64,000 nt of DNA from Sialis fuliginosa (lineage: Eukaryota; Arthropoda; Insecta; Megaloptera; Sialidae), in NCBI GenBank assembly GCA_961205875.1, contig OY540821.1, positions 13,640,001-13,704,000 on the forward strand, written 5' to 3'. Shown in pieces: positions 1 to 64,000 of this stretch. Every line of letters starts with the position of its first letter. Position 1 is the first letter of the stretch. The notes beneath the pieces are model-generated. The model did no database searches and was not told the DNA's origin. It worked only from the letters and a program-made list of their open reading frames with translations. Both the position numbers and the translations under genes were made by a program.

Positions 1-2553
1 TTTGGCGACATGGGCAATAACATTCTGCTGACATATAACCTATCTGACACACACACACATACATACAGACTCTCAATGCAAGATGTCGAAATTTATTGGT
101 AGAGGCATTTCACACGTTCGTACAGTCAAATGTAAAATGTGAAGTCAGTGGTAGGTACAGAAAAAACAAAATTTTGTTCAAGTAAAAAATTTTAAATATA
201 TTATTTTCTTGAAAAGCAAATAATATAATTTATTTCTAAATTATAATTAGGGTGTGTCAAAAAAAAATTTCTCTCGTTACGAAATACATAATTTTTTTAC
301 CAAAAATAAATCCTCGCCTGTAGTTCAATTTTAAGAGACGCCGCAAAGGGGAATTCCGTTTCCCATTTAAATAACATGTGAAAATGATTATTTAGTACCA
401 AAGTTGGTATTACTGATTCATGATAACTGAAGAAAATTTATTAAGGGTATAATTTTGTAGAAAATAAAATTATCTACAAAAGTGTAGACAAAGTCATTGC
501 TCTCAATTCAACGTATCAATTCATGATTAAACTTAAATAACGTAAGATTAACTAACCATGCAACTTTAGTTAAAAAATAAAAGTATAAATATTCCCGATA
601 GGCGGCGCTACTGATAAAAAGTAGAAACTAAATAAAATCTACCATAACCATTGTACGAAAGTCACAGAAGCGAAAATTCAAAACAAGGGCGTTAATAAAA
701 AATGTTGTTGACATATCTTAACATGAATAGTGGATATCTAGAGGTGTTTTTAAATTGCAGATGGTACTTTGAAATGTCTTTTAAAAGTCTACCTAAACTT
801 GTGAATATTTTCAAGAACAAGGGAAATGGTGTCGGTTAATATAAACTTTTAGGTATTATAATATATTAAAATAAAGAAGTGATACGCATTTAAACCGTTT
901 TGTATTTATCTTAACAGTTTAAGAAAAATAATTATATATACGTTTTTTATCTATACATACATAGATAAAATCAATGAATTGATTCCAGTAAATTGTAAAA
1001 AAAAAATTACCGCCACCCGTTCTCTAGTCAATGAAAATAAGTAAAATCGAGTCCCACTTCCTAAAAATGTAATCTTTATTATCTAAAAAAAATTCTGCTA
1101 GACAAAAAAATAGTTTTTTGAAATAATATGTCACCACAATCCAAATTACAAATCTACGGTGTAAATTGTAAATGAACCTTAACAATAGAAACAGAAACAA
1201 TGGCGAGAAGATAGCATCAAGACAAACTCCTTTATAGAACGGATAGAGATAGGAATACCTTGTGAACTTAAATATTATTACTCGCTCCTTAATTTCATTT
1301 AAGCGAAACGTATTGTATTTTAATTGTCTTTGTTTTACCGCCTGCCCAAAATGCGCGATGGAATTTCAAACAGAAAAAGAACATTCGGTAAAACAGAATA
1401 ATCAATTATTTTTAAAGAAATTGGAATGGTTTCGACGGTGTAATTCGAAGTTCTTTTTAATAGCTTTAGCTTAATGAATATCTGGTTGGATACTTATTTT
1501 ATTAGGTCATATTTTAAATGTAGCTACGGTTTTACTTTACTTTTTATACATACATAAAACGTTCTGGGTAATAAAAATAGTGTTCGTGAAATAATTCGAA
1601 TTTGAGATTTCAGCTAAATTACGTGTTTTGAATGTCCTTGGATCAAATGCGACTTTTATCTCAATTGCGTCTGTGTGTCTGTCTGTCTATTTGTAGGGAG
1701 CTAAAAGCAGTATTTAATTTTGTCGATCCTCCCACTAACTCAGCTCAAAAAATCTGAAAAAATTGGCTTTGGTGGGACTACCAACGACAAATACTAAAGT
1801 CAACAATATAATTTTAAATTTTTGAATAATAAGGAGGGGCGTCATAGAATTCTTGATTTTTATTTTCATATCTAGTGGTGTCGAAATGTAGATCTTAATT
1901 AGTAGAATATGACCGTATTCTTATATTATTTTTAACGCAAAATACACCTGGGGCTACAAACGGAACCCTTATGGCATACACTTGTATATATCTTGTCCGA
2001 ATTATTGTATAATAATGTATAAAAAAATATAAATATAACCACATGAGTTTATTTAATTTACTGATTACGAATAAAAAAATATAAACCTAAAAATAATATA
2101 AATAATTATCAAATATCTATTTCTTAACAGGATTTAAACAAATGCAATAGTAGGTAAACACAAATACATATATTTATACATAGTTTATTTCTTATTCATT
2201 ATTCAAATAACCAATTAATTATTTTATAATAATTTAAAGGTAAAACATATTACAGTATGCATTTGTATATAATATAACCATTCAAAAATTATAATTAATT
2301 TAAACTGTATCTATTATTATATGTATTTTCCGTAAATATTACATTTAATTATTTCCCAATAGTTACACATTATGCAAATATACACTATTATGTGCGAAGA
2401 GTAAACAAAAGTCTTTTTGTTGAATTAATTTGAATAATAAAATTTGCAGTTATATCGTTATGGAATATGGACTAAAATATTATTAGTTCAGAAGCCAAAT
2501 CTATTAATTAATTACACTTTTATATCATCCTTGTAAATTTTTTTACAAAAAAC
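1..2553. other. AT-rich non-coding stretch
   Basis: No gene is recognised. A short (CA)n run lies at 48-60 and a near-palindrome (tatctatacatacatagata) at about 947-966. A 70-codon frame at 1262-1474 begins with TTG and has no recognisable domain, so it is not called. A GTCTGTCTGTCT stretch near 1675-1690 followed by a more balanced segment to about 1800 resembles the ends of degraded insect repeats but cannot be assigned. Confidence 0.6.
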
Positions 2554-2850
2554 AACGGCGAAGTGCGTGTTGGGCACGCACATGACAGGGTTCAGTATTC
2601 ATTCTCACTACGATGTATAAAAAAGAGTTATTCCAAAATGTTTCATAAACTATTTTTGCTATAATTTTCATTGAAAGTAACCAACTTAAAAGCAAATATA
2701 TCGTGACTAAAGGGTTAAAATCAAAACATCCTAAAACATTTGTTGTTGCATTTTAGGAGACCTATCTAAAGGGATAAGTGAAAAAAAAATTTTGAATATA
2801 CTTTTCAGTCTATTGGAAGAGAGTCCAAAAAAAATTTTTTACGGAACCCT
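2554..2850 (+). repeat. Remnant of a dispersed insect repeat (GTGCGTG...GGGTTC / ACGGAACCC type)
   Basis: The left part reads CGGCGAAGTGCGTG, then GGGCACGCACATGACAGGGTTC. The right boundary reads TTACGGAACCCTATTTT. This combination of a GTGCG-type head and an ACGGAACCC tail is typical of an abundant repeat I know from insect genomes, particularly Lepidoptera. The copy is diverged and has no coding potential. A further ACGGAACCC-like string (AAACGGAACCCTTATGG) lies near 1957, and GGCTCGACTCGCACATGGC near 34790 resembles another tail of the same type. The assignment is from memory of the motif, not from alignment. Confidence 0.45.
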
Positions 2851-5475
2851 ATTTTCACTTTATAAGAATATAAATTGTACCCCTTTAAATAAAGACATCA
2901 AAAAAAATAAAATCGCAAATATTTGTACATAAATCGAAATGAAAAGGGAAACAATTTTCTATCTCAAAAAAAATCTGTAGTTTCAAAACACCATTACTTT
3001 GGAAAATGTACAATTAATCCCTACATAAATCCAAACGTAAAGAAAAACAATTCTTTAAAATTTAAAAAGCCCACCTTCCATTCACCGACAATTTAGCTCA
3101 AATCACGTTTTATTGCAAGTAATATATGTTGTAATACCGTATCTTACAATACACCAGCCGGGGTTTGAAAATATTAGTAATTTCCTACAAAAGACGTGAC
3201 CATGTACCATTTTTTTCGTCACGCTTCCGTCATGGGCGTACCTATTATTTTTTACGGGAAAAAACTATAGTCAGACATACACAATAACTAATTTTGTATT
3301 TAATTTTCGACAAAATGTATTAATTAATTTTTAAGATGACATTTTTCTAGGCTTGTTCACTAATCTTAAATTTTGATATAACAAATCTAAAAATAAAATT
3401 TTGAGAACCGTAACCGATACCAGAACCTTATTAAAAAATTAGGTTTTGGGGGTTCCATTCTCGATGGAATAATAACCAAATTAATATAGTTTTAAAGTTT
3501 TATAGTAAGTATTCTATTATTGTGTTCCGTGAACGCTTTACGATTGAAGTAAGTTGGAATTTATTTTACACAAATTATACACCGATTCATTAAACCTTTT
3601 TGTACCTAAGATCATATTCTAGAATACCGTACCAATTATTTTTTCAAGGTGTCCGAATTAAAATTCGGGCGTTTAGTTAGACATATGCCCTCGTTCACTT
3701 TTTAATAGAAAATTTTGTGATCTACAAAAAAGTTTCTGAGGCATATTTTCGTTTACTGCTTAGTTCTCTCTATGTAATCCGTGATAGATTAAAAAAAAAC
3801 TTTTTCCTGAGCCCTAGAAATGGGATTCCAAAATTTTCTATCCCCCATAATTTTTTTCTACACTATTAATTTGTACTAAACGTAAATTTTCACATGTATA
3901 ATATAAAATATTTTTTATATTCTGCAAGCGCCCATGTCTCTCGCAATTGTACAAGTAAGAGTGAGAAAGGGGCATGAGGGGGGGGGGGTAACCCGTACCT
4001 TTCTCTCCCTCTCTCTCTTTCTCCTGAACACACGAGATACTGCGGCAGAGGTGAAACACGATGAGAGTAGATTTTCCTCTGTAAAGTTGATATTTAATGT
4101 TTGCAGTTTAATGATTGTAATGGACCTAATAATAACCGTTATGTTTGTTTATATGTGCGTGTATATATTTGCATAATTTGTAACAAAAATTACCAGGAAT
4201 TTTCTCTCTCTTAAGTTTTCCACAGTTATGTTTCTAATTTGAACTATCACGATTTTATATTCAGAGTAATTTTTAGTTTGCCTGCAACTACAGTGTTTCT
4301 TCTTGAGAATTCTTTATCGAGAAAAAGGTGATTTCTGTTTTTCTTCATTTCTCAGGAAATTATAATAATTCTTGAGAAATTGGTATATTTCAATTGAATT
4401 TTTAGCTTTTAGACATTGATATACATTTTTTTTCTTAAAATACAAATTAACATAAAAAATAAAACTATATTAAGATAAATTTGGTACGCCTAGTGCCCGT
4501 TAAAACTCAAAAATGTGTTTTTTTAATTATTTAATAGCGTGTATATATATTTTTTAAATAAATTATTTTATTTATCAATGTTTTTATTTAAAAAATCCAA
4601 TTTCTTGAAATTTCTCAATAAAATTAACTTGATATTTGTCTACTTAAGAATTATAGAAGTAAAAAAAAAACAATATCTAGATTCGACGTTGATGTGAGAA
4701 ATTACTTGTTCCTATTATGTTCTCTATTTTATTTAATTTAAACTATTAAATCATTTAATAATTTATTAAATTTAAAAATATATATATTGTCGCTTATACT
4801 TTTTACACAAATTGAGGCTACATATATGCTTTTTTAATACTCCCTATTTCAAAAAGATACTAAGGTATATAGTGTGTATATAATAATTCATTTAGTACAG
4901 ACATACATGTATATAGAAATATATATAAATTGCGTACATCCTAACATATGATTTTGTTAGAATTTCGTTTCAGGCAACACAAAACCATTACATTTTTTAC
5001 AGCGGCTGTTGTTTTGTTTTTAATGTGAACTTTTTTATATTTTTCAAATTTAAGTGACTGCATTGTATTACCGTTATAAATTGCACAGATTTAGAGTGAG
5101 ACAGAACGTATAGTTGTCGGAGGTTATACAATAAAAGAGCAATTTGTGAGAAGTAATAGATTGAATTTATCATTTTATTTTACGAGCTATACACACATAC
5201 ATACATATATGATGGTTTTATCGTTGTTTTTGTATGTTTTGCCATTAGTTTTTAAACAAGAAAAACTACTCGTATATGGATGTTGATTAAAATACTAGTT
5301 TTTCAGAAGATAAAACGTCCACTCCACTTTAGTTAAATATATTTAGTAATAAAAAAAAACACATTTATTTTACTAAGAAAGTTTTAAGTATATACTATTT
5401 TGTGGAGTTAGTTAATTTAGCTTCTGAGCGACAATGATAATTATAAAATTCGATTTTTCAATAAATTAGCATTTA
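2851..5475. other. AT-rich non-coding stretch
   Basis: No gene is seen. A hAT-like terminus CATGGGCGTACC starts at 3231 but lacks a partner with a matching target duplication. An 11-base G run lies at 3978-3988 beside a purine/pyrimidine-rich patch, and both strands are open there by chance (3838-4176). A strong plus-strand acceptor-like string (TTTCTTCATTTCTCAG) ends at 4356, but no convincing exon follows. Confidence 0.55.
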
Positions 5476-5771
5476 CAGGGTGTCCACTGATTTTTAGAAA
5501 TAAAATTCCCTGACTTTCCCTGACCACACAGTCAAAATTCCCTGACTCAGGGAAGCCCCGGAGTAAAAATGTGCAAAAATAAAATTTGAAGACCTTTTTT
5601 TTGTCATAACTTGAAAATTGTACACTTACTTTCAATTCAATGACCTTTTTCTTTTTTTTTTTTTGTTCAACTTAAATTTATACACTTTTTTCCCTGACTT
5701 TCTAAAAAAAATTTAAATAACTTCCCTGACCACTTTAGACTTCCCTGACTTTCCAGAAAGTGGACACCCTG
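5476..5771. mobile_element. Non-autonomous DNA transposon with CAGGGTGTCCACT termini
   Basis: The left end CAGGGTGTCCACT is exactly inverted at the right end (AGTGGACACCCTG), giving a 296-bp element with 13-bp perfect terminal inverted repeats and weaker inward similarity. The interior repeats TTCCCTGACTTTCC-type motifs several times on both arms. It has no coding capacity. The flanks (AGCATTTA on the left, ATCTATTT on the right) do not form a clear target duplication, so the superfamily is not fixed. CAGGG ends suggest hAT, but this is inference. Confidence 0.7.
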
Positions 5772-7014
5772 ATCTATTTTGACGTATTTGTCGAATGAAT
5801 TTCACGAAAAAAAAACACAAAACTAAATGGGAATAAACGTATGTTATAATGTGACATTTTCAGAGGTACATATAACTTATCTTCATATAAATACTTGCTG
5901 TCCCAGATCGACAGTATTTGTTTCCCACACCGGAATCCCACATTAAAAATACTTCAAAAAGTTAATATACATTTTTTGAGATATTTGAGGTTTTATGCGT
6001 CGGATGTTAGACATACATATACTTTGAATAGATTGAATTCAATTTTTTAAATTAGCTGTTATAAATACTCTTGTCAGAGCTTTCAAATATCACATAGAAA
6101 AATATTAATATTTCTTACATGGGAACACTTAATGATTCGTAACCGACGCAAAAAAACTCAATTCTCACGAAAAGATTATTTTTAATGCATATTTAGTTAT
6201 ATATATAGAACCTTTTATTATTTCGAGTTAATATTTATAAATAAGTATCTCTATCAAATAAATAAATAAAAACATATTCCAGAACTTATGAAAGTATTAT
6301 AAAATATATCCAAACCAATGCCGGAACCAACTTGAATCTTGTTTCTTCTGTTCATTTTACACTTCACACAATATTACCAAAAACATAAACTTGTATCCAC
6401 TTTTATAACATATATCGATAAATATTTATAACGAATTTTGAACAACGTCGAATAATATTAATACGAAATACACATATGTATTATATAACACTTATAAATA
6501 TTCACAAGGAATAAGCGAACGGAGTATTAGTATTTGTATGTTTTGCTTTGGGAAATTCACAATTAGGTTTACAAATATTTCCACCTCATCAATGTATCGT
6601 ACAGGACTTCTCTATCGAACTTTGTAAAACTTTTAAATTTATTCCAATGGATTTTATTTTCAGGAACTCTCTGTGAAATTTAAATGCACAAATATAATAA
6701 CACTGATAGTTTTTAAGTATTATTTATTATAACATATATAGCATTCTGGAGTTAAATTTCTTGAGCGTTTATTGTATGGTTCAGATTTAAAAACTTCTTA
6801 TTAATTACAACTGTTAAAGAATTATTTATAACTTGCTTACAGTTATTTTTTAATTTCAACACCATAACATCCGAATAGCATAGTCAAAACTTTTGAATTC
6901 ACGCAATTAAATAAATTCGAGCTTTTTTTACAACTCCGTTAACGCACTGAAACAACGAAATAATATACATAAAGATCTGAGCAAATCTGAAACACCTGTG
7001 TGACGAACATAAAT
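5772..7014. other. AT-rich non-coding stretch
   Basis: Nothing recognisable is present. An acceptor-like string TTTTATTTTCAG ends near 6662 on the plus strand without a credible exon behind it. Confidence 0.55.
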
Positions 7015-7270
7015 CAGAACAACAACAACACCAGCAGCAACGCGTGAGCTTTAAAGCTCTGGCGTAGATCGCGCGCGTGTGTTTGTGTGTGTATATGTGC
7101 AATGAATGTGAGCTTCACGACGAGCGGTGGTCGACTGCAGCAGCCGAGCGGCGACAAACGCGCGTAACCATGGCGTCCACAGCGCCGCCACCATCTCACG
7201 CGCGCAAACATCGGACGTCTTCGCGGAGAGTTAAGCGTGTTTCTGATCGGTTACGTGGAACCGATTTAAA
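7015..7270. promoter_or_regulatory. CpG-rich patch, possible promoter or first exon
   Basis: This 250-bp segment is far richer in G+C and CpG (CGCGCGTGTG, GCAGCCGAGCGGCGAC, ACGCGCG) than its surroundings. On the plus strand an ATG in good context (ACCATGGCG) at 7170 opens a 34-codon frame (MASTAPPPSHARKHRTSSRR...) that stops at 7274. The basic, Ser/Pro-rich peptide is not recognised. On the minus strand the same block is also open and contains CTGCAGTCGACC, which resembles an initiator. CpG-rich islands in AT-rich insect DNA often mark transcription starts, but the orientation cannot be decided here. A MITE containing a CRE-like TGACGTCA lies just to the right. Confidence 0.35.
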
Positions 7271-7344
7271 TTAGGAGGCTGTTTCTATTTATGTAGAAAG
7301 ATTGCCTTTGTATAGACATCTGATTCATTTGAATAATTTGATCC

Positions 7345-7802
7345 CAAGGTATATAAAGACAAGGTAGTCTCATCAGCTCCTAGACCAATTGCGCGGAAAT
7401 TAACGTCACAACCACAACGAAGATATATTCAAATGTTATAAATGTATAATAGAATATCAATTACAAAAAATTACTTATTTGTTCTTGTTTTCGTATTTTT
7501 TTGATATTTTAATAACGCATTCAATCAAAGAAGTATCGACATTGCAAAATCGTTAAAAAAAACTGTCACAGACAATTTGGTCTATTTGGGAAGTGTCATT
7601 TTTACTATTCTTAAGTTGGCAATACGTTTTGTGATTCTGACAGCTTTTTATGATTTTAGATTTGTACTTCTTTAATTGTACGTGTTGTTAAAATATTAAA
7701 AATACGAAAACATTTGAATATGGCTTCGTGATGACGTCAATTCCCGCGTCAACACTGATTGGTCAAGGAGCTGACGAGACTATCTATTCTTTATATACCT
7801 TG
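7345..7802. mobile_element. hAT-like MITE with 8-bp target duplication
   Basis: The ends CAAGGTATATAAAG and CTTTATATACCTTG are inverted, and similarity continues inward for about 90 bp (TAGTCTC.TCAGCTCC.TGACCAAT, then the (A/G)ACGTCA region). The element is flanked by ATTTGATC at 7336-7343 and 7803-7810, with one extra C on the left before the terminus. An 8-bp duplication and CA-GG ends fit hAT. The 458-bp element has no open frame. Its right arm carries TGACGTCA (about 7732-7739) and a CCAAT-type GATTGG, so it brings regulatory-looking motifs next to the CpG-rich patch. Confidence 0.75.
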
Positions 7803-7810
7803 ATTTGATC

Positions 7811-8366
7811 AATATATTTTTAAATTATTCGAATACTTATTCTATTTCACCCACCTCTAGTTGGTAGATACATTGGTATATTATTAAATGTAAAAATATT
7901 TTTTTATTTTCTATTCTTCACTATTTATGGAATTTTTATTTAGCAAAAAATTTACAATTCGTAGGGCACGTAATAAATACAATTCATAATTATTATTCCT
8001 AACAGTAACAATGTTTTTATCTAAAACTACCGAAGTTTTACAATTTAAAACGAAATTAACTGATATATTTATTTACTAATATTTTTTTTTCATATTATTG
8101 AAAAATGTATTTCTTTGTCTTCAAAGTAAGATATATCTCTTTAAATGTTTTATTTTGATATATCAAATAGTTGCCAACTATTTACAGGATCAAAGTAAAT
8201 AATCCCTAGTATGATTTCAATCAAGTTGAAAATGTTATCTATGTATGTATTATGTATAGAAATATATGTCTTCAATATTAATTTACATATAAAAAATTCT
8301 ATGATTTTATAGAGATCGAATGGTAATCTGAAGTAAATTAAATATGATAAATATTAAGCAATCACT
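7811..8366. other. AT-rich non-coding stretch
   Basis: No features are seen apart from simple A/T-rich sequence. Confidence 0.55.
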
Positions 8367-8452
8367 TACCAAAGTATTAGAATTATCTATGACGAATATG
8401 ATCATAATGTATCTCCTTACCTGAAACAAAAAAGAAAAAAAATGTTAAATAT
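8367..8452 (-). other. Candidate recursive splice site with RS-exon
   Basis: Read on the minus strand, a long pyrimidine tract (TTTTTTTTCTTTTTTGTTTCAG, here split as TTTTTTTTC / TTTTTTGTTTCAG) ends at 8421 and is followed at once by GTAAGG, so acceptor and donor are juxtaposed. A second donor, TTTG|GTAAGTG, lies 51 nt downstream and ends an exon at 8370-8420. A TTTAAC string upstream could be the branch point. This is the classic ratchet-point arrangement described in long introns of flies and vertebrates. The 51-nt exon is open in one frame only (VRRYIMIIFVIDNSNTL), so an in-frame 17-residue microexon is the main alternative. Confidence 0.5.
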
Positions 8453-11400
8453 TTTATTGTACATTTTGTTAACACAACTTCATTAAATTAATGGAAAATT
8501 TAAATGAATACAGCAAAATATAAACTCAAATTCTATGAATTATACAATTCATAGATTAAATTTAAAATACAACTATAATATAATGAAAATGTATAAATAA
8601 ATATATTGTTAGTGTAGCTATTCAAAATAAAAACGTCAAGTATTTATGTCATAATCATTATTTTGTTTTAATTTTGTTAACACATTTGGACATTTGGTCC
8701 TCATGACTGCCACCTGCCCTGATCGTCTCGGGACAATACCCATGCTCATTCTGATATCAAAATGAATAAAATAACTTCAGATTAATAGTGTTTAAAATGT
8801 TGATAATTTTTTTATTAATCTTTTACCAAATATTTTGATATCTTCGAATACTTAAATCTTTTCAAAACAAAACAAAAATTTATTTTGGGCAAAGGAAAGT
8901 CTTCTTAATAAACGACAATAAGATAACTCGAAAATTTCATCTGGAAAAGTAGGTGAAGTACCACACCGTTTTAAGCTCTTATAATTCCTTGCAACTTTAT
9001 CTGATATTACTTCTGGTATCTTTAACTTCTCAAAAGTTTGAGTTGAAAATATCCGATGAAAATACGCAGCAAAAACTGATATTCATAACTGAATCGCTCA
9101 GAAGTCATAATAACTAGTGTCAGTGCGTCTTTTCCAAAATTCTTACTTTACAAATCAATGTTACTTAAATAAAATTATCGTTTTTAAAGTTGCTCATCGT
9201 ATAAAAAGTTAAGCTAAAAGCCAAAATGATGTACCAAAATGGTTAATAATGGTTTACAAAAGACATTTTATTGTTAACTAGCTGATATCCGCGATTTACA
9301 ACTTTTAAAGATTTTTAATTAATATGTTAAAAATAATAGACAAAATACATTTTAATGTACATTTAGCATCGATGAGTCCTTTAGTAACCAAAGTCATTAA
9401 GCTCACTATATATGTTGGTCGAATTAGTATTAAAATTATAAAATTGACCTTAAGTAATATTGATAACTGAGTTACTCAACTCACAGTTACAAATAAAAGA
9501 CTGAAAATAAAATTCGCCTTTTTATCCAGACAAATGAAATATGTCAGTAGATTTAATTCATTTGTCCAGCCCTGATTTAAAGCCAATTGGTGATTTTCAG
9601 GTGATAAAGGGATAGATTTTCGTCACGCCTATTGGACAAACGGTAACAAATCAAATCCTCTGAGACATGAATCACAAAAGATTTTAATCTATTCACTTTG
9701 ATGTATTGTGAAAATTGGAAAGCTTTAATGGTCAATATCCTTAAGATGTGTATTCTCTGGAAGATTATTTCGAGTTTTTTATACTGAGTTTGTTGAATGA
9801 ATCCTTTGATACCGTAGGACCAATAGAGTCTAGACAAATTTTTTAAATGTATGTTTAGTTCGTATTTTTATGAATTTGTCGAGTTATTTATATAATAGGA
9901 CTGGAATATTATGTTTTTTATTGTTGTTCATTGTAAATAATATAAAAAAGTTAACTAAAATATGTTTATGAAGAAATCAATTATAATATTTAAAGGGCTC
10001 TGCAGAGAAAATGGGGGAAATGTGTATTTAAATTGGTCATATTAACGGAGTCGTCGTTTTGGAACGTTATTTTCTATATATTGCATCTTTCGGATCAATC
10101 GACCTTTAAAATATACGCACATTTGGTGCCCATCTTCCAGAAAATAAAAATCTATAACAGGTATGGGTAAAATTTTTAACTAGAAAGTAGAAAAGAGGGT
10201 CAAACAAGCAATAGTTTTCTTATGCTCAGTATTATAAAAATGTTGCTTGAGTGCAAAAATCTTGAATACGTTCAGTTCAAATTTCAGCTCTTTCGTTTCT
10301 TACAATTAGTTAATGTGGGCGCCCATTAAAAAAAAGTTTTGAGAAAAAGCAATTTAAAGTTTGAGTTGTTTATAATTATATCATTCTCAACTTATAAATA
10401 AAGCGGTTAAGCATAATTAGTGAATTTTTTTATCTCTGAGACTCTCTTCATAAAAATGTTACTATAATATTTAAGAAAACAAATTTCAAATAATCAAATC
10501 TGCAAAAAGATAGGAAAACTAACAAGATTACTGTAAACGCATAAAGTACTATTATCAACAGTTGAATAATTTATCAGAAGACAAAACTTAAAACCCTTAA
10601 AATAAAATAAAACTTCATTTCAGAGTTCATAAAAAATCAGTGCAAACAAATATTTATTCTACATATGCAGATTAAATATAGTACCAAGTACAAGCTATTC
10701 AGTTATAAATAAAGGAAAAGCTCCAATAAGAATTACCATAAACATTTCTCAACATAAACTAACAACAAGTTAAAATCAGAAAGTCAAATCAAGCAAACTC
10801 TGGAATTTGGATTGATCACTAACTTTCAATTTCCGTAAGCGATAAAATAAACAAATGATAGCAGCGGAAAGCCGCTCGCTTGAAAAAAAGAATGGGTAAG
10901 AGAGCATTCGCCTGTGGAATACATAATAGTTCTGTAAGATAGGCATTATCGCTGTCTCTTTTTGTTACAAGTCGTGCAGATTAATCTCGCGTTTACCAGC
11001 AGTTCTGAAAATCACCCTTACTTTAAATATGTAGATACTAATATTAACATTAATGGTAATAGGTACATTTAAAATAAATACATATTAATAGATTGACTAT
11101 GTATATAATATGTAGATAATATTAACATTAATGGGAATATTGTAGATACATGTTAAATAAAGACATAGTAATAAATTGATTATACACTTGCCAAAGGAAA
11201 TTTCTCCAATAGAACAAGAAAATACCGTTCAATCAATATCTCTCAAGGGTGCCACAGGTTTTCCTTATACATAATACTTACTTTTGTGGCTAACTGATTG
11301 TATAAAAAATTAATAATAAAAAATAACATTCACTACAACTTTTATTAGAAAAAAAATTCGGCTATGAACCATTAAAAAAAATGATTATTTCCTTATAATT

Positions 11401-12011
11401 TTTGTTTAAAGGATAAAGCATAAAACATATATAATAATATTCTTAACAAAATTTACCAAAAACATATTTTTCTTATTTGCACCGTTTGTAAAAAAATCAA
11501 CAATACTTTCATAAAAATAAAGTATAAATAATTAGTATTACATTAAATATTGTTGAAACATACATAATATTATTTAAATTAAAAAAAACTAGTTAATACA
11601 GTGAAACTTTTTTAAACTGACGAACTATGGTTAGTTAATTAATGAAATAGTTGTTAAAGGATGGCTTACTGTATGTATGTACGTATACAATTTATATGTT
11701 TATTCATGAATTAGTCTGGTAGCATTAAATAACGTAATAAAGTTTAATTTGGTTAACATTTTGAGAAGCACTGCAGTACATCCGTCTCTTTTCCGTTCAA
11801 TGTTCATATTGCTCGTGTTGCACCACGGAACATGAAGGAGTTTGTACTTTAAAACCACATCGTCGGATGTCACATAGAATTCTAACTAACAGAGGATTGC
11901 AAAAAAATTACATGATAAAAATTAACGATATATTTTTGTTTTATTAGTACCTACTGCGCTCTATTATTCTTATTAATGTCTTTTTACTTAAAATCTATAT
12001 ATTTAAGTGAA
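8453..12011. other. AT-rich non-coding stretch with scattered repeat fragments
   Basis: No gene is recognised. A block at 8700-8755 (minus strand: ...GTATTGTCCCGAGACGATC then AGGGCAGG) resembles GGGCGATCAGGACAGG near 12208, and may be a transposon terminus. A segment at about 10125-10345 (TTCAGTTCAAATTTCAG, GTGGGCGCCCA) shares TTCAGTTCAAATTTCAG with 22067-22083 and looks like an old dispersed repeat. An 86-codon minus frame at 9577-9837 has no recognisable domain. ACAGTGAAACTTTTTTAAAC near 11608 resembles a pogo/Tigger-type terminus without a partner. Confidence 0.5.
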
Positions 12012-12165
12012 TAGCAAAAAAAGCCACGGAACTTTCTTATACGTAATCCTAACAGTGAACAGTGTACGTGATTCTTATTTTATTAAAACATATTATTGAT
12101 AAATTAACCGAAAACTGACGTTTACTCTTGTCAATTTTTGAATTTTCAAATTATTTTTAAAATAA
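12012..12165 (+). repeat. Dispersed repeat, copy 1 (partner at 59025-59215)
   Basis: The strings CTTATACGTAATCCT, ACAGTGAACAGTGT and CGTGATTCTTATTTTATT, then AACCGAAAAC and TTACTCTTGTCAATTTT, recur in inverted orientation at 59025-59215. This copy lacks about 55 bp from the middle that the other copy keeps. There is no coding potential, and no termini could be defined. The family is not recognised. Confidence 0.7.
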
Positions 12166-13205
12166 GAAAAAAATGTTGCTGACTAGATGGATTAGGATAT
12201 GCCCTGGGGCGATCAGGACAGGCAACATTCACAAGCATATATACTATTTATATTCAGTTATTTGCGAATTTTCACAAAAATAACACACTTTTTTATTTGC
12301 ATATTTTTATATTCGCATCCACTAGATACAAAAACTGCACTATATAAAAGCCGAAACATAAACAAAACTTTAAACAATCTCATTTGCTAGAATCGTCCGA
12401 AAATAGCAGCAATATGAATTTGAGTTTAGGAATGTTTATTGGTGCTATTGTTTACCACCAATGTCCCAATGAACACAGTAAACTTCCTAAACACAAAAAC
12501 TACTGACCGCAACACACAAACTTTGGAGATTCATTTACAAATGTTTGTATAACAGTCTTCGACGTAATACTGTCCACATTATACGATACAAGCTGATCAT
12601 GAAGTTTACACAAATTTATTATTAAACCTTGATAAATATTTTTTGATAATATTAATATTAATGTACTTAAAATAATATAATATAAATAAAAATAAATTTA
12701 TAATATTTAATTCTAATAATAATGAGAAATTTCTAGCGCCCCATAGATGCATGATTAATAACAAATCTTAGTCAGCTATTACGGGATTTCCCTAACCGTC
12801 TATATTTGAAAAACTGCAGCTAGTCACCTATTTTCACACTTTTGAGTAATCAGGTCATTCATTTCTTGTTTCATTGTGTGAATTTTTTTGGTTTTGTTTT
12901 AGTTATTATGTAACTAAAAGGATATAAAAAATATTTCATCTATGTATCTTAAAGAGGAAAAATAAGACACTAACTTACTTTCATGAATTGATAATTATCT
13001 TAATAATTTTGCAGTTAGAAGTTAAAAGTGATACATTCAAAAAAATCTAATATTTTTAATTTTACAAGATCTAAAAAATACATCTGTCCATATTGGTGAT
13101 AAAAGTAAACAGAATGGGACCATGAAAATATTTTATTAACATTCTCGAAATGTACCTTTTTCAAATTGAAAGACATTCCAAAGTTTTCAACGTTGATATT
13201 TCAAT
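12166..13205. other. AT-rich non-coding stretch with a TATA-like motif
   Basis: TATATAAAAG at 12341-12350 is a good TATA-box match, but no initiator lies at the expected ~30-bp distance. A TCATTT string at 12380 is too far. A 30-codon frame begins at 12414 (MNLSLGMFIGAIVYHQCPNE...), but it lies within a hairpin-prone segment (GTTTAGGAA...TTCCTAAAC, ATTGGTG...CACCAAT) and is not supported as a gene. The rest is AT-rich without features. Confidence 0.4.
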
Positions 13206-13209
13206 TTAA

Positions 13210-13309
13210 CCCTTTCAGCCCTGAATTTTTAATAATGAACATAAATTTCAAATGCACAGATCAATCTAAATGTCAATGGTGGCAAATGCCACCGGCAGGG
13301 CCGAAAGGG
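13210..13309. mobile_element. piggyBac-like MITE between TTAA sites
   Basis: A 100-bp sequence starts CCCTTTCAGCCCTG and ends CAGGGCCGAAAGGG, an imperfect 14-bp terminal inverted repeat (one mismatch). It is bounded on both sides by TTAA (13206-13209 and 13310-13313). TTAA duplication with CCC/GGG ends is diagnostic of the piggyBac superfamily. The element is far too short to code for a transposase. Confidence 0.75.
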
Positions 13310-13313
13310 TTAA

Positions 13314-13649
13314 TCTGACTCGACAATAGTTAGCCATTACAGCGTTTCTACAAAATTTTGCAAGTACACTACTTTTGCAAAATCTGCAACTTTGAGATTG
13401 GCATTTTCTAACTATAAGCAGTGTATTCTACATGATCTAGTAATTTAGCGCACGTTCTAACTTTTCGAAGTTCTTCTTAATGTAACCTCCTACCCACCTT
13501 CATCATAAGTCAATGTCAGAGATGTACCTTTTTCCCAAATAACGACATTTCTGAAAACAAAACTATATTGTCGAATTTTCTAAATTTCCTATCCAATTAA
13601 ATATTAAACTGTTTTTTAATGAACTAACCATAGAAATTAAGGTGGCATA
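13314..13649. other. AT-rich non-coding stretch
   Basis: Nothing recognisable is present. Confidence 0.55.
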
Positions 13650-13766
13650 AAGAAAAAATAATCACGATTAGTTAATTGTCTGTTTACAATCCATGATTTA
13701 ATATTAATTCTAAATCTAATCACGGTTAGTTTACGGACGATTCATTAATTGTGATTCTTTTTTTAC
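13650..13766. repeat. Imperfect inverted repeat (hairpin)
   Basis: The left arm (AATCACGATTAGTTAATTG, then TCTGTTTAC) is matched imperfectly by the reverse complement of the right arm (GTTTACGGACGATTC, ATTAATTGTGATTC). The middle also repeats AATCACGGTTAGTTTA directly. It is probably a small decayed MITE, but no target duplication was found. Confidence 0.45.
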
Positions 13767-14330
13767 TGTAGAAGATTCATCATAGCAGTAATTAACGTTG
13801 AGTATTATAATTATGGTTTTAAAATAGTCGATTAATTTTGCTTTATGCAACCCAAGGTTAAAATATTAAGTAGGGTCAAAGATGCATATATTCTCTTTTA
13901 ATTTAATAAATAAGATACAACAATCGACATGATATAAATGACCATACTGTATATCACCAATGTAGTATATATATATATATAAAGTGTTTTGTGAGTTGGA
14001 AAAAAATAATACGAAAAGTCGCACAAGTTGTACCCGTCTAGTATGTCATTTTCGATGACATAGAATGTAATTTATGTCAAATTCTCTCTTTAAGAAAATC
14101 GCACTAAATTTAATTTATTACTCCTTTACATTGCTCCGGCAATCCACGGTTTTATCAGAGTTATATTAATCTGAATAATTTATATTTATTATTTGTTGCA
14201 GGATTATAAAATCGTTTTGAAATATAAAAATTTAAATATAATAAATTTACTATGATTAATATTTTTTGTAAAGATCTTTTAAAACTAAAATAGAACGTCA
14301 AAAGAGAATTTAAAATTGTTTTATAGGGTC
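13767..14330. other. AT-rich non-coding stretch with (TA)n
   Basis: A (TA)n run lies at 13965-13982. A small hairpin GTCATTTTCGATGAC occurs near 14045. An acceptor-like TTATTATTTGTTGCAG ends near 14201. No gene is seen. Confidence 0.5.
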
Positions 14331-14708
14331 AACTGGGGTAAAGGTGAAACAAAATACAAATCTTTCATGTTTTTTTGACAGTTAACGATACAAATTTATA
14401 CTTTAATTTTTTCTACTAGATGCACTTATGAATAACCATTTTAAATACTTACATCTTTTGAACTGTATGATACAACACAGACTTTAAAAATGAAAAAAAG
14501 TGTGTTTCATTTTTAATATCAATGTGAAATTGTAACTTTAATTAATATCTGAGCTATACAGAAAGTTATGTACAAAGAATTAAAATTTAATTCACACGTT
14601 TTGACATCGACTAACAGGGAAATATGTAATGATGATGTCAGTTTTTATAATTCTCCTATAAACAAATTATTTTTTTAGTTTCAAGCGTGTTTCACTTTTA
14701 CCTCATTT
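14331..14708. repeat. Putative element with GGGGTAAAGGTGAAAC inverted ends
   Basis: The left end AACTGGGGTAAAGGTGAAAC is nearly inverted at the right (GTGTTTCACTTTTACCTCA), about 18 bp with two mismatches. The interior is AT-rich with no coding capacity. Related strings (GGGGTTACTTT at about 47837, GACGGGGTAATTTAAGACGG at about 26053) suggest a wider class of GGGGTAA-ended repeats. The family name is not known to me, and the target duplication is unclear. Confidence 0.45.
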
Positions 14709-15133
14709 TTTAATACCTACGGTTTTCGGGTTCAAGATTAATTGAAGATTACGTGTAGATTCTAATAAATGATTTTTAGGATTTAATATTTAAGGTTGAA
14801 ATATGCATTTCGGAAAATATACAAAACGATTATAGGGGAAACTTAATTAATGCTGTCATCATAGGAGAAATGAGCTAACTCATTATAAAACTAATCTACT
14901 TGGATATTAATATCCAAAATTCATTTTAAACTAAACTAAAATGAATCGCTTTATATCCTTTAAGTGTATAAATTACCATCGCTATTTAAACCCGAAATTT
15001 CAATTCACAGCCAATCCAAATTACGTTCTCGATGAAACATAATTTATTTCCTTTAGGAAAAGAAAACGATTCGTTTTTGAATTAATCCATTAGAATTATT
15101 TCAGGTAAGATGCGAAGCAGGAAAAATGTTTAC
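14709..15133. other. AT-rich non-coding stretch
   Basis: No gene is seen. On the plus strand TTATTTCAG|GTAAGATG occurs at about 15104, a juxtaposed acceptor/donor with only a weak pyrimidine tract. Confidence 0.5.
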
Positions 15134-15213
15134 CTGTCGGATAAGTTCAGACTCGTATAAATTATCAGACCCATCTTCTACATCTGCTGTATTATCTCGA
15201 TTGACATCAATTA
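15134..15213 (-). CDS. Candidate internal coding exon, family unknown
   Basis: On the minus strand an 80-nt block encodes IDVNRDNTADVEDGSDNLYE and then SELIRQ. It ends in a consensus donor CAG|GTAAAC at 15134/15133. Composition is more balanced than the surroundings and the peptide is acidic and linker-like. The frame is closed upstream by TGA, so the exon would have to start at GAG|TA around 15213, where the pyrimidine tract is poor; this is the main weakness. The exon ends in phase 0, compatible with the only open frame of the 51-nt RS-exon candidate further along the same strand. The neighbouring CAGTGTTGCCC string at 15221 looks like a transposon end. The coding appearance could be chance. 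Confidence 0.22.
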
Positions 15214-17365
15214 CTCATACCAGTGTTGCCCAAAAGGTTAAACTCTTGTTTGACCTCTACCCGATACAAAAATACACCACACAAACCATTTTCAAAAACA
15301 AATAATATGAGTATTTATGGGAATTAAAAATTACTGATGCTTTATTAAATATTTTTGATTAATTTTTTATATACATATGCATACGAATCATACGACAAAT
15401 CTGTTTTTAACTGGAGAGTAAATTGCTGCTGTATTTTATTAATAAGCAATACGATGTACCTGGAATTTATGTTTTGCCATTAAAGTTTTTTGAAGCGGTC
15501 GATTACAATATTTTTAAATAAAAAGCATGCAACAAACATAGGGGTCTATTAGTTGTTCAAATATATACAAACCTTTCAAACTTTATTTATTTACGTACTG
15601 ACATATTGCACAAGGATCAGTTCATATATTAACGTAAGTTAATGCATATAAACATACTTTTGTGGCAACCATATACATTATAATGATATTACTAATAACT
15701 TTAAGATGAATTGTTTACCAGAAAAATTAAGAGAATATGAACTATACATCATTTAATTTAAAAAAAATGTTATAAGTAGGTTAGGTTAGGTTAAAACAAA
15801 CACACAAAATTTGGCTATAGAACTATCATAGACCAAAAGACAAATGTCACCGATAAATAGAAATAGTTCGATTCAGGGACTCTCAAAAAATATAGTTTCG
15901 TTGAAATTACCAGTTCTAATCTATCCGTGACTACTATATACTATTATACAGTAGAAATATGTATTTTGAAAATAGTTAAAAACGTAAAGTTTCCTTTATA
16001 TTTAACATTCAAAACACCGAACTGCTTCGAGTTGGTCGAACGATTCATATAATTGGGTTTGAAACCACTGATTTTCACGCATCAAAGATCGATCGGAAAA
16101 TGAAAGATTATTCCAAACACACACACATACACACACACCGAGACTCGTACGTCACACACCCACCCACACGCACACCTTTAGTTGTAGACGGAAGCAGTTA
16201 CCCGGCTGTTAACCCAATCGAGTTTTCGATCACAATGATAAATTATTGCTGGAGAGATCTATCTCCTCCTATACCACTACTTGATCTGAAAACTTTGCCG
16301 CGATAATGAAAATTGTGTTTACATGATGACGTTGGTTTACATCAAATTGTAAATATATACGAGCGCTTGTTTAGGCAAGATTATGTTTATTTTGTTGAAA
16401 TTTGATAAAATAAATCGATTTTTACTTTTTAATAATACCTGCATGAAATATACTATATAAAAGGGTATAGCCAGAGCCGGCCTTTGCAAGACTGGCGCCT
16501 TGGGCGAGATTAATTTTGCCCCCCCCCCCCTCACCCCGAGATGATCAGTGATGTCGGAAAAGAGATTTTAGATAGCGAGGCACTTGAAAAAAGGTGCAAG
16601 ACACAAAAATGACGGTTGTTAAAGATGGGCGCTTCTACTACAGCTCTTAGTAGTCCGATGTCAAATTTTTTTGTTAATTAAGAAGAAACTTTTTTATTAT
16701 TATACATTTTTCGCACAGTTATGAAAAATATAAAAATTTATAATAATGCAATACAAAAAAGTAATTAGTGATTCTGGAATACACAATATGATATTTGATA
16801 ATATGCTTGCGGTTGTATCAACAAGAATTCTATTGGTAAAGCCCATTGAACAATGAACTTATTTACATTTAATTATAGAAGTATAAATGTGCAAACAAAT
16901 ATTATAAACTATAACAAAATAATCTCTGCCATTTAACTAAAAACTATATTTTCCAAAATGTAAATTAACTACAAACGGTCCGTTTTTCTCGAATGTCGCA
17001 TTAAAGGGAAAACAGAATTACAAAGAAAATTAGAATTACAGTTAAATACACTCAACTGTTTTAAACAAGTGTAAAGCGTATTTAACTTGCAAATTAATGT
17101 TAAATATAAATGATTACAATTTATGCAATCATATTGAGAGAAATATATTTTGAATAAATTTTAACACAAACTTTTCATGCAAAAACTTTCCTCATTTCCA
17201 TCTTCTATTCTGTTAACAAACAATTTCACATCCCCAGTAAAAATTTACGAACAATCAAAATAGTTTAATAAACATTTCCAGAAAAACAAACGATCGTATA
17301 GAAATAAGAGTACATTTTTAGAATTTTCTTTGTAGTTTTATTTTGTTTGATAATTCTATTTTATA
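15214..17365. other. AT-rich non-coding stretch with simple repeats and a hAT-like end
   Basis: A GGTTAGGTTAGGTT stretch near 15779-15793 matches the insect telomeric unit TTAGG, which is common interstitially. A (CA)n tract lies at 16116-16138. A hAT-like terminus CAGAGCCGGCC begins at 16472 and is followed by GGCGCC and a 12-base C run (16519-16530); no right end was found. No gene is recognised. Confidence 0.5.
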
Positions 17366-17870
17366 ATGAAAAATAAGACAAATGTATATTTGATTCTTAA
17401 CAGATTCATTTTGTTTTTAAGTTTGCCGGAATATAAAACATTTTAGTAAATAAATAAATTAATATGTCTGCAAAAATAATATTACAAAAAAACCATTTAA
17501 TCTATATAATTATTCCATCTATCTAAATTTATGCAAACGTCAAATTGACATTTAATATGTCAAAGTAAATATCAATTAAAAAACAAATAATGATTTTCAA
17601 AGTAAATTGAGATAAATCTTTGTAATGGAATATTTTACAACAAACGTTGTTGAATGCTCTACAAAAAAGATTCTATAAAATTTTCACGTGACACGTGTCT
17701 TTCTTGAGATATCTTGAAAAAATAAATATTTTTGAATTTCACCCAACAATCAAAAAAAGTTTCATTAATATCGGTTCGGTGGTTCTTGAGTTATGCGTGT
17801 GACAAGGATTCACTCGACAGACACACACAAATCTTCTTGTATCTTCGATATTGCGAGGAAGTAATATTTG
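17366..17870 (+). repeat. Modular dispersed repeat, copy A
   Basis: The first 120 bp (TATATTTGATTCTTAACAG, ATATAAAACATTTTAGTAAA, AATATGTCTGC) is repeated at about 92% identity by eye at 35755-35875. The last part (CTTGAGATAT, TTTCATTAATATCGGTTC, GAGTTATGCGTGTGACAAGG, GCGAGGAAGTAA) matches copies ending at 29530 and, inverted, at 40966-41230. The middle module found in copies C and D is absent here. No open frame exists. The shared order of modules indicates one non-autonomous family of at least 0.5-0.9 kb. Confidence 0.65.
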
Positions 17871-19516
17871 CCAGATCTAAGTAATTATATAATATATGCA
17901 AAAATATAAGCAATTTAGGGAATACTGAATTTTAAATGTGAGAAATAAAAACAAAAAATGTTAGTTGATTTAAGTTCTGAACGCCTCGTATTGAAATAGT
18001 AATATTTATTCAGTACTGGCAATAACTATCCAAGCAAACATGACAAAAATAATTCATTACATTTCAGTTTTAAATATAATTTTCAACAAAGTGAGTTATC
18101 TAAAACTCAAATAGACAAACATCAAGAATAAAAAGTATCAAAAACAACAAATGTCTAAGTCTTACAAACTAAAATTTATAACGAGCTGATACCAAACATA
18201 TATACGGATTATTAAGACAAAACTTGTATCTTATATGTTAGGCAATTTCCTCCACAATGGTGAATCCAGTGCAAAAACAGCTACAAACTTTCATGTTACA
18301 ACCATGATACTACTTACTTATTATATTATTGTTACTTGGTTATTCGGGATTATTTTGTTCGGCTTCACAGAACAATATTGACTTGGTATTTTAAGTATTT
18401 AATTCAAAATAAATAAATATTGTATGCGGATGTAAATTTTAATTTTAATCTACTTTTTAAAGGTATAGTTAATCTCTTTGACTTTGAAAACTTCAATTTA
18501 ATTTTCGTTTAAAAATTAATCGCATCACAGTAAAGAGGAAGTTGAAAAATTATATATTAATAAACCTCCGACGTAAGAAAATATGCTACCTAGGAATAGT
18601 TTTTTTTTAAAGAAAATAATAATCTGACTTGTGTCAGAGGGATGCTAGTCGTGAAGCTGGACAAGGATCCATTTAAGTATAAGTACCTACTGCCCAAATC
18701 GTAAGTTGGATAGTTATTATTTTTTAAAGTACTATTCCTAAAGAGCTTATTTGTTAATGTTAATTTTTTTGCGTCGTGAGGATACTAAAAAAAAGTATTT
18801 GATTTATTTTATCAATTTTATACAAGTCCAGTAAAACAAGTCAATTTTTTAAGACCATTATGCACTTTAAAGTACGTGGTTGAAATTAACATTCCAGTTT
18901 TTTAAGTTTATTAAAAAAAAACACATACAAATCCGATAATACGTTAAAAAGTTACGAAGTCACAGACACCCACAACACATTTATAGATACCTTCATTAAA
19001 ATCTTTCAATTATAATAATTACAAATTTTGATTCACATTCGAACAAAATAAAATTCCACGATTGCGACCAATATTAAAGAGAAAACTAAATTCGTTAAAA
19101 CTTCGCTAGTGAATTTTTAATTTGATATCTCATTAATCTTAATCCATTTGGCAGCAGTGCTTGTGGAATCTTATCATTAAAGTTTCTTGACGGTCTCTTG
19201 AATTTTTAAATAACCTTGTTTGCGTTGTAATAAAACACGTCCATTTAATAAACAGAACTTACTTATTTTGTTCTTAGATGAAAAAATTCTCTAACTAGCT
19301 ACAAAGACAGTGTTTTTTTGTAACTATTACCTACGTGTAAAGAAACGTTAAAAAACTAAACTAACTATTATATTTACGAAGAATTTTTTTACTTTTTAGT
19401 TAGTCTGTCTGTCTGTCACAGCCATAGCTAGTGATCTGTTTGACCAAAAAACCCAGTGGCGAGGCGTGAAATTTTTAAAAGAGAAGCATATTTTGTTATA
19501 TCCTATTAACAACATA
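17871..19516. other. AT-rich non-coding stretch
   Basis: No gene is recognised. GTCTGTCTGTCTGTCACAG at about 19404 and CAGTGGCGAGGCGTG at about 19452 look like degraded repeat ends just before the palindromic element. Confidence 0.5.
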
Positions 19517-20229
19517 TAGTAACTAAATGATTCTACGTCTTATTTTCTTGTATTTTAGTCGATATTTGTATGACGAGTTGAAGTTTACTGCAGGAAATTT
19601 CACTAAAAAATTTAGAATTTTTGATTTAGTTAAAAGTATGTTTATTGTATAGAAAATGACGTGAAAAGTTGAACTGTTCAAACCGCAGGTCTGTATCTCT
19701 AACCGTTCTCGAGATATAGACTCTCAAAGTTTTAGTTTTTTCAAATTTTTGGAGAAAAAAGGCCATAACTTTTGAACGCGTGGTCGGAATTGATTTTAGT
19801 TGACGGATTTGAAATCAGCGTGTCAAAATCTATATAATGACATGTATAATACTTTAAAATCTAAAAAAAAAATTTTGGCCAAAAATCGACATTTTTTTAA
19901 GGTATACCCCTTTGAATTTTTTCGATTTTTCGCGAAATTTTTTTTTCCGAGTTTTAAGGTATTATACATGTCATTATATAGATTTTGACACGCTGATTCC
20001 AAATCCGTCAACTAAAATCAATTCCGACCACGCGTTTAAAAGTTATGGCCTTTTTTCTCCAAAAATTTGAAAAAACTAAAACTTTGAGAGGCTATATCTC
20101 AAGAACGGTTTGAGATACAGACCTGCGGTTTGAACAGTTCAACTTTTCACGTCATTTTTTATACAATAACCATACTTTTAACGAAATCAAAAATTCTAAA
20201 TTTTTTAGTGAAATTTCCTGCAATGAACT
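19517..20229. mobile_element. Long palindromic (foldback) element, copy 1
   Basis: The element starts TAGTAACTAAATGATTCTAC. Two arms of roughly 270-340 bp are near-perfect inverted copies, both containing GCCATAACTTTTGAACGC-like, GTTGACGGATTTG and AATGACATGTATAATAC strings. They are separated by about 100 bp of AT-rich spacer (about 19860-19957). The right arm is cut off before its outer end at about 20229. Short frames encoding MTDLKSACQNLYNDMYNTLK-like peptides occur on both strands only because of the palindrome and are not genes. A second copy lies at 49144-49901, with the spacer in the opposite orientation, and an end fragment at 25546-25739. Superfamily unknown. Confidence 0.75.
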
Positions 20230-20322
20230 TATAGATTCTGACACGCTGAATTCAAATCCGTCAACTAAAATCAATTCCGACTATCCGTTCAAAAGTTAGG
20301 ACCATTTTTCTTCAAAATGCTC
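20230..20322 (-). repeat. Extra inner-arm segment of the palindromic element
   Basis: Directly after the truncated right arm, ATAGATTCTGACACGCTGAA, CAAATCCGTCAACTAAAATC and CGTTCAAAAGTTAGGACC repeat the inner part of the arm, at lower identity than the two arms show to each other. This looks like a second, older copy fused to the first by deletion or template switching. Confidence 0.65.
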
Positions 20323-23167
20323 CGAATTTTTTTTACAATCATAAGTGTTCCGTGACTTAAAGTTAAGAACCACTAGACTATTAAAGTATTTATCATACAT
20401 TTCTACATATAAACATATTTAGAAGCACTGTTTTAAAATCACAGTAGCCAGTGGTTTGTTTGACACAACCCGTCCCAGCTTTTCTGCGTGAAACAAACGC
20501 CACGGAAATAAATAAAACAGCGAACAAACACATACCAACAGACAATAGTGTTTTGTTTCCCAGTGTATAAAACAATAACAGTAAGTCATGGCATACTGGG
20601 ACGGAACAAGTTAGTTAGTCATCATCATGGCCGTACATAATTAGTACACTAACTTACAAAACAATATCATTTTGTCAACGAAAATGCGGCAAATGTATGT
20701 ATTTAATGACATAAACATGTCGTCAGAGATTTTTCATCTCTGCTCGCCGAAACTTTCAGCATTCCCCGGCTATTCTCTTTATATAAAAGTGTTGAAAGCA
20801 ATGTTCCTAGTAAAGTGTACCAGTGCTTTTCAAACAATCCAGAAACGTAAGCGATAATATAATTAATTTGTATATATTATATAATTATAGTTCTTAAAAT
20901 AGGAAGTTACAAAAATACCGATTTACAAAAATACCGACGTGGATGGCCACATGAAAAAAAAACTTAATTTTTTAGAAAAAAGTACAAGCATTGCAATTCG
21001 GAAGCGATAATGCAATATAATAGTCAGTTATTTAAAACTTAATTTGATGGTTATTGTTTATATGGTTAAAATATATATTTTTTTAACCATATAATATAAA
21101 AATTTTAACGCTTTTTAATTATTCGAATAGCTAAATGTATTTTTTATTGATTGACCTGATGAAATTATAGTCCCTGACAGAGGGAGGAGGGGGGGGGGGT
21201 GCAAATCACGTCTAGGGCGTAAAATTCGTTAAGGCCTGTCCTGATGAGGAGATCAAAAGTGGACCAACTCCAAAAAATCGATTGGCTAACTTTCCATTGG
21301 TAAAATACATTTTATGAATATTTTTAATTGGTCTATTTTATCTTTGTATTTGAAATCATATTTTTAAAATTACACTGTGAAGAATTATTTATTAATAATT
21401 TCAAATTTAAAAACAAAAGAACCAGTGTCTTGCTGTAACCAAATATACAAAAATAAGAAACTGTAAGTATGTCTTAAAAGTTTGTATGAAATGAGAAAAC
21501 TAACTAAATCTACTTTGTTTCGGTTAGTTGTAAAAAAGAAATGTAGAGCAATGAAATGAAAAATATCTTACTACGCTTTTTAAAAAAATATCTACATGTC
21601 ACACAATGACAGTAATTGTTTATAAAGTTAAATATTTTTCGTCAAAATAGTTTTCGTATTTCTGTATTTGAGATAAAAATATATTTGATTAAGGAAAGAT
21701 TAAGGTTTTTTCGTTTTTAATCTAATAGATAATAAATTACAATTTATTTTTCAATAAATTTGATTTTTTTTTAATAAATAATATATTTTAATAACCAACA
21801 TGCAATTAAGAATGATTTTCTCTACATATCTTTAAGCATATTTAAAATAAGTAAATTGAACAAATAATTGTATCAAAGGAAGCATATGGAAATAAAAAAT
21901 CATTATAGATTCATCACTTCGAATAATGAATAACAAAAGGAATTCCCTTTTAATTCAGAAATAGCGGGCATAAAAAATTTAATTATTTAAATTTCCAACA
22001 AAATAATTCGTATATAACAACCGCTTGATAATTTTCCTTGTGCCATTCGATAGAGAAAACATTCAGTTCAAATTTCAGTCCGTTACGAAATTCCGTTTCT
22101 GACTTATCGAGTGTTTTGAGTAGAACGGGCTTATAAAATATTCGTAAAAAATACAACTATAATATTAAAATAAAAAAATAAAAGAAAAATCACTTAAGAG
22201 TACACTTAATTCTGATGTCATCGCAAAAAATTTTATTCTTGAAAACGCACCAAAGTGCTTCTGTAAAATACATCTATAAAAGCAATAATTTCAACATCTA
22301 GACACACATTTTGTAGAATCATCACAATCTACATCTTCACGTGAGAACAAGCTTTACAATACATATATCATTTTAAATTTATGGCCCTCATACGAAGATT
22401 TTTCCGAAACATTCTGCTACTATATTACCCAGTTTATAGTCATATTTAGTGCCCTTTTCCCCCATTTTAATCATCGTATACTTCACCGGTACCATATATA
22501 AACAACATTTATATTTTTTATGCGCCTTCCAAACAGGGTCTACGAAACTTTAAATAAAAAATATGTTAAAAAATATTGTTTGTGATTATATTTATAAGAG
22601 TAAGAACAAATTGTTATTTTTATAAGGTACATATAACAACAACTTACTATTTATTTAAGTATCTATATTTAGGTCAAAACCCTAAAATATACCTATAAAA
22701 CAATATACAGGCTGTCCCGTAAATCAGGGGTCATAAGAATTTCTATTATTATTTTTAATCCATTGCAGGTACAACGAAGGACCTTTTGAACAAACTATGT
22801 AATAAGTTTTTGGATTATTATTTTTTCCTATGAGTCCCACAAATATACATATTTAACACATTATTGATTGTATTTTAAAAATAAGAATTTATATTGATAG
22901 TATAAATAATAATTAATTTAAATATGTCATAAAATATATTCTCATTTCCTGAAAATTTAATTTATCATGTTTATTAATGAAAAAAATCCTGAGGCAAAAT
23001 ATATATCAGATATAATAATAAAATAATATATCAGATATAAAATTTTTTATATGTATAACGTTTAATTTTAATCTCAATTGAATTTAAAACATATATATTA
23101 TACGAATATACATATATTATATGTATAATGCGAAAAACACATTTTACATATATGTATATCTACTTTA
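20323..23167. other. AT-rich stretch with repeat ends and a TATA-like site
   Basis: A hAT-like right end (AAGTTAAGAACCACTAG) lies at 20358-20374. TATATAAAAG at 20780-20789 is followed by a donor-like AAAC|GTAAGCG at about 20847, but no convincing frame or initiator links them. CAGGACAGGCC-type sequence (minus strand) beside a G run at 21189-21199 resembles the end at 16472. ACAGGCTGTCCCGTAAATC at 22708 resembles another transposon terminus. No gene is recognised. Confidence 0.4.
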
Positions 23168-23222
23168 AAGCAGTATTTAGTGCTAAAGGAATATTGCATT
23201 GGTTGATAATACCAGCCATAAA
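23168..23222 (+). repeat. End fragment of the GGTATTATCAACC MITE family
   Basis: TTAAAGCAGTATTTAGTGC and GGTTGATAATACCAGCCATA match the right end of the element at 29588-29822 with a small insertion. Only this end remains. Confidence 0.6.
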
Positions 23223-23959
23223 ACTATTATATCTGTCATCTCTGTGTAATTTTTTTCTGACCAGTTACATACATTCAATATATATGTATGTATAAATGCC
23301 ATCCAACAACGACAAATTTTCATGAGAAAAAAGTAAAATAATAACTTATAGAGTGCATGTTCAGTACAAAAATAAAATATCTATGATAAAACGTAGCAAA
23401 ACTTGGACAAGGAGAGCTTCTTTTACTGTAGTATTTGCGTTTTATAAAAACCAAATCATAAAACTGAATAACAACGACGACATGTTGAGTAAATGATGTA
23501 ACATGAAACATATATGAAGTATGTACAAATAGGATTTTATTTTTAAAATCCATTTAAAACAAATATGGTCAAACATATAAACGGACCGATTTTCACAATT
23601 AGCGAATTATTTAAATTATTAATCAATTAACTGCAACACATTTTCAATGTTTTATACAAGTTCGAAGTTATTTTAACTGTTCTGAATCAATACTATCTAT
23701 AATAAAAATATTTGGGGTATTTTGAGTCTATATATCGGTATTATACGTTATATTGAAGAAAAAAAAATCTGTTTCGATACACGAAAATTATTGAACCGAT
23801 TTTTATGGAACTTTCACCGTTAAAAAGTCAAATATTCTAGTAACTTTAAGTTTTTAATGGTTTATTCAGTTGTTTATAGCTTATTTTTTAGTTTTTACGT
23901 TATCAAAATACATACAGAACTTTTCAGCTGAATTTACTCAAAAGAAAAAAACAGTGAGG
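23223..23959. other. AT-rich non-coding stretch
   Basis: No gene is recognised. ATTGAACCGATTTTTATGG near 23790 is a phrase common in insect dispersed repeats. Confidence 0.5.
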
Positions 23960-24095
23960 AGTTGGTTTGGCGTCACGCAAGACAATACGTACGCATTTTT
24001 TCACGGTCGGTTGTCAGACCGCGAAAGCTCGGCCGGGAGCACTTCCAACCCATAAAACAGTTTTACGCACCGGACATCAGCCGTGGCCGGGTAAG
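23960..24095 (+). promoter_or_regulatory. CpG-rich patch ending in a splice-donor match
   Basis: About 130 bp with many CpG (GGTCGG, GACCGCGAAAGC, CGGCCGGGAGC) stands out in the AT-rich sequence. It ends GGCCGG|GTAAGAGAG on the plus strand, a strong donor match. Frames in both directions are open for 60-84 codons, but no product is recognised. It could be a non-coding first exon. No TATA or initiator is clear. Confidence 0.25.
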
Positions 24096-25545
24096 AGAGA
24101 AAGAGTAAGGGAGAGAAACGGAAAGAAAGAAAGATGGAGAAGTAAGTAACCAAACAGTGGTTGCGGGAAAAGTAAAGTTTACATTTATTTTTAACAATTT
24201 TTATCGATTTTCTAATTTCAATACTACAGTGCAGAAAGAAATAATAACATTTCATGTCATTGTCAATAAATTATAAATTTAAATGTATGTCAGTAGGTAC
24301 ATATATTTATAAAACAACGATTTACCCAAATATTTGATAAATGGAATATGTCGTTTGTTTTACCTACAAATCGTAATTACTGTAATTATTTTGATATATG
24401 TACATTTACATAGAGATATAAAACTGCATAGTTTCACTACAAATTATAGGTATTTTTATCAACATTAGTATAAAGTACACCGCATTAACCTTGTGAAAAA
24501 ATCGTTTCAATCAAATTAGCAGAATTTTTGTTATAGGAATGTTGCAGTTCTTAAATTAATGATCAAAAATAACACTATGCATAGTTTTTCTTTTCATGTG
24601 TGTAACATACATGATTTCTCCTCTCGCTTTTTGTTTCTTTCTCCTGGCATCATTCTACAGCATAGGAATATTCCTAGCGCCACCAAGCGGTAAAAATAAA
24701 TAGTTTTGGGTTTCTGTCAAACATAGAGAATGCGTATAGAAAATTTTGTTGTAAAAGCAGCTTGGGAAGATACTGTGCCAGAGATGTGCACAAAAAACAT
24801 CGTGTGTGTATGGTGTTTTTAAGGCAGGTAAAATATTAGTCGAATTTCGACCATAGGCGATACTAGTAAATAATATTATGTGAAAATATAACTGATAATA
24901 AAAATTTTACTTAACAAAAAAAATCAATACAAATAAAACAGTTGCACTGAAATCGATGAAATTCTAAAATTACGGTTGGTCACACTGCATATATTCATGT
25001 TAATTAAAGTACCCCAAAATATTGCGATATAAATTTTACGTGCAGACATGATACCTATAAAATTCACATATTTTACATATATTAAAACTTGAAAATTATA
25101 TATAGAACCCAGTAATTATTTCAACTGTGGGTCCCAGACCTAAAATATCCTTACAATAAAGTGTGAATATATTTATTGCCCCTTTCTGCAGCTAAAGATA
25201 TATAGTCTGATAAAACCTACATCACTGTACAAATAATATTCAGATAAAATATGAAGATGAGTGCATAAGTAATTGCAGAATTAAACTGTGCTATCCACTT
25301 GAAGCTACACTCGGGCTCGCTATTTTTTTAATCCAGTGTAAATTAAATCATGGAATTATCTCTATGTTTTTTTATACTTTTCTTCATACCCACGTTTTTT
25401 TCGAGCAAGTCTGTTATCACTAATAAACTGACGTATATGAAAATTATATTTTACTCTAATCTCGAGTATAGTTTAAAATATATGCATTTAGTTTATATAT
25501 ACAATGTGATTTGAAAATTTTCACATTTTATGTATATTACAAAAA
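24096..25545. other. AT-rich non-coding stretch
   Basis: No gene is recognised. CCTAGCGCCACCAAGCGG near 24675 is a short GC-rich phrase of unknown origin; GATAGGCGGCGCTACTGAT near 599 is of similar type. Confidence 0.5.
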
Positions 25546-25739
25546 CCATACTTTTTTTTTATACAATAAATTTATACAATTTTTTTTATACAATAAATTT
25601 TTTCTATACAATAAACAAACTTTTATTGAAATCAAAAATTCGAAATTTTTTAGTGAAATTTCCTGCAGTGAACTTCAACTCGTCATACAAATATCGACTA
25701 AAATACAAGAAAATAAAACGTAGAATCATTTAGTTACTA
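25546..25739. mobile_element. Palindromic element, terminal fragment (copy 3) with expanded junction
   Basis: From about 25590 to 25739 the sequence matches the outer 150 bp of one arm of the palindromic element (AATCAAAAATTCGAAATTTT, TTCCTGCAGTGAACTTC, AAATATCGACTAAAATAC) and ends at the same TTTAGTTACTA terminus. At its inner edge the string TTATACAATAAA is expanded into about four imperfect tandem copies (25553-25612). Two overlapping 67-70-codon frames here are by-products of this repeat. Confidence 0.65.
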
Positions 25740-26811
25740 TATAAATATATAAATATGTATAAACGGCCGAAATAAACGCCCATTCAAACTTTGAATAAAA
25801 TTCTTTAATAGACAATAATCATAAAAACAATTTTTTTCGATAAAATAAATTAGTTAGTAAATTCACTATAAAATTGTCTATTTCAGTAACATAGTTATTA
25901 TAATTACAATATCTCTGTATTTGACAGTCTATTATAAATTGTAATTATATAATCTGTAGACTGTTTCTATTATATTTCCGTTATTTCATAGTTCGGCTAT
26001 TGTTATATTGAATGTAATTAGAACATTATAATGTAGGTATAATGAGAGGGAGACGGGGTAATTTAAGACGGTACAGGCTTTTATCTTAAATATCGCTGAT
26101 ACTAACTTTCCGAGAACAATATAATAATAACTTTTATATTGACCTATCAACGATTTTATTTTAATCGAATTAATTTGTTGCAAATTAAAAAAAAAATTAT
26201 TTTCACTCTCCCTGATTTTATTCTTTTATTATTATTTATAAAAAAATTTCCACTTTAATGGATCCTGAAGTCAAAGGTCAGGCGGATTTGGTAATTTAAT
26301 TTGTAAAATGCAATGGTAATCAAGAAAAAATTCATTAAAAATTTGACCATAAATCGTCATATAATCGTAAAACGTTTGATATGGCGCCCCCTCCACTACA
26401 TATATATTTTAATAATAGCTGATTAAAATTAAAATTAAAATTGCATATAATCCATTTTTTCATTACTTATATCTCTCGACATATTTCGCTATCAAATTTA
26501 CGTTGAACTATTTTATAGCAAAGTCTTACCTTTAACTGTCCATCACAAAGTTTTAAATTATGCAAAATATTTCACCCTTCGTCAACCCTTAAGCGATAAC
26601 AGGACGGCCAAATACACCACAGAATATTCACATCACAAAGAACATCACTGTAAGATATTAAATATACCGTAAAGTATTTTATTTTTTATGTTTTAAACTT
26701 AATAAGGAAAATTTAGGTAGACACGTTGTTACAAGAAGTGAAATTAATAAAGAATTTTCATATATTTTTACTTTATGTAATTCATATCAAGTAAAAGTAA
26801 AAAAAGTAAAG
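25740..26811. other. AT-rich non-coding stretch
   Basis: No gene is recognised. GACGGGGTAATTTAAGACGG at about 26053 resembles GGGGTAA-ended repeats elsewhere in the window. Confidence 0.5.
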
Positions 26812-26935
26812 AAATTAAAGTTAACCAATGCTAGGCAATTTACTTGAACACAATTGTTCAATAATTAACTACCTTTGGTGAATTTAGCACGAAGAAGCAC
26901 TGTGCATTTACTTGGCAGATGTTTTTATTTAAGCA
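26812..26935 (-). repeat. Modular dispersed repeat, copy B (middle module)
   Basis: The reverse complement contains ACATCTGCCAAGTAAATGC, ACAGTGCTTCTTCGTGC and AATTCACCAAAGGTAG, the same order as copies C and D. Only the middle module is present. Confidence 0.7.
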
Positions 26936-29095
26936 ATGAGAAATTTTAATTAAATAATAAAATAATTTGAATATCAATACAAATATTATTATAATAATTA
27001 TTAATTTAATTAATTTAACTCAACAGTTTTATATGAAGTTAAAATAATCGTATAGTTATTACAAAGACAAGAAGCCTAGTTATATCTTTCACACTTTAAA
27101 CGGTCTTTGTTTAATTTCATTTTAATTTGTTGATCAAACAAAAGAGCCTTCAGCGCCTCATTGATCTGACAGAGTAGAAATAATAGCGCAAAAACTCTTC
27201 TACATAGTTCGTTGACCTAGTAATTTTCTTTGTATTCAAACAGTGAATAGTTGGTTTAAGGTTTTCCATCTCATAATTCTTACAATTAGTTATAGAATGT
27301 GTTACTTTAGTCTTTTTGCTATAAAATTTGATCAAACATTGCAGTGAACATATTGGAACTTTACTGAGAATTTATCTTCAAGTATCATTATCTATCTTAA
27401 GATTTATTTGTTTTTTAAATGCTTCATTAAACAAGCTGTGGGATGGGGTGAGACCCTTTAGGTCCACACAATCAACATCCAAACATGGTATGACTATCAA
27501 TACTTGAATGCTGATTATTGATTGTTTCCATATAGTTTATGTCAGAAATAAAACTCCTTTGTATATATTATGAATATTAGCTTTCTAATATCCTAATGTC
27601 AATAATATAATACATATTTTTAGAATAACTAATCTGACAATTTTTATATAACAATTGGGGGGGGGGGTAAACTATTGAAATTAAAAAAATTATATAAATG
27701 CTTATATTTTTTTAAAATAAATCATATTTTTGTACAATTCTACCTTCAAGTAAAATATATGTAGCTACAAAAACCATTTATCTCAATCAATGTAACTAGA
27801 GGCATTTATTAAAGCACACCTTTTACCGGGGTAGCAAAAATTAAATGCAATATGCATGATACAATTTTATTTGATGGAATTATTCAATACGTCCAAAAAT
27901 CACTAAAAATAATTACACAGATAGTTTTTCATTGAAAAAAAATTTCTTTTTACGCATTTCTTTGCCAAGTTAATAGTTTTATATTCTACTATTATTTAAT
28001 AAATAAAAACTAATAATTAATTACCTACTATTGATTTTAAATAGTTTTTAAAATACCAATCAACAAAGATACTATATAAAAAAGTTAAAACCACCCGGAT
28101 TAAATTTCATAAACAAAACGATTATCCAATCAAAAAAACTCCAATTAGACGAGTTCAATTTTACCGGAGATATGAACCAATAAATGTATAAACCGGGAAA
28201 TGTATAACAATTAATCGGAAAGCTGAAAATAAAATCCCAATCTAACTTCGTTAAAGTAGGTTAATAGTTTTACAACACAACGAAATGCAACTGGATTGGT
28301 TTTAAATTAGAATTACTAAAGTTGAAGTGTAAATTAATCCGTAGAGAAGAGGAAAATTACTAAAAATAAAACGCTGTCTTCTTATTTTAAATTCTACATA
28401 TAACAAAACTGTTTACATGCTTAATGAATTCTGAAAAGGATATTGTATTGAAAACAAAATTAGCTTTAATTATATTTTATAGAAAACAAACGAACAAAAT
28501 GAGATATCAATTGTACAATAATTTTATATTAAAAATATTATTTGCACCCGGAGAAAAATGGAGTCGATTATTTAAAATAAAAATTACAGTTGCCGATTAA
28601 AAATTTCAATTTTGTATCAAAAAATACAATCAATTTTAACATGTACTGTCATTCAGTATCCATTGTAATTTTTATAACACCTACGCAATTTTTACTATAT
28701 TCGTAAATCATTTACATGATTTATTCAACTAATTATTCTTAAGTTGAATTATTTGTTAAGTGCTATACAAATTATTTCATTTCAACTGTTAGTACATTTT
28801 TCCATTCGATACTTAAATTTTTATTAGAAGACAATACAATAAATACTATGATTGTGTAGAATTATTTATATTAATAGTATATTTTTTATACATTTTGAAA
28901 AATCCTTTCTTTTGGATCATATTCACGTCAAAACGCTTCAATTAGCACCTCAATGAAGTTTATAGAAATTTTTATTTACGAGATTTTGTGCACGTAAAAA
29001 ATGACACGCACACAAAATACTATAAATATACTATAGTGACCTTGAAATATAAAAATATGTTAACATTTTTTATTTCGATTTTCGTACAGATTACT
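26936..29095. other. AT-rich non-coding stretch
   Basis: No gene is recognised. An 11-base G run lies at 27657-27667. The rest is low-complexity A/T-rich sequence without clear repeats. Confidence 0.55.
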
Positions 29096-29123
29096 GTACA
29101 CCGTACGCCACTGTCGTGTAAAA
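29096..29123 (+). repeat. Direct repeat flanking a repeat-filled segment (left)
   Basis: This is a 28-bp sequence (TGTACACCGTACGCC, then ACTGTCGTGTAAAA) repeated with one mismatch at 29844-29871. The 720 bp between the two copies consists largely of two dispersed repeats (29140-29530 and 29588-29822). Confidence 0.75.
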
Positions 29124-29139
29124 AGACAAAATGAAAGTG

Positions 29140-29530
29140 TATAAAAAACATCTGCCAAGTAAATGCACAGTGCTTCCTCGTGCTAAATTCACCAAAGGTA
29201 GTTAATTATTGAACAATTTAAATAAAAACCGATAATGTTGAGATAAATTGCCTGGAATTGGTTAACCATTTAATTTTTATACAATTTTACTAAAAAAATA
29301 ATAGTTCGAAATTTTTTTCAAGACACACCTGACTATTTTTTCGTATATTTTTAATTTTTTGACAAATGTTATGCGTGTGACAAGGATTCAGGGGACAGAC
29401 ACAGAACGAAAAGTGTTTGTCTTGACGTGAAACGGATAAATCAATTTAAAATTTTGAAATCGGAGAACATTTTTTTTGTCTCAATCTGAAACGATCACAA
29501 TGCTTCTCGTATTTTGCGAGGAAGTAAAAT
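29140..29530 (+). repeat. Modular dispersed repeat, copy C (middle and end modules)
   Basis: The middle module begins AACATCTGCCAAGTAAATGC and runs through CTAAATTCACCAAAGGTAG to TTGGTTAACCATTTAATTTT. The end module carries TTATGCGTGTGACAAGGATT, GACAGACACAGAACG, TCTTGACGTGAAAC and TTGCGAGGAAGTAA. This is the most complete junction between the two modules in the window. Confidence 0.7.
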
Positions 29531-29587
29531 TAAAATTTTTCCGTAGTAAAACCTTAAAGCTACTGGACTATTTAATAATACACTAAC

Positions 29588-29822
29588 GTCCAGTATTATC
29601 AAGTTTAACTAAACGCTCCTTTAACTAACTGTCATATTATTACCAGAACCAAGTATAATATATTTAATCAAATGGGTTTTTAATTTTCTACACTATGTTT
29701 TTACAACGCATATTATGTACATTTTTCAATGAGAGCCTTAATATTGATTTAAATCACGTTTGTAATATACAAAATTTACGTTAAAGGAGCATTTAGCGCT
29801 AAATGGTTGATAATACCGGGCA
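29588..29822 (+). mobile_element. Short MITE with CCAGTATTATCAA / GGTTGATAATACC ends
   Basis: The left arm (CCAGTATTATCAAGTTTAAC, then CTCCTTTAAC) is inverted at the right (GTTAAAGGAGC, TTGATAATACCGGGC), about 40 bp of imperfect terminal inverted repeat in a 235-bp element. A second complete copy lies inverted at 60963-61185 and an end fragment at 23168-23222. There is no coding capacity and no clear target duplication, so the superfamily is left open. Confidence 0.75.
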
Positions 29823-29843
29823 TAGATATTTTAAAGTAATATT

Positions 29844-29871
29844 GTAGACCGTACGCCACTGTCGTGTAAAA
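29844..29871 (+). repeat. Direct repeat flanking a repeat-filled segment (right)
   Basis: This is the partner of 29096-29123 and continues directly into the CpG-rich block at 29872. The pair could be an unusually long insertion-site duplication or a local tandem duplication of the edge of the CpG-rich block. Confidence 0.75.
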
Positions 29872-30100
29872 GCGCGTGACGTTGCGGGTGGTTTCGTTTG
29901 TTGGTCGACACGCGTCGCCTCTGTCGACCCGCCACCGCACAATGGCAACTCCGGTGAGCAGTTTTCCGCAAGAATACTGTCACGACAGGAGCCCGTCCGG
30001 AATGACGGCTGTAATTGCGCCCATTATCGGACATATTTATCGGTATTATTGCAACGCCTCCTCACTTTGTCCATTGTCCTTCAAAAGAGATGGAAGTTAA
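29872..30100 (+). promoter_or_regulatory. CpG-rich patch with a small ATG frame
   Basis: This GC-rich, CpG-rich block (GTCGACACGCGTCGCC, GACCCGCCACCGCAC) contains ATG in good context (CACAATGGC) at 29942, opening 52 codons (MATPVSSFPQEYCHDRSPSG...) to TAA at 30100. A donor-like CCG|GTGAGC occurs four codons after the ATG. The peptide is not recognised, and the opposite strand is also open, which weakens the coding case. It could be a first exon with promoter, or GC-rich repeat sequence. Confidence 0.3.
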
Positions 30101-31641
30101 CTGTCTCCTCAAAGATGATGACACTTTTATTACGATGTCGAACTTTTCGATAGACGATTTTAGTAAAGTGGGTATTTTTTAAACGTTTATTCGTCTTTCA
30201 ATATGTTAGCAATGTAAAAGCCTAAACGACTTTTTAACTATATTTTTTGTGTGAAATGTAAACAATTGATTTGGGAAAACGATTAATTATCTCGTATTTT
30301 AAATGAATTTATAACAAGCATAATCAAATTCAAATCTCTTAATTCTATATCACCACTGTGACTGACAGTTGTATTATATTGTCTAAAGGTTTTATCTTCA
30401 TCTTTCTAATACAGCGGACAATTTTATTTAGGATTAATTTCTTTTTAATATTATAGTAAATATGTTTTATAAACACAAAGCATGGCAACATTTCGTTTCT
30501 TCATTTAATTTTAATTAACTTTTATTTCTAGTAACATTGTACATAATGTTAACTCCACAACGTTCGCCATCGACATGTTTACGATACATGCCTTGGTTAT
30601 ACATTCGCATGCCTAGTTCCCATCAAAATTAATACCTACACGAGTGAAAATTAGAGTAAAAAAACACGTTCAAATATGTCATAGCCATTTTTGTAACTCG
30701 AAAACGAAACAAAAAATTTAAAAGCGCCATTCAATACTACGAAAAAAAGTGCATTGAGAAACGGTAAACAAAAAGTACCTGTATAAGTATCTATAATACT
30801 TTGATTAAAAAAAGTTATAGCTGTTTAAAGAAATTCGGAATTTTTATTTTTTTGAAGTATGATAATACATTTTTTTTCTTTAGTAATACTTACTCCTTCC
30901 ACAATGGGCCCTAGCGGCCTAAGTGCAGGAGTTTTGCTCCCCCCCCCCTTTATCTACTCCTTCCTTAAATAAATAAAATCAACACAGCTAAATGTACAAA
31001 TTTTATGTACACACTTACAATACAAAAAATAATGTAGCATTAACATATATTTGACTTACAGAATTCATACAAACGCATTCAAATCCACAGCCCACTTTTC
31101 CTACCCGTGAAAATTATCATCTGGCATATATATCATTTCGTAGGCAAGTCGGATATCGAAAGCCCATTTAAATGTACAAGAGGCCCGACGAGAAAAACTT
31201 TATATTTTATGAATGACCGCAAACGATGCCCCGAGGTGCGATTTCCGATTCTTCAATTCAGATTGGATTGATTACTGCTCCATCGTGCATTTGTGTGTGT
31301 GTGTGTGTCTGTACGAGTGGGTAAGTGGTGATTGAGAAAACACGATCTGTGAAATTTATAGAACGAAAAAAAAGTGTACGCAAATCAGTATACAGATGTT
31401 TTGCCCATGATTTTATCCTTAATGTACTTTTTACTTTTTGCAACTATTCAAAAGATTTTAGTTTATAGACATCCACTGGATGAAAATGTATTTTTTGATT
31501 TTTAATACTAGAATTTCCCAACGGCTGCAAGGGATCATTAGTGAATTCTCACGCGAATGGCTACTTTATACCTGATGGTTTAATTATACATATATACACG
31601 AATATCACATATCCATTTATTATTATATTTTTTTTATTAAA
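30101..31641. other. AT-rich non-coding stretch
   Basis: No gene is recognised. GGGCCCTAGCGGCC near 30906 followed by a 10-base C run (30939-30948) lies between two TACTCCTTCC copies (30891 and 30955). A (TG)n run lies at 31291-31308. Confidence 0.5.
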
Positions 31642-31643
31642 TA

Positions 31644-31908
31644 CTCCCTCTGTCCCATAATACTTGATACTTTTCTCCTTTTTTCTTGTCCCATATTATT
31701 GTATATGTTTCTTTAAAATTAATTATTTGACAAAAAAGTTAGTATATTTTTATTTAAGAGTAGTTTATTTTTCAAAAATGATAAGTACATCATTAAAAAT
31801 AGTATGATCAATTAAACTCATAAGAAAAAAAAATTGAGATAGAGCCATATATTTTGATAAGCCGCGGCCACGAAACGAAAACTATCAAGTATTATGGGAC
31901 AGAGGGAA
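31644..31908. mobile_element. Stowaway-like MITE with plant-type termini
   Basis: The ends CTCCCTCTGTCCCATAATAC and its complement (GTATTATGGGACAGAGGGAA) form a 32-bp terminal inverted repeat with two mismatches, flanked by TA on both sides (31642-31643, 31909-31910). The 265-bp size, TA duplication and CTCCCTCYGTCCC start are those of Stowaway MITEs of the Tc1/mariner superfamily, a type I know chiefly from flowering plants. The interior is AT-rich and non-coding. See the finding on possible horizontal transfer. Confidence 0.85.
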
Positions 31909-31910
31909 TA

Positions 31911-32568
31911 TTATCTATTATAATTTTTTCCTTATACGACCTTGCAGTAAATAAATCACTACAAAGCGTTGACTAATTCTAGGGTCTCAGACATTTGAAC
32001 AAAAAGTCTCATTAAAATTGGTTCAATAGTTTTCATCTTAAATCTTAACAAAAAAAAATATACATGAATTTTTTCTGTATAGTATTATTAAAAATCTCTT
32101 ATAATGGTAAGAACACTGTTTTCTGAACATAAAGTGTTAATAAAATTATATTTTTAAAATAACCGCTGAATATTTAACACAGTAATAACAAGAATTAATT
32201 CCTAAATCATGGATACAAGAAAACAGACAAGATAATTTCATTTTCCTTACACACAACAAACTATAATAAAAAGTTATTCAGTATATCGTTAATGGGAAAA
32301 AATGTGCATATTGGCTTTTTACAGCTAGATTTTTTTGTAAAGTTGATGGTTATATGCTTTCAGAGTTACTTTTTTCTCTGTAAAGCAACGGCAAATGCAC
32401 GAAAGAGAAAAAAACAACGCTAATTCGTATTCAAAAGTGAATCTGAATCTCGTTTTCCATGTAGACCATTTTTAATTAAATTACATGAGAGTATAGAAAT
32501 GTATCCTGTAATGCTAGCCATTGGTGGTCCATGTATAGAACAAATATTTATTACTTATATTTATAAAG
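31911..32568. other. AT-rich non-coding stretch
   Basis: No gene is recognised. AAAATTGGTTCAATAGTTTT near 32013 is a phrase typical of old insect repeats. Confidence 0.5.
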
Positions 32569-32716
32569 TAAGGCACCAGTTATGGCCGCAATAAGTTTTC
32601 GTTTTTTTTTTTTAATATAGTTTGTTGTTTAAATTATAGCCTTTTATTTTGTTCATGTTTTTTCTCCAGCAATGGCAAAGATAAAACCAGTAATGAGCAC
32701 GCAGTGATGGACACTT
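32569..32716 (+). repeat. Dispersed repeat (CACCAGTTATGGCCGC), copy 1
   Basis: The segments ACCAGTTATGGCCGC, TTTTATTTTGTTCATGTTTT and CAGTAATGAGC...GCAGTGATGGACAC recur in the same order at 51243-51492. This copy lacks about 100 bp from the middle. The family is not recognised. Confidence 0.7.
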
Positions 32717-32868
32717 GGTAATGATTACAAAATGATAAGTACTACGACACAAAAATATAAAAGAAAGAATCGTCAAATTTGAAACATTATAAAGCAGTTG
32801 CAATGATAATATAATAATTAATAAATAAATTATACTAAAAATTTTCCAAATCAAGAATTTGATCTAGA

Positions 32869-32876
32869 GTCTAGAT
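32869..32876. repeat. Left 8-bp target duplication of hAT element
   Basis: GTCTAGAT faces GTTTAGAC at 33294-33301 (6 of 8 identical, differences are transitions). Both fit the usual nTnTAGAn preference of hAT insertions. Confidence 0.6.
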
Positions 32877-33293
32877 CAATGTTTCTCAACTCTAGTGAAA
32901 CCCTTGATATAATATTCATGTTTGGAACAACCTCTACATAAAATTTTTAAATCATCTTTTATTATTTACATATAAACTTAAAATTTATTGAGAAAACATA
33001 ATATGTTTTTCTTTTATTCACATTGAAAAGGAGAAAATTTTTGCCATTGCTCTTAATACTTGTGAAGTAAGAAAAAGCTTGCTTGCACATGTGGTTGTAA
33101 ACTGCAGCAATATATTTATTTATTGCTTTCCTATGAATATTTGGATGCTTGTATTTCACAGAAAAACCGAGATAAATCAGTAAATCTCGTATCAAATGCA
33201 CGATCAGATTGCAGCTCACTCATAAAGCCAAGCTTTCAGTACAATTTCTCGCGGAAACTTTGGTTTCTGAGGAACCCCAGTTGAGAAACACTG
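32877..33293 (-). mobile_element. Internally deleted hAT (Charlie-like) element
   Basis: The ends CAATGTTTCTCAACT and AGTTGAGAAACACTG are inverted and match the CAGTG(G)TTCTCAAC type of Charlie/hAT termini. Eight-base degenerate target duplications flank the 417-bp element. Subterminal text (GAAACCCTTG and GGAACCCCAG) is also typical. The centre holds a transposase remnant on the minus strand, so this is a deletion derivative of an autonomous element and not a pure MITE. Confidence 0.8.
32962..33219 (-). pseudogene. Decayed hAT transposase C-terminal (dimerisation) fragment
   Basis: An 85-codon frame contains KHPNIHRKAINKY followed by a segment reading YNHMCKQAFSYFTSIKSNGK. hAT transposases and their domesticated relatives end with a conserved block of the form HP-(7-10)-KA...P(F/Y)-TTYLCE-x-GFS-x-L-x-x-IK-x-K-x-RN. 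The spacing of HP, KA, C, FS and SIKS here follows that block, with key residues lost (no conserved Pro-Phe, LCE changed to MCK, RN changed to GK). In life the domain makes the dimer interface and supplies part of the catalytic core of the nuclear transposase. The N-terminal zinc finger and the catalytic Asp residues are missing, so the fragment cannot be active. It lies inside an element with intact ends, which independently supports the call. The Met at 33219 is just the first one in the open frame, not a real start. Confidence 0.65.
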
Positions 33294-33301
33294 GTTTAGA
33301 C

Positions 33302-35754
33302 CAACACCTGACTATTTTCTTATGTAAAAAAGTGTATTCAAACTAATTATTTTTAATATTTTTCTAATTTCTTTTTTAAATTAATTATTACAACTTTAAT
33401 ATCATCTATTTCTAGTTAATACACGCGAAAACAGACGAAATAATTTTAACAATAAACTCTATATTTTTTACATCACGCCGCCACTGAAACAAGATTAAAT
33501 GCCATTGAAAAAAGGTATAACATTAATTAAAACCTACGAGTTCCAAATTGCAAATAATGTACAAATATTCATCCAAATAAGTTAGAAAAAAACAACCTTA
33601 ATTAAAGTGCGAAATTCAATTTTGTTTACAATTGTATTAATTTTTAATTTATATATTGTATATTAAAATAATGTAATTTAGATATCGTTTATTTTAACGT
33701 ATTTTTCGAACAAATACAAGATATCATGAATAGACCAAACATTTATCAAAAAAATAATAAAAATCTGTTATCATATTATTATCAATATAAAAAAAAGTTG
33801 AGAATCTGTAGTCATTTTAGAAGACTTTTTGTTAGAGTACTAATGACAGGGGTTCTTTATTCTTACACTATAAAGTAGTTGCTCAATAGTAAAACAAACT
33901 TTTCGAAGGAAAGTTTTTCAGTATCAACACATTTCTGACAAATGATTGTTTTATTTTTACTAAAAAAAATTCAAATCAGTTTGAACCCTGTAAAAGTCAA
34001 TTCGAATATAGTAAGAAGTCTTAAAAAGTACAAAAAACTTAGAATTAAGTTCATATTCTCATTTAACTCTATAATATAATAGTTAAACGTTAACTAGAGA
34101 AAGGTTTCGTCTTATTAGCGATCAATGTTGGTTATGTTATTTAATCTAAGAAAACAACTCGAGAACACTTCGTAGTGTACCCGTTCTTAAACAAAGCAAA
34201 CACCCCAGGTTACAAAACAATAACTCACTTCTTAGTATAACAAACTTCAAGAATATATGTATACAAATACGTAATATAGATATATATACTCTACAAGCCA
34301 TTAGAAAAAGTTAATTAATTTTAATAATTTTAAGTGTTAAATACCACAAAATAAAAAAAATGGTACACTTATGGAATCAACATTATATCTGTCTGTCACA
34401 GCTTTTTAGCTAGACCTAGAAAGCTGATATTTGGCATAGTTATAATAAATGGTGAACCAATAATAGAAATGAGATAAAAATTATATTTTAAGATTTTGGC
34501 ATTTTTTTAAGGTGGTAAATCGATCCCCAAAAAATATTTAGTGGAGTATCAAATGTAAGCTAACGATTTAAATATAATAAACGTTTTGTTATTAATAAAA
34601 TCTTCGTGCAAAAATATTTTGTACCCTTTGCCCGAAAGTAATAATATGAAAAATCTGATGAAAACTGCGACACCAAGATTTAAAGAAAATTGTTAGTCAA
34701 CACTCACCGCACTTACGTATTTTGTGAAAGTAACTAAATCGAATAAATTGAATAAAAAAAATTATACGGTACGGGACAATAATATACGAGGCTCGACTCG
34801 CACATGGCAAAATATTTTTTAATGAAAACCTGTTTTTTATATATAATGAATTAACTAAAACAAAAAGTATCGTTCATTTTTGTCTATCTTTCTGTTTGTT
34901 TATTCCGATTTGATACGAAAACTCCTCAACCGATTTTAATGGGACTTTATTGTTTATATTATAAAAAACGTATGATATTTTCTAATAAAAATACATAATA
35001 AAAAAGAAGAAAAATCTTGTTGAATCATTTTACTTATCAATTAAATAAAAATATATTTCCGAAATCACGATATGTTTTCAATATGTATGTATATAATATT
35101 CTGTTTATTTTTAATACACACCCAACTCTAATTAATTATTTAACAGTCTTCGTATACTATCTAAAGTATTATAAGATGTTTGATGTTCGTCAACAGTTTG
35201 AGATAAAGTTCAGTGTATGTCATACGCCACTAATTAATTTCTACACTTAACGTTAATTACATTATTACATGTTCACTCAGTCAGTCATGAAAGTGACTCA
35301 TTAAACCACGTCTAATGTTCAAAACACTTGACTTTGTAATACATGAGTTTTCTCATAAACCTAATTAACTACACCTTTTGTTTATTTCTTATTTTAATAC
35401 GCCAAAAGAATTTCAAATGTGATAAAAAGCAAAAGCGTTCAAATAAAATCTAAAAAACTATTACATTCTCTTCGCGCATGTAAATAAACGTGTAAAAGTT
35501 AGTTCGTTTGTGAAAAAAAAAACGTTCAGAACTTCGTCAGTAAAACTGTGGAAAAACTAGGTACGCATAGTATGCAATATCATTGCTCAAGAGCAAAACT
35601 GTGTTAAAAGTTACGCTATAGATAACAGAGTTAATCTCTTAATGCTCTGAGCCTAAACTTTCAAAACATGCACACATGTATTATTACTATTATGTATGCA
35701 TATAACAGTGGTCGTCAAACTGATGTCATTTATCTCAAAAAACATCACACCAAA
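33302..35754. other. AT-rich non-coding stretch with repeat scraps
   Basis: No gene is recognised. GTCTGTCACAGCTTTTTAGC (about 34390) and TCAACCGATTTTAATGGGAC (about 34927) are phrases of degraded insect repeats. GGCTCGACTCGCACATGGC near 34790 resembles the tail of the repeat at 2554-2850. CAGTGGTCGTCAAACTGATG at 35706 resembles a hAT end without a partner. Confidence 0.45.
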
Positions 35755-36020
35755 AATAAGACAAAAGTATATTTGATTCTTAACAGATTAATTTTATTTA
35801 AGTTTGCTTGAATATAAAACATTTTAGTAAATAAATAAATTAATATGTCTGCAAAAATAACACTACATAATCATAAAAAAAACACCTACCAAGTAAATGC
35901 ACAGTGCTTCCTCGTTCTAAATTCACCAAAGGTAGTTAATTATTGAACAATTTAAATAAAAATCGATAGTGTTCAGATAAGTATTGGTTAACCATTTAAT
36001 TTTCATACAATTTTACTAAA
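35755..36020 (+). repeat. Modular dispersed repeat, copy D (first and middle modules)
   Basis: The first module (TATATTTGATTCTTAACAG, AATATGTCTGC) matches copy A and is followed directly by the middle module (ACCTACCAAGTAAATGC, TTCACCAAAGGTAG, TTGGTTAACCATTTAATTTT) as in copy C. This copy shows that the two modules belong together. A weak end-module scrap (AAACGATCGCAAAACTTCTC) lies at about 36598. Confidence 0.7.
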
Positions 36021-37208
36021 AGTTATTAGTTTTTTATAATTTCAATCTAAATCTAAATTTTTCTAAATTTTCTTGTGTCACCTAAAAATTTACATCCTGT
36101 ATAAATAAGTACATATAGATAAGGAACATTGATTCTACAGTTTGAAATATTAACAGAAATGTTCCACATATAATAATTATAGTTATTTATTATGTAACCA
36201 TACGTATAACAGATAAGACAAGTTTTTCAAATAGCGCCCTATATATATTATTATGACATCAGTTCGTATCTTCTATTCTTTTTGCATCCGTTTAAGAATA
36301 TCATACAGTCGTACTATAAAAACTTCGAGAAAAATGATGAAAATTTTACAGATGTCAAGAAAATAAACACTAACTAATGATATAATAAATAAACTTCTGA
36401 GACCACTACAAGATTTTTTTTATACATTACTATGCAGAAACAAATAATATGAATTTTAAATAATAATATTCTTTATTTTATTTAGCAATTTTTTTCTTTT
36501 CCAGGTCATTTCAAAAATAATAGGAAAAAAAATGTTTCCGGTTTAGTGATGACCTTTACAAATAGGAGGTGGAGATGTTTCTTTTTTTTTTCATTTTAAA
36601 ACGATCGCAAAACTTCTCGTATCTACGTAAAATAAGAAAAATTTCATATATGATCGCATTGTTATAAAATTTATAGAATAATATAAAGTACGTATAATTA
36701 TATCTACTATAAAGCGAATATTCACAACAACCCTAATAACCCAACAAACAAAACAATACACTCATTCAAATCTACATCAAATAAAATAAAACTTGCTCCA
36801 TTCGCGGGGAATGAAAATTGGTTAATTTCGCGTAAAATTACCTGATATAAGTGTCCTCTTTGAACCCTATCCATTAAAAACAATATTCGTGGTGGTGCCA
36901 TCAACCAAACTAATTGCATTAGTTATCTACACTAAATGTACTATTGATTTTCCCCACGTAATTTGTTGGTCAATCCCCGCCCCCTCAAATACTGCCACTT
37001 CTCACCGATCCAACAGTAGGTATTTTAGCATAATGCACACGGCTGCATGTACGTATATGTAAATATAGATTATGTACATAATACGTCCATGTGTTTGTAT
37101 GTCAATGTGCAGGGTTAGTTTTGGGGTTATGTAAATTTGTATTAATTAGTGAGATGAGTATGTTCCGATAATAGTAAATAAGATCGCGACAAAATTATAT
37201 TCACTACT
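36021..37208. other. AT-rich non-coding stretch
   Basis: No gene is recognised. An acceptor-like TTTTTTTCTTTTCCAG ends near 36504 on the plus strand without a convincing exon. The segment 36725-37060 is less AT-rich and could hold conserved non-coding sequence. Confidence 0.45.
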
Positions 37209-37410
37209 AAGCTTTATATATATAGATATATAAAGCTCAATGTGTATATGTCTGTCCGTCTGTCTGTCTGTCCGTTAGTGCGCTTATCACTCGAGAACCA
37301 CTTATCCGATTTACGTAGTAATTCATAGGTACGTTCTCCATATTTTGTTACGTTAGGTAACAAATGTAACAACTAAGCAGTGACGATAATAATAAATCAA
37401 GTCGGAAAAA
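37209..37410 (+). repeat. Repeat end with TA-rich hairpin and GTCTG tract
   Basis: AGCTTTATATATATAG and the inverse CTATATATAAAGCT-type arm make a 28-bp hairpin at 37210-37237, followed by GTCTGTCCGTCTGTCTGTC and TTATCACTCGAGAACCAC. This head-to-phrase arrangement is common in insect dispersed repeats. The family and the far end are not identified. Confidence 0.45.
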
Positions 37411-37764
37411 AGTTTGCCGCCGGCGCGCTGATTTGCAGTACGCTGTCTAAACCGTTCAATATTGAACAAAATAATGTATTATAGAATTGTGTAGAATCAA
37501 AAGATCTACAATAAAGTCTGCGACACCATATGTCTAACTTTTATATTTAATTAAACCACAATGACTGCTTTTATGTTACAAAGAAAATTTAAAATATTTG
37601 GGAATTGTTTACGTGGATTTATGACTTGCAAAACATTTATCCTTATCGAAATAAATGATTTCATCGTCATAAGTACTTAACGTAGATATAATTTGCCCTT
37701 TACAGCATCCAATTTGGTCTTATAGTTTAGAAAATATTTTGAAGTATAAATACGAGAACATATT
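37411..37764. other. AT-rich non-coding stretch
   Basis: Nothing recognisable is present apart from a short GC-rich string (GCCGCCGGCGCGCTG) near 37418. Confidence 0.5.
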
Positions 37765-37850
37765 ATTTGCGCGATGGGAACCGTGTCGCGGCGTGCGGTA
37801 AGAATGAAGCGTGCCGAGTAGACGCTGGGTAGAAAGAATGATCACTTTTG
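37765..37850 (+). promoter_or_regulatory. Small CpG-rich patch with donor-like site
   Basis: The segment GCGCGATGGGAACC, then GTGTCGCGGCGTGCG|GTAAGAATG, is CpG-rich and ends in a good donor match. An ATG at 37775 would give MGTVSRRA before the donor. Too short to call a gene. Confidence 0.2.
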
Positions 37851-39780
37851 ATGTCCAGTAATTTAGCCCCCCCCCCTCAAGAGTGCTAAAAAATAAAGCT
37901 TTTTTAGAATTTTTTTCTTCACTACTAATAAAACAATCATATAATAGTTTTGGAGGGTGCTGATGGGCCAATCATAGTATGTTTAAACGTACTGAAAGGA
38001 TTAATACATGGGATTAGATTTTTTTTGTGACTTTAAATTATTACGGAAGTATACACCTATTTACCAGTCTTATTTTAATGATAAAATTAAATACATATGT
38101 ATATATTAATTAACAAGGTTCTGAACGTTTAAAGTAATGACACAAAACTGAAATTAGGCGTACCCCTATTCGAATACGTGTCACTGGAGAAATTAAAACT
38201 AGTGTAATTGTAAGTAGTATAATTATAATAAATAACTTTAAATATGTTACACCAAGTGAAACACATAGACAAAGATTGTATGTTCGCATTTCGCGTAGGT
38301 TCAAACATAGTTTTCATTTACAAAAGGACTTAATTAGTATGCGTGTATGTAGTCATGTTTTATAGGTAGGTGTATTGTTTCCGCAAACAGAAATGCCAAA
38401 TATTGTACTCTAAATTATCTAATCTTAATAATTAATTTATTCGAGATATCTACCAACAGAACATCCAAATTTTCGTCCATCATAGATACCTGTGTAGAAA
38501 CAAAATAACTTTTAACGGGATTACTCCCTGAATCACGTACGACCATTATCTCAATGACGGTTGTATGTCTGTCTGTAAATGCTCTACAGCCAAAACGATG
38601 AAACTTACAAATATAAAAAATTACAAAAAAAAACGGTATACGTTGCTCTTAAAGGAGACTGGTGCCAGAACCTTTAGAGAATATACAAAAATAAAGAGGC
38701 TTAGGTAGTTGTTTCATGTTTCTCATGTCGTTGTGTAGATATTGCACTCACTTCACCAATACATCTGTCAATTAGTTAATAAGTTTTTTTTGCAATACGT
38801 TTATTTATTTTCTTTATGCAACTACTTTATAAAGGCTGATTTTTTTATATTACATCACATTTGTGGTGTAGAGATACAGCCTGCCGTCAGTCAGTTAGTT
38901 TCGTTAGCGTTTGGCGCAGGGGCGGCTTAATTTTTGTAAAAATGTTGCAACTACTTTATAAAATCTGAAAATTTATTTGTAAGCAGTATACTAAGTAAGA
39001 ACCCCTTTTATCATAATCAGCCTTCAGAATCTTGCAGCCGGGCGCGTCAGCAGTGCGTTTAGTTTAACGAGTTTAACAAATTAAATACTCTAATTGTTAA
39101 AGGTATACAATCACAGATTTATTTGTTTACAACTGAACGCGTCGCTACCATCGCGACATATATGAATAACAAACAACAACTCTTGTATAAAACAGTCTGA
39201 ACCCGATCCTGAAATAAAGCATGCACCACAGTATATCTTGTTAACCGTCTACAATATATTACTCTGTACACTTACTAGATTATGACAAACTAATGAGCAA
39301 TACCTTTGTCGGCGTCACGCGTGCTTGCATAACACAGTTACACAGACAATAGGAAGTGAAAAAGACGATAACGCCAACAAGTAATTTGATAATACTCCAC
39401 AGACAGACGCTGGACGGATAAAAACTCGTGAATACGTAATTTATTGGTATTAGTTCCGTCGATACGAATATAAAGTATTGGAATGTACTAAAAAGAGGAA
39501 TTATCTTTGAATGTATTGAAACCAGCGGTGGATGATGACCTAAATTTTGAGAAAATGTCCAAAATTTAATTTATATCGATGTAATAGCCTCCAGCAATAG
39601 TTTCCAAACTACAACTCGAAAGTGTGATTGTTTCATACTTTAAAGTTAAAAACTATTTTTTTTAATTTTTATTTAAAGCATAAAGTGTTATTATAAACTA
39701 TGTACCGACCTATTATAATATTTTAACATTGAAATCAAAACGTCTTTTTTTCTGGCGTTCATACAATTACATATACATAA
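37851..39780. other. AT-rich non-coding stretch with repeat scraps
   Basis: A 10-base C run lies at 37867-37876. GCAACTACTTTATAAA occurs at 38818 and again at 38947, which could be a target duplication around a 113-bp insert containing CAGGGGCGGCTTAA. CAGCGGTGGATGATGACC near 39526 looks like a hAT end. No gene is recognised. Confidence 0.45.
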
Positions 39781-39844
39781 ACGGCCCGCTATACATTTCA
39801 GAATATTATATGTGACCCTCTTCTCGAAAAGGTTGATTACCCTG
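39781..39844 (-). mobile_element. hAT-Charlie-like terminal fragment
   Basis: On the minus strand the sequence starts CAGGGTAATCAACC, continues TTTTCGAGAAGAGGGTCACA and reaches GCGGGCCG, the usual subterminal layout of Charlie-type hAT elements. No partner end was found. Confidence 0.5.
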
Positions 39845-40965
39845 CGCCTTTAGAAAAGCGTATAACTATCTGACAATGGCATTCAACTTACAGATATTTT
39901 TAGACGCTTTAGAGAGTGCTACTTCATTGCTATGTTCGTAAAATATGCAGCAGATTTAAAATTAAACAAAATTTAAATAATGTAATACTTTTAGCTACTA
40001 TTTTGTTTTTATTGCTATTACTCAGCTTTAGAAAAACATTGTTTATATGATAATCAAATAATTTTGGCTTCATATAAAGATTTATGATAATATTCTTCTG
40101 ACTTTTTTCTATTACAAATAGCGTAATGCGCATTTTGCTCTTTAGTAAAGTGTGCTATGATCTTTACTGCCACAGCCTTCTCTGTATAGTAAATCGCAAA
40201 GAAACTTCGTCTCACCTTAAGCTAAAAGTTTTATACTCTGCATACATTTACAGAATTTACAACTCTGTTTTTTCTCTAGTTATGTAAATGTTCAAATGAA
40301 GAACATGGTGTGTGTTTTAGATTATAAACTTTCAACTAAGAACTGCGTCGTGTTTGCTTACGAAGGTATCGATTTTGTAAGGAATTAGTATATATTATTA
40401 TATCGTTTAATAAACTAGGTCTAATCATCAGCTGAAACAACATACGTGACAGGGGGTGAAATATTAACTACCGTGCGAAACCCGGACGAGTCTGCAAGTA
40501 AACAATAAAAATTGATGGAATGTTTTAAAATATTTATTTTACAATGCCAACATACCTGTATACCTATATAAGATTCGTTAATGCAAAATATGAACATAAA
40601 ACAAGTTACTAAGGCGTATAAATAATAAAGTTAACGAGGTATATTACTACTAATACTATCAAGTGTTGACTTTATTAACTAGTCAAGAGGTAGCTGAAAA
40701 CTACATTTCCTTTTGTTTCTCGGTACGATAATTATATAGAACGCTGTGCTCTATCAATTGCCTTACTTGTGCTGTACGATAATTTAACCTTATCGTCTGT
40801 AAGAAATATCTAATTAAATGTATGGTCAAAACTAATTTATTTATTTATAATAGCGAACTATACGAAAGTTGAATGGATAGCTATTTTTACAATAATTACA
40901 TTTTTAAGCACCTAGTATTTGTTATTTTCAAATATGGCCTTTACCGTATAGACCTTTAGTGCATT
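39845..40965. other. AT-rich non-coding stretch
   Basis: No gene is recognised. A 67-codon frame at 39930-40133 has no domain features. Confidence 0.5.
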
Positions 40966-41230
40966 TTTTTATTGCTTCCTCGCCATATGCGAAGGGAAAC
41001 GGAAGCAATGTGATCATTTATCAAAATAGACAAACATTCTCTGATTTCAAAATTTTCACTTGATCTTTTGTTTCGTGTCTGCCTGAATTATTGGCACACG
41101 CATAACTCATAAACCACTGAACCAATATTAATGAAACTTGGTTTGTTGGTTGGATCTGGCTAGTAGATGGTCCCAAATAAAAATCATTAAAATAATTTCA
41201 AAATATCTCAAGAAAAATTGATTAATTTTT
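40966..41230 (-). repeat. Modular dispersed repeat, copy E (end module)
   Basis: The reverse complement reads TCTTGAGATATTTTG, AGTTTCATTAATATTGG, GAGTTATGCGTGTG, GGCAGACACGAAAC and ends GGCGAGGAAGCAAT. This matches the end modules of copies A and C, including the leading part seen in A. Confidence 0.65.
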
Positions 41231-41925
41231 TTTGTAGAATATTTTTACTTTAAAATTCCCAGTTTAATAAATAGTTCGTTACACAAATTTGATCTGTTAA
41301 CTTTTCGATACCTTCAAATTCGACCCTATGCCTAGAGCCAACTCAAGATATGTATTGTTCCGTACATAAGCGTTATCTGTTTGCTTAAAGTTTCAGCACC
41401 TCGTTGTTTTTTTCGAGCGTATTTCGCCCGTGAAACCAGCTGATAACACAGCGCGGCAATAATGTACGACCGTCGCAGTTACTGCGAAGAAACAGCCCCT
41501 CCCATATAAACGTAACCTACCCATCCCCGGCGATGCTTCTTTTTGTTAGATCTAAATGACTGAACCGGTATTACTGATTATACAAGATTTCATATATTCT
41601 ATCTCCTGCTTTCTCAAAGGATTCGAGTTTCTTAAAATAGAAAACAGGTTTTCTTGGATACAATTTTAAATGGTGCTTTTAAGTTATATTGTATATCATG
41701 ATAAATTTTATCTTATGTATCGATGGTTGAAAATTTTGGTGAACTTGAAAATATTAATTTTAATTATGTTCAAAAATTAAAAACCGATTGCACTAAAACA
41801 TGTCAGCATTTTAGTAAACTTTTTTTTACAAGTCTGCCTTTTTGTTTTTTATTAAAATAAACTCTAATTCTCGGTAATACGGTAACGAAATAAAAGAAAT
41901 TGATCTTTAAATTACGAATTAATTC
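41231..41925. other. Non-coding stretch with a GC-richer block
   Basis: The segment 41395-41540 is GC-richer (AACACAGCGCGGCAAT, CGACCGTCGCAGTTACTGCG, ATCCCCGGCGATGC), without an open frame I can support. The rest is AT-rich. Confidence 0.4.
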
Positions 41926-41933
41926 TCTGTAAA

Positions 41934-42332
41934 CATGGGCGTACGTGAAATCAACTCGCTAGCTTACTCTAAATCAATTTTTCGATGTGTTACCTAGACA
42001 TATTGAGAAATTGTAAAAAGGTAATGAAAAATAAAAAAAGTAGGTAACAGTAACAAAAATTCACTTTTTAAATTTTTTCTGAATTTTTTTCAACCATAAA
42101 TTTTGTACGTATCTTATATAATAGAAGACAAAATCATCTATAAAAATGTATTCTACCTAGCTATCGATTTGACTGGTCTATAAGATAAAATAAATAAAAA
42201 TAACAAATGCACTTTTTTTTATTTAAAAATATCCTTGTTTAACCAATATACTAATTTACTTGTTACTTTTTGAGCACAATCTAGGGGGGGGGGTGCAAGC
42301 TTCTCCCGTTGCCCTCCCTGGGTACGCCCATG
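41934..42332. mobile_element. hAT MITE with perfect 8-bp target duplication
   Basis: The element starts CATGGGCGTACG and ends GGGTACGCCCATG (11-bp shared inverted terminus CATGGGCGTAC). It is flanked on both sides by TCTGTAAA (41926-41933 and 42333-42340), an exact 8-bp duplication diagnostic of hAT. A 10-base G run (42284-42293) lies near the right end. The 399-bp interior has no transposase. Open frames crossing its right end on both strands are artefacts. Confidence 0.88.
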
Positions 42333-42340
42333 TCTGTAAA

Positions 42341-44007
42341 TTGAAAACACTAAATCTATTATACATAACTATTACAAGAAACCCTAAAGTTTCTCCTGAA
42401 CTTTCCAACTTCAAATCCGTACATCTAGCGATCTCCTTATTATCTATTTGTAGAACTACAGCATTGAGTGTGACTGTCTGGCGATACATTTTCTGTTAAT
42501 TTATTGGTCGGATAATCCGAGACAATGGGGTCTGTGCCGATTGACTCGAACGGGCGACAGCTTTTGAAGTGGGTAAATAAGATTGGTCAACTGTGACAAC
42601 CTGAGGCAAATTAATAGGCACACCGTTTTGTTTTATGTAATTCAATATTGATACTAAGGATATTTAATTAATAGCTAAAGTTAATCAACGCATTATGGAT
42701 GTCGGTCACAAATACAATGGGTTTAATGGCTTATATACAGTATGATTTTATATGAGAAGTAATATATCTATCATAATTAGTTTTAGAGTAAAATAAATTT
42801 GTAATAATTAAGTAGTGGATCCACAGTAATATCTACCGTAAAAATTAACCATATTGTAATTTTAAATTAAAATAGTCTTATTATTACGAACATTGTTTTC
42901 AATAGCTTTTTTTGTCCACTCAAATACTTCATACTTTGCAAGCGTTATAGTTAAAAAAAGTTTTTAATAATAATAAATAATAAATACTTTTTTATCTACT
43001 ACCGGAAATCCGATCAAAATCACACGTAAATTTTTCACCAGGCTATTTCAAAAAAAAAACAAAAAACCTTTGGATACAATTAAAAATAATCTCTCTTTAT
43101 GTCTTTACCAACAAACCACCCAAAATTCCGTCGAACATAAAATTAGCCCCTAAATAATATTCTTATCTTTTTATCCGAATGTAAATCAACATGAACAAAC
43201 TAATAAAAAACGACGGATTCAATACGGTCACATAAATCCATCAGGTCTGCCAGGTTCTACTTCATTTCCGCTATACACAATGTCGCCGACCCGTGCTTCA
43301 AACCAAACCGAGTTTTATTTATTTATTCACCGAGACATGAACACATGACTGGAATAACTAGAAAATCTACTCAAGAACCTATCGCTTCTAGTTTGCCATT
43401 GATTGACTTATATTTATTTTTAATTTATTTACATAACTATATACTCGTACTATATATTATAAATACTAGGATATCGGTACAAATTGAAATATTAACGGGA
43501 TTCCTCCCCCTCAATCTGTTGTTTTTGACCAAAAAATAAGCTAGCCACAAATTCAGTGTTGGCAATTAATATTTTCGCGTTTATCTGAATACTACATTTC
43601 TTTTAATTTTTCTCGTTTTTACCTGTATATTATGAGTTTTTTCTGGTAAATAGCATATTTTAAAAGAAGATTCCATAGTTATTTTTTATTCTTTTTTAAA
43701 TTCCATCTACGCAGAAAATCTATTAAACAAAATTTTGTTAAATTTATTAAATTTAACAAAAAATCGTTTTTCTGTGGAAATGGAATACATATATAATTTA
43801 AAGTTAATTTAAAAATGGCACGCGACTAGTAAAGATGTATGGTCAGAAATGTAGGGTTAATATTTCGTATACTTAAGTAAAAATTAAATATCAAAATGTT
43901 TCCGTTTATAGTCGCTTTAATTCAACTCATATCTCGTCATTTTATTTCAAATATAACAACTATATTTAAAAATGTATGTATATACGTAATATAAATTAAA
44001 ATCTCTT
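42341..44007. other. AT-rich non-coding stretch
   Basis: No gene is recognised. The segment 43195-43330 is less AT-rich (CATCAGGTCTGCCAGGTTC, ATGTCGCCGACCCGTGC), with no supported frame. CAGTGTTGGCAATTAATA at 43554 resembles a hAT end. Confidence 0.45.
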
Positions 44008-44085
44008 ACCCACATCTAGAAATAATACCTTTGTATAGAAAGAATTACCTGTAACAAAAGAAACAAACAATTAGTATACAATTTT
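44008..44085 (-). other. Candidate recursive splice site with RS-exon
   Basis: On the minus strand a perfect branch-point consensus (TACTAAT) is followed by the pyrimidine-rich TGTTTGTTTCTTTTGTTACAG ending at 44049 (quoted as TGTTTGTTTC / TTTTGTTACAG). This is joined directly to GTAATT, and a second donor GTGG|GTAAGAGAT closes a 39-nt exon at 44010-44048. The layout is the same as at 8370-8420, on the same strand, 35.6 kb away. The 39-nt exon is open only in a frame different from that of the 51-nt exon, so both cannot be coding microexons of one intron in the same phase. That favours ratchet points over cassette exons for at least one of them. Confidence 0.5.
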
Positions 44086-45159
44086 ATACATTCCTATAAA
44101 GAAATCGCAAATGTACTAAAATATATTTTCTATTTTAACATTTCCGTTTACTCATAACATTAAGAGAATATATTTTAAGGCAACAATCTGTTTAAAACAA
44201 AATTACAAGCATAATTATTATCATTAATTTTAGCGAGATGTTCCATTATTATACATAACAGAAAATGTATTATATTAAATCAATTTTAACTTCAGATTTA
44301 TACATTTTGCTTTTGTTTCTATTAAGGAATAACTCAAGAACATAAAATAATATTTGAAAGGTCTAATTTTAATTATTTTATTATATATATACCTAAATTA
44401 TTAAAATTATTCATATATTTTATAGCTAAGAATGTTCTCTTTCTAAAAGTCTATTATATGGTAGTAAAATAGAGAGAAAACAAGTATAAAATTAATAAAA
44501 TTGTTTTTTTTTTTAGACCGTCGGAAAAAATACTGATACTTTGCCCATTTAACCGATCTTTTAACTCCAATAATAACAAAGTAAGTAATGATCACTCGAT
44601 TCTGCATTATTACTTATTATTATTTATAACAAAACTAAAATAAAATATTTCAATCAGTTCAAAAGCATATAAAAAACAACGCAAAGAAGCACATTTTCTT
44701 TATACAATATCATTTCTAAATACATAGATATTTGCGGTTATGAAATATCAAAGTCACTTCTCGTAAAGTACAACATGACATACAAAAATACATAGAATTG
44801 TATGTGTATGATATTTTCCTTAATGCAGATTGCAGACTTTTGAAAAACGCATTAATCAAAGTAGCTGGATGTAAACCACGTCGCAAGTCTATCAACACAC
44901 ACTTTACATATTTCATATACATAATACTATAATACACAATAACAGCAGTGGCGGCACAGTTTACGTAAATGCATCATATGAATAAATCGTAATCATCTAT
45001 TGTTTTATCAAAGTATCAATTTCGAATCTGACTATTTATGAATAGTCGACTTTAGAATATGTTTTTTAATGATTAATAAAAGAAGATTTGATTCTCAAGT
45101 ACCAATTGTATTCAAAATTAATTAATCAAGATAATTATAAAAATTCAGTGCCAGTTTTA
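44086..45159. other. AT-rich non-coding stretch
   Basis: No gene is recognised. CAGTGGCGGCAC near 44947 resembles a hAT end. A 73-codon minus frame at 44716-44937 has no domain features. Confidence 0.5.
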
Positions 45160-46400
45160 CTTTCTACGCTCGCAACAAGATCAAGTCCAATACGAGACAA
45201 GACAGATTTAAAATCGAGACGTGGTTGATACAAAACAGTCTGAAATTTGACCGAAAAAAACGAGACGATATAAACTTTATTTATAAGTCTCGTCAAAGTA
45301 TCGCCGAGAGTCTCGGTTTTAAATGATACAAAATAAGTAGTAAAAATTACTAGGGTGAAACACCCAGTTCTAAACCCGCTTAAGAGAACTCTTAACTTGG
45401 ATGTATTCCAGAAATTTTTGCTGTAAATGAATTATTAATCAATTTAAAATCAATGTTCAGCAAAAAAAAATTTACTTATAGATACATTTCAAATACTTTC
45501 TTTAATTTAAAAAAAAATGCTGTTTTCCAGTTACGAGACCTCATTTTTCCAAATATGAGCTATTTTCTGTCCCATTATGAGCCCCCATTTTTTCGTGTAT
45601 AGTTATACCATTTAAATACCTTTTTACTTACTAGTGAGTCTAATTAAATAAAAATATAATAGATATTACAGAAAGCCAATATTAAAAAAAAAAATGTATT
45701 TTTTGGCTTAATATTTTTTCGAGATAGATACGAGACAAAATTTACCTAACTCTCGTCTCTTATTGTCCCATGTGCAACCCTAGTGTAAACTAATATGGCT
45801 TAATTTTGAGCAATTAACTTTTCGAAAGGTTACTTCATAAAACAAATAAGTATTAAAGTATCAAAATTAAAATATTGCCAGACTTGGCCACAATGACTTC
45901 CAAACGACGATATGTGAACAAATTGATATACATTTACACACATACACCCACACACACACACACACATACAACTCTCAAAAGTATCTCGATCCGTGAATTT
46001 AAATTTTATTTACATTGTCAACAAACATTTGTTTTGATGTTACAAAACGTACGTGGAGAGTGTTTGTTTCGATATTAAAAATACATTTCATTGCGATTTT
46101 GTTTCGAAATTTATTACGAGATAAGTCACATTTAAACAAAAGTGATTTTAATATCAGAAACAATAGAGGAGAAAAATGTTTTTTTAGCTTATTGAAATGA
46201 AATAATAAAAACACGAATTTTTTGCGTTTTATGTATTAGCTAAAAGTTAATATATTCTTTTGCAAAATATAAATTATAAATAGAAATGTATGCCAACACG
46301 AAACTTTTCTAGGTCTCGTCTCGGTCTCAAAACGAGAACGAGATAAAGACGAGAAGAAGATCATCAAAAATTTTGACGAAACGAGATTTATCGCTAGTGT
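45160..46400. repeat. Cluster of CGAGAC-rich transposon fragments
   Basis: CGAGAC/GTCTCG motifs are dense at 45195-45320, 45720-45765 and 46310-46390 (for example TCTCGTCTCGGTCTC facing GAACGAGATAAAGACGAG), so the region can fold on itself. Right-end-like termini CAACCCTAGTG (to 45784) and TCGCTAGTG (to 46399), and a left-end-like ACTAGGGTGAAAC near 45350, suggest two or more nested hAT-like elements with CACTAG ends. No target duplication is clear. A (CA)n run lies at 45947-45967. Open frames at 45875-46214 on both strands are not supported. Confidence 0.45.
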
Positions 46401-47823
46401 ATGTATAAAATTAAATAAATATTATATAAAAAAAACACTTTTTTTTTTTTATTTAAACAAAATGGATTTATGTAAAAGACGATTATTTGATAGAAAATAA
46501 ATATTGTCAATGATATTCTACATATGTTCATATAGATATATGTGTAGTACCAACAAATGTACAATTTGATCATTCAACGAGAATTGCATATTTTAACATA
46601 TCAAAGCATTGTCGAAAATGCAATTTTGTTTCAATACAAAAAGCTGTAAGACTCAACAACAATAGGTTTTATGTTGGTGGAAGATACAACGGCGTAGGTA
46701 CCTATATCATAATAATTGTTATGGAAATTGCTGATACTCGTAAAATTTTACTTTAGCTAACATTGAACAAGCTTTTTTATGAAATGCGGAAAAAAAGGAT
46801 TTTTTTTTAAATATATGTACATGAAAACTATACGATTTTATGACCATGACTAAAATAATTTTTTGTTTTTTGATAATTAAGTATTTTTTATTAAAAATTA
46901 TATGCCGGATATTTTGAATCAAAAGGTTTTATGTGGATCTTTTTTATTATGACATAAAAAATACATCGAATTTTAATTCCATATTTAATACAATGTTAGA
47001 AAATTATTAATTGCTAAAAGTTCATAAAAATATAAATATAAAGATTCGAATAATTTTATCACAGAAGAAACTGTCAGAACTTTTTTCTCACAATTCATTT
47101 TTTACTAACTATCACTAACGCTCACATTGAGACAAATCGTGACGACTAGCGCTCAACTCTTATTACCTATGTGAAAATATATTTTAAAATACATAAAACA
47201 CAACACGCAGCTACAAAATTAAAATTCAAGAGAAAAAATATAATGATTTTATTATTTTTAATATTCACTCTTTATTATGAAAATATCTTTATTAAGTATT
47301 CCAGAAACTTTAGTATGCATATATATATATAAAAAAAACTATTGATTATTACAAATTTATATGCAGATAATACGTTGAATAATGCATTTTAAAATTCACA
47401 AAATTTTTCGTAATATTCATTTTAATTAATTCTACACACGTCGGCCAAGTACAGAGACCATAAAAACAACGTTAAGTTTATTTTTAATAACATTTTTGTT
47501 TCAAAAATAACCCCGTTCTATTAAAATTGTGTACGGGTATACAATATATGTGTGGATTATAATAAAAAATTAATTTTTAGATACCTACATATATATGAAA
47601 TGTTTAAAAGCAGTGAGTGAAAATTTTAATTTTGTACTAAAAAATTTTAATAAAAATAAATTCATGTAATATTTATTAAAAACCTACAACAAAATTTGTT
47701 TAGTATTGATCAAATATATGTCAGAATAACCCCAAACATTTATATTTAGATCTATTTGAAGTAGGCATATTAAACATCCTTTAGAAAATATTACCTTTTA
47801 AATTTTTTTTTATAAAAACCTAC
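46401..47823. other. AT-rich non-coding stretch
   Basis: No gene or repeat is recognised. Short homopolymer and AT-rich runs dominate. Confidence 0.55.
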
Positions 47824-48095
47824 CGTAAACCGGGGTTACTTTATTTTGAGAGTTTTTTTTTGTAATACACTTTTTTTTATCCAAAATTCAACTTATTTTT
47901 ATTCTAACAGAACAATAGGTTCCGTAGCTTTAAAATTTATCAGTAATTCAAGTCTTGACGATTCCCCAACCCCACCAAATTTATATATTTTGTTTAATTG
48001 TGTCAAAGTAACCCTGAGTACGAGGTTACTTTGACATGTCATTAAATTAACTCAAAACTCAAAAATAACAAGCGTATGGTTACTTTAACATCTAT
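47824..48095. repeat. Repeat with recurring GGTTACTTT motif
   Basis: CCGGGGTTACTTTATTTTGA opens the segment. CAAAGTAACCCTGAG, then CGAGGTTACTTTGACATG, form an internal inverted pair, and TATGGTTACTTTAACATC closes it. It resembles the GGGGTAA-ended element at 14331-14708 in style but not in detail. Confidence 0.4.
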
Positions 48096-49109
48096 AAGGA
48101 TAAAATAAAAGTATAACTATCTCATACTTTTTTAATTTATTCCTTTTAAATAGCAAACGCTTGCGAGAAAATGCATTTCGTAGTTTATTTTTATTCTTAT
48201 CCCTCTCTTATTTTAAACGTGCCGTTAAATAATACAGACGGATTAATTCAGCTAGAACTTATGGAGTTGCAAATACCGTAAGAATTATAAAATAAAAATG
48301 AGTTTTAATTTTCCACCATCATTTCTTCTCAAAGTTAGTGGTGACCAAAAAGTCTTTTAAAATATCCATTTGTAAACATTCCACGTATGTTTTTGGTATA
48401 TATATAAACTTATTATAAACAATTCAACATGTATTTAAGTGTTACATAATTATGTTAAATATGTAAAGGTACCTAATATACGAATATCTTAATAATGGCA
48501 TTTATCAAATTCCATAGTAAACTATACCATGTAAACTATGTTCTCTGTTCTAATCAACCCAATTTACCTAGCCAATCATGATTCTATATGAACGTTTGTT
48601 GTTGTAATATACATATATAGTATAGGTCATTTAATCAGGTAATATCAATGCTATTAATTAACTATTATAGGTACATTTTTGGTTGGTCTAATCAAAAACA
48701 ACTGAGGTACTCATATATTTTCCAGAACTTATACTATAAAACCATACAGTTTCTTTTGAAATTAATTTAATTATGTAATATATGGAATACCGAGTCTGAT
48801 TGTCATAAAAGTTGTTAAGGAATACTTATTGTATGTAAAGACATGCTATAGGTCACCTAGCGAAGTCTGTTGCCTTTTGTAAGTAGGTACTAGGTACAGT
48901 GGCGTGTCGTAGAAATACGTAGAACGTGTCTTTATTTGTTTCGGCGAATATAAAGTTTATTTTTACCCAGCGGTGCATCCGCAAAACCCCCTCATAAATG
49001 CACCACTGTTTTTAAGTATTATTTTTCATCCTTTTGTACTATAATTCATAGAACAGGCAAGTCGCCTCTTACTAATATTGTATAATTTGCTTACACAAGA
49101 AAATATATA
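48096..49109. other. AT-rich stretch with a hAT-like pair of ends
   Basis: CAGTGGCGTG at 48897 and CACCACTG ending at 49008 could be termini of a 112-bp deleted hAT element, but the flanks (ACTAGGTA, TTTTTAAG) do not match. No gene is recognised. Confidence 0.4.
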
Positions 49110-49117
49110 GTCTAAAG

Positions 49118-49972
49118 CAGTGCTACTTAAAGTAGTAGGCCGTTAGTTATAAAACTATAATACCTCTACGTCTTATTTTCTTGTTTTTTAGTCGATATTT
49201 GTATGACGAGTTGATGTTTACTGCAGGAAATATCACTAAAAAATTTAGAATTTTTGATTTAGTTAAAAGTATGGTTATTGTATAGAAACTGACGTGAAAA
49301 GTTGAACTGTTCAAACCGCAGGTTTGTATCTCAAACCGTTCTTGAGATATAGCCTCTCAAAGTTTTAGTTTTTTCAAATTTTTGGAGAAAAAAGGCCATA
49401 ACTTTTGAATGCGTGGTCGGAATTGATTTTAGTTGACGGATTTGGAATCAACGTGCCAAAATCTATATAATGACATGTATAATACCTTAAAACTCGGAAA
49501 AAAAAATTTCGCGAAAAATCGAAAAAATGTCGATTTTTGACCAAAATTTTTTTATCAGATTTTAAAGTATTATACATGTCATTATATAGATTCTGACACG
49601 CTGATTTCAAATCCGTCAACTAAAATCAATTCCGACCAAGCGTTCAAAAGTTATGGCCTTTTTTCTCAAAAAATTTAAAAAAACTAAAACTTTGAGAGGC
49701 TATATCTCGAGAACGGTTTGAGATACAGACCTGCGGTTTGAAACAAACAACTTTTCACGTCATTTTCTATACAATAAACATACTTTTAACTAAATCAAAA
49801 ATTCTAAATTTTTTAGTGATATTTCCTGCAGTGAACTTCAACAGGTCAACAAATATCGACTAAAATACAAGAGAATAAGACGTAGAATCATTTAGTTACT
49901 AAATGGGGGGGCCGTGGGTTATCAATTTGAGTTGCAGGGGAGCCGCGACATCAAAAAGTTTAAGAAGCACTG
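49118..49972. mobile_element. hAT-Charlie-like MITE carrying a nested palindromic element
   Basis: The ends CAGTGCTACTTAAAGT and AGTTTAAGAAGCACTG are imperfectly inverted and flanked by GTCTAAAG (49110-49117) and GTCTAGAG (49973-49980), 7 of 8 identical. Subterminal GGCCG near the left end and GGGGGGGCCGTGGG, GGGGAGCCGCGACATC near the right end are typical of Charlie-type MITEs. Only about 100 bp belongs to the host element. The remainder is the palindromic element, so the hAT insertion is the older event. Confidence 0.75.
49144..49901. mobile_element. Long palindromic (foldback) element, copy 2
   Basis: Two arms of about 330 bp mirror each other around a spacer at about 49496-49553. The right end is the TTTAGTTACTA terminus shared with copies 1 and 3; the left tip is degraded. 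Relative to copy 1 the spacer (TCGGAAAAAA, TTTCGCGAAAAATCG, GTCGATTTTTGACC) is inverted. A minus-strand frame beginning MTDLKSACQNLYNDMYNTLK is an artefact of the arm sequence. A transcript through this element would form a hairpin of over 300 bp. Confidence 0.8.
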
Positions 49973-49980
49973 GTCTAGAG

Positions 49981-51242
49981 CTGGGTGTTTCTTATTTTTT
50001 TGTTTGCTATTACTTGCACTAGAAATGCAGTTATTTGACAGTAATGTTATGCTGTGTAATCTAGAATCTAGAACATAATGAACATATGTATATTATCAGT
50101 CATGTTTTTAGAAATTTATTCCTGCAATAATTGGTATTCACAATACGTACTTCTTTCAATATTTCAAAATACAAAAGAAATAAAATGTTCACTTCTAAAC
50201 TCTTTTTTGAACTGACCACTCCTACAGATTTTTTTCCTACGACTAGCATGCTATGAATCAAGTTAGACGTGTTATGCCCCAATACTTGTACAGACTTTGT
50301 TCGAGTAAAACGCAATAGTCAGATGTTTTTGCACAGCACACTTCGAAGTCATTTAGAAAACGTCCATGGATATTAACATTCTCTAAATAGTTGTAATTTG
50401 CAATGTACATACAATTCAACAAATGTACTGTCATATTCTCGTTTATAAGAGCTATTTCTTAAGAATTTACTTTAAAAATCGTGGAAATGTTTAATTAATA
50501 TTAATATTACATGAATAAACTTAAAAAAATACCAATGTATTTATAAAACATATCTGAAGTAAGTATGCACACTGCACGTGATTATAATTTTATTAGAAAA
50601 TATTTCTGACAAACTAAATAATAAAAAAAAATTCAGTAAAATAATATTTTCTCTCTAAAACATTTTAACATCAAATAAAACTTTCGTACCAATAATCCGA
50701 AGCTTAAGATGTTCTTTGACAGATATTAAAGTAACATTTATTACAAATTTATAGAAGAATAATTAGACTAACAGGATTTAAATTTAATTCCTAGTAGTCT
50801 TTATAAATCTCTGAACTATTTTCTTCTTTTACAGTCATTTCTTGAAAAAAATTACAAAAACGGTTGGAGAATTCATTATTTTAAATTAAAATTCAAACAT
50901 AGATTTCCCAAGATGCATTTATTATTCGATACAGGAATGTGCAATATGAATTTGCAATATGATTGTCTTCTCAGAATTACCTTAGATTTTTTTGTAGATA
51001 GTAAAATATAAGTAACAATTCTTATATTGGTTTCCGTTGGAAAACCAATTATTATGTTTTAATCTATTTATTTTATCATTGTATTTTTAAATTAAAGTCT
51101 GTACTGATTCTGAGAAATGTCTTCATAATTTGTATTCTTCAACCATACAATCTATCGATAACTATATATGTAATGAAATACTGACATATCATAGACTACA
51201 AATATAAAATAAAAACACAATTTTTATGTATTCATTATTATA
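49981..51242. other. AT-rich non-coding stretch
   Basis: No gene is recognised. A 71-codon minus frame at 50100-50315 was examined and shows no family features. Confidence 0.5.
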
Positions 51243-51492
51243 TAAGGTATTGGTACCAGTTATGGCCGCTATAAGAGCAAGTTACTGTTTTTGTGATTAA
51301 CAGGCTTCTTTTTTGTAATTCTCATGAACTCGTCTTACTAATAAAACAAGTAACTATTTATTTAATCAATTTAATTACCAAAGTCCGCAAATATAGTTTG
51401 TTTTTTAAATTACAGTCTTTTATTTTGTTTATGTTTTTTCTCCAGTAATGGATCAAGTAAAACCAGTAATGAGCTCGCAGTGATGGACACAT
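51243..51492 (+). repeat. Dispersed repeat (CACCAGTTATGGCCGC), copy 2
   Basis: This longer copy of the repeat at 32569-32716 carries an extra ~100 bp in the middle (TTAACAGGCTTC, TCATGAACTCGTC). Shared ends are TACCAGTTATGGCCGC and GCAGTGATGGACAC. A 79-codon frame starting just inside its right edge (51494) has no recognised domain. Confidence 0.7.
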
Positions 51493-53074
51493 TTTGACAC
51501 TTATTGGCCGATTGTCATTAAATCACGCTGCAAGACAGTTAAATGTTGTTAGATTAATATTCAGAAATGGTAGTAATCAAATATCAACAAATATTTCTAA
51601 TTCAGTACATTTAATTAAAAAAATAACCATTACTGGGGTCATATCCAAGACTGGTGCAAGTACCTTATTTCGAAACACTGGAAATATAAATTATTATAAA
51701 CAGGCTGTAGATATAATTAACAATAACAATTAACATTGGACATATAATTATGAATTATGTATGTTAACAATCTCTCAACTGAAAGCATACCTGAATACTA
51801 CCCGTCATTTTAATTTGCAATAACATTTAACTTTGCTAACAACAACGATTGTATGGTAATAATTGATATAATAATAATAATATTGATTCCGAGCAAGTAT
51901 TTATTGTTGCAGGGTACGGTTGCGAGTTTGGCTTATTTATTTAGGATGAGTTATTAAATAATTTATTTAGCGAACGGAAATCATACCATCTACTAACTTT
52001 TCATAAAAATATTAATTCCGATAAAGTTACTTTATAATATTTGACTTTACGTGTTTCTAATTTACATGTTTGTTTTTTAAAACTATCGCTTTTATAATAA
52101 GATGAGATACTATGAATAATTTATAACATATTTAAATTTCTTTAATATACCGGGTGTTTTTTAAAAGATTTTCCGACGGATTATTTCCAAAATAACGAAT
52201 TTTCAGACAAAAGTTTCATTGTTTCGAGGGGGCTAAATATTTGAATTATGATGTGTGTCCTTAGAAATATCACTTTTATGGATTTTCAGGTTCAAATTTT
52301 ATTTTTCAAATCTAAACCCGTATTTTTTGTTGCAGATTCGTAATTTAAGATATTGATTTCGTAATTACTTATTGAGTTCTTTTAAAAATAGGTATTGGAT
52401 ATAATTAAATTAATACACATACATATAGAAAATGTACATCAATATGCAAACACAGAAAACGTAGATAGAAAAGCCAATGTCATAAAAAGAAGTAAATAAT
52501 ACGTAAGAGCACATTTTGAATGGTTGCGAGAATGACAACAAACGCATATTCCAATGATCTGGTGAAAGTCTCATCTCGACGTTGAAATTATCATTCATTA
52601 CCCTAGGGCGCGGTTTGGCGATGGTGCAAAGTGATACAACCAGAGTGAAGCAGTGCGCGCAGGGGCGGGTTGCCAAAAAAAAACTACGATATTTATTATT
52701 TAGGTATAACAAAAAATTAAAACCAATCGATATTAAACTGAGTCAATATGGAAATAGTAATAAATATACGCTCTTTCAGAAAATGTAAACTTCTAAGTGG
52801 GTTGGTGCAGAAATTTGAGAAATAATGCTCATTTACGTATTCATGCAAACGAATTTTATACATAGAGTAGAAGTAAATCATGGAGTATGTAATATTTATT
52901 GAATAAATAAATAAAAATGGATATTCTTTACATATCACCAAAGAAGATCAGTTCAGCAATTGGTTTAGGTCGGTCATCTTTTACGATACAAACTTGACAT
53001 AATAGGTACAAAAATATTGTAAAATAATCCGCAATTGTAATATTAAAATGCTCCCCTAAATCCACTCCTGTGTG
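51493..53074. other. AT-rich non-coding stretch with a GC-richer block
   Basis: ATACCGGGTGTTTTTTAAAAG near 52149 resembles a transposon end. The block 52590-52680 (CTAGGGCGCGGTTTGGCGAT, GTGCGCGCAGGGGCGGGTTG) is GC-rich and may be a hAT-type terminus. It opens frames on both strands, neither supported. Confidence 0.45.
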
Positions 53075-53334
53075 TATATATGTACACAACCCCCCTTCTT
53101 ACAGCCTCAGTCCTCGTCCCGAAGGAAATCTTCTTTATAGACTATCGAAATTTTTATTGATTCAGCAAAATGTCGCCATCATTTCAATACGAATATGTAA
53201 ACGACGCGAATGGTTATCGTAGATATAATGTGATATTCTTGAAATATTGTTTTCGAACTTTCCACGGTGGTTTTTTACTTTATTTTATTTTCCAGCTGTT
53301 CAGAAATATTATAAGTGTGAACCTATGTAACTAA
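53075..53334 (+). CDS. Candidate promoter and first coding exon (small ORF), unknown
   Basis: TATATAT at 53075-53081 lies about 34 bp before an insect-type initiator TCAGTC (53107-53112, A at 53109). Sixty bases further an ATG at 53170 sits in the favoured insect context CAAAATG. The frame has 54 codons (MSPSFQYEYVNDANGYRRYN...) and stops at 53334. The first 20 residues are hydrophilic and look coding; the remainder is hydrophobic and AT-rich, so the true exon might end at AAT|GTGATA near 53229. The family is not recognised. TATA-to-initiator spacing is slightly longer than usual. The Mutator-like transposon begins 500 bp downstream, which could have disrupted any gene here. Confidence 0.25.
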
Positions 53335-53832
53335 TTGTGATGATTTTCTACTTGCTATTATATATCTTCGCTCGTTTTATTTTTTTTTGTGTCAAAGACT
53401 TCCACAAATATCATATTAAGTAGTATTCTACTATACAAAGTCAATCTTCCTCGTCACAACATTAAAACCATTGTTTTACTGTTATATGATTCTGTTTAAT
53501 TACTTCCTGACATTATCAAACTGAGTTCTCATGAATAATTTTAATTTATCACACATTTTGATTAAAAATTCCAAAAAAAAGCTTCTAACAATATTTTTGT
53601 TTAATAAATACACAATATTGTGGATGCTGTAATTTTTTTATATATAAAGTGGATTCTCGATTTAATCCAAAATTATTTTTTATTAGAAAAAAATTATTAA
53701 ATCAGGACTAGCCAACCTGCGGCCCGCAGTTACATTTGAACAAATTGAATTAAATAACGTTTTTTTTAAGTATCGGGTTATTTAAAATAACCTTTAAAAT
53801 ATTGTTTTATTTGTATATATTTATAATTTAGA
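53335..53832. other. AT-rich stretch with a hAT-like end
   Basis: CAGGACTAGCCAACCTGCGG at 53703, followed by CCCGCAG, has the look of a Charlie-type hAT left end. No right end was found before or after the large transposon. No gene is recognised. Confidence 0.45.
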
Positions 53833-53841
53833 TACTGAGTT
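53833..53841. repeat. Left 9-bp target site duplication
   Basis: TACTGAGTT, identical to 57164-57172, lies exactly outside the inverted repeats of the large transposon. Confidence 0.9.
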
Positions 53842-54074
53842 ATGTGTGTGAAGTTAGCCCAGCACTTTTGGAAAATCAAAAAACTAAAAATTGTGCTAGA
53901 TTGTGCTAGACTTGTGCTAACTTGTGCCATCAACCGTTTTCCAAAATTTTTTACGGTTTTCCAAAAAATGATAAAAATCAAATTTCGGATCAGCCCAGCA
54001 CTTTTGAAAAATCGAAAATCTAAAAATTGTGCTAGATTGTGCTCAATTTGTGCTGACTTGTGCCGTAAAGCATT
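53842..54074 (+). repeat. Left terminal inverted repeat
   Basis: Begins ATGTGTGTGAAGTTAGCCC and ends GCCGTAAAGCATT. Two tandem modules (from 53856 and 53992) each end with a run of spaced TTGTGCT/TTGTGCC motifs. Confidence 0.9.
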
Positions 54075-54974
54075 TTTCGAAATTTTGCATGGTGTTCGAG
54101 AAAAAAAATGAAAACAAAAAAAAATCAGCCCAGAACTTTTGAAAAATCGAAAATCTAAAAATTATGCTGGATTGTGCTGAAGTTGGCACCGCCATTTTAA
54201 AATTTTAAAAAGCAATTATTGTGCTGAATTGTGTTAGGGTTATGCTCCGTTGTACCGTATTCCGTAACTCAAAATCTCGTAAAACATAGTGAATATGTCA
54301 AGAAATCGATTTTTTACACCAGCACCGCTATTTTTTTTCTTTAATCAATGGTTGTGCTGGATTTGTGCTGCACTGTGCCGCAAACCGTGATTCGATACCA
54401 TATGGAATTTTTTTCAAAATTGCCCTCTGCTCTTGCGCCGTCTCAGCTCCTGGCATAAAATCTTTTTTTTTGGGTCAACATAGAAACCTTGGAGTGAATT
54501 TAATTAATTTTAAAAGATAATCCATATGCGTATTTAGCGACATTTTAGGCCCGTTTGTTAAATTAACAAATTTTCAGCAATGAGCCCAGATATGTAGGGT
54601 AGTCGACCTCAACACAAACTGGCATGATCCTCTAATTTGCCTGCTGAATCTGATACATGAACAATTGAAATACATTTTTTGTATATTATTACAGATCATT
54701 TCTAACTTTCATTTCGGTGCATGACAAAAAATAACAAAAAAAAAACCAATAATAAAAAAGTGGAGAAGAAAAAAAAAGAAAAAAAAGGAAAAGAAAAAAG
54801 AATAAATTTAAAAAAATAAAAAAATAAAATTAAAAAATAAAAGAAAAAAAAAGAAAATAATAGAAAAAAACTAATACACAAGCTGTTCTTGTTATAATGT
54901 GTTTTGTTAAATAAATGTTTAATTAGGTCATAATTTTGCCCATAATTATAAGTATAATTACAAACATAATAATT
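54075..54974. other. Unique internal segment of the transposon
   Basis: It contains a third AGCCCAGAACTTTTG module (from about 54127) and further TTGTGCT clusters (about 54221-54260, 54350-54385), then a segment of ordinary composition. An A/G-only low-complexity tract runs 54727-54865. No frame codes for a recognisable transposase. Confidence 0.7.
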
Positions 54975-56926
54975 AAAAAGGGAAGGAGCACGCGAAGGTC
55001 TTTAAGTGCGTTATGCTCTTAAAGATAATAGTGTAAGCTACATTTTAAAAAAAAACTGGAGTCTCCTCGATCGCGCCAAGCTGAGATATTAACTATTCAA
55101 TTTACTTCTTTGTTAGCGTATGAGTTTTAATTTGTTTTTTTAGTATTAACTTGTTTTTAAAAAGGGAAGGAGCACGCGAAGGTCTTTAAGTGCGTGATGC
55201 TCTTAAAGATAATAGTGTAAGCTACATTTTAAAAAAAAACTGGAGTCTCTTCGATCGCGCCAAGCTGAGATATTAACTATTCAATTTACTTCTTTGTTAG
55301 CGTATGAGTTTTAATTTGTTTTTTTAGTTTTAACTTGTTTTTAAAAAGGGAAGGAGCACGCGAAGGTCTTTAAGTGCGTGATGCTCTTAAAGATAATAGT
55401 GTAAGCTACATTTTAAAAAAAAACTGGAGTCTCTTCGATCGCGCCAAGCTGAGATATTAACTATTCAATTTACTTCTTTGTTAGCGTATGAGTTTTAATT
55501 TGTTTTTTTTTAGTTTTAACTTGTTTTTAAAAAGGGAAGGAGCACGCGAAGGTCTTTAAGTGCGTGATGCTCTTAAAGATAATAGTGTAAGCTACATTTT
55601 AAAAAAAAACTGGAGTCTCTTCGATCGCGCCAAACTGAGATATTAACTATTCAATTTACTTCTTTGTTAGCGTATGAGTTTTAATTTGTTTTTTTAGTAT
55701 TAACTTGTTTTTAAAAAGGGAAGGAGCACGCGAAGGTCTTTAAGTGCGTGATGCTCTTAAAGATAATAGTGTAAGCTACATTTTAAAAAAAAACTGGAGT
55801 CTCTTCGATCGCGCCAAGCTGAGATATTAACTATTCAATTTACTTCTTTGTTAGCGTATGAGTTTTAATTTGTTTTTTTAGTATTAACTTGTTTTTAAAA
55901 AGGGAAGGAGCACGCGAAGGTCTTTAAGTGCGTGATGCTCTTAAAGATAATAGTGTAAGCTACATTTAAAAAAAAAACTGGAGTCTCTTCGATCGCGCCA
56001 AGCTGAGATATTAACTATTCAATTTACTTATTTGTTAGCGTATGAGTTTTAATTTGTTTTTTTAGTTTTAACTTGTTTTTAAAAAGGGAAGGAGCACGCG
56101 AAGGTCTTTAAGTGCGTGATGCTCTTAAAGATAATAGTGTAAGCTACATTTTAAAAAAAAACTGGAGTCTCTTCGATCGCGCCAAGCTGAGATATTAACT
56201 ATTCAATTTACTTCTTTGTTAGCGTATGAGTTTTAATTTGTTTTTTTTAGTTTTAACTTGTTTTTAAAAAGGGAAGGAGCACGCGAAGGTCTTTAAGTGC
56301 GTGATGCTCTTAAAGATAATAGTGTAAGCTACATTTTAAAAAAAAACTGGAGTCTCCTCGATCGCGCCAAGCTGAGATATTAACTATTCAATTTACTTCT
56401 TTGTTAGCGTATGAGTTTTAATTTGTTTTTTTAGTTTTAACTTGTTTTTAAAAAGGGAAGGAGCACGCGAAGGTCTTTAAGTGCGTGATGCTCTTAAAGA
56501 TAATAGTGTAAGCTACATTTTTAAAAAAAACTGGAGTCTCCTCGATCGCGCCAAGCTGAGATATTAACTATTCAATTTACTTCTTTGTTAGCGTATGAGT
56601 TTTAATTTGTTTTTTTAGTTTTAACTTGTTTTTAAAAAGGGAAGGAGCACGCGAAGGTCTTTAAGTGCGTGATGCTCTTAAAGATAATAGTGTAAGCTAC
56701 ATTTTAAAAAAAAACTGGAGTCTCTTCGATCGCGCCAAGCTGAGATATTAACTATTCAATTTACTTCTTTGTTAGCGTATGAGTTTTAATTTGTTTTTTT
56801 AGTTTTAACTTGTTTTTAAAAAGGGAAGGAGCACGCGAAGGTCTTTAAGTGCGTGATGCTCTTAAAGATAATAGTGTAAGCTACATTTTAAAAAAAAACT
56901 GGAGTCTCCTCGATCGCGCCAAGCTG
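54975..56926 (+). repeat. 184-bp tandem satellite array, ten full units and one partial
   Basis: Units begin AAAAAGGGAAGGAGCACGCG, with the GGG at 54980, 55164, 55348, 55534, 55718, 55902, 56086, 56271, 56455, 56639 and 56823, giving periods of 184 (twice 185-186). The last unit breaks off at about 56926, next to the right inverted repeat. Units are nearly identical. Differences (TAGTATT or TAGTTTT, length of a T run, CTCTTCG or CTCCTCG) are shared by non-adjacent units, which suggests multi-unit duplication. Each unit can form a stem TCTTTAAG/CTTAAAGA. Confidence 0.95.
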
Positions 56927-56930
56927 ATAC

Positions 56931-57163
56931 AATGCTTTACGGCACAAGTCAGCACAAATTGAGCACAATCTAGCACAATTTTTAGATTTTCGATTTTTCA
57001 AAAGTGCTGGGCTGATCCGAAATTTGATATTTATCATTTTTTGGAAAACCGTAAGGAATTTTGGAAAACGGTTGATGGCACAAGTTAGCACAAGTCTAGC
57101 ACAATCTAGCACAATTTTTAGTTTTTTGATTTTCCAAAAGTGCTGGGCTAACTTCACACACAT
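56931..57163 (-). repeat. Right terminal inverted repeat
   Basis: Exact-length inverse of the left terminus, beginning AATGCTTTACGGCAC and ending CTAACTTCACACACAT. It differs at about three positions, so the insertion or the last homogenisation was recent. Confidence 0.9.
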
Positions 57164-57172
57164 TACTGAGTT
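57164..57172. repeat. Right 9-bp target site duplication
   Basis: TACTGAGTT, identical to the left copy. Confidence 0.9.
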
Positions 57173-57833
57173 TCCCATGCTAGAAAAGTTATCTGGAGCA
57201 TCCGGTATTCCTGTGTATTTTTATTAATAGAAATGAGAATAAAATATACTCATATAAACGATGTCACAATAAATAGTTTTCTATAGGTTCTCCATCATTC
57301 AGGTCATTACATACCACATACTACATACTTCATCAATCACTACCTATTGAATAGTAAAAGAAGAAGAAGAACATTCTTGATGCAACCACAAACTTTGACA
57401 AATAACTTGTATAGACACATATTTATAGGTAATATACATCTTTTAAAGAAAACTGAATATTTTTATTTTGTGCTCCGTTTCTTAGAATTTTTAAGTTTTG
57501 TGATAATAATTTTTATAATGGATGGATACATAAAAATTCATGAGAAATTTTACTAAGGAATTATAAATTTTATGCCGTAGGTTATATGCGTATATATTTA
57601 CCTAACGTCAAAGTTGGATTTTTAACTATAATTCTGTGAATATGAATTATTAATTTGCCAATGTAAATAAATATTATATTCTAGGAAATAAACGCACAAC
57701 GAAAAGGTAACAAATAGACAGAGAGTCAGATACACTTTCGCTTTTATAATATTAGTATGGAAATAATAAATCCTATAAAAATATAGTAACATTGAAAAGT
57801 CTTCTGACATCTTAAATATGTGCTAGTTTCTTT
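57173..57833. other. AT-rich non-coding stretch
   Basis: No gene is recognised. Short frames at 57347-57556 and 57622-57810 show no domain features. Confidence 0.5.
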
Positions 57834-57851
57834 TAAATTCACACCAGCAGG

Positions 57852-58109
57852 ATGGATTCCTTCGCTGTCAATCCATCACAATATGGAGCGAATATAAATC
57901 AAGGAGTTTGTAAAATCACAGTGAAAACAATTCGACGGACCGGCAGCGAAAGTACCAGAAAAAAGGATAACAAATCACTGGGAGCTCTTCTCAGTGAGTT
58001 TTGTCGCGCTAAAAAGACAGCCGACTTGAGATTAATGAGACCCTGTCAAGACTGCAGTGCAAAAGAGAGAGAAAAGTTCATCATGGTTCAGTGTTGCTAC
58101 AGTGACCTG
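57852..58109 (+). CDS. Candidate first coding exon, unknown cysteine-containing protein
   Basis: The frame opens with ATG at 57852 directly after an acceptor-like TTTCTTTTAAATTCACACCAGCAG... (split here as CTTTTAAATTC / ACACCAGCAG|G), with an in-frame TAA at 57834. It runs 86 codons to a possible donor CTG|GTAACC (GT at 58110-58111). The exon-like part is hydrophilic with balanced codon use (MDSFAVNPSQYGANINQGVC... basic TIRRTGSESTRKKDNK... LSEFCRAKK... RPCQDCSAKEREKF... QCCYSDL) and six cysteines, several in PCQDC and QCC patterns. Beyond the donor the frame continues to 58241, but the composition turns AT-rich and hydrophobic, as expected for intron. I do not recognise the family. The donor is not optimal. 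It could be a first coding exon with a spliced 5' leader, or an isolated fragment. Confidence 0.42.
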
Positions 58110-58111
58110 GT

Positions 58112-59024
58112 AACCCTATTTGCTCGTATTTTCCATTTTAAAACAATTTATGTACATGTGTTACTGTTAAACTCGATTTCAGCTGATTTTAACATTCACG
58201 GAAAAAAACTTACTACAAAAATTACTACTTTGGGTAATTAAGGGACAGATCAGTAGTATAGCAAAACATTGTAATGCAGATTGAAATTTTTATTTAAAAA
58301 TGATTTCTGTCAGTAAAATTTCCAATATTTCTTAATTACTCCGTATTCAAGTTACAATGCAACATAGTAATTTTTCCAGTTTTGACAGTAAAAAAGAACG
58401 TATAGGTAAGGGAGCATCCAATAAGAGGAGGGGGGTGACCGCAAAATCTAATCAATCTTACATGGGGAGGAGGCAAAGTATTACCTACGCAAGTTTTTTC
58501 TTTCTAATTAATTATTTTCAAATACGTTGAGTTATAAAACCAGATTAGGTTTTTGAAATTAATTAATTAAAAATTAAATTAATAATAAAGTCAATTAAAA
58601 GTGTGTTAATTAATCTTCTGTTCTACTGCTATGCAGTTTTTTTTAGGAAAAATGTCATGTCTTTTAATACAATCGATCTTAAAATTACCTTTCATAACAG
58701 TAAACAGAATTGACAACAATGGAAGGAGAAAAATCAAAATCAAAAATCATCTTTATTAAGTAAGTTAGTGTGATGTCCTGTATTATAAAGGAGCTAGAAA
58801 ATTTGCTAGCTAGCTAGCACTTTCTGTGATAGTATATCTATGAATTAGCTATGGAATTTAGAACAGTGATACTTTAACTTATTGTAACACAGTTAGCGAT
58901 TTTGACCGTACAAACTAATTTTCATAATATCGCCACTGTTTTAATACTGTTGGTGTTTACATACCACGCGTGCGCGAAAATTATCAAACATTTTATGAAA
59001 CTTTAAGATATTCCAAAAATAATT
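58112..59024. other. AT-rich stretch with a repeat scrap
   Basis: GGGAGCATCCAATAAGAGG followed by GGGGGGTGACC and ATGGGGAGGAGGC (58411-58474) resembles a degraded insect transposon end. (GCTA)n occurs at 58803-58817. An acceptor-like CTCGATTTCAG ends near 58180. No further exon is convincing. Confidence 0.45.
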
Positions 59025-59215
59025 TCCAGAAATAATTCGAAAATTAAAAAATTGACAAGAGTAATCATCCGTTTTCGGTTAAGTTATTAATTAATGTAGA
59101 GGATACTATTATCCATTTTATTCTATCTTTTATTAGTTTGTCAGAATATGTTTTAATAAAATAAGAATCACGAACACTGTTCACTGTCAGGATTACGTAT
59201 AAGAAAATCCCGTAG
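59025..59215 (-). repeat. Dispersed repeat, copy 2 (partner at 12012-12165)
   Basis: Inverted relative to copy 1 and longer by about 55 bp in the middle (ATAGAATAAAATGGATAATA on the minus strand). Shared core: CTTATACGTAATCCTGACAG. Confidence 0.7.
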
Positions 59216-59917
59216 CTTCCATAGCAGATATTTAAATATTCAAAAAATCGTTCGAAATTCGAAGATACCTGCTTTACCTACTGAACAATGCCCGTTATAC
59301 GCAACGTAGTACAAAGTTGATGATCGACACTATCCAAAACAAAACGACATTATTTTCAAAGTGCCTGCATGATTTAAACATTTGGTGAAGCACTTTGCAA
59401 CTCATATTCATGAATAAAATTTACAAGTTGTTGGACCTCTTCCCTCCTCGCTTTACAACATCCATATATCTCTCATATTTCTGCAACTCCGACATTGCGT
59501 CTGAAGCAATTGTCTTTAACATCACATCGTATTATACAATAAAATATTTCATAGCAACTTCTTTAAAATTCAAATTGGTGTTGTAAAAATGTATTACTTT
59601 AAGTGTGAAAAGTTAACTAGCGTTTGGTCGCATTTGTGAAAAATTGAATGCGCAGTGGAAATTGTCGCTTTTGTAAAATGGTCAATAAAGATATGTATTT
59701 ATGAAATTTACATACACATAATATCTAATGTTTCAACTCGACATCACATATTTCAGTACAGACTCACTATGACAGCTATTTACAATTGAAAAAAATGATG
59801 TTTTATTTAAGAAGAAGTTATTTTTGAATAATTATAACTTTAGCATAAAATTATTACAAAATGAAAAAAAAATTAATTAAGATTCTGCATAATTTATTGT
59901 TATTATATAAAACATCT
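59216..59917. other. AT-rich non-coding stretch
   Basis: No gene is recognised. A 63-codon frame at 59395-59586 has no domain features. Confidence 0.5.
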
Positions 59918-60130
59918 GCCATGTGATTGCACAGTACTCTCTATTCTTAAATCTGCATTCCCTTTGTAAGGCAATATTTTACTACAAAAGTTGTAAAAGA
60001 GACACAAACAGACAGACGGACACGAAATGAAACATAAAGATCAAGTAGAATTTTTAAATCGGAGAACAATGTTTTTCGATATTAGAAATGATCCTCTCTT
60101 CCTAAGAAAACAAAAGTATTTGTTTTGACT
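59918..60130 (+). repeat. Modular dispersed repeat, copy F (degenerate)
   Basis: AAAACATCTGCCATGTGATTG, quoted as AACATCTGCC then TGCACAGTACTC, marks the middle module. CAGACAGACGGACACG, AAATCGGAGAACAATG and TTCTTAAATCTG-like strings mark the end module. It is the most diverged copy. Confidence 0.5.
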
Positions 60131-60962
60131 TAAAACAGAAAGACCAAGAAGAAATTTTGAATTCGGATTTCATATAGCAAGAAATCAAATATATTTTTTT
60201 CAAAATAATTCTCGTATTATTTAAATATTACATAAAACTTCGCAAAAATAACGTTTAATGTAATACAACAAAAAGTCATATAGTAATGGGTTAATATAAT
60301 TATTGACAAGCAACACACCGTGAAAAAGTAATGACAGCAAATTAATTATGATTTTTAAAATGCTAATTACAGTAGTTTTATAATTAATCTGTAATTCACA
60401 AACGCGTTCTATTAAATAATTATGAACAGATACAACGCAAACATAAAAGAACAAATATCAAAACTGTTTAATCAATTTGTGATTTTAAATATCCAACTCA
60501 GTGTTTATCTAATTGTAATTTTTGAAGATTTTAATTAATGTTTGAATTTATCAAATATTTATCTATTTTATATTTTTCAATGTTTTCATATAATCTAAAT
60601 TAAACTTACACGAGCTATTTTGAAAATTTCAATCAATAATTAATACGAGTACATACATATAATTTATAGAGCAATGAGAATATTGCAAAAACTTTAATTT
60701 ATTACCAACAATGAAGAAAATGTACTTAATTGCTTCATAACTTAATTAATTAAGTTTAGATATGAACTAATATATTTTGTCGTTAACAATAAACAATCAA
60801 GTTTTATTTTAATGAGATTTAGCATGGAACATACATAAAAATAATGTTTTCACACATATATTATCTGCAATTAATATAATTAGAAATTCTTATCAGAAAA
60901 TATCAACTTTATTTAATTTTATTTTCATATTTGCCATAAATTCAACATTATCTATTGTTATA
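60131..60962. other. AT-rich non-coding stretch
   Basis: Nothing recognisable is present. Confidence 0.55.
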
Positions 60963-61185
60963 TGCCCAGTATTATCAACCAATTAAATGGTTCTTTAATG
61001 CTAAATGCTCCTTTAACCTAGATTTTGTATATTACAATCGTGATTTAAATCAATATTTTGGCTTTCAATGAAAAATGTACAGAACATGCGTTTTAAAAAT
61101 TTTATTAAATGAATTATGTTTGGTTCTGTTGATAAAACGACAGTTAGTTAAAGGTGCATTTAGTTTAACTTGGTTATACCGGGCG
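60963..61185 (-). mobile_element. Short MITE with CCAGTATTATCAA / GGTTATACCGGGC ends, copy 2
   Basis: Inverted relative to the copy at 29588-29822. The left end GCCCAGTATTATCAACC, then AAATGCTCCTTTAACC, and the right end TTAGTTAAAGGTGCATTTAG, then TTGGTTATACCGGGC, match that copy's arms. Length is about 223 bp, non-coding. Confidence 0.72.
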
Positions 61186-64000
61186 CTAGGGTCTTAAACT
61201 TTTGAAAAGTGGAAGTCAAAATATTTCCATGTAAAACTTTAATAATCTCCGTCGACTTCTTAAAATAACACATTACATTAAAGTACTAGTCAGAATTAAT
61301 TCCAAGAAAAACAAATTCCTTCATAACAACAACCGTCGAATAATATCAGAAATAATTCTTATTTTCTCGGGCTAAATCATCGAAGATGAAAAGCCAAAAA
61401 AATTCTTATTTTCTCTTATTATATACTACTGTATATATTATTTCATACATACCCATATTTCAAATAATGAAATACGAGTTTTTAAACTTTTCCCGAAACT
61501 TTTCCAAGTCGTGATTACGAACTTATTTCTTTCGTGTAGACATTTTTCTAATATATTTTAAGCAAAGATGTTTTGACAACACTTAGTTCTTTTAAAATAT
61601 GTAATTTATTGATTTCTTGACGCTTCATTAATTCGCTTTATTTGTGTTTTTCTAGAAAAGTTAAAAATTTGTTATTTTTTAAAATGGTAAAGTTTTTAGT
61701 TACCTACGTTTCATGAAAAATATCATATATTTCTTTCAACTATTATTTTTATTAAAATAGTATTTTACTTGGGCACCGATTTGAATAATTAGCAAACAAT
61801 AACTATTTCATATTTATCATTAAATACAGTTAAAATACTAGTAAAAATGTAAATTATTTATTTAATCAACCTGACTTATTTTAAATAATTTAGATACATA
61901 CACAAAAATTTTTATAAAGTCAAATTTAAATTAATAATTTTCATTTTTCTTATTTCATGTTTCAATAAATTATTTAAATATGTTTGTTAGTCTGTAGCGG
62001 TAAACTAAAACTATCTAAACCGATAAAAACGAAACATAATGCTTGGTCTATAAAGTTCACTTCCATTACATTTTATGTTGTTATCAGTAAAAATGTTGCA
62101 TACAAAAGAAATATGTAGAATTTCACACCGCCATCACTGATATCTCAGATCATGCAGTGCAACTAAGTGGACTTGCATTTACAGTATGGCAACATTAACA
62201 CGTTTATAGCGCTATAAAATTTACAATAACGTATGTAAACGGTAATAATAAATATGTGGTACATAGAAAATGTTGATAATTTCAATAAAATCATATGCAT
62301 GTTTTGTATATTCTAGAAAAGAAAAATAAACTAGGAACTTATTTTAATCTACAAATTTTTATACTCGACTAGCTATAGATACTAAGACAAAATATATACC
62401 CATACACCCAGATGTATTTGATTAAATCATAATAAAAAATAATTGTAATGAAAAAAAAATTTTTAACCCTAAGCATTTCTGTGTTTTTTAAATGTCTTTT
62501 GTATTTTTCACAGTTAAAAATCGGTTCAGTTCTTATCTTTCGCAAAAATCAAAATTAAAGCACAAAACAGGAATAATTAATAATAACCATACAAAAAATG
62601 TTTTGACTTGAAACTAAATTGATTTTACGAGTATGTTCATAAAAACATTCTTAAATACTTACATAAAAATAATCATATAAAAATTTATGTTTTTAATTTT
62701 GTGTTGGAAGTTCTTTTCATAAAAAAAAACTTTTATTAATTTGCGTCGTTTGCAAACGAACGGTGTGTGTGTGTGTGTGTGTGAGTGTATGTGTGAAAGG
62801 TGAGTGAGTGTATGAATAGGGAAAGTGGGAGGGGGAGTGTGAGACACGTCATTCATTATGTCACACATTTCACATTTCTGACACAACTTTTGAGAAGTTA
62901 TTTTTATACACGCAAGGACTTTAAAAAAATCATCGTCGCTGAAATTGAATGAAAACTGGAAAACGTAACAATACCTCGTCAGGTTTTATTTATAAAAATT
63001 AAAATTCGAGGCAACAGAAAATCAGATTAGATATTTATTCATTTATATATGTGTATAGTATATCGTATATGCTAAAGTGAAATCGAATTTTTACAAGGTC
63101 CCTGGAAAATTTAAAGCAAGTGGTACCTACGGATAAAACATGTTATTCTAAAAGTTTGGGATTGAGTAAAAAAAATTATTTATTTATTATGATTAATTTT
63201 TTATAATACTATTTATTATTTGTTTTAAATGTATTATGTCTTTTTTAATCACGGATGTCTCTTTTAAGCGATACTTATTCTAATAATTGTGAAAACGGGG
63301 AATCCCCAGCATCCGTGAACAAGTAACTTGACTGATTATTAGAGTTCAGTAATTAGGGTAATAAAAACATAAGGATATAAAAAATGTTTCATTTATAATA
63401 ACTTTCATGAATCAGACATATGTTGGATAATTATCTGACAATTTTCCTATACTAAAAAATATCTTATCCTTGTTTTAATATCCTGAAAAAAGTTATCACA
63501 TTTTTTATGTTATGCGATAAATATTTCTTCGTCTATAATTAATCTTGAAGGTATTGATTCAAAAGCCCCATCTATCGACTGATTCCATAACTATCGTGTC
63601 TTCCAAACCGTGAAAGAGGTTTGGGAAATGTGCGCAGAGAGTAGCAATGTGTCATTTTTATTAAATTACGTCTTGAGCCAACAAGGAAAATGTTCGATGT
63701 GATTAAATTACGATTTTTTATTGCCTCGTACTTCTGTTAACTAGTCTAGATCGACTTCAACTATCCCCTTTCCCCACTACCTCCCCCTGTTAGAACGAGA
63801 TACTTAATTTCCTGTGTATTTACTTTTTCCGTTAATAAATTATAGCAAACTACACATTGGAAAGCAAACTACGTAATAGTTTAAGTACTGTTTGTTGACC
63901 AAATGAAAATTACTTTCATGTTTACATTAAGAAGAATTTAATGGGTAACAAAATTTTTTCCAAATTGTGTTTTAGGTCATTTACACCCTAATTTGATTTT
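61186..64000. other. AT-rich non-coding stretch to the window edge
   Basis: No gene is recognised. A (GT)n run lies at 62763-62783. An inverted pair ATCACGGATG / CATCCGTGA lies at about 63250 and 63311. The segment 63540-63790 is less AT-rich and lacks repeats, so it may include conserved non-coding sequence, but no frame is supported. Confidence 0.5.

Follow-up and report, generated by a model that had tools for sequence, protein, structure and literature searches.

Two composite splice sites on the minus strand of the window, the 64,000-nt stretch of DNA analysed here (C13:13640001-13704000 of an insect-like genome of 392 Mb), raise the question of how a very long insect intron is removed. 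At positions 8420 and 44048 a pyrimidine tract ending in CAG is joined directly to a donor, and a second donor follows shortly downstream. The original prediction took both for recursive splice sites with RS-exons, belonging to a gene on the minus strand with an intron that occupies much of the window. Our analysis of the sequence indicates that 8420 and 44048 are very probably recursive-splicing ratchet points of the 445-kb intron of insect N-cadherin.

A single N-cadherin intron covers the window

The window lies inside the minus-strand N-cadherin (CadN) gene. Upstream cadherin exons occupy the minus strand from window +132861 to +122733, and their protein matches Pfam Cadherin (3.9e-50) and, as its second-best match after CELSR1 (8vy2), Drosophila Neural-cadherin (3ubh, 3.6e-66). 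Downstream N-cadherin exons extend from C13:13318082 to 13161504; they were located with an approximate Drosophila CadN protein query, and five of them are 86-98% identical to a piece of it. PF01049 matches follow at C13:13154453 and 13154081.

The last upstream exon ends at C13:13762733 (window +122733) with the junction AATTCAG/GTAAGT, and the downstream exon starts at C13:13318081 with TTACAG/TGACAAAG. Joined, these exons read N-S-V-T-K in frame, and the intron is therefore 444,651 bp long. The predicted minus-strand gene is thus present, with N-cadherin exons on both sides, and its intron covers not merely much of the window but all of it (positions 1 to 64,000). Two similar cadherin exons lie at window +126613 and +126173; by look, without alignment, they resemble the 7a/7b pair in the account of mutually exclusive exons of arthropod N-cadherin, the same host gene (PMC2655722).

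Five composite sites on one strand

On the minus strand, the 8420 site reads TTTTTTTTCTTTTTTGTTTCAG/GTAAGG, where 8420 is the first base past the CAG, and TTG/GTAAGTG lies 51 nt further. Its pyrimidine tract and CAG acceptor (8421 to 8442, ratchet point 3) score 13.4. The 51-nt putative cryptic RS-exon (8370 to 8420) begins with the ratchet donor GTAAGG and is followed by its own donor, GTAAGT (8364 to 8369), the two donors scoring 12.9 and 9.2, respectively. The 44048 site reads TTGTTTGTTTCTTTTGTTACAG/GTAATT on the same strand, with 44048 as the first base and TGG/GTAAGAG 39 nt further. Here the tract and CAG acceptor (44049 to 44069, ratchet point 2) score 12.0, a candidate branch point TACTAAT (44070 to 44076) lies 22-28 nt upstream of the site, and the putative 39-nt RS-exon (44010 to 44048) runs from the ratchet donor GTAATT to the donor GTAAGA (44004 to 44009), with donor scores of 9.3 and 7.8. 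GTAATT is a donor of only moderate strength. All scores come from generic splice matrices. The positions, strand, acceptor-donor junctions, second donors and TACTAAT given in the original prediction are all confirmed in the sequence, and its spacing of 35.6 kb is measured as 35,628 bp.

We then read 250 kb around the window, 314 kb in all. Five sites of the same build, all on the minus strand, lie at C13 positions 13722205, 13684048, 13648420, 13589566 and 13539582, with second donors at +56, +39, +51, +59 and +56 nt, respectively. They stand 36-59 kb apart and divide the intron into pieces of 40.5, 38.2, 35.6, 58.9 and 50.0 kb; since the sequence read stops short of about 171 kb of the intron (13318601-13490000), the last piece at present measures 221.5 kb and contains no known site. 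An additional minus-strand site at C13:13528189 passes the acceptor and donor cut-offs (8.1 and 9.3), with a second donor scoring only 2.6. Applying the same cut-offs across all 314 kb yields six sites on the minus strand and none on the plus strand, five of the six with a second donor. Once the CAG of the upstream exon is restored, the ratchet donor outscores the RS-exon donor at each of the five sites, as ranked by a simple matrix. The five CadN sites, each taken with 400 bases on either side, show no mutual likeness.

The host intron and the three same-strand sites outside the window argue for the original reading of 8420 and 44048 as recursive splice sites with RS-exons. As at ratchet points, an acceptor is joined to a donor on the sense strand of a long intron in a known gene, with a strand-specific excess; as with RS-exons, a second donor follows about 50 nt downstream and the ratchet donor is the stronger. 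Long introns may contain other genes, and the sites could on that account be exons of another minus-strand gene or non-coding RNA nested in the intron. Nothing specific favors this explanation, which we regard as highly improbable: exons of 39-59 nt spaced 36-59 kb apart are unlike a separate gene, and the nearest same-strand coding exons found on either side belong to N-cadherin. The window yields no Rfam or tRNA match, and six longer translations tried yield no Pfam match.

Chance expectation and genome-wide matches

T-runs in an AT-rich intron will occasionally produce CAG/GTAA near another GTAAG by chance. We therefore compared observed and simulated sites over 264 kb per strand, with an acceptor score above 8, a donor score above 9 and a second donor of at least 7.5 at 25-75 nt. 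The minus strand contains four sites and the plus strand none. Markov nulls (100 runs each) yield 1.05 (order 3) and 1.51 (order 5) sites per 264-kb strand, so that the excess of four sites over 1.0-1.5, ignoring the second donor, is weak. In contrast, all four sites carry a second donor, against expectations of 0.05 (order 3) and 0.07 (order 5) per strand. The reversed strands yield three sites and one site, none with a second donor. Taken singly, the 8420 site (sum 26.3) exceeds the best chance site in all 60 simulated strands, whereas the 44048 site (sum 21.4) does not exceed the best chance sites of several of them (up to 25.6). Because the first sites were already known when the cut-offs were set, the fifth site provides the fairest test; a composite minus-strand site with a second donor is indeed present in DNA obtained after the cut-offs were set.

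A strict composite pattern matches 26 times genome-wide against four times reversed. It matches none of the five sites in this intron, and one of its matches falls within the long CadN intron that comes next (C13:13220362, minus strand). A looser pattern, designed to include the five CadN sites, matches 234 times against 70 reversed, a background that leaves room for coincidence. Nevertheless, with the strict excess, the second donors confined to one strand, and three of the five sites outside the window, chance is a very unlikely source of the sites. Among the 100 of 234 looser matches listed, which extend to contig C5 and do not include C13, 12 of the 13 neighboring pairs less than 100 kb apart share a strand. 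One same-strand pair, with members at C4:29293673 and C4:29326161 and a spacing of 32.5 kb, is 76% alike over 292 aligned positions; in two further pairs compared, likeness covers 88 positions in one and 44 in the other. It is conceivable, if unlikely, that local duplication of existing ratchet points supplies giant insect introns with new ones and that some RS-exons which arise in this way, such as the in-frame one at 44048, are turning into expressed N-cadherin exons.

Predicted splicing and relation to known systems

Recursive splicing has been described in several reports (PMC8605326, PMC6110457, PMC2773006), and the mechanism is known already from fruit flies; the sites described here are very probably new instances. 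By analogy, the short cryptic RS-exons (51 and 39 nt) would be recognized through their acceptor and downstream donor. Splicing of the upstream exon, which ends in TTCAG, to that acceptor would then place CAG/GTAA at the junction. The restored donor, as its higher score suggests, would outcompete the weaker RS-exon donor, and the RS-exon would consequently be removed with the next intron piece. Finally, the splicing machinery would advance 36-59 kb to the following ratchet point.

The Drosophila ratchet points treated by Joseph et al. (PMC8605326) likewise combine juxtaposed acceptor and donor, a cryptic exon of about 50 nt and a weaker downstream donor in a long intron, and the ratchet donor is reported there to outscore the second donor. 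For kuz and Bx, that report describes the RS-exon turning up in mRNA once the ratchet donor is weakened. The Bx and Ubx introns of that report are about 31 kb and 73 kb, compared with 445 kb here, where the sites are recognized from sequence alone. According to PMC2773006, introns longer than 50 kb in fruit fly, mosquito, bee and beetle are likewise richer in combined acceptor-donor sites than their complement; that study counts sites, whereas second donors, host gene and reading frame are worked out here. The word 'recursive' is absent from the main text of PMC2655722, and a literature search for recursive splicing of N-cadherin found no paper on the subject, as judged by title.

The coding content of the five RS-exons bears on a further explanation. 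Two contain in-frame stops, two shift the frame, and the fifth, at 44048, preserves the frame of the host exon without a stop. The original prediction had argued from differing phases that the two exons in the window were not both coding. That argument was made without the intron phase, which could not be known from the window alone; once the phase is applied, the 8420 exon meets a TAA in the host frame and the 44048 exon stays open. Ordinary coding cassette exons were considered and rejected, given the stop or frame shift in four of five and the lack of a multiple-of-three bias among the listed matches.

The 39-nt exon at 44048 might instead be an expressed alternative N-cadherin microexon, using the same recursive machinery and included in some tissues. 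Its length is a multiple of three without a stop in the host frame, its margin between ratchet and RS-exon donors is the second-smallest of the five, and the Ubx microexons m1 and m2 are described as expressed RS-exons (PMC8605326). We nonetheless consider this quite unlikely: each of the remaining RS-exons either contains a stop or shifts the frame, composite exon lengths are divisible by three in 28 of the 100 listed matches, which is not above chance, and the insert would probably land within a cadherin repeat. Moreover, the exons named in the text of PMC2655722, the pairs 7, 13 and 18 and a 12-nt micro exon 7a', include none of this kind. The Ubx microexons also offer a 51-nt RS-type exon in a very long intron, equal in length to the 8420 exon, probably by coincidence; they are expressed, whereas a stop interrupts the frame of the 8420 exon.

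Recognition of 8420 and 44048 as ratchet points suggests that exon-defined recursive splicing, established in Drosophila, can be recognized by sequence alone in another genome. N-cadherin is named as the host, and its 445-kb intron would come out in at least six steps. The exact junctions given here can be sought in public RNA reads, and the genome-wide list of candidates may help to study how ratchet points arise and how they are spaced.

Identity and extent of the host gene

Scoring of open frames in 100 kb fetched on each side of the window identifies minus-strand exons with cadherin repeats, 59-69 kb past the window's high end. One 330-residue piece of these upstream exons matches Pfam Cadherin (3.9e-50), and among solved structures its best match is CELSR1 (8vy2, 1.5e-88) and its second Drosophila Neural-cadherin (3ubh, 3.6e-66; best stretch, residues 1-99). 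The downstream exons were located using a Drosophila N-cadherin piece as query, which matches five minus-strand places on contig C13 (OY540821.1), from 13318082 to 13161504, with 86-98% identity, and other contigs with 27-44%. It is mainly this search that points to N-cadherin (CadN) as the host. PF01049 (listed as CADH_Y-type_LIR), which we take to be the cadherin cytoplasmic region, has five matches in the genome; the best two lie at C13:13154453 and 13154081 on the CadN strand, the rest on C14 and C6. CadN therefore spans at least ~619 kb (13772861 to 13154081), with the window inside.

Two similar adjacent minus-strand cadherin exons at window-relative +126613 and +126173 (C13:13766613 and 13766173) resemble the N-cadherin mutually exclusive pair 7a/7b as described in excerpts of PMC2655722. 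C13:13165248-13165421 (minus), with one TAG inside, is 53% alike to a protein part also matched by the exon at 13166559, and is perhaps another mutually exclusive exon.

Five probable ratchet points in a 444,651-bp intron

The upstream exon ends ..AATTCAG|GTAAGT at 13762733, and the downstream exon starts at 13318081 after ..CTATTACAG, with TGACAAAG; the joined ends read N-S-V-T-K, the same as the Drosophila protein. The minus-strand gene with an intron across much of the window, as in the original prediction, is found in CadN; the intron is in phase 1, measures 444,651 bp and covers the whole window. Intron DNA was read over 13490001-13762732 and in its final few hundred bases, below 13318601. 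A minus-strand motif scan of the parts read detected no cadherin repeat, yielding three weak single-motif matches in open frames (window-relative 69606, 6619 and -1534) and zero matches in the later 50 kb. The window itself contains no tRNA and no Rfam family at gathering score, and no Pfam match came from six of the longer translations, of which five lie in the window and one in its flank. An inverted repeat at window 53831-57174 (244-nt arms, 98%; 2856 nt between arms) resembles a foldback or MITE-like element; between its arms lies a 184-bp tandem repeat (54973-56927, ~10.6 copies, 98% matches).

Re-reading of the sequence confirmed both predicted minus-strand composite sites at window 8420 and 44048, their second donors at +51 and +39, and the TACTAAT. 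The putative ratchet points (recursive splice sites), all on the minus strand, number five in transcript order: 13722205 (40,528 bp from the upstream exon; second donor +56), 13684048 (window 44048; preceding piece 38,157 bp; +39), 13648420 (window 8420; 35,628 bp; +51), 13589566 (58,854 bp; +59) and 13539582 (49,984 bp; +56). The cut-offs (acceptor >8, donor >9, second donor >=7.5 at 25-75 nt) were set after the first sites were known; the fifth site comes from 50 kb added once they were fixed. Applied to the 314 kb read, the cut-offs yield six minus-strand composite sites, including 13528189, which passes the acceptor and donor cut-offs without a good second donor, and zero on the plus strand. 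Markov simulations (orders 3 and 5) predict 0.05-0.07 second-donor sites for each 264 kb strand; under a Poisson expectation of 0.07, at least three such sites outside the window have p = 5e-5, and at least one in the later 50 kb p = 0.013. G+C is 28% in the 264 kb first read. Within the 314 kb, parts of the flanking DNA at 13722205 and 13539582 recur elsewhere and the sites themselves do not, 13648420 and 13589566 have no match elsewhere, and 13684048 has a single short inverted match inside its own flank.

Composite patterns across the genome

A strict pattern (six pyrimidines, NYAGGTAAG, 26-56 bases, GGTAAG) matches 26 times in the 392-Mb, 20-contig genome, versus 4 times when read backwards as a control. 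Because it matches none of the five CadN sites (G in tract, other donor, or other second donor), this excess supports the class and not those five sites. One of the 26 matches, C13:13220316-13220372 (minus), falls in the following long intron of CadN, bounded by 13317921 and 13168704; the exon of this match, read by eye, starts at 13220362 and has a stop in the host frame.

A looser pattern, designed to cover the five CadN sites, gives 234 matches versus 70 backwards, so about one-third may be chance. Among the 100 of these 234 listed (C1 to part of C5), and with pairs taken as independent, 12 of 13 neighbours no more than 100 kb apart lie on the same strand (p 0.003), as do 21 of 24 within 200 kb (p 0.0003). 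Exon length is a multiple of three in 28 of the 100. Some of these 100 listed matches are probably ordinary coding exons. Same-strand runs among the matches listed, five composite sites at C3:14825908-15231404 and four at C2:36567641-36755288 (both plus), are perhaps other giant-intron genes. Two minus-strand recursive-type sites at C4:29293673 and C4:29326161, 32.5 kb apart and 76% alike over 292 aligned positions, are probably a duplicated ratchet point. The nearly alike minus-strand matches at C4:26737379 and C4:27786434, separated by 1 Mb, may represent either a repeat or a duplicated gene's coding exons.

Donor strength, reading frame and probable recursive splicing

With the upstream exon's CAG restored, the ratchet donors score 12.7, 9.3, 12.9, 12.7 and 11.1 versus 9.2, 7.8, 9.2, 8.3 and 9.8 for the second donors of RS-exons 1 to 5 (13722205, 13684048, 13648420, 13589566 and 13539582), the short cryptic exons between the two donors. 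RS-exons 1 and 5 (56 nt each) are open and frame-shifting, and RS-exons 3 and 4 contain a stop in the host frame; RS-exon 2 (39 nt) has no stop and keeps the host frame, and could be the one whose inclusion is tolerated. This donor order and frame fit exons needing recognition and then removal.

Excerpts of earlier work report cryptic exons of ~50 nt at ratchet points, first recognised and later dropped, and generally stronger ratchet donors (PMC8605326); recursive splicing of the very longest introns in flies, with internal donor motifs that agree with an exon-definition model (PMC6110457); and, for fruit fly, mosquito, bee and beetle, an excess of combined sites in large introns over the complementary strand (PMC2773006). 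In testable respects, the CadN sites match these descriptions. Apart from the fly gene lists in Duff et al. and in Joseph et al. 2018, which may well include the Drosophila gene, the literature searched yielded no paper that treats recursive splicing in N-cadherin. Judging from sequence, we take the putative CadN ratchet points to be a further example of an established mechanism, in an intron of striking length.
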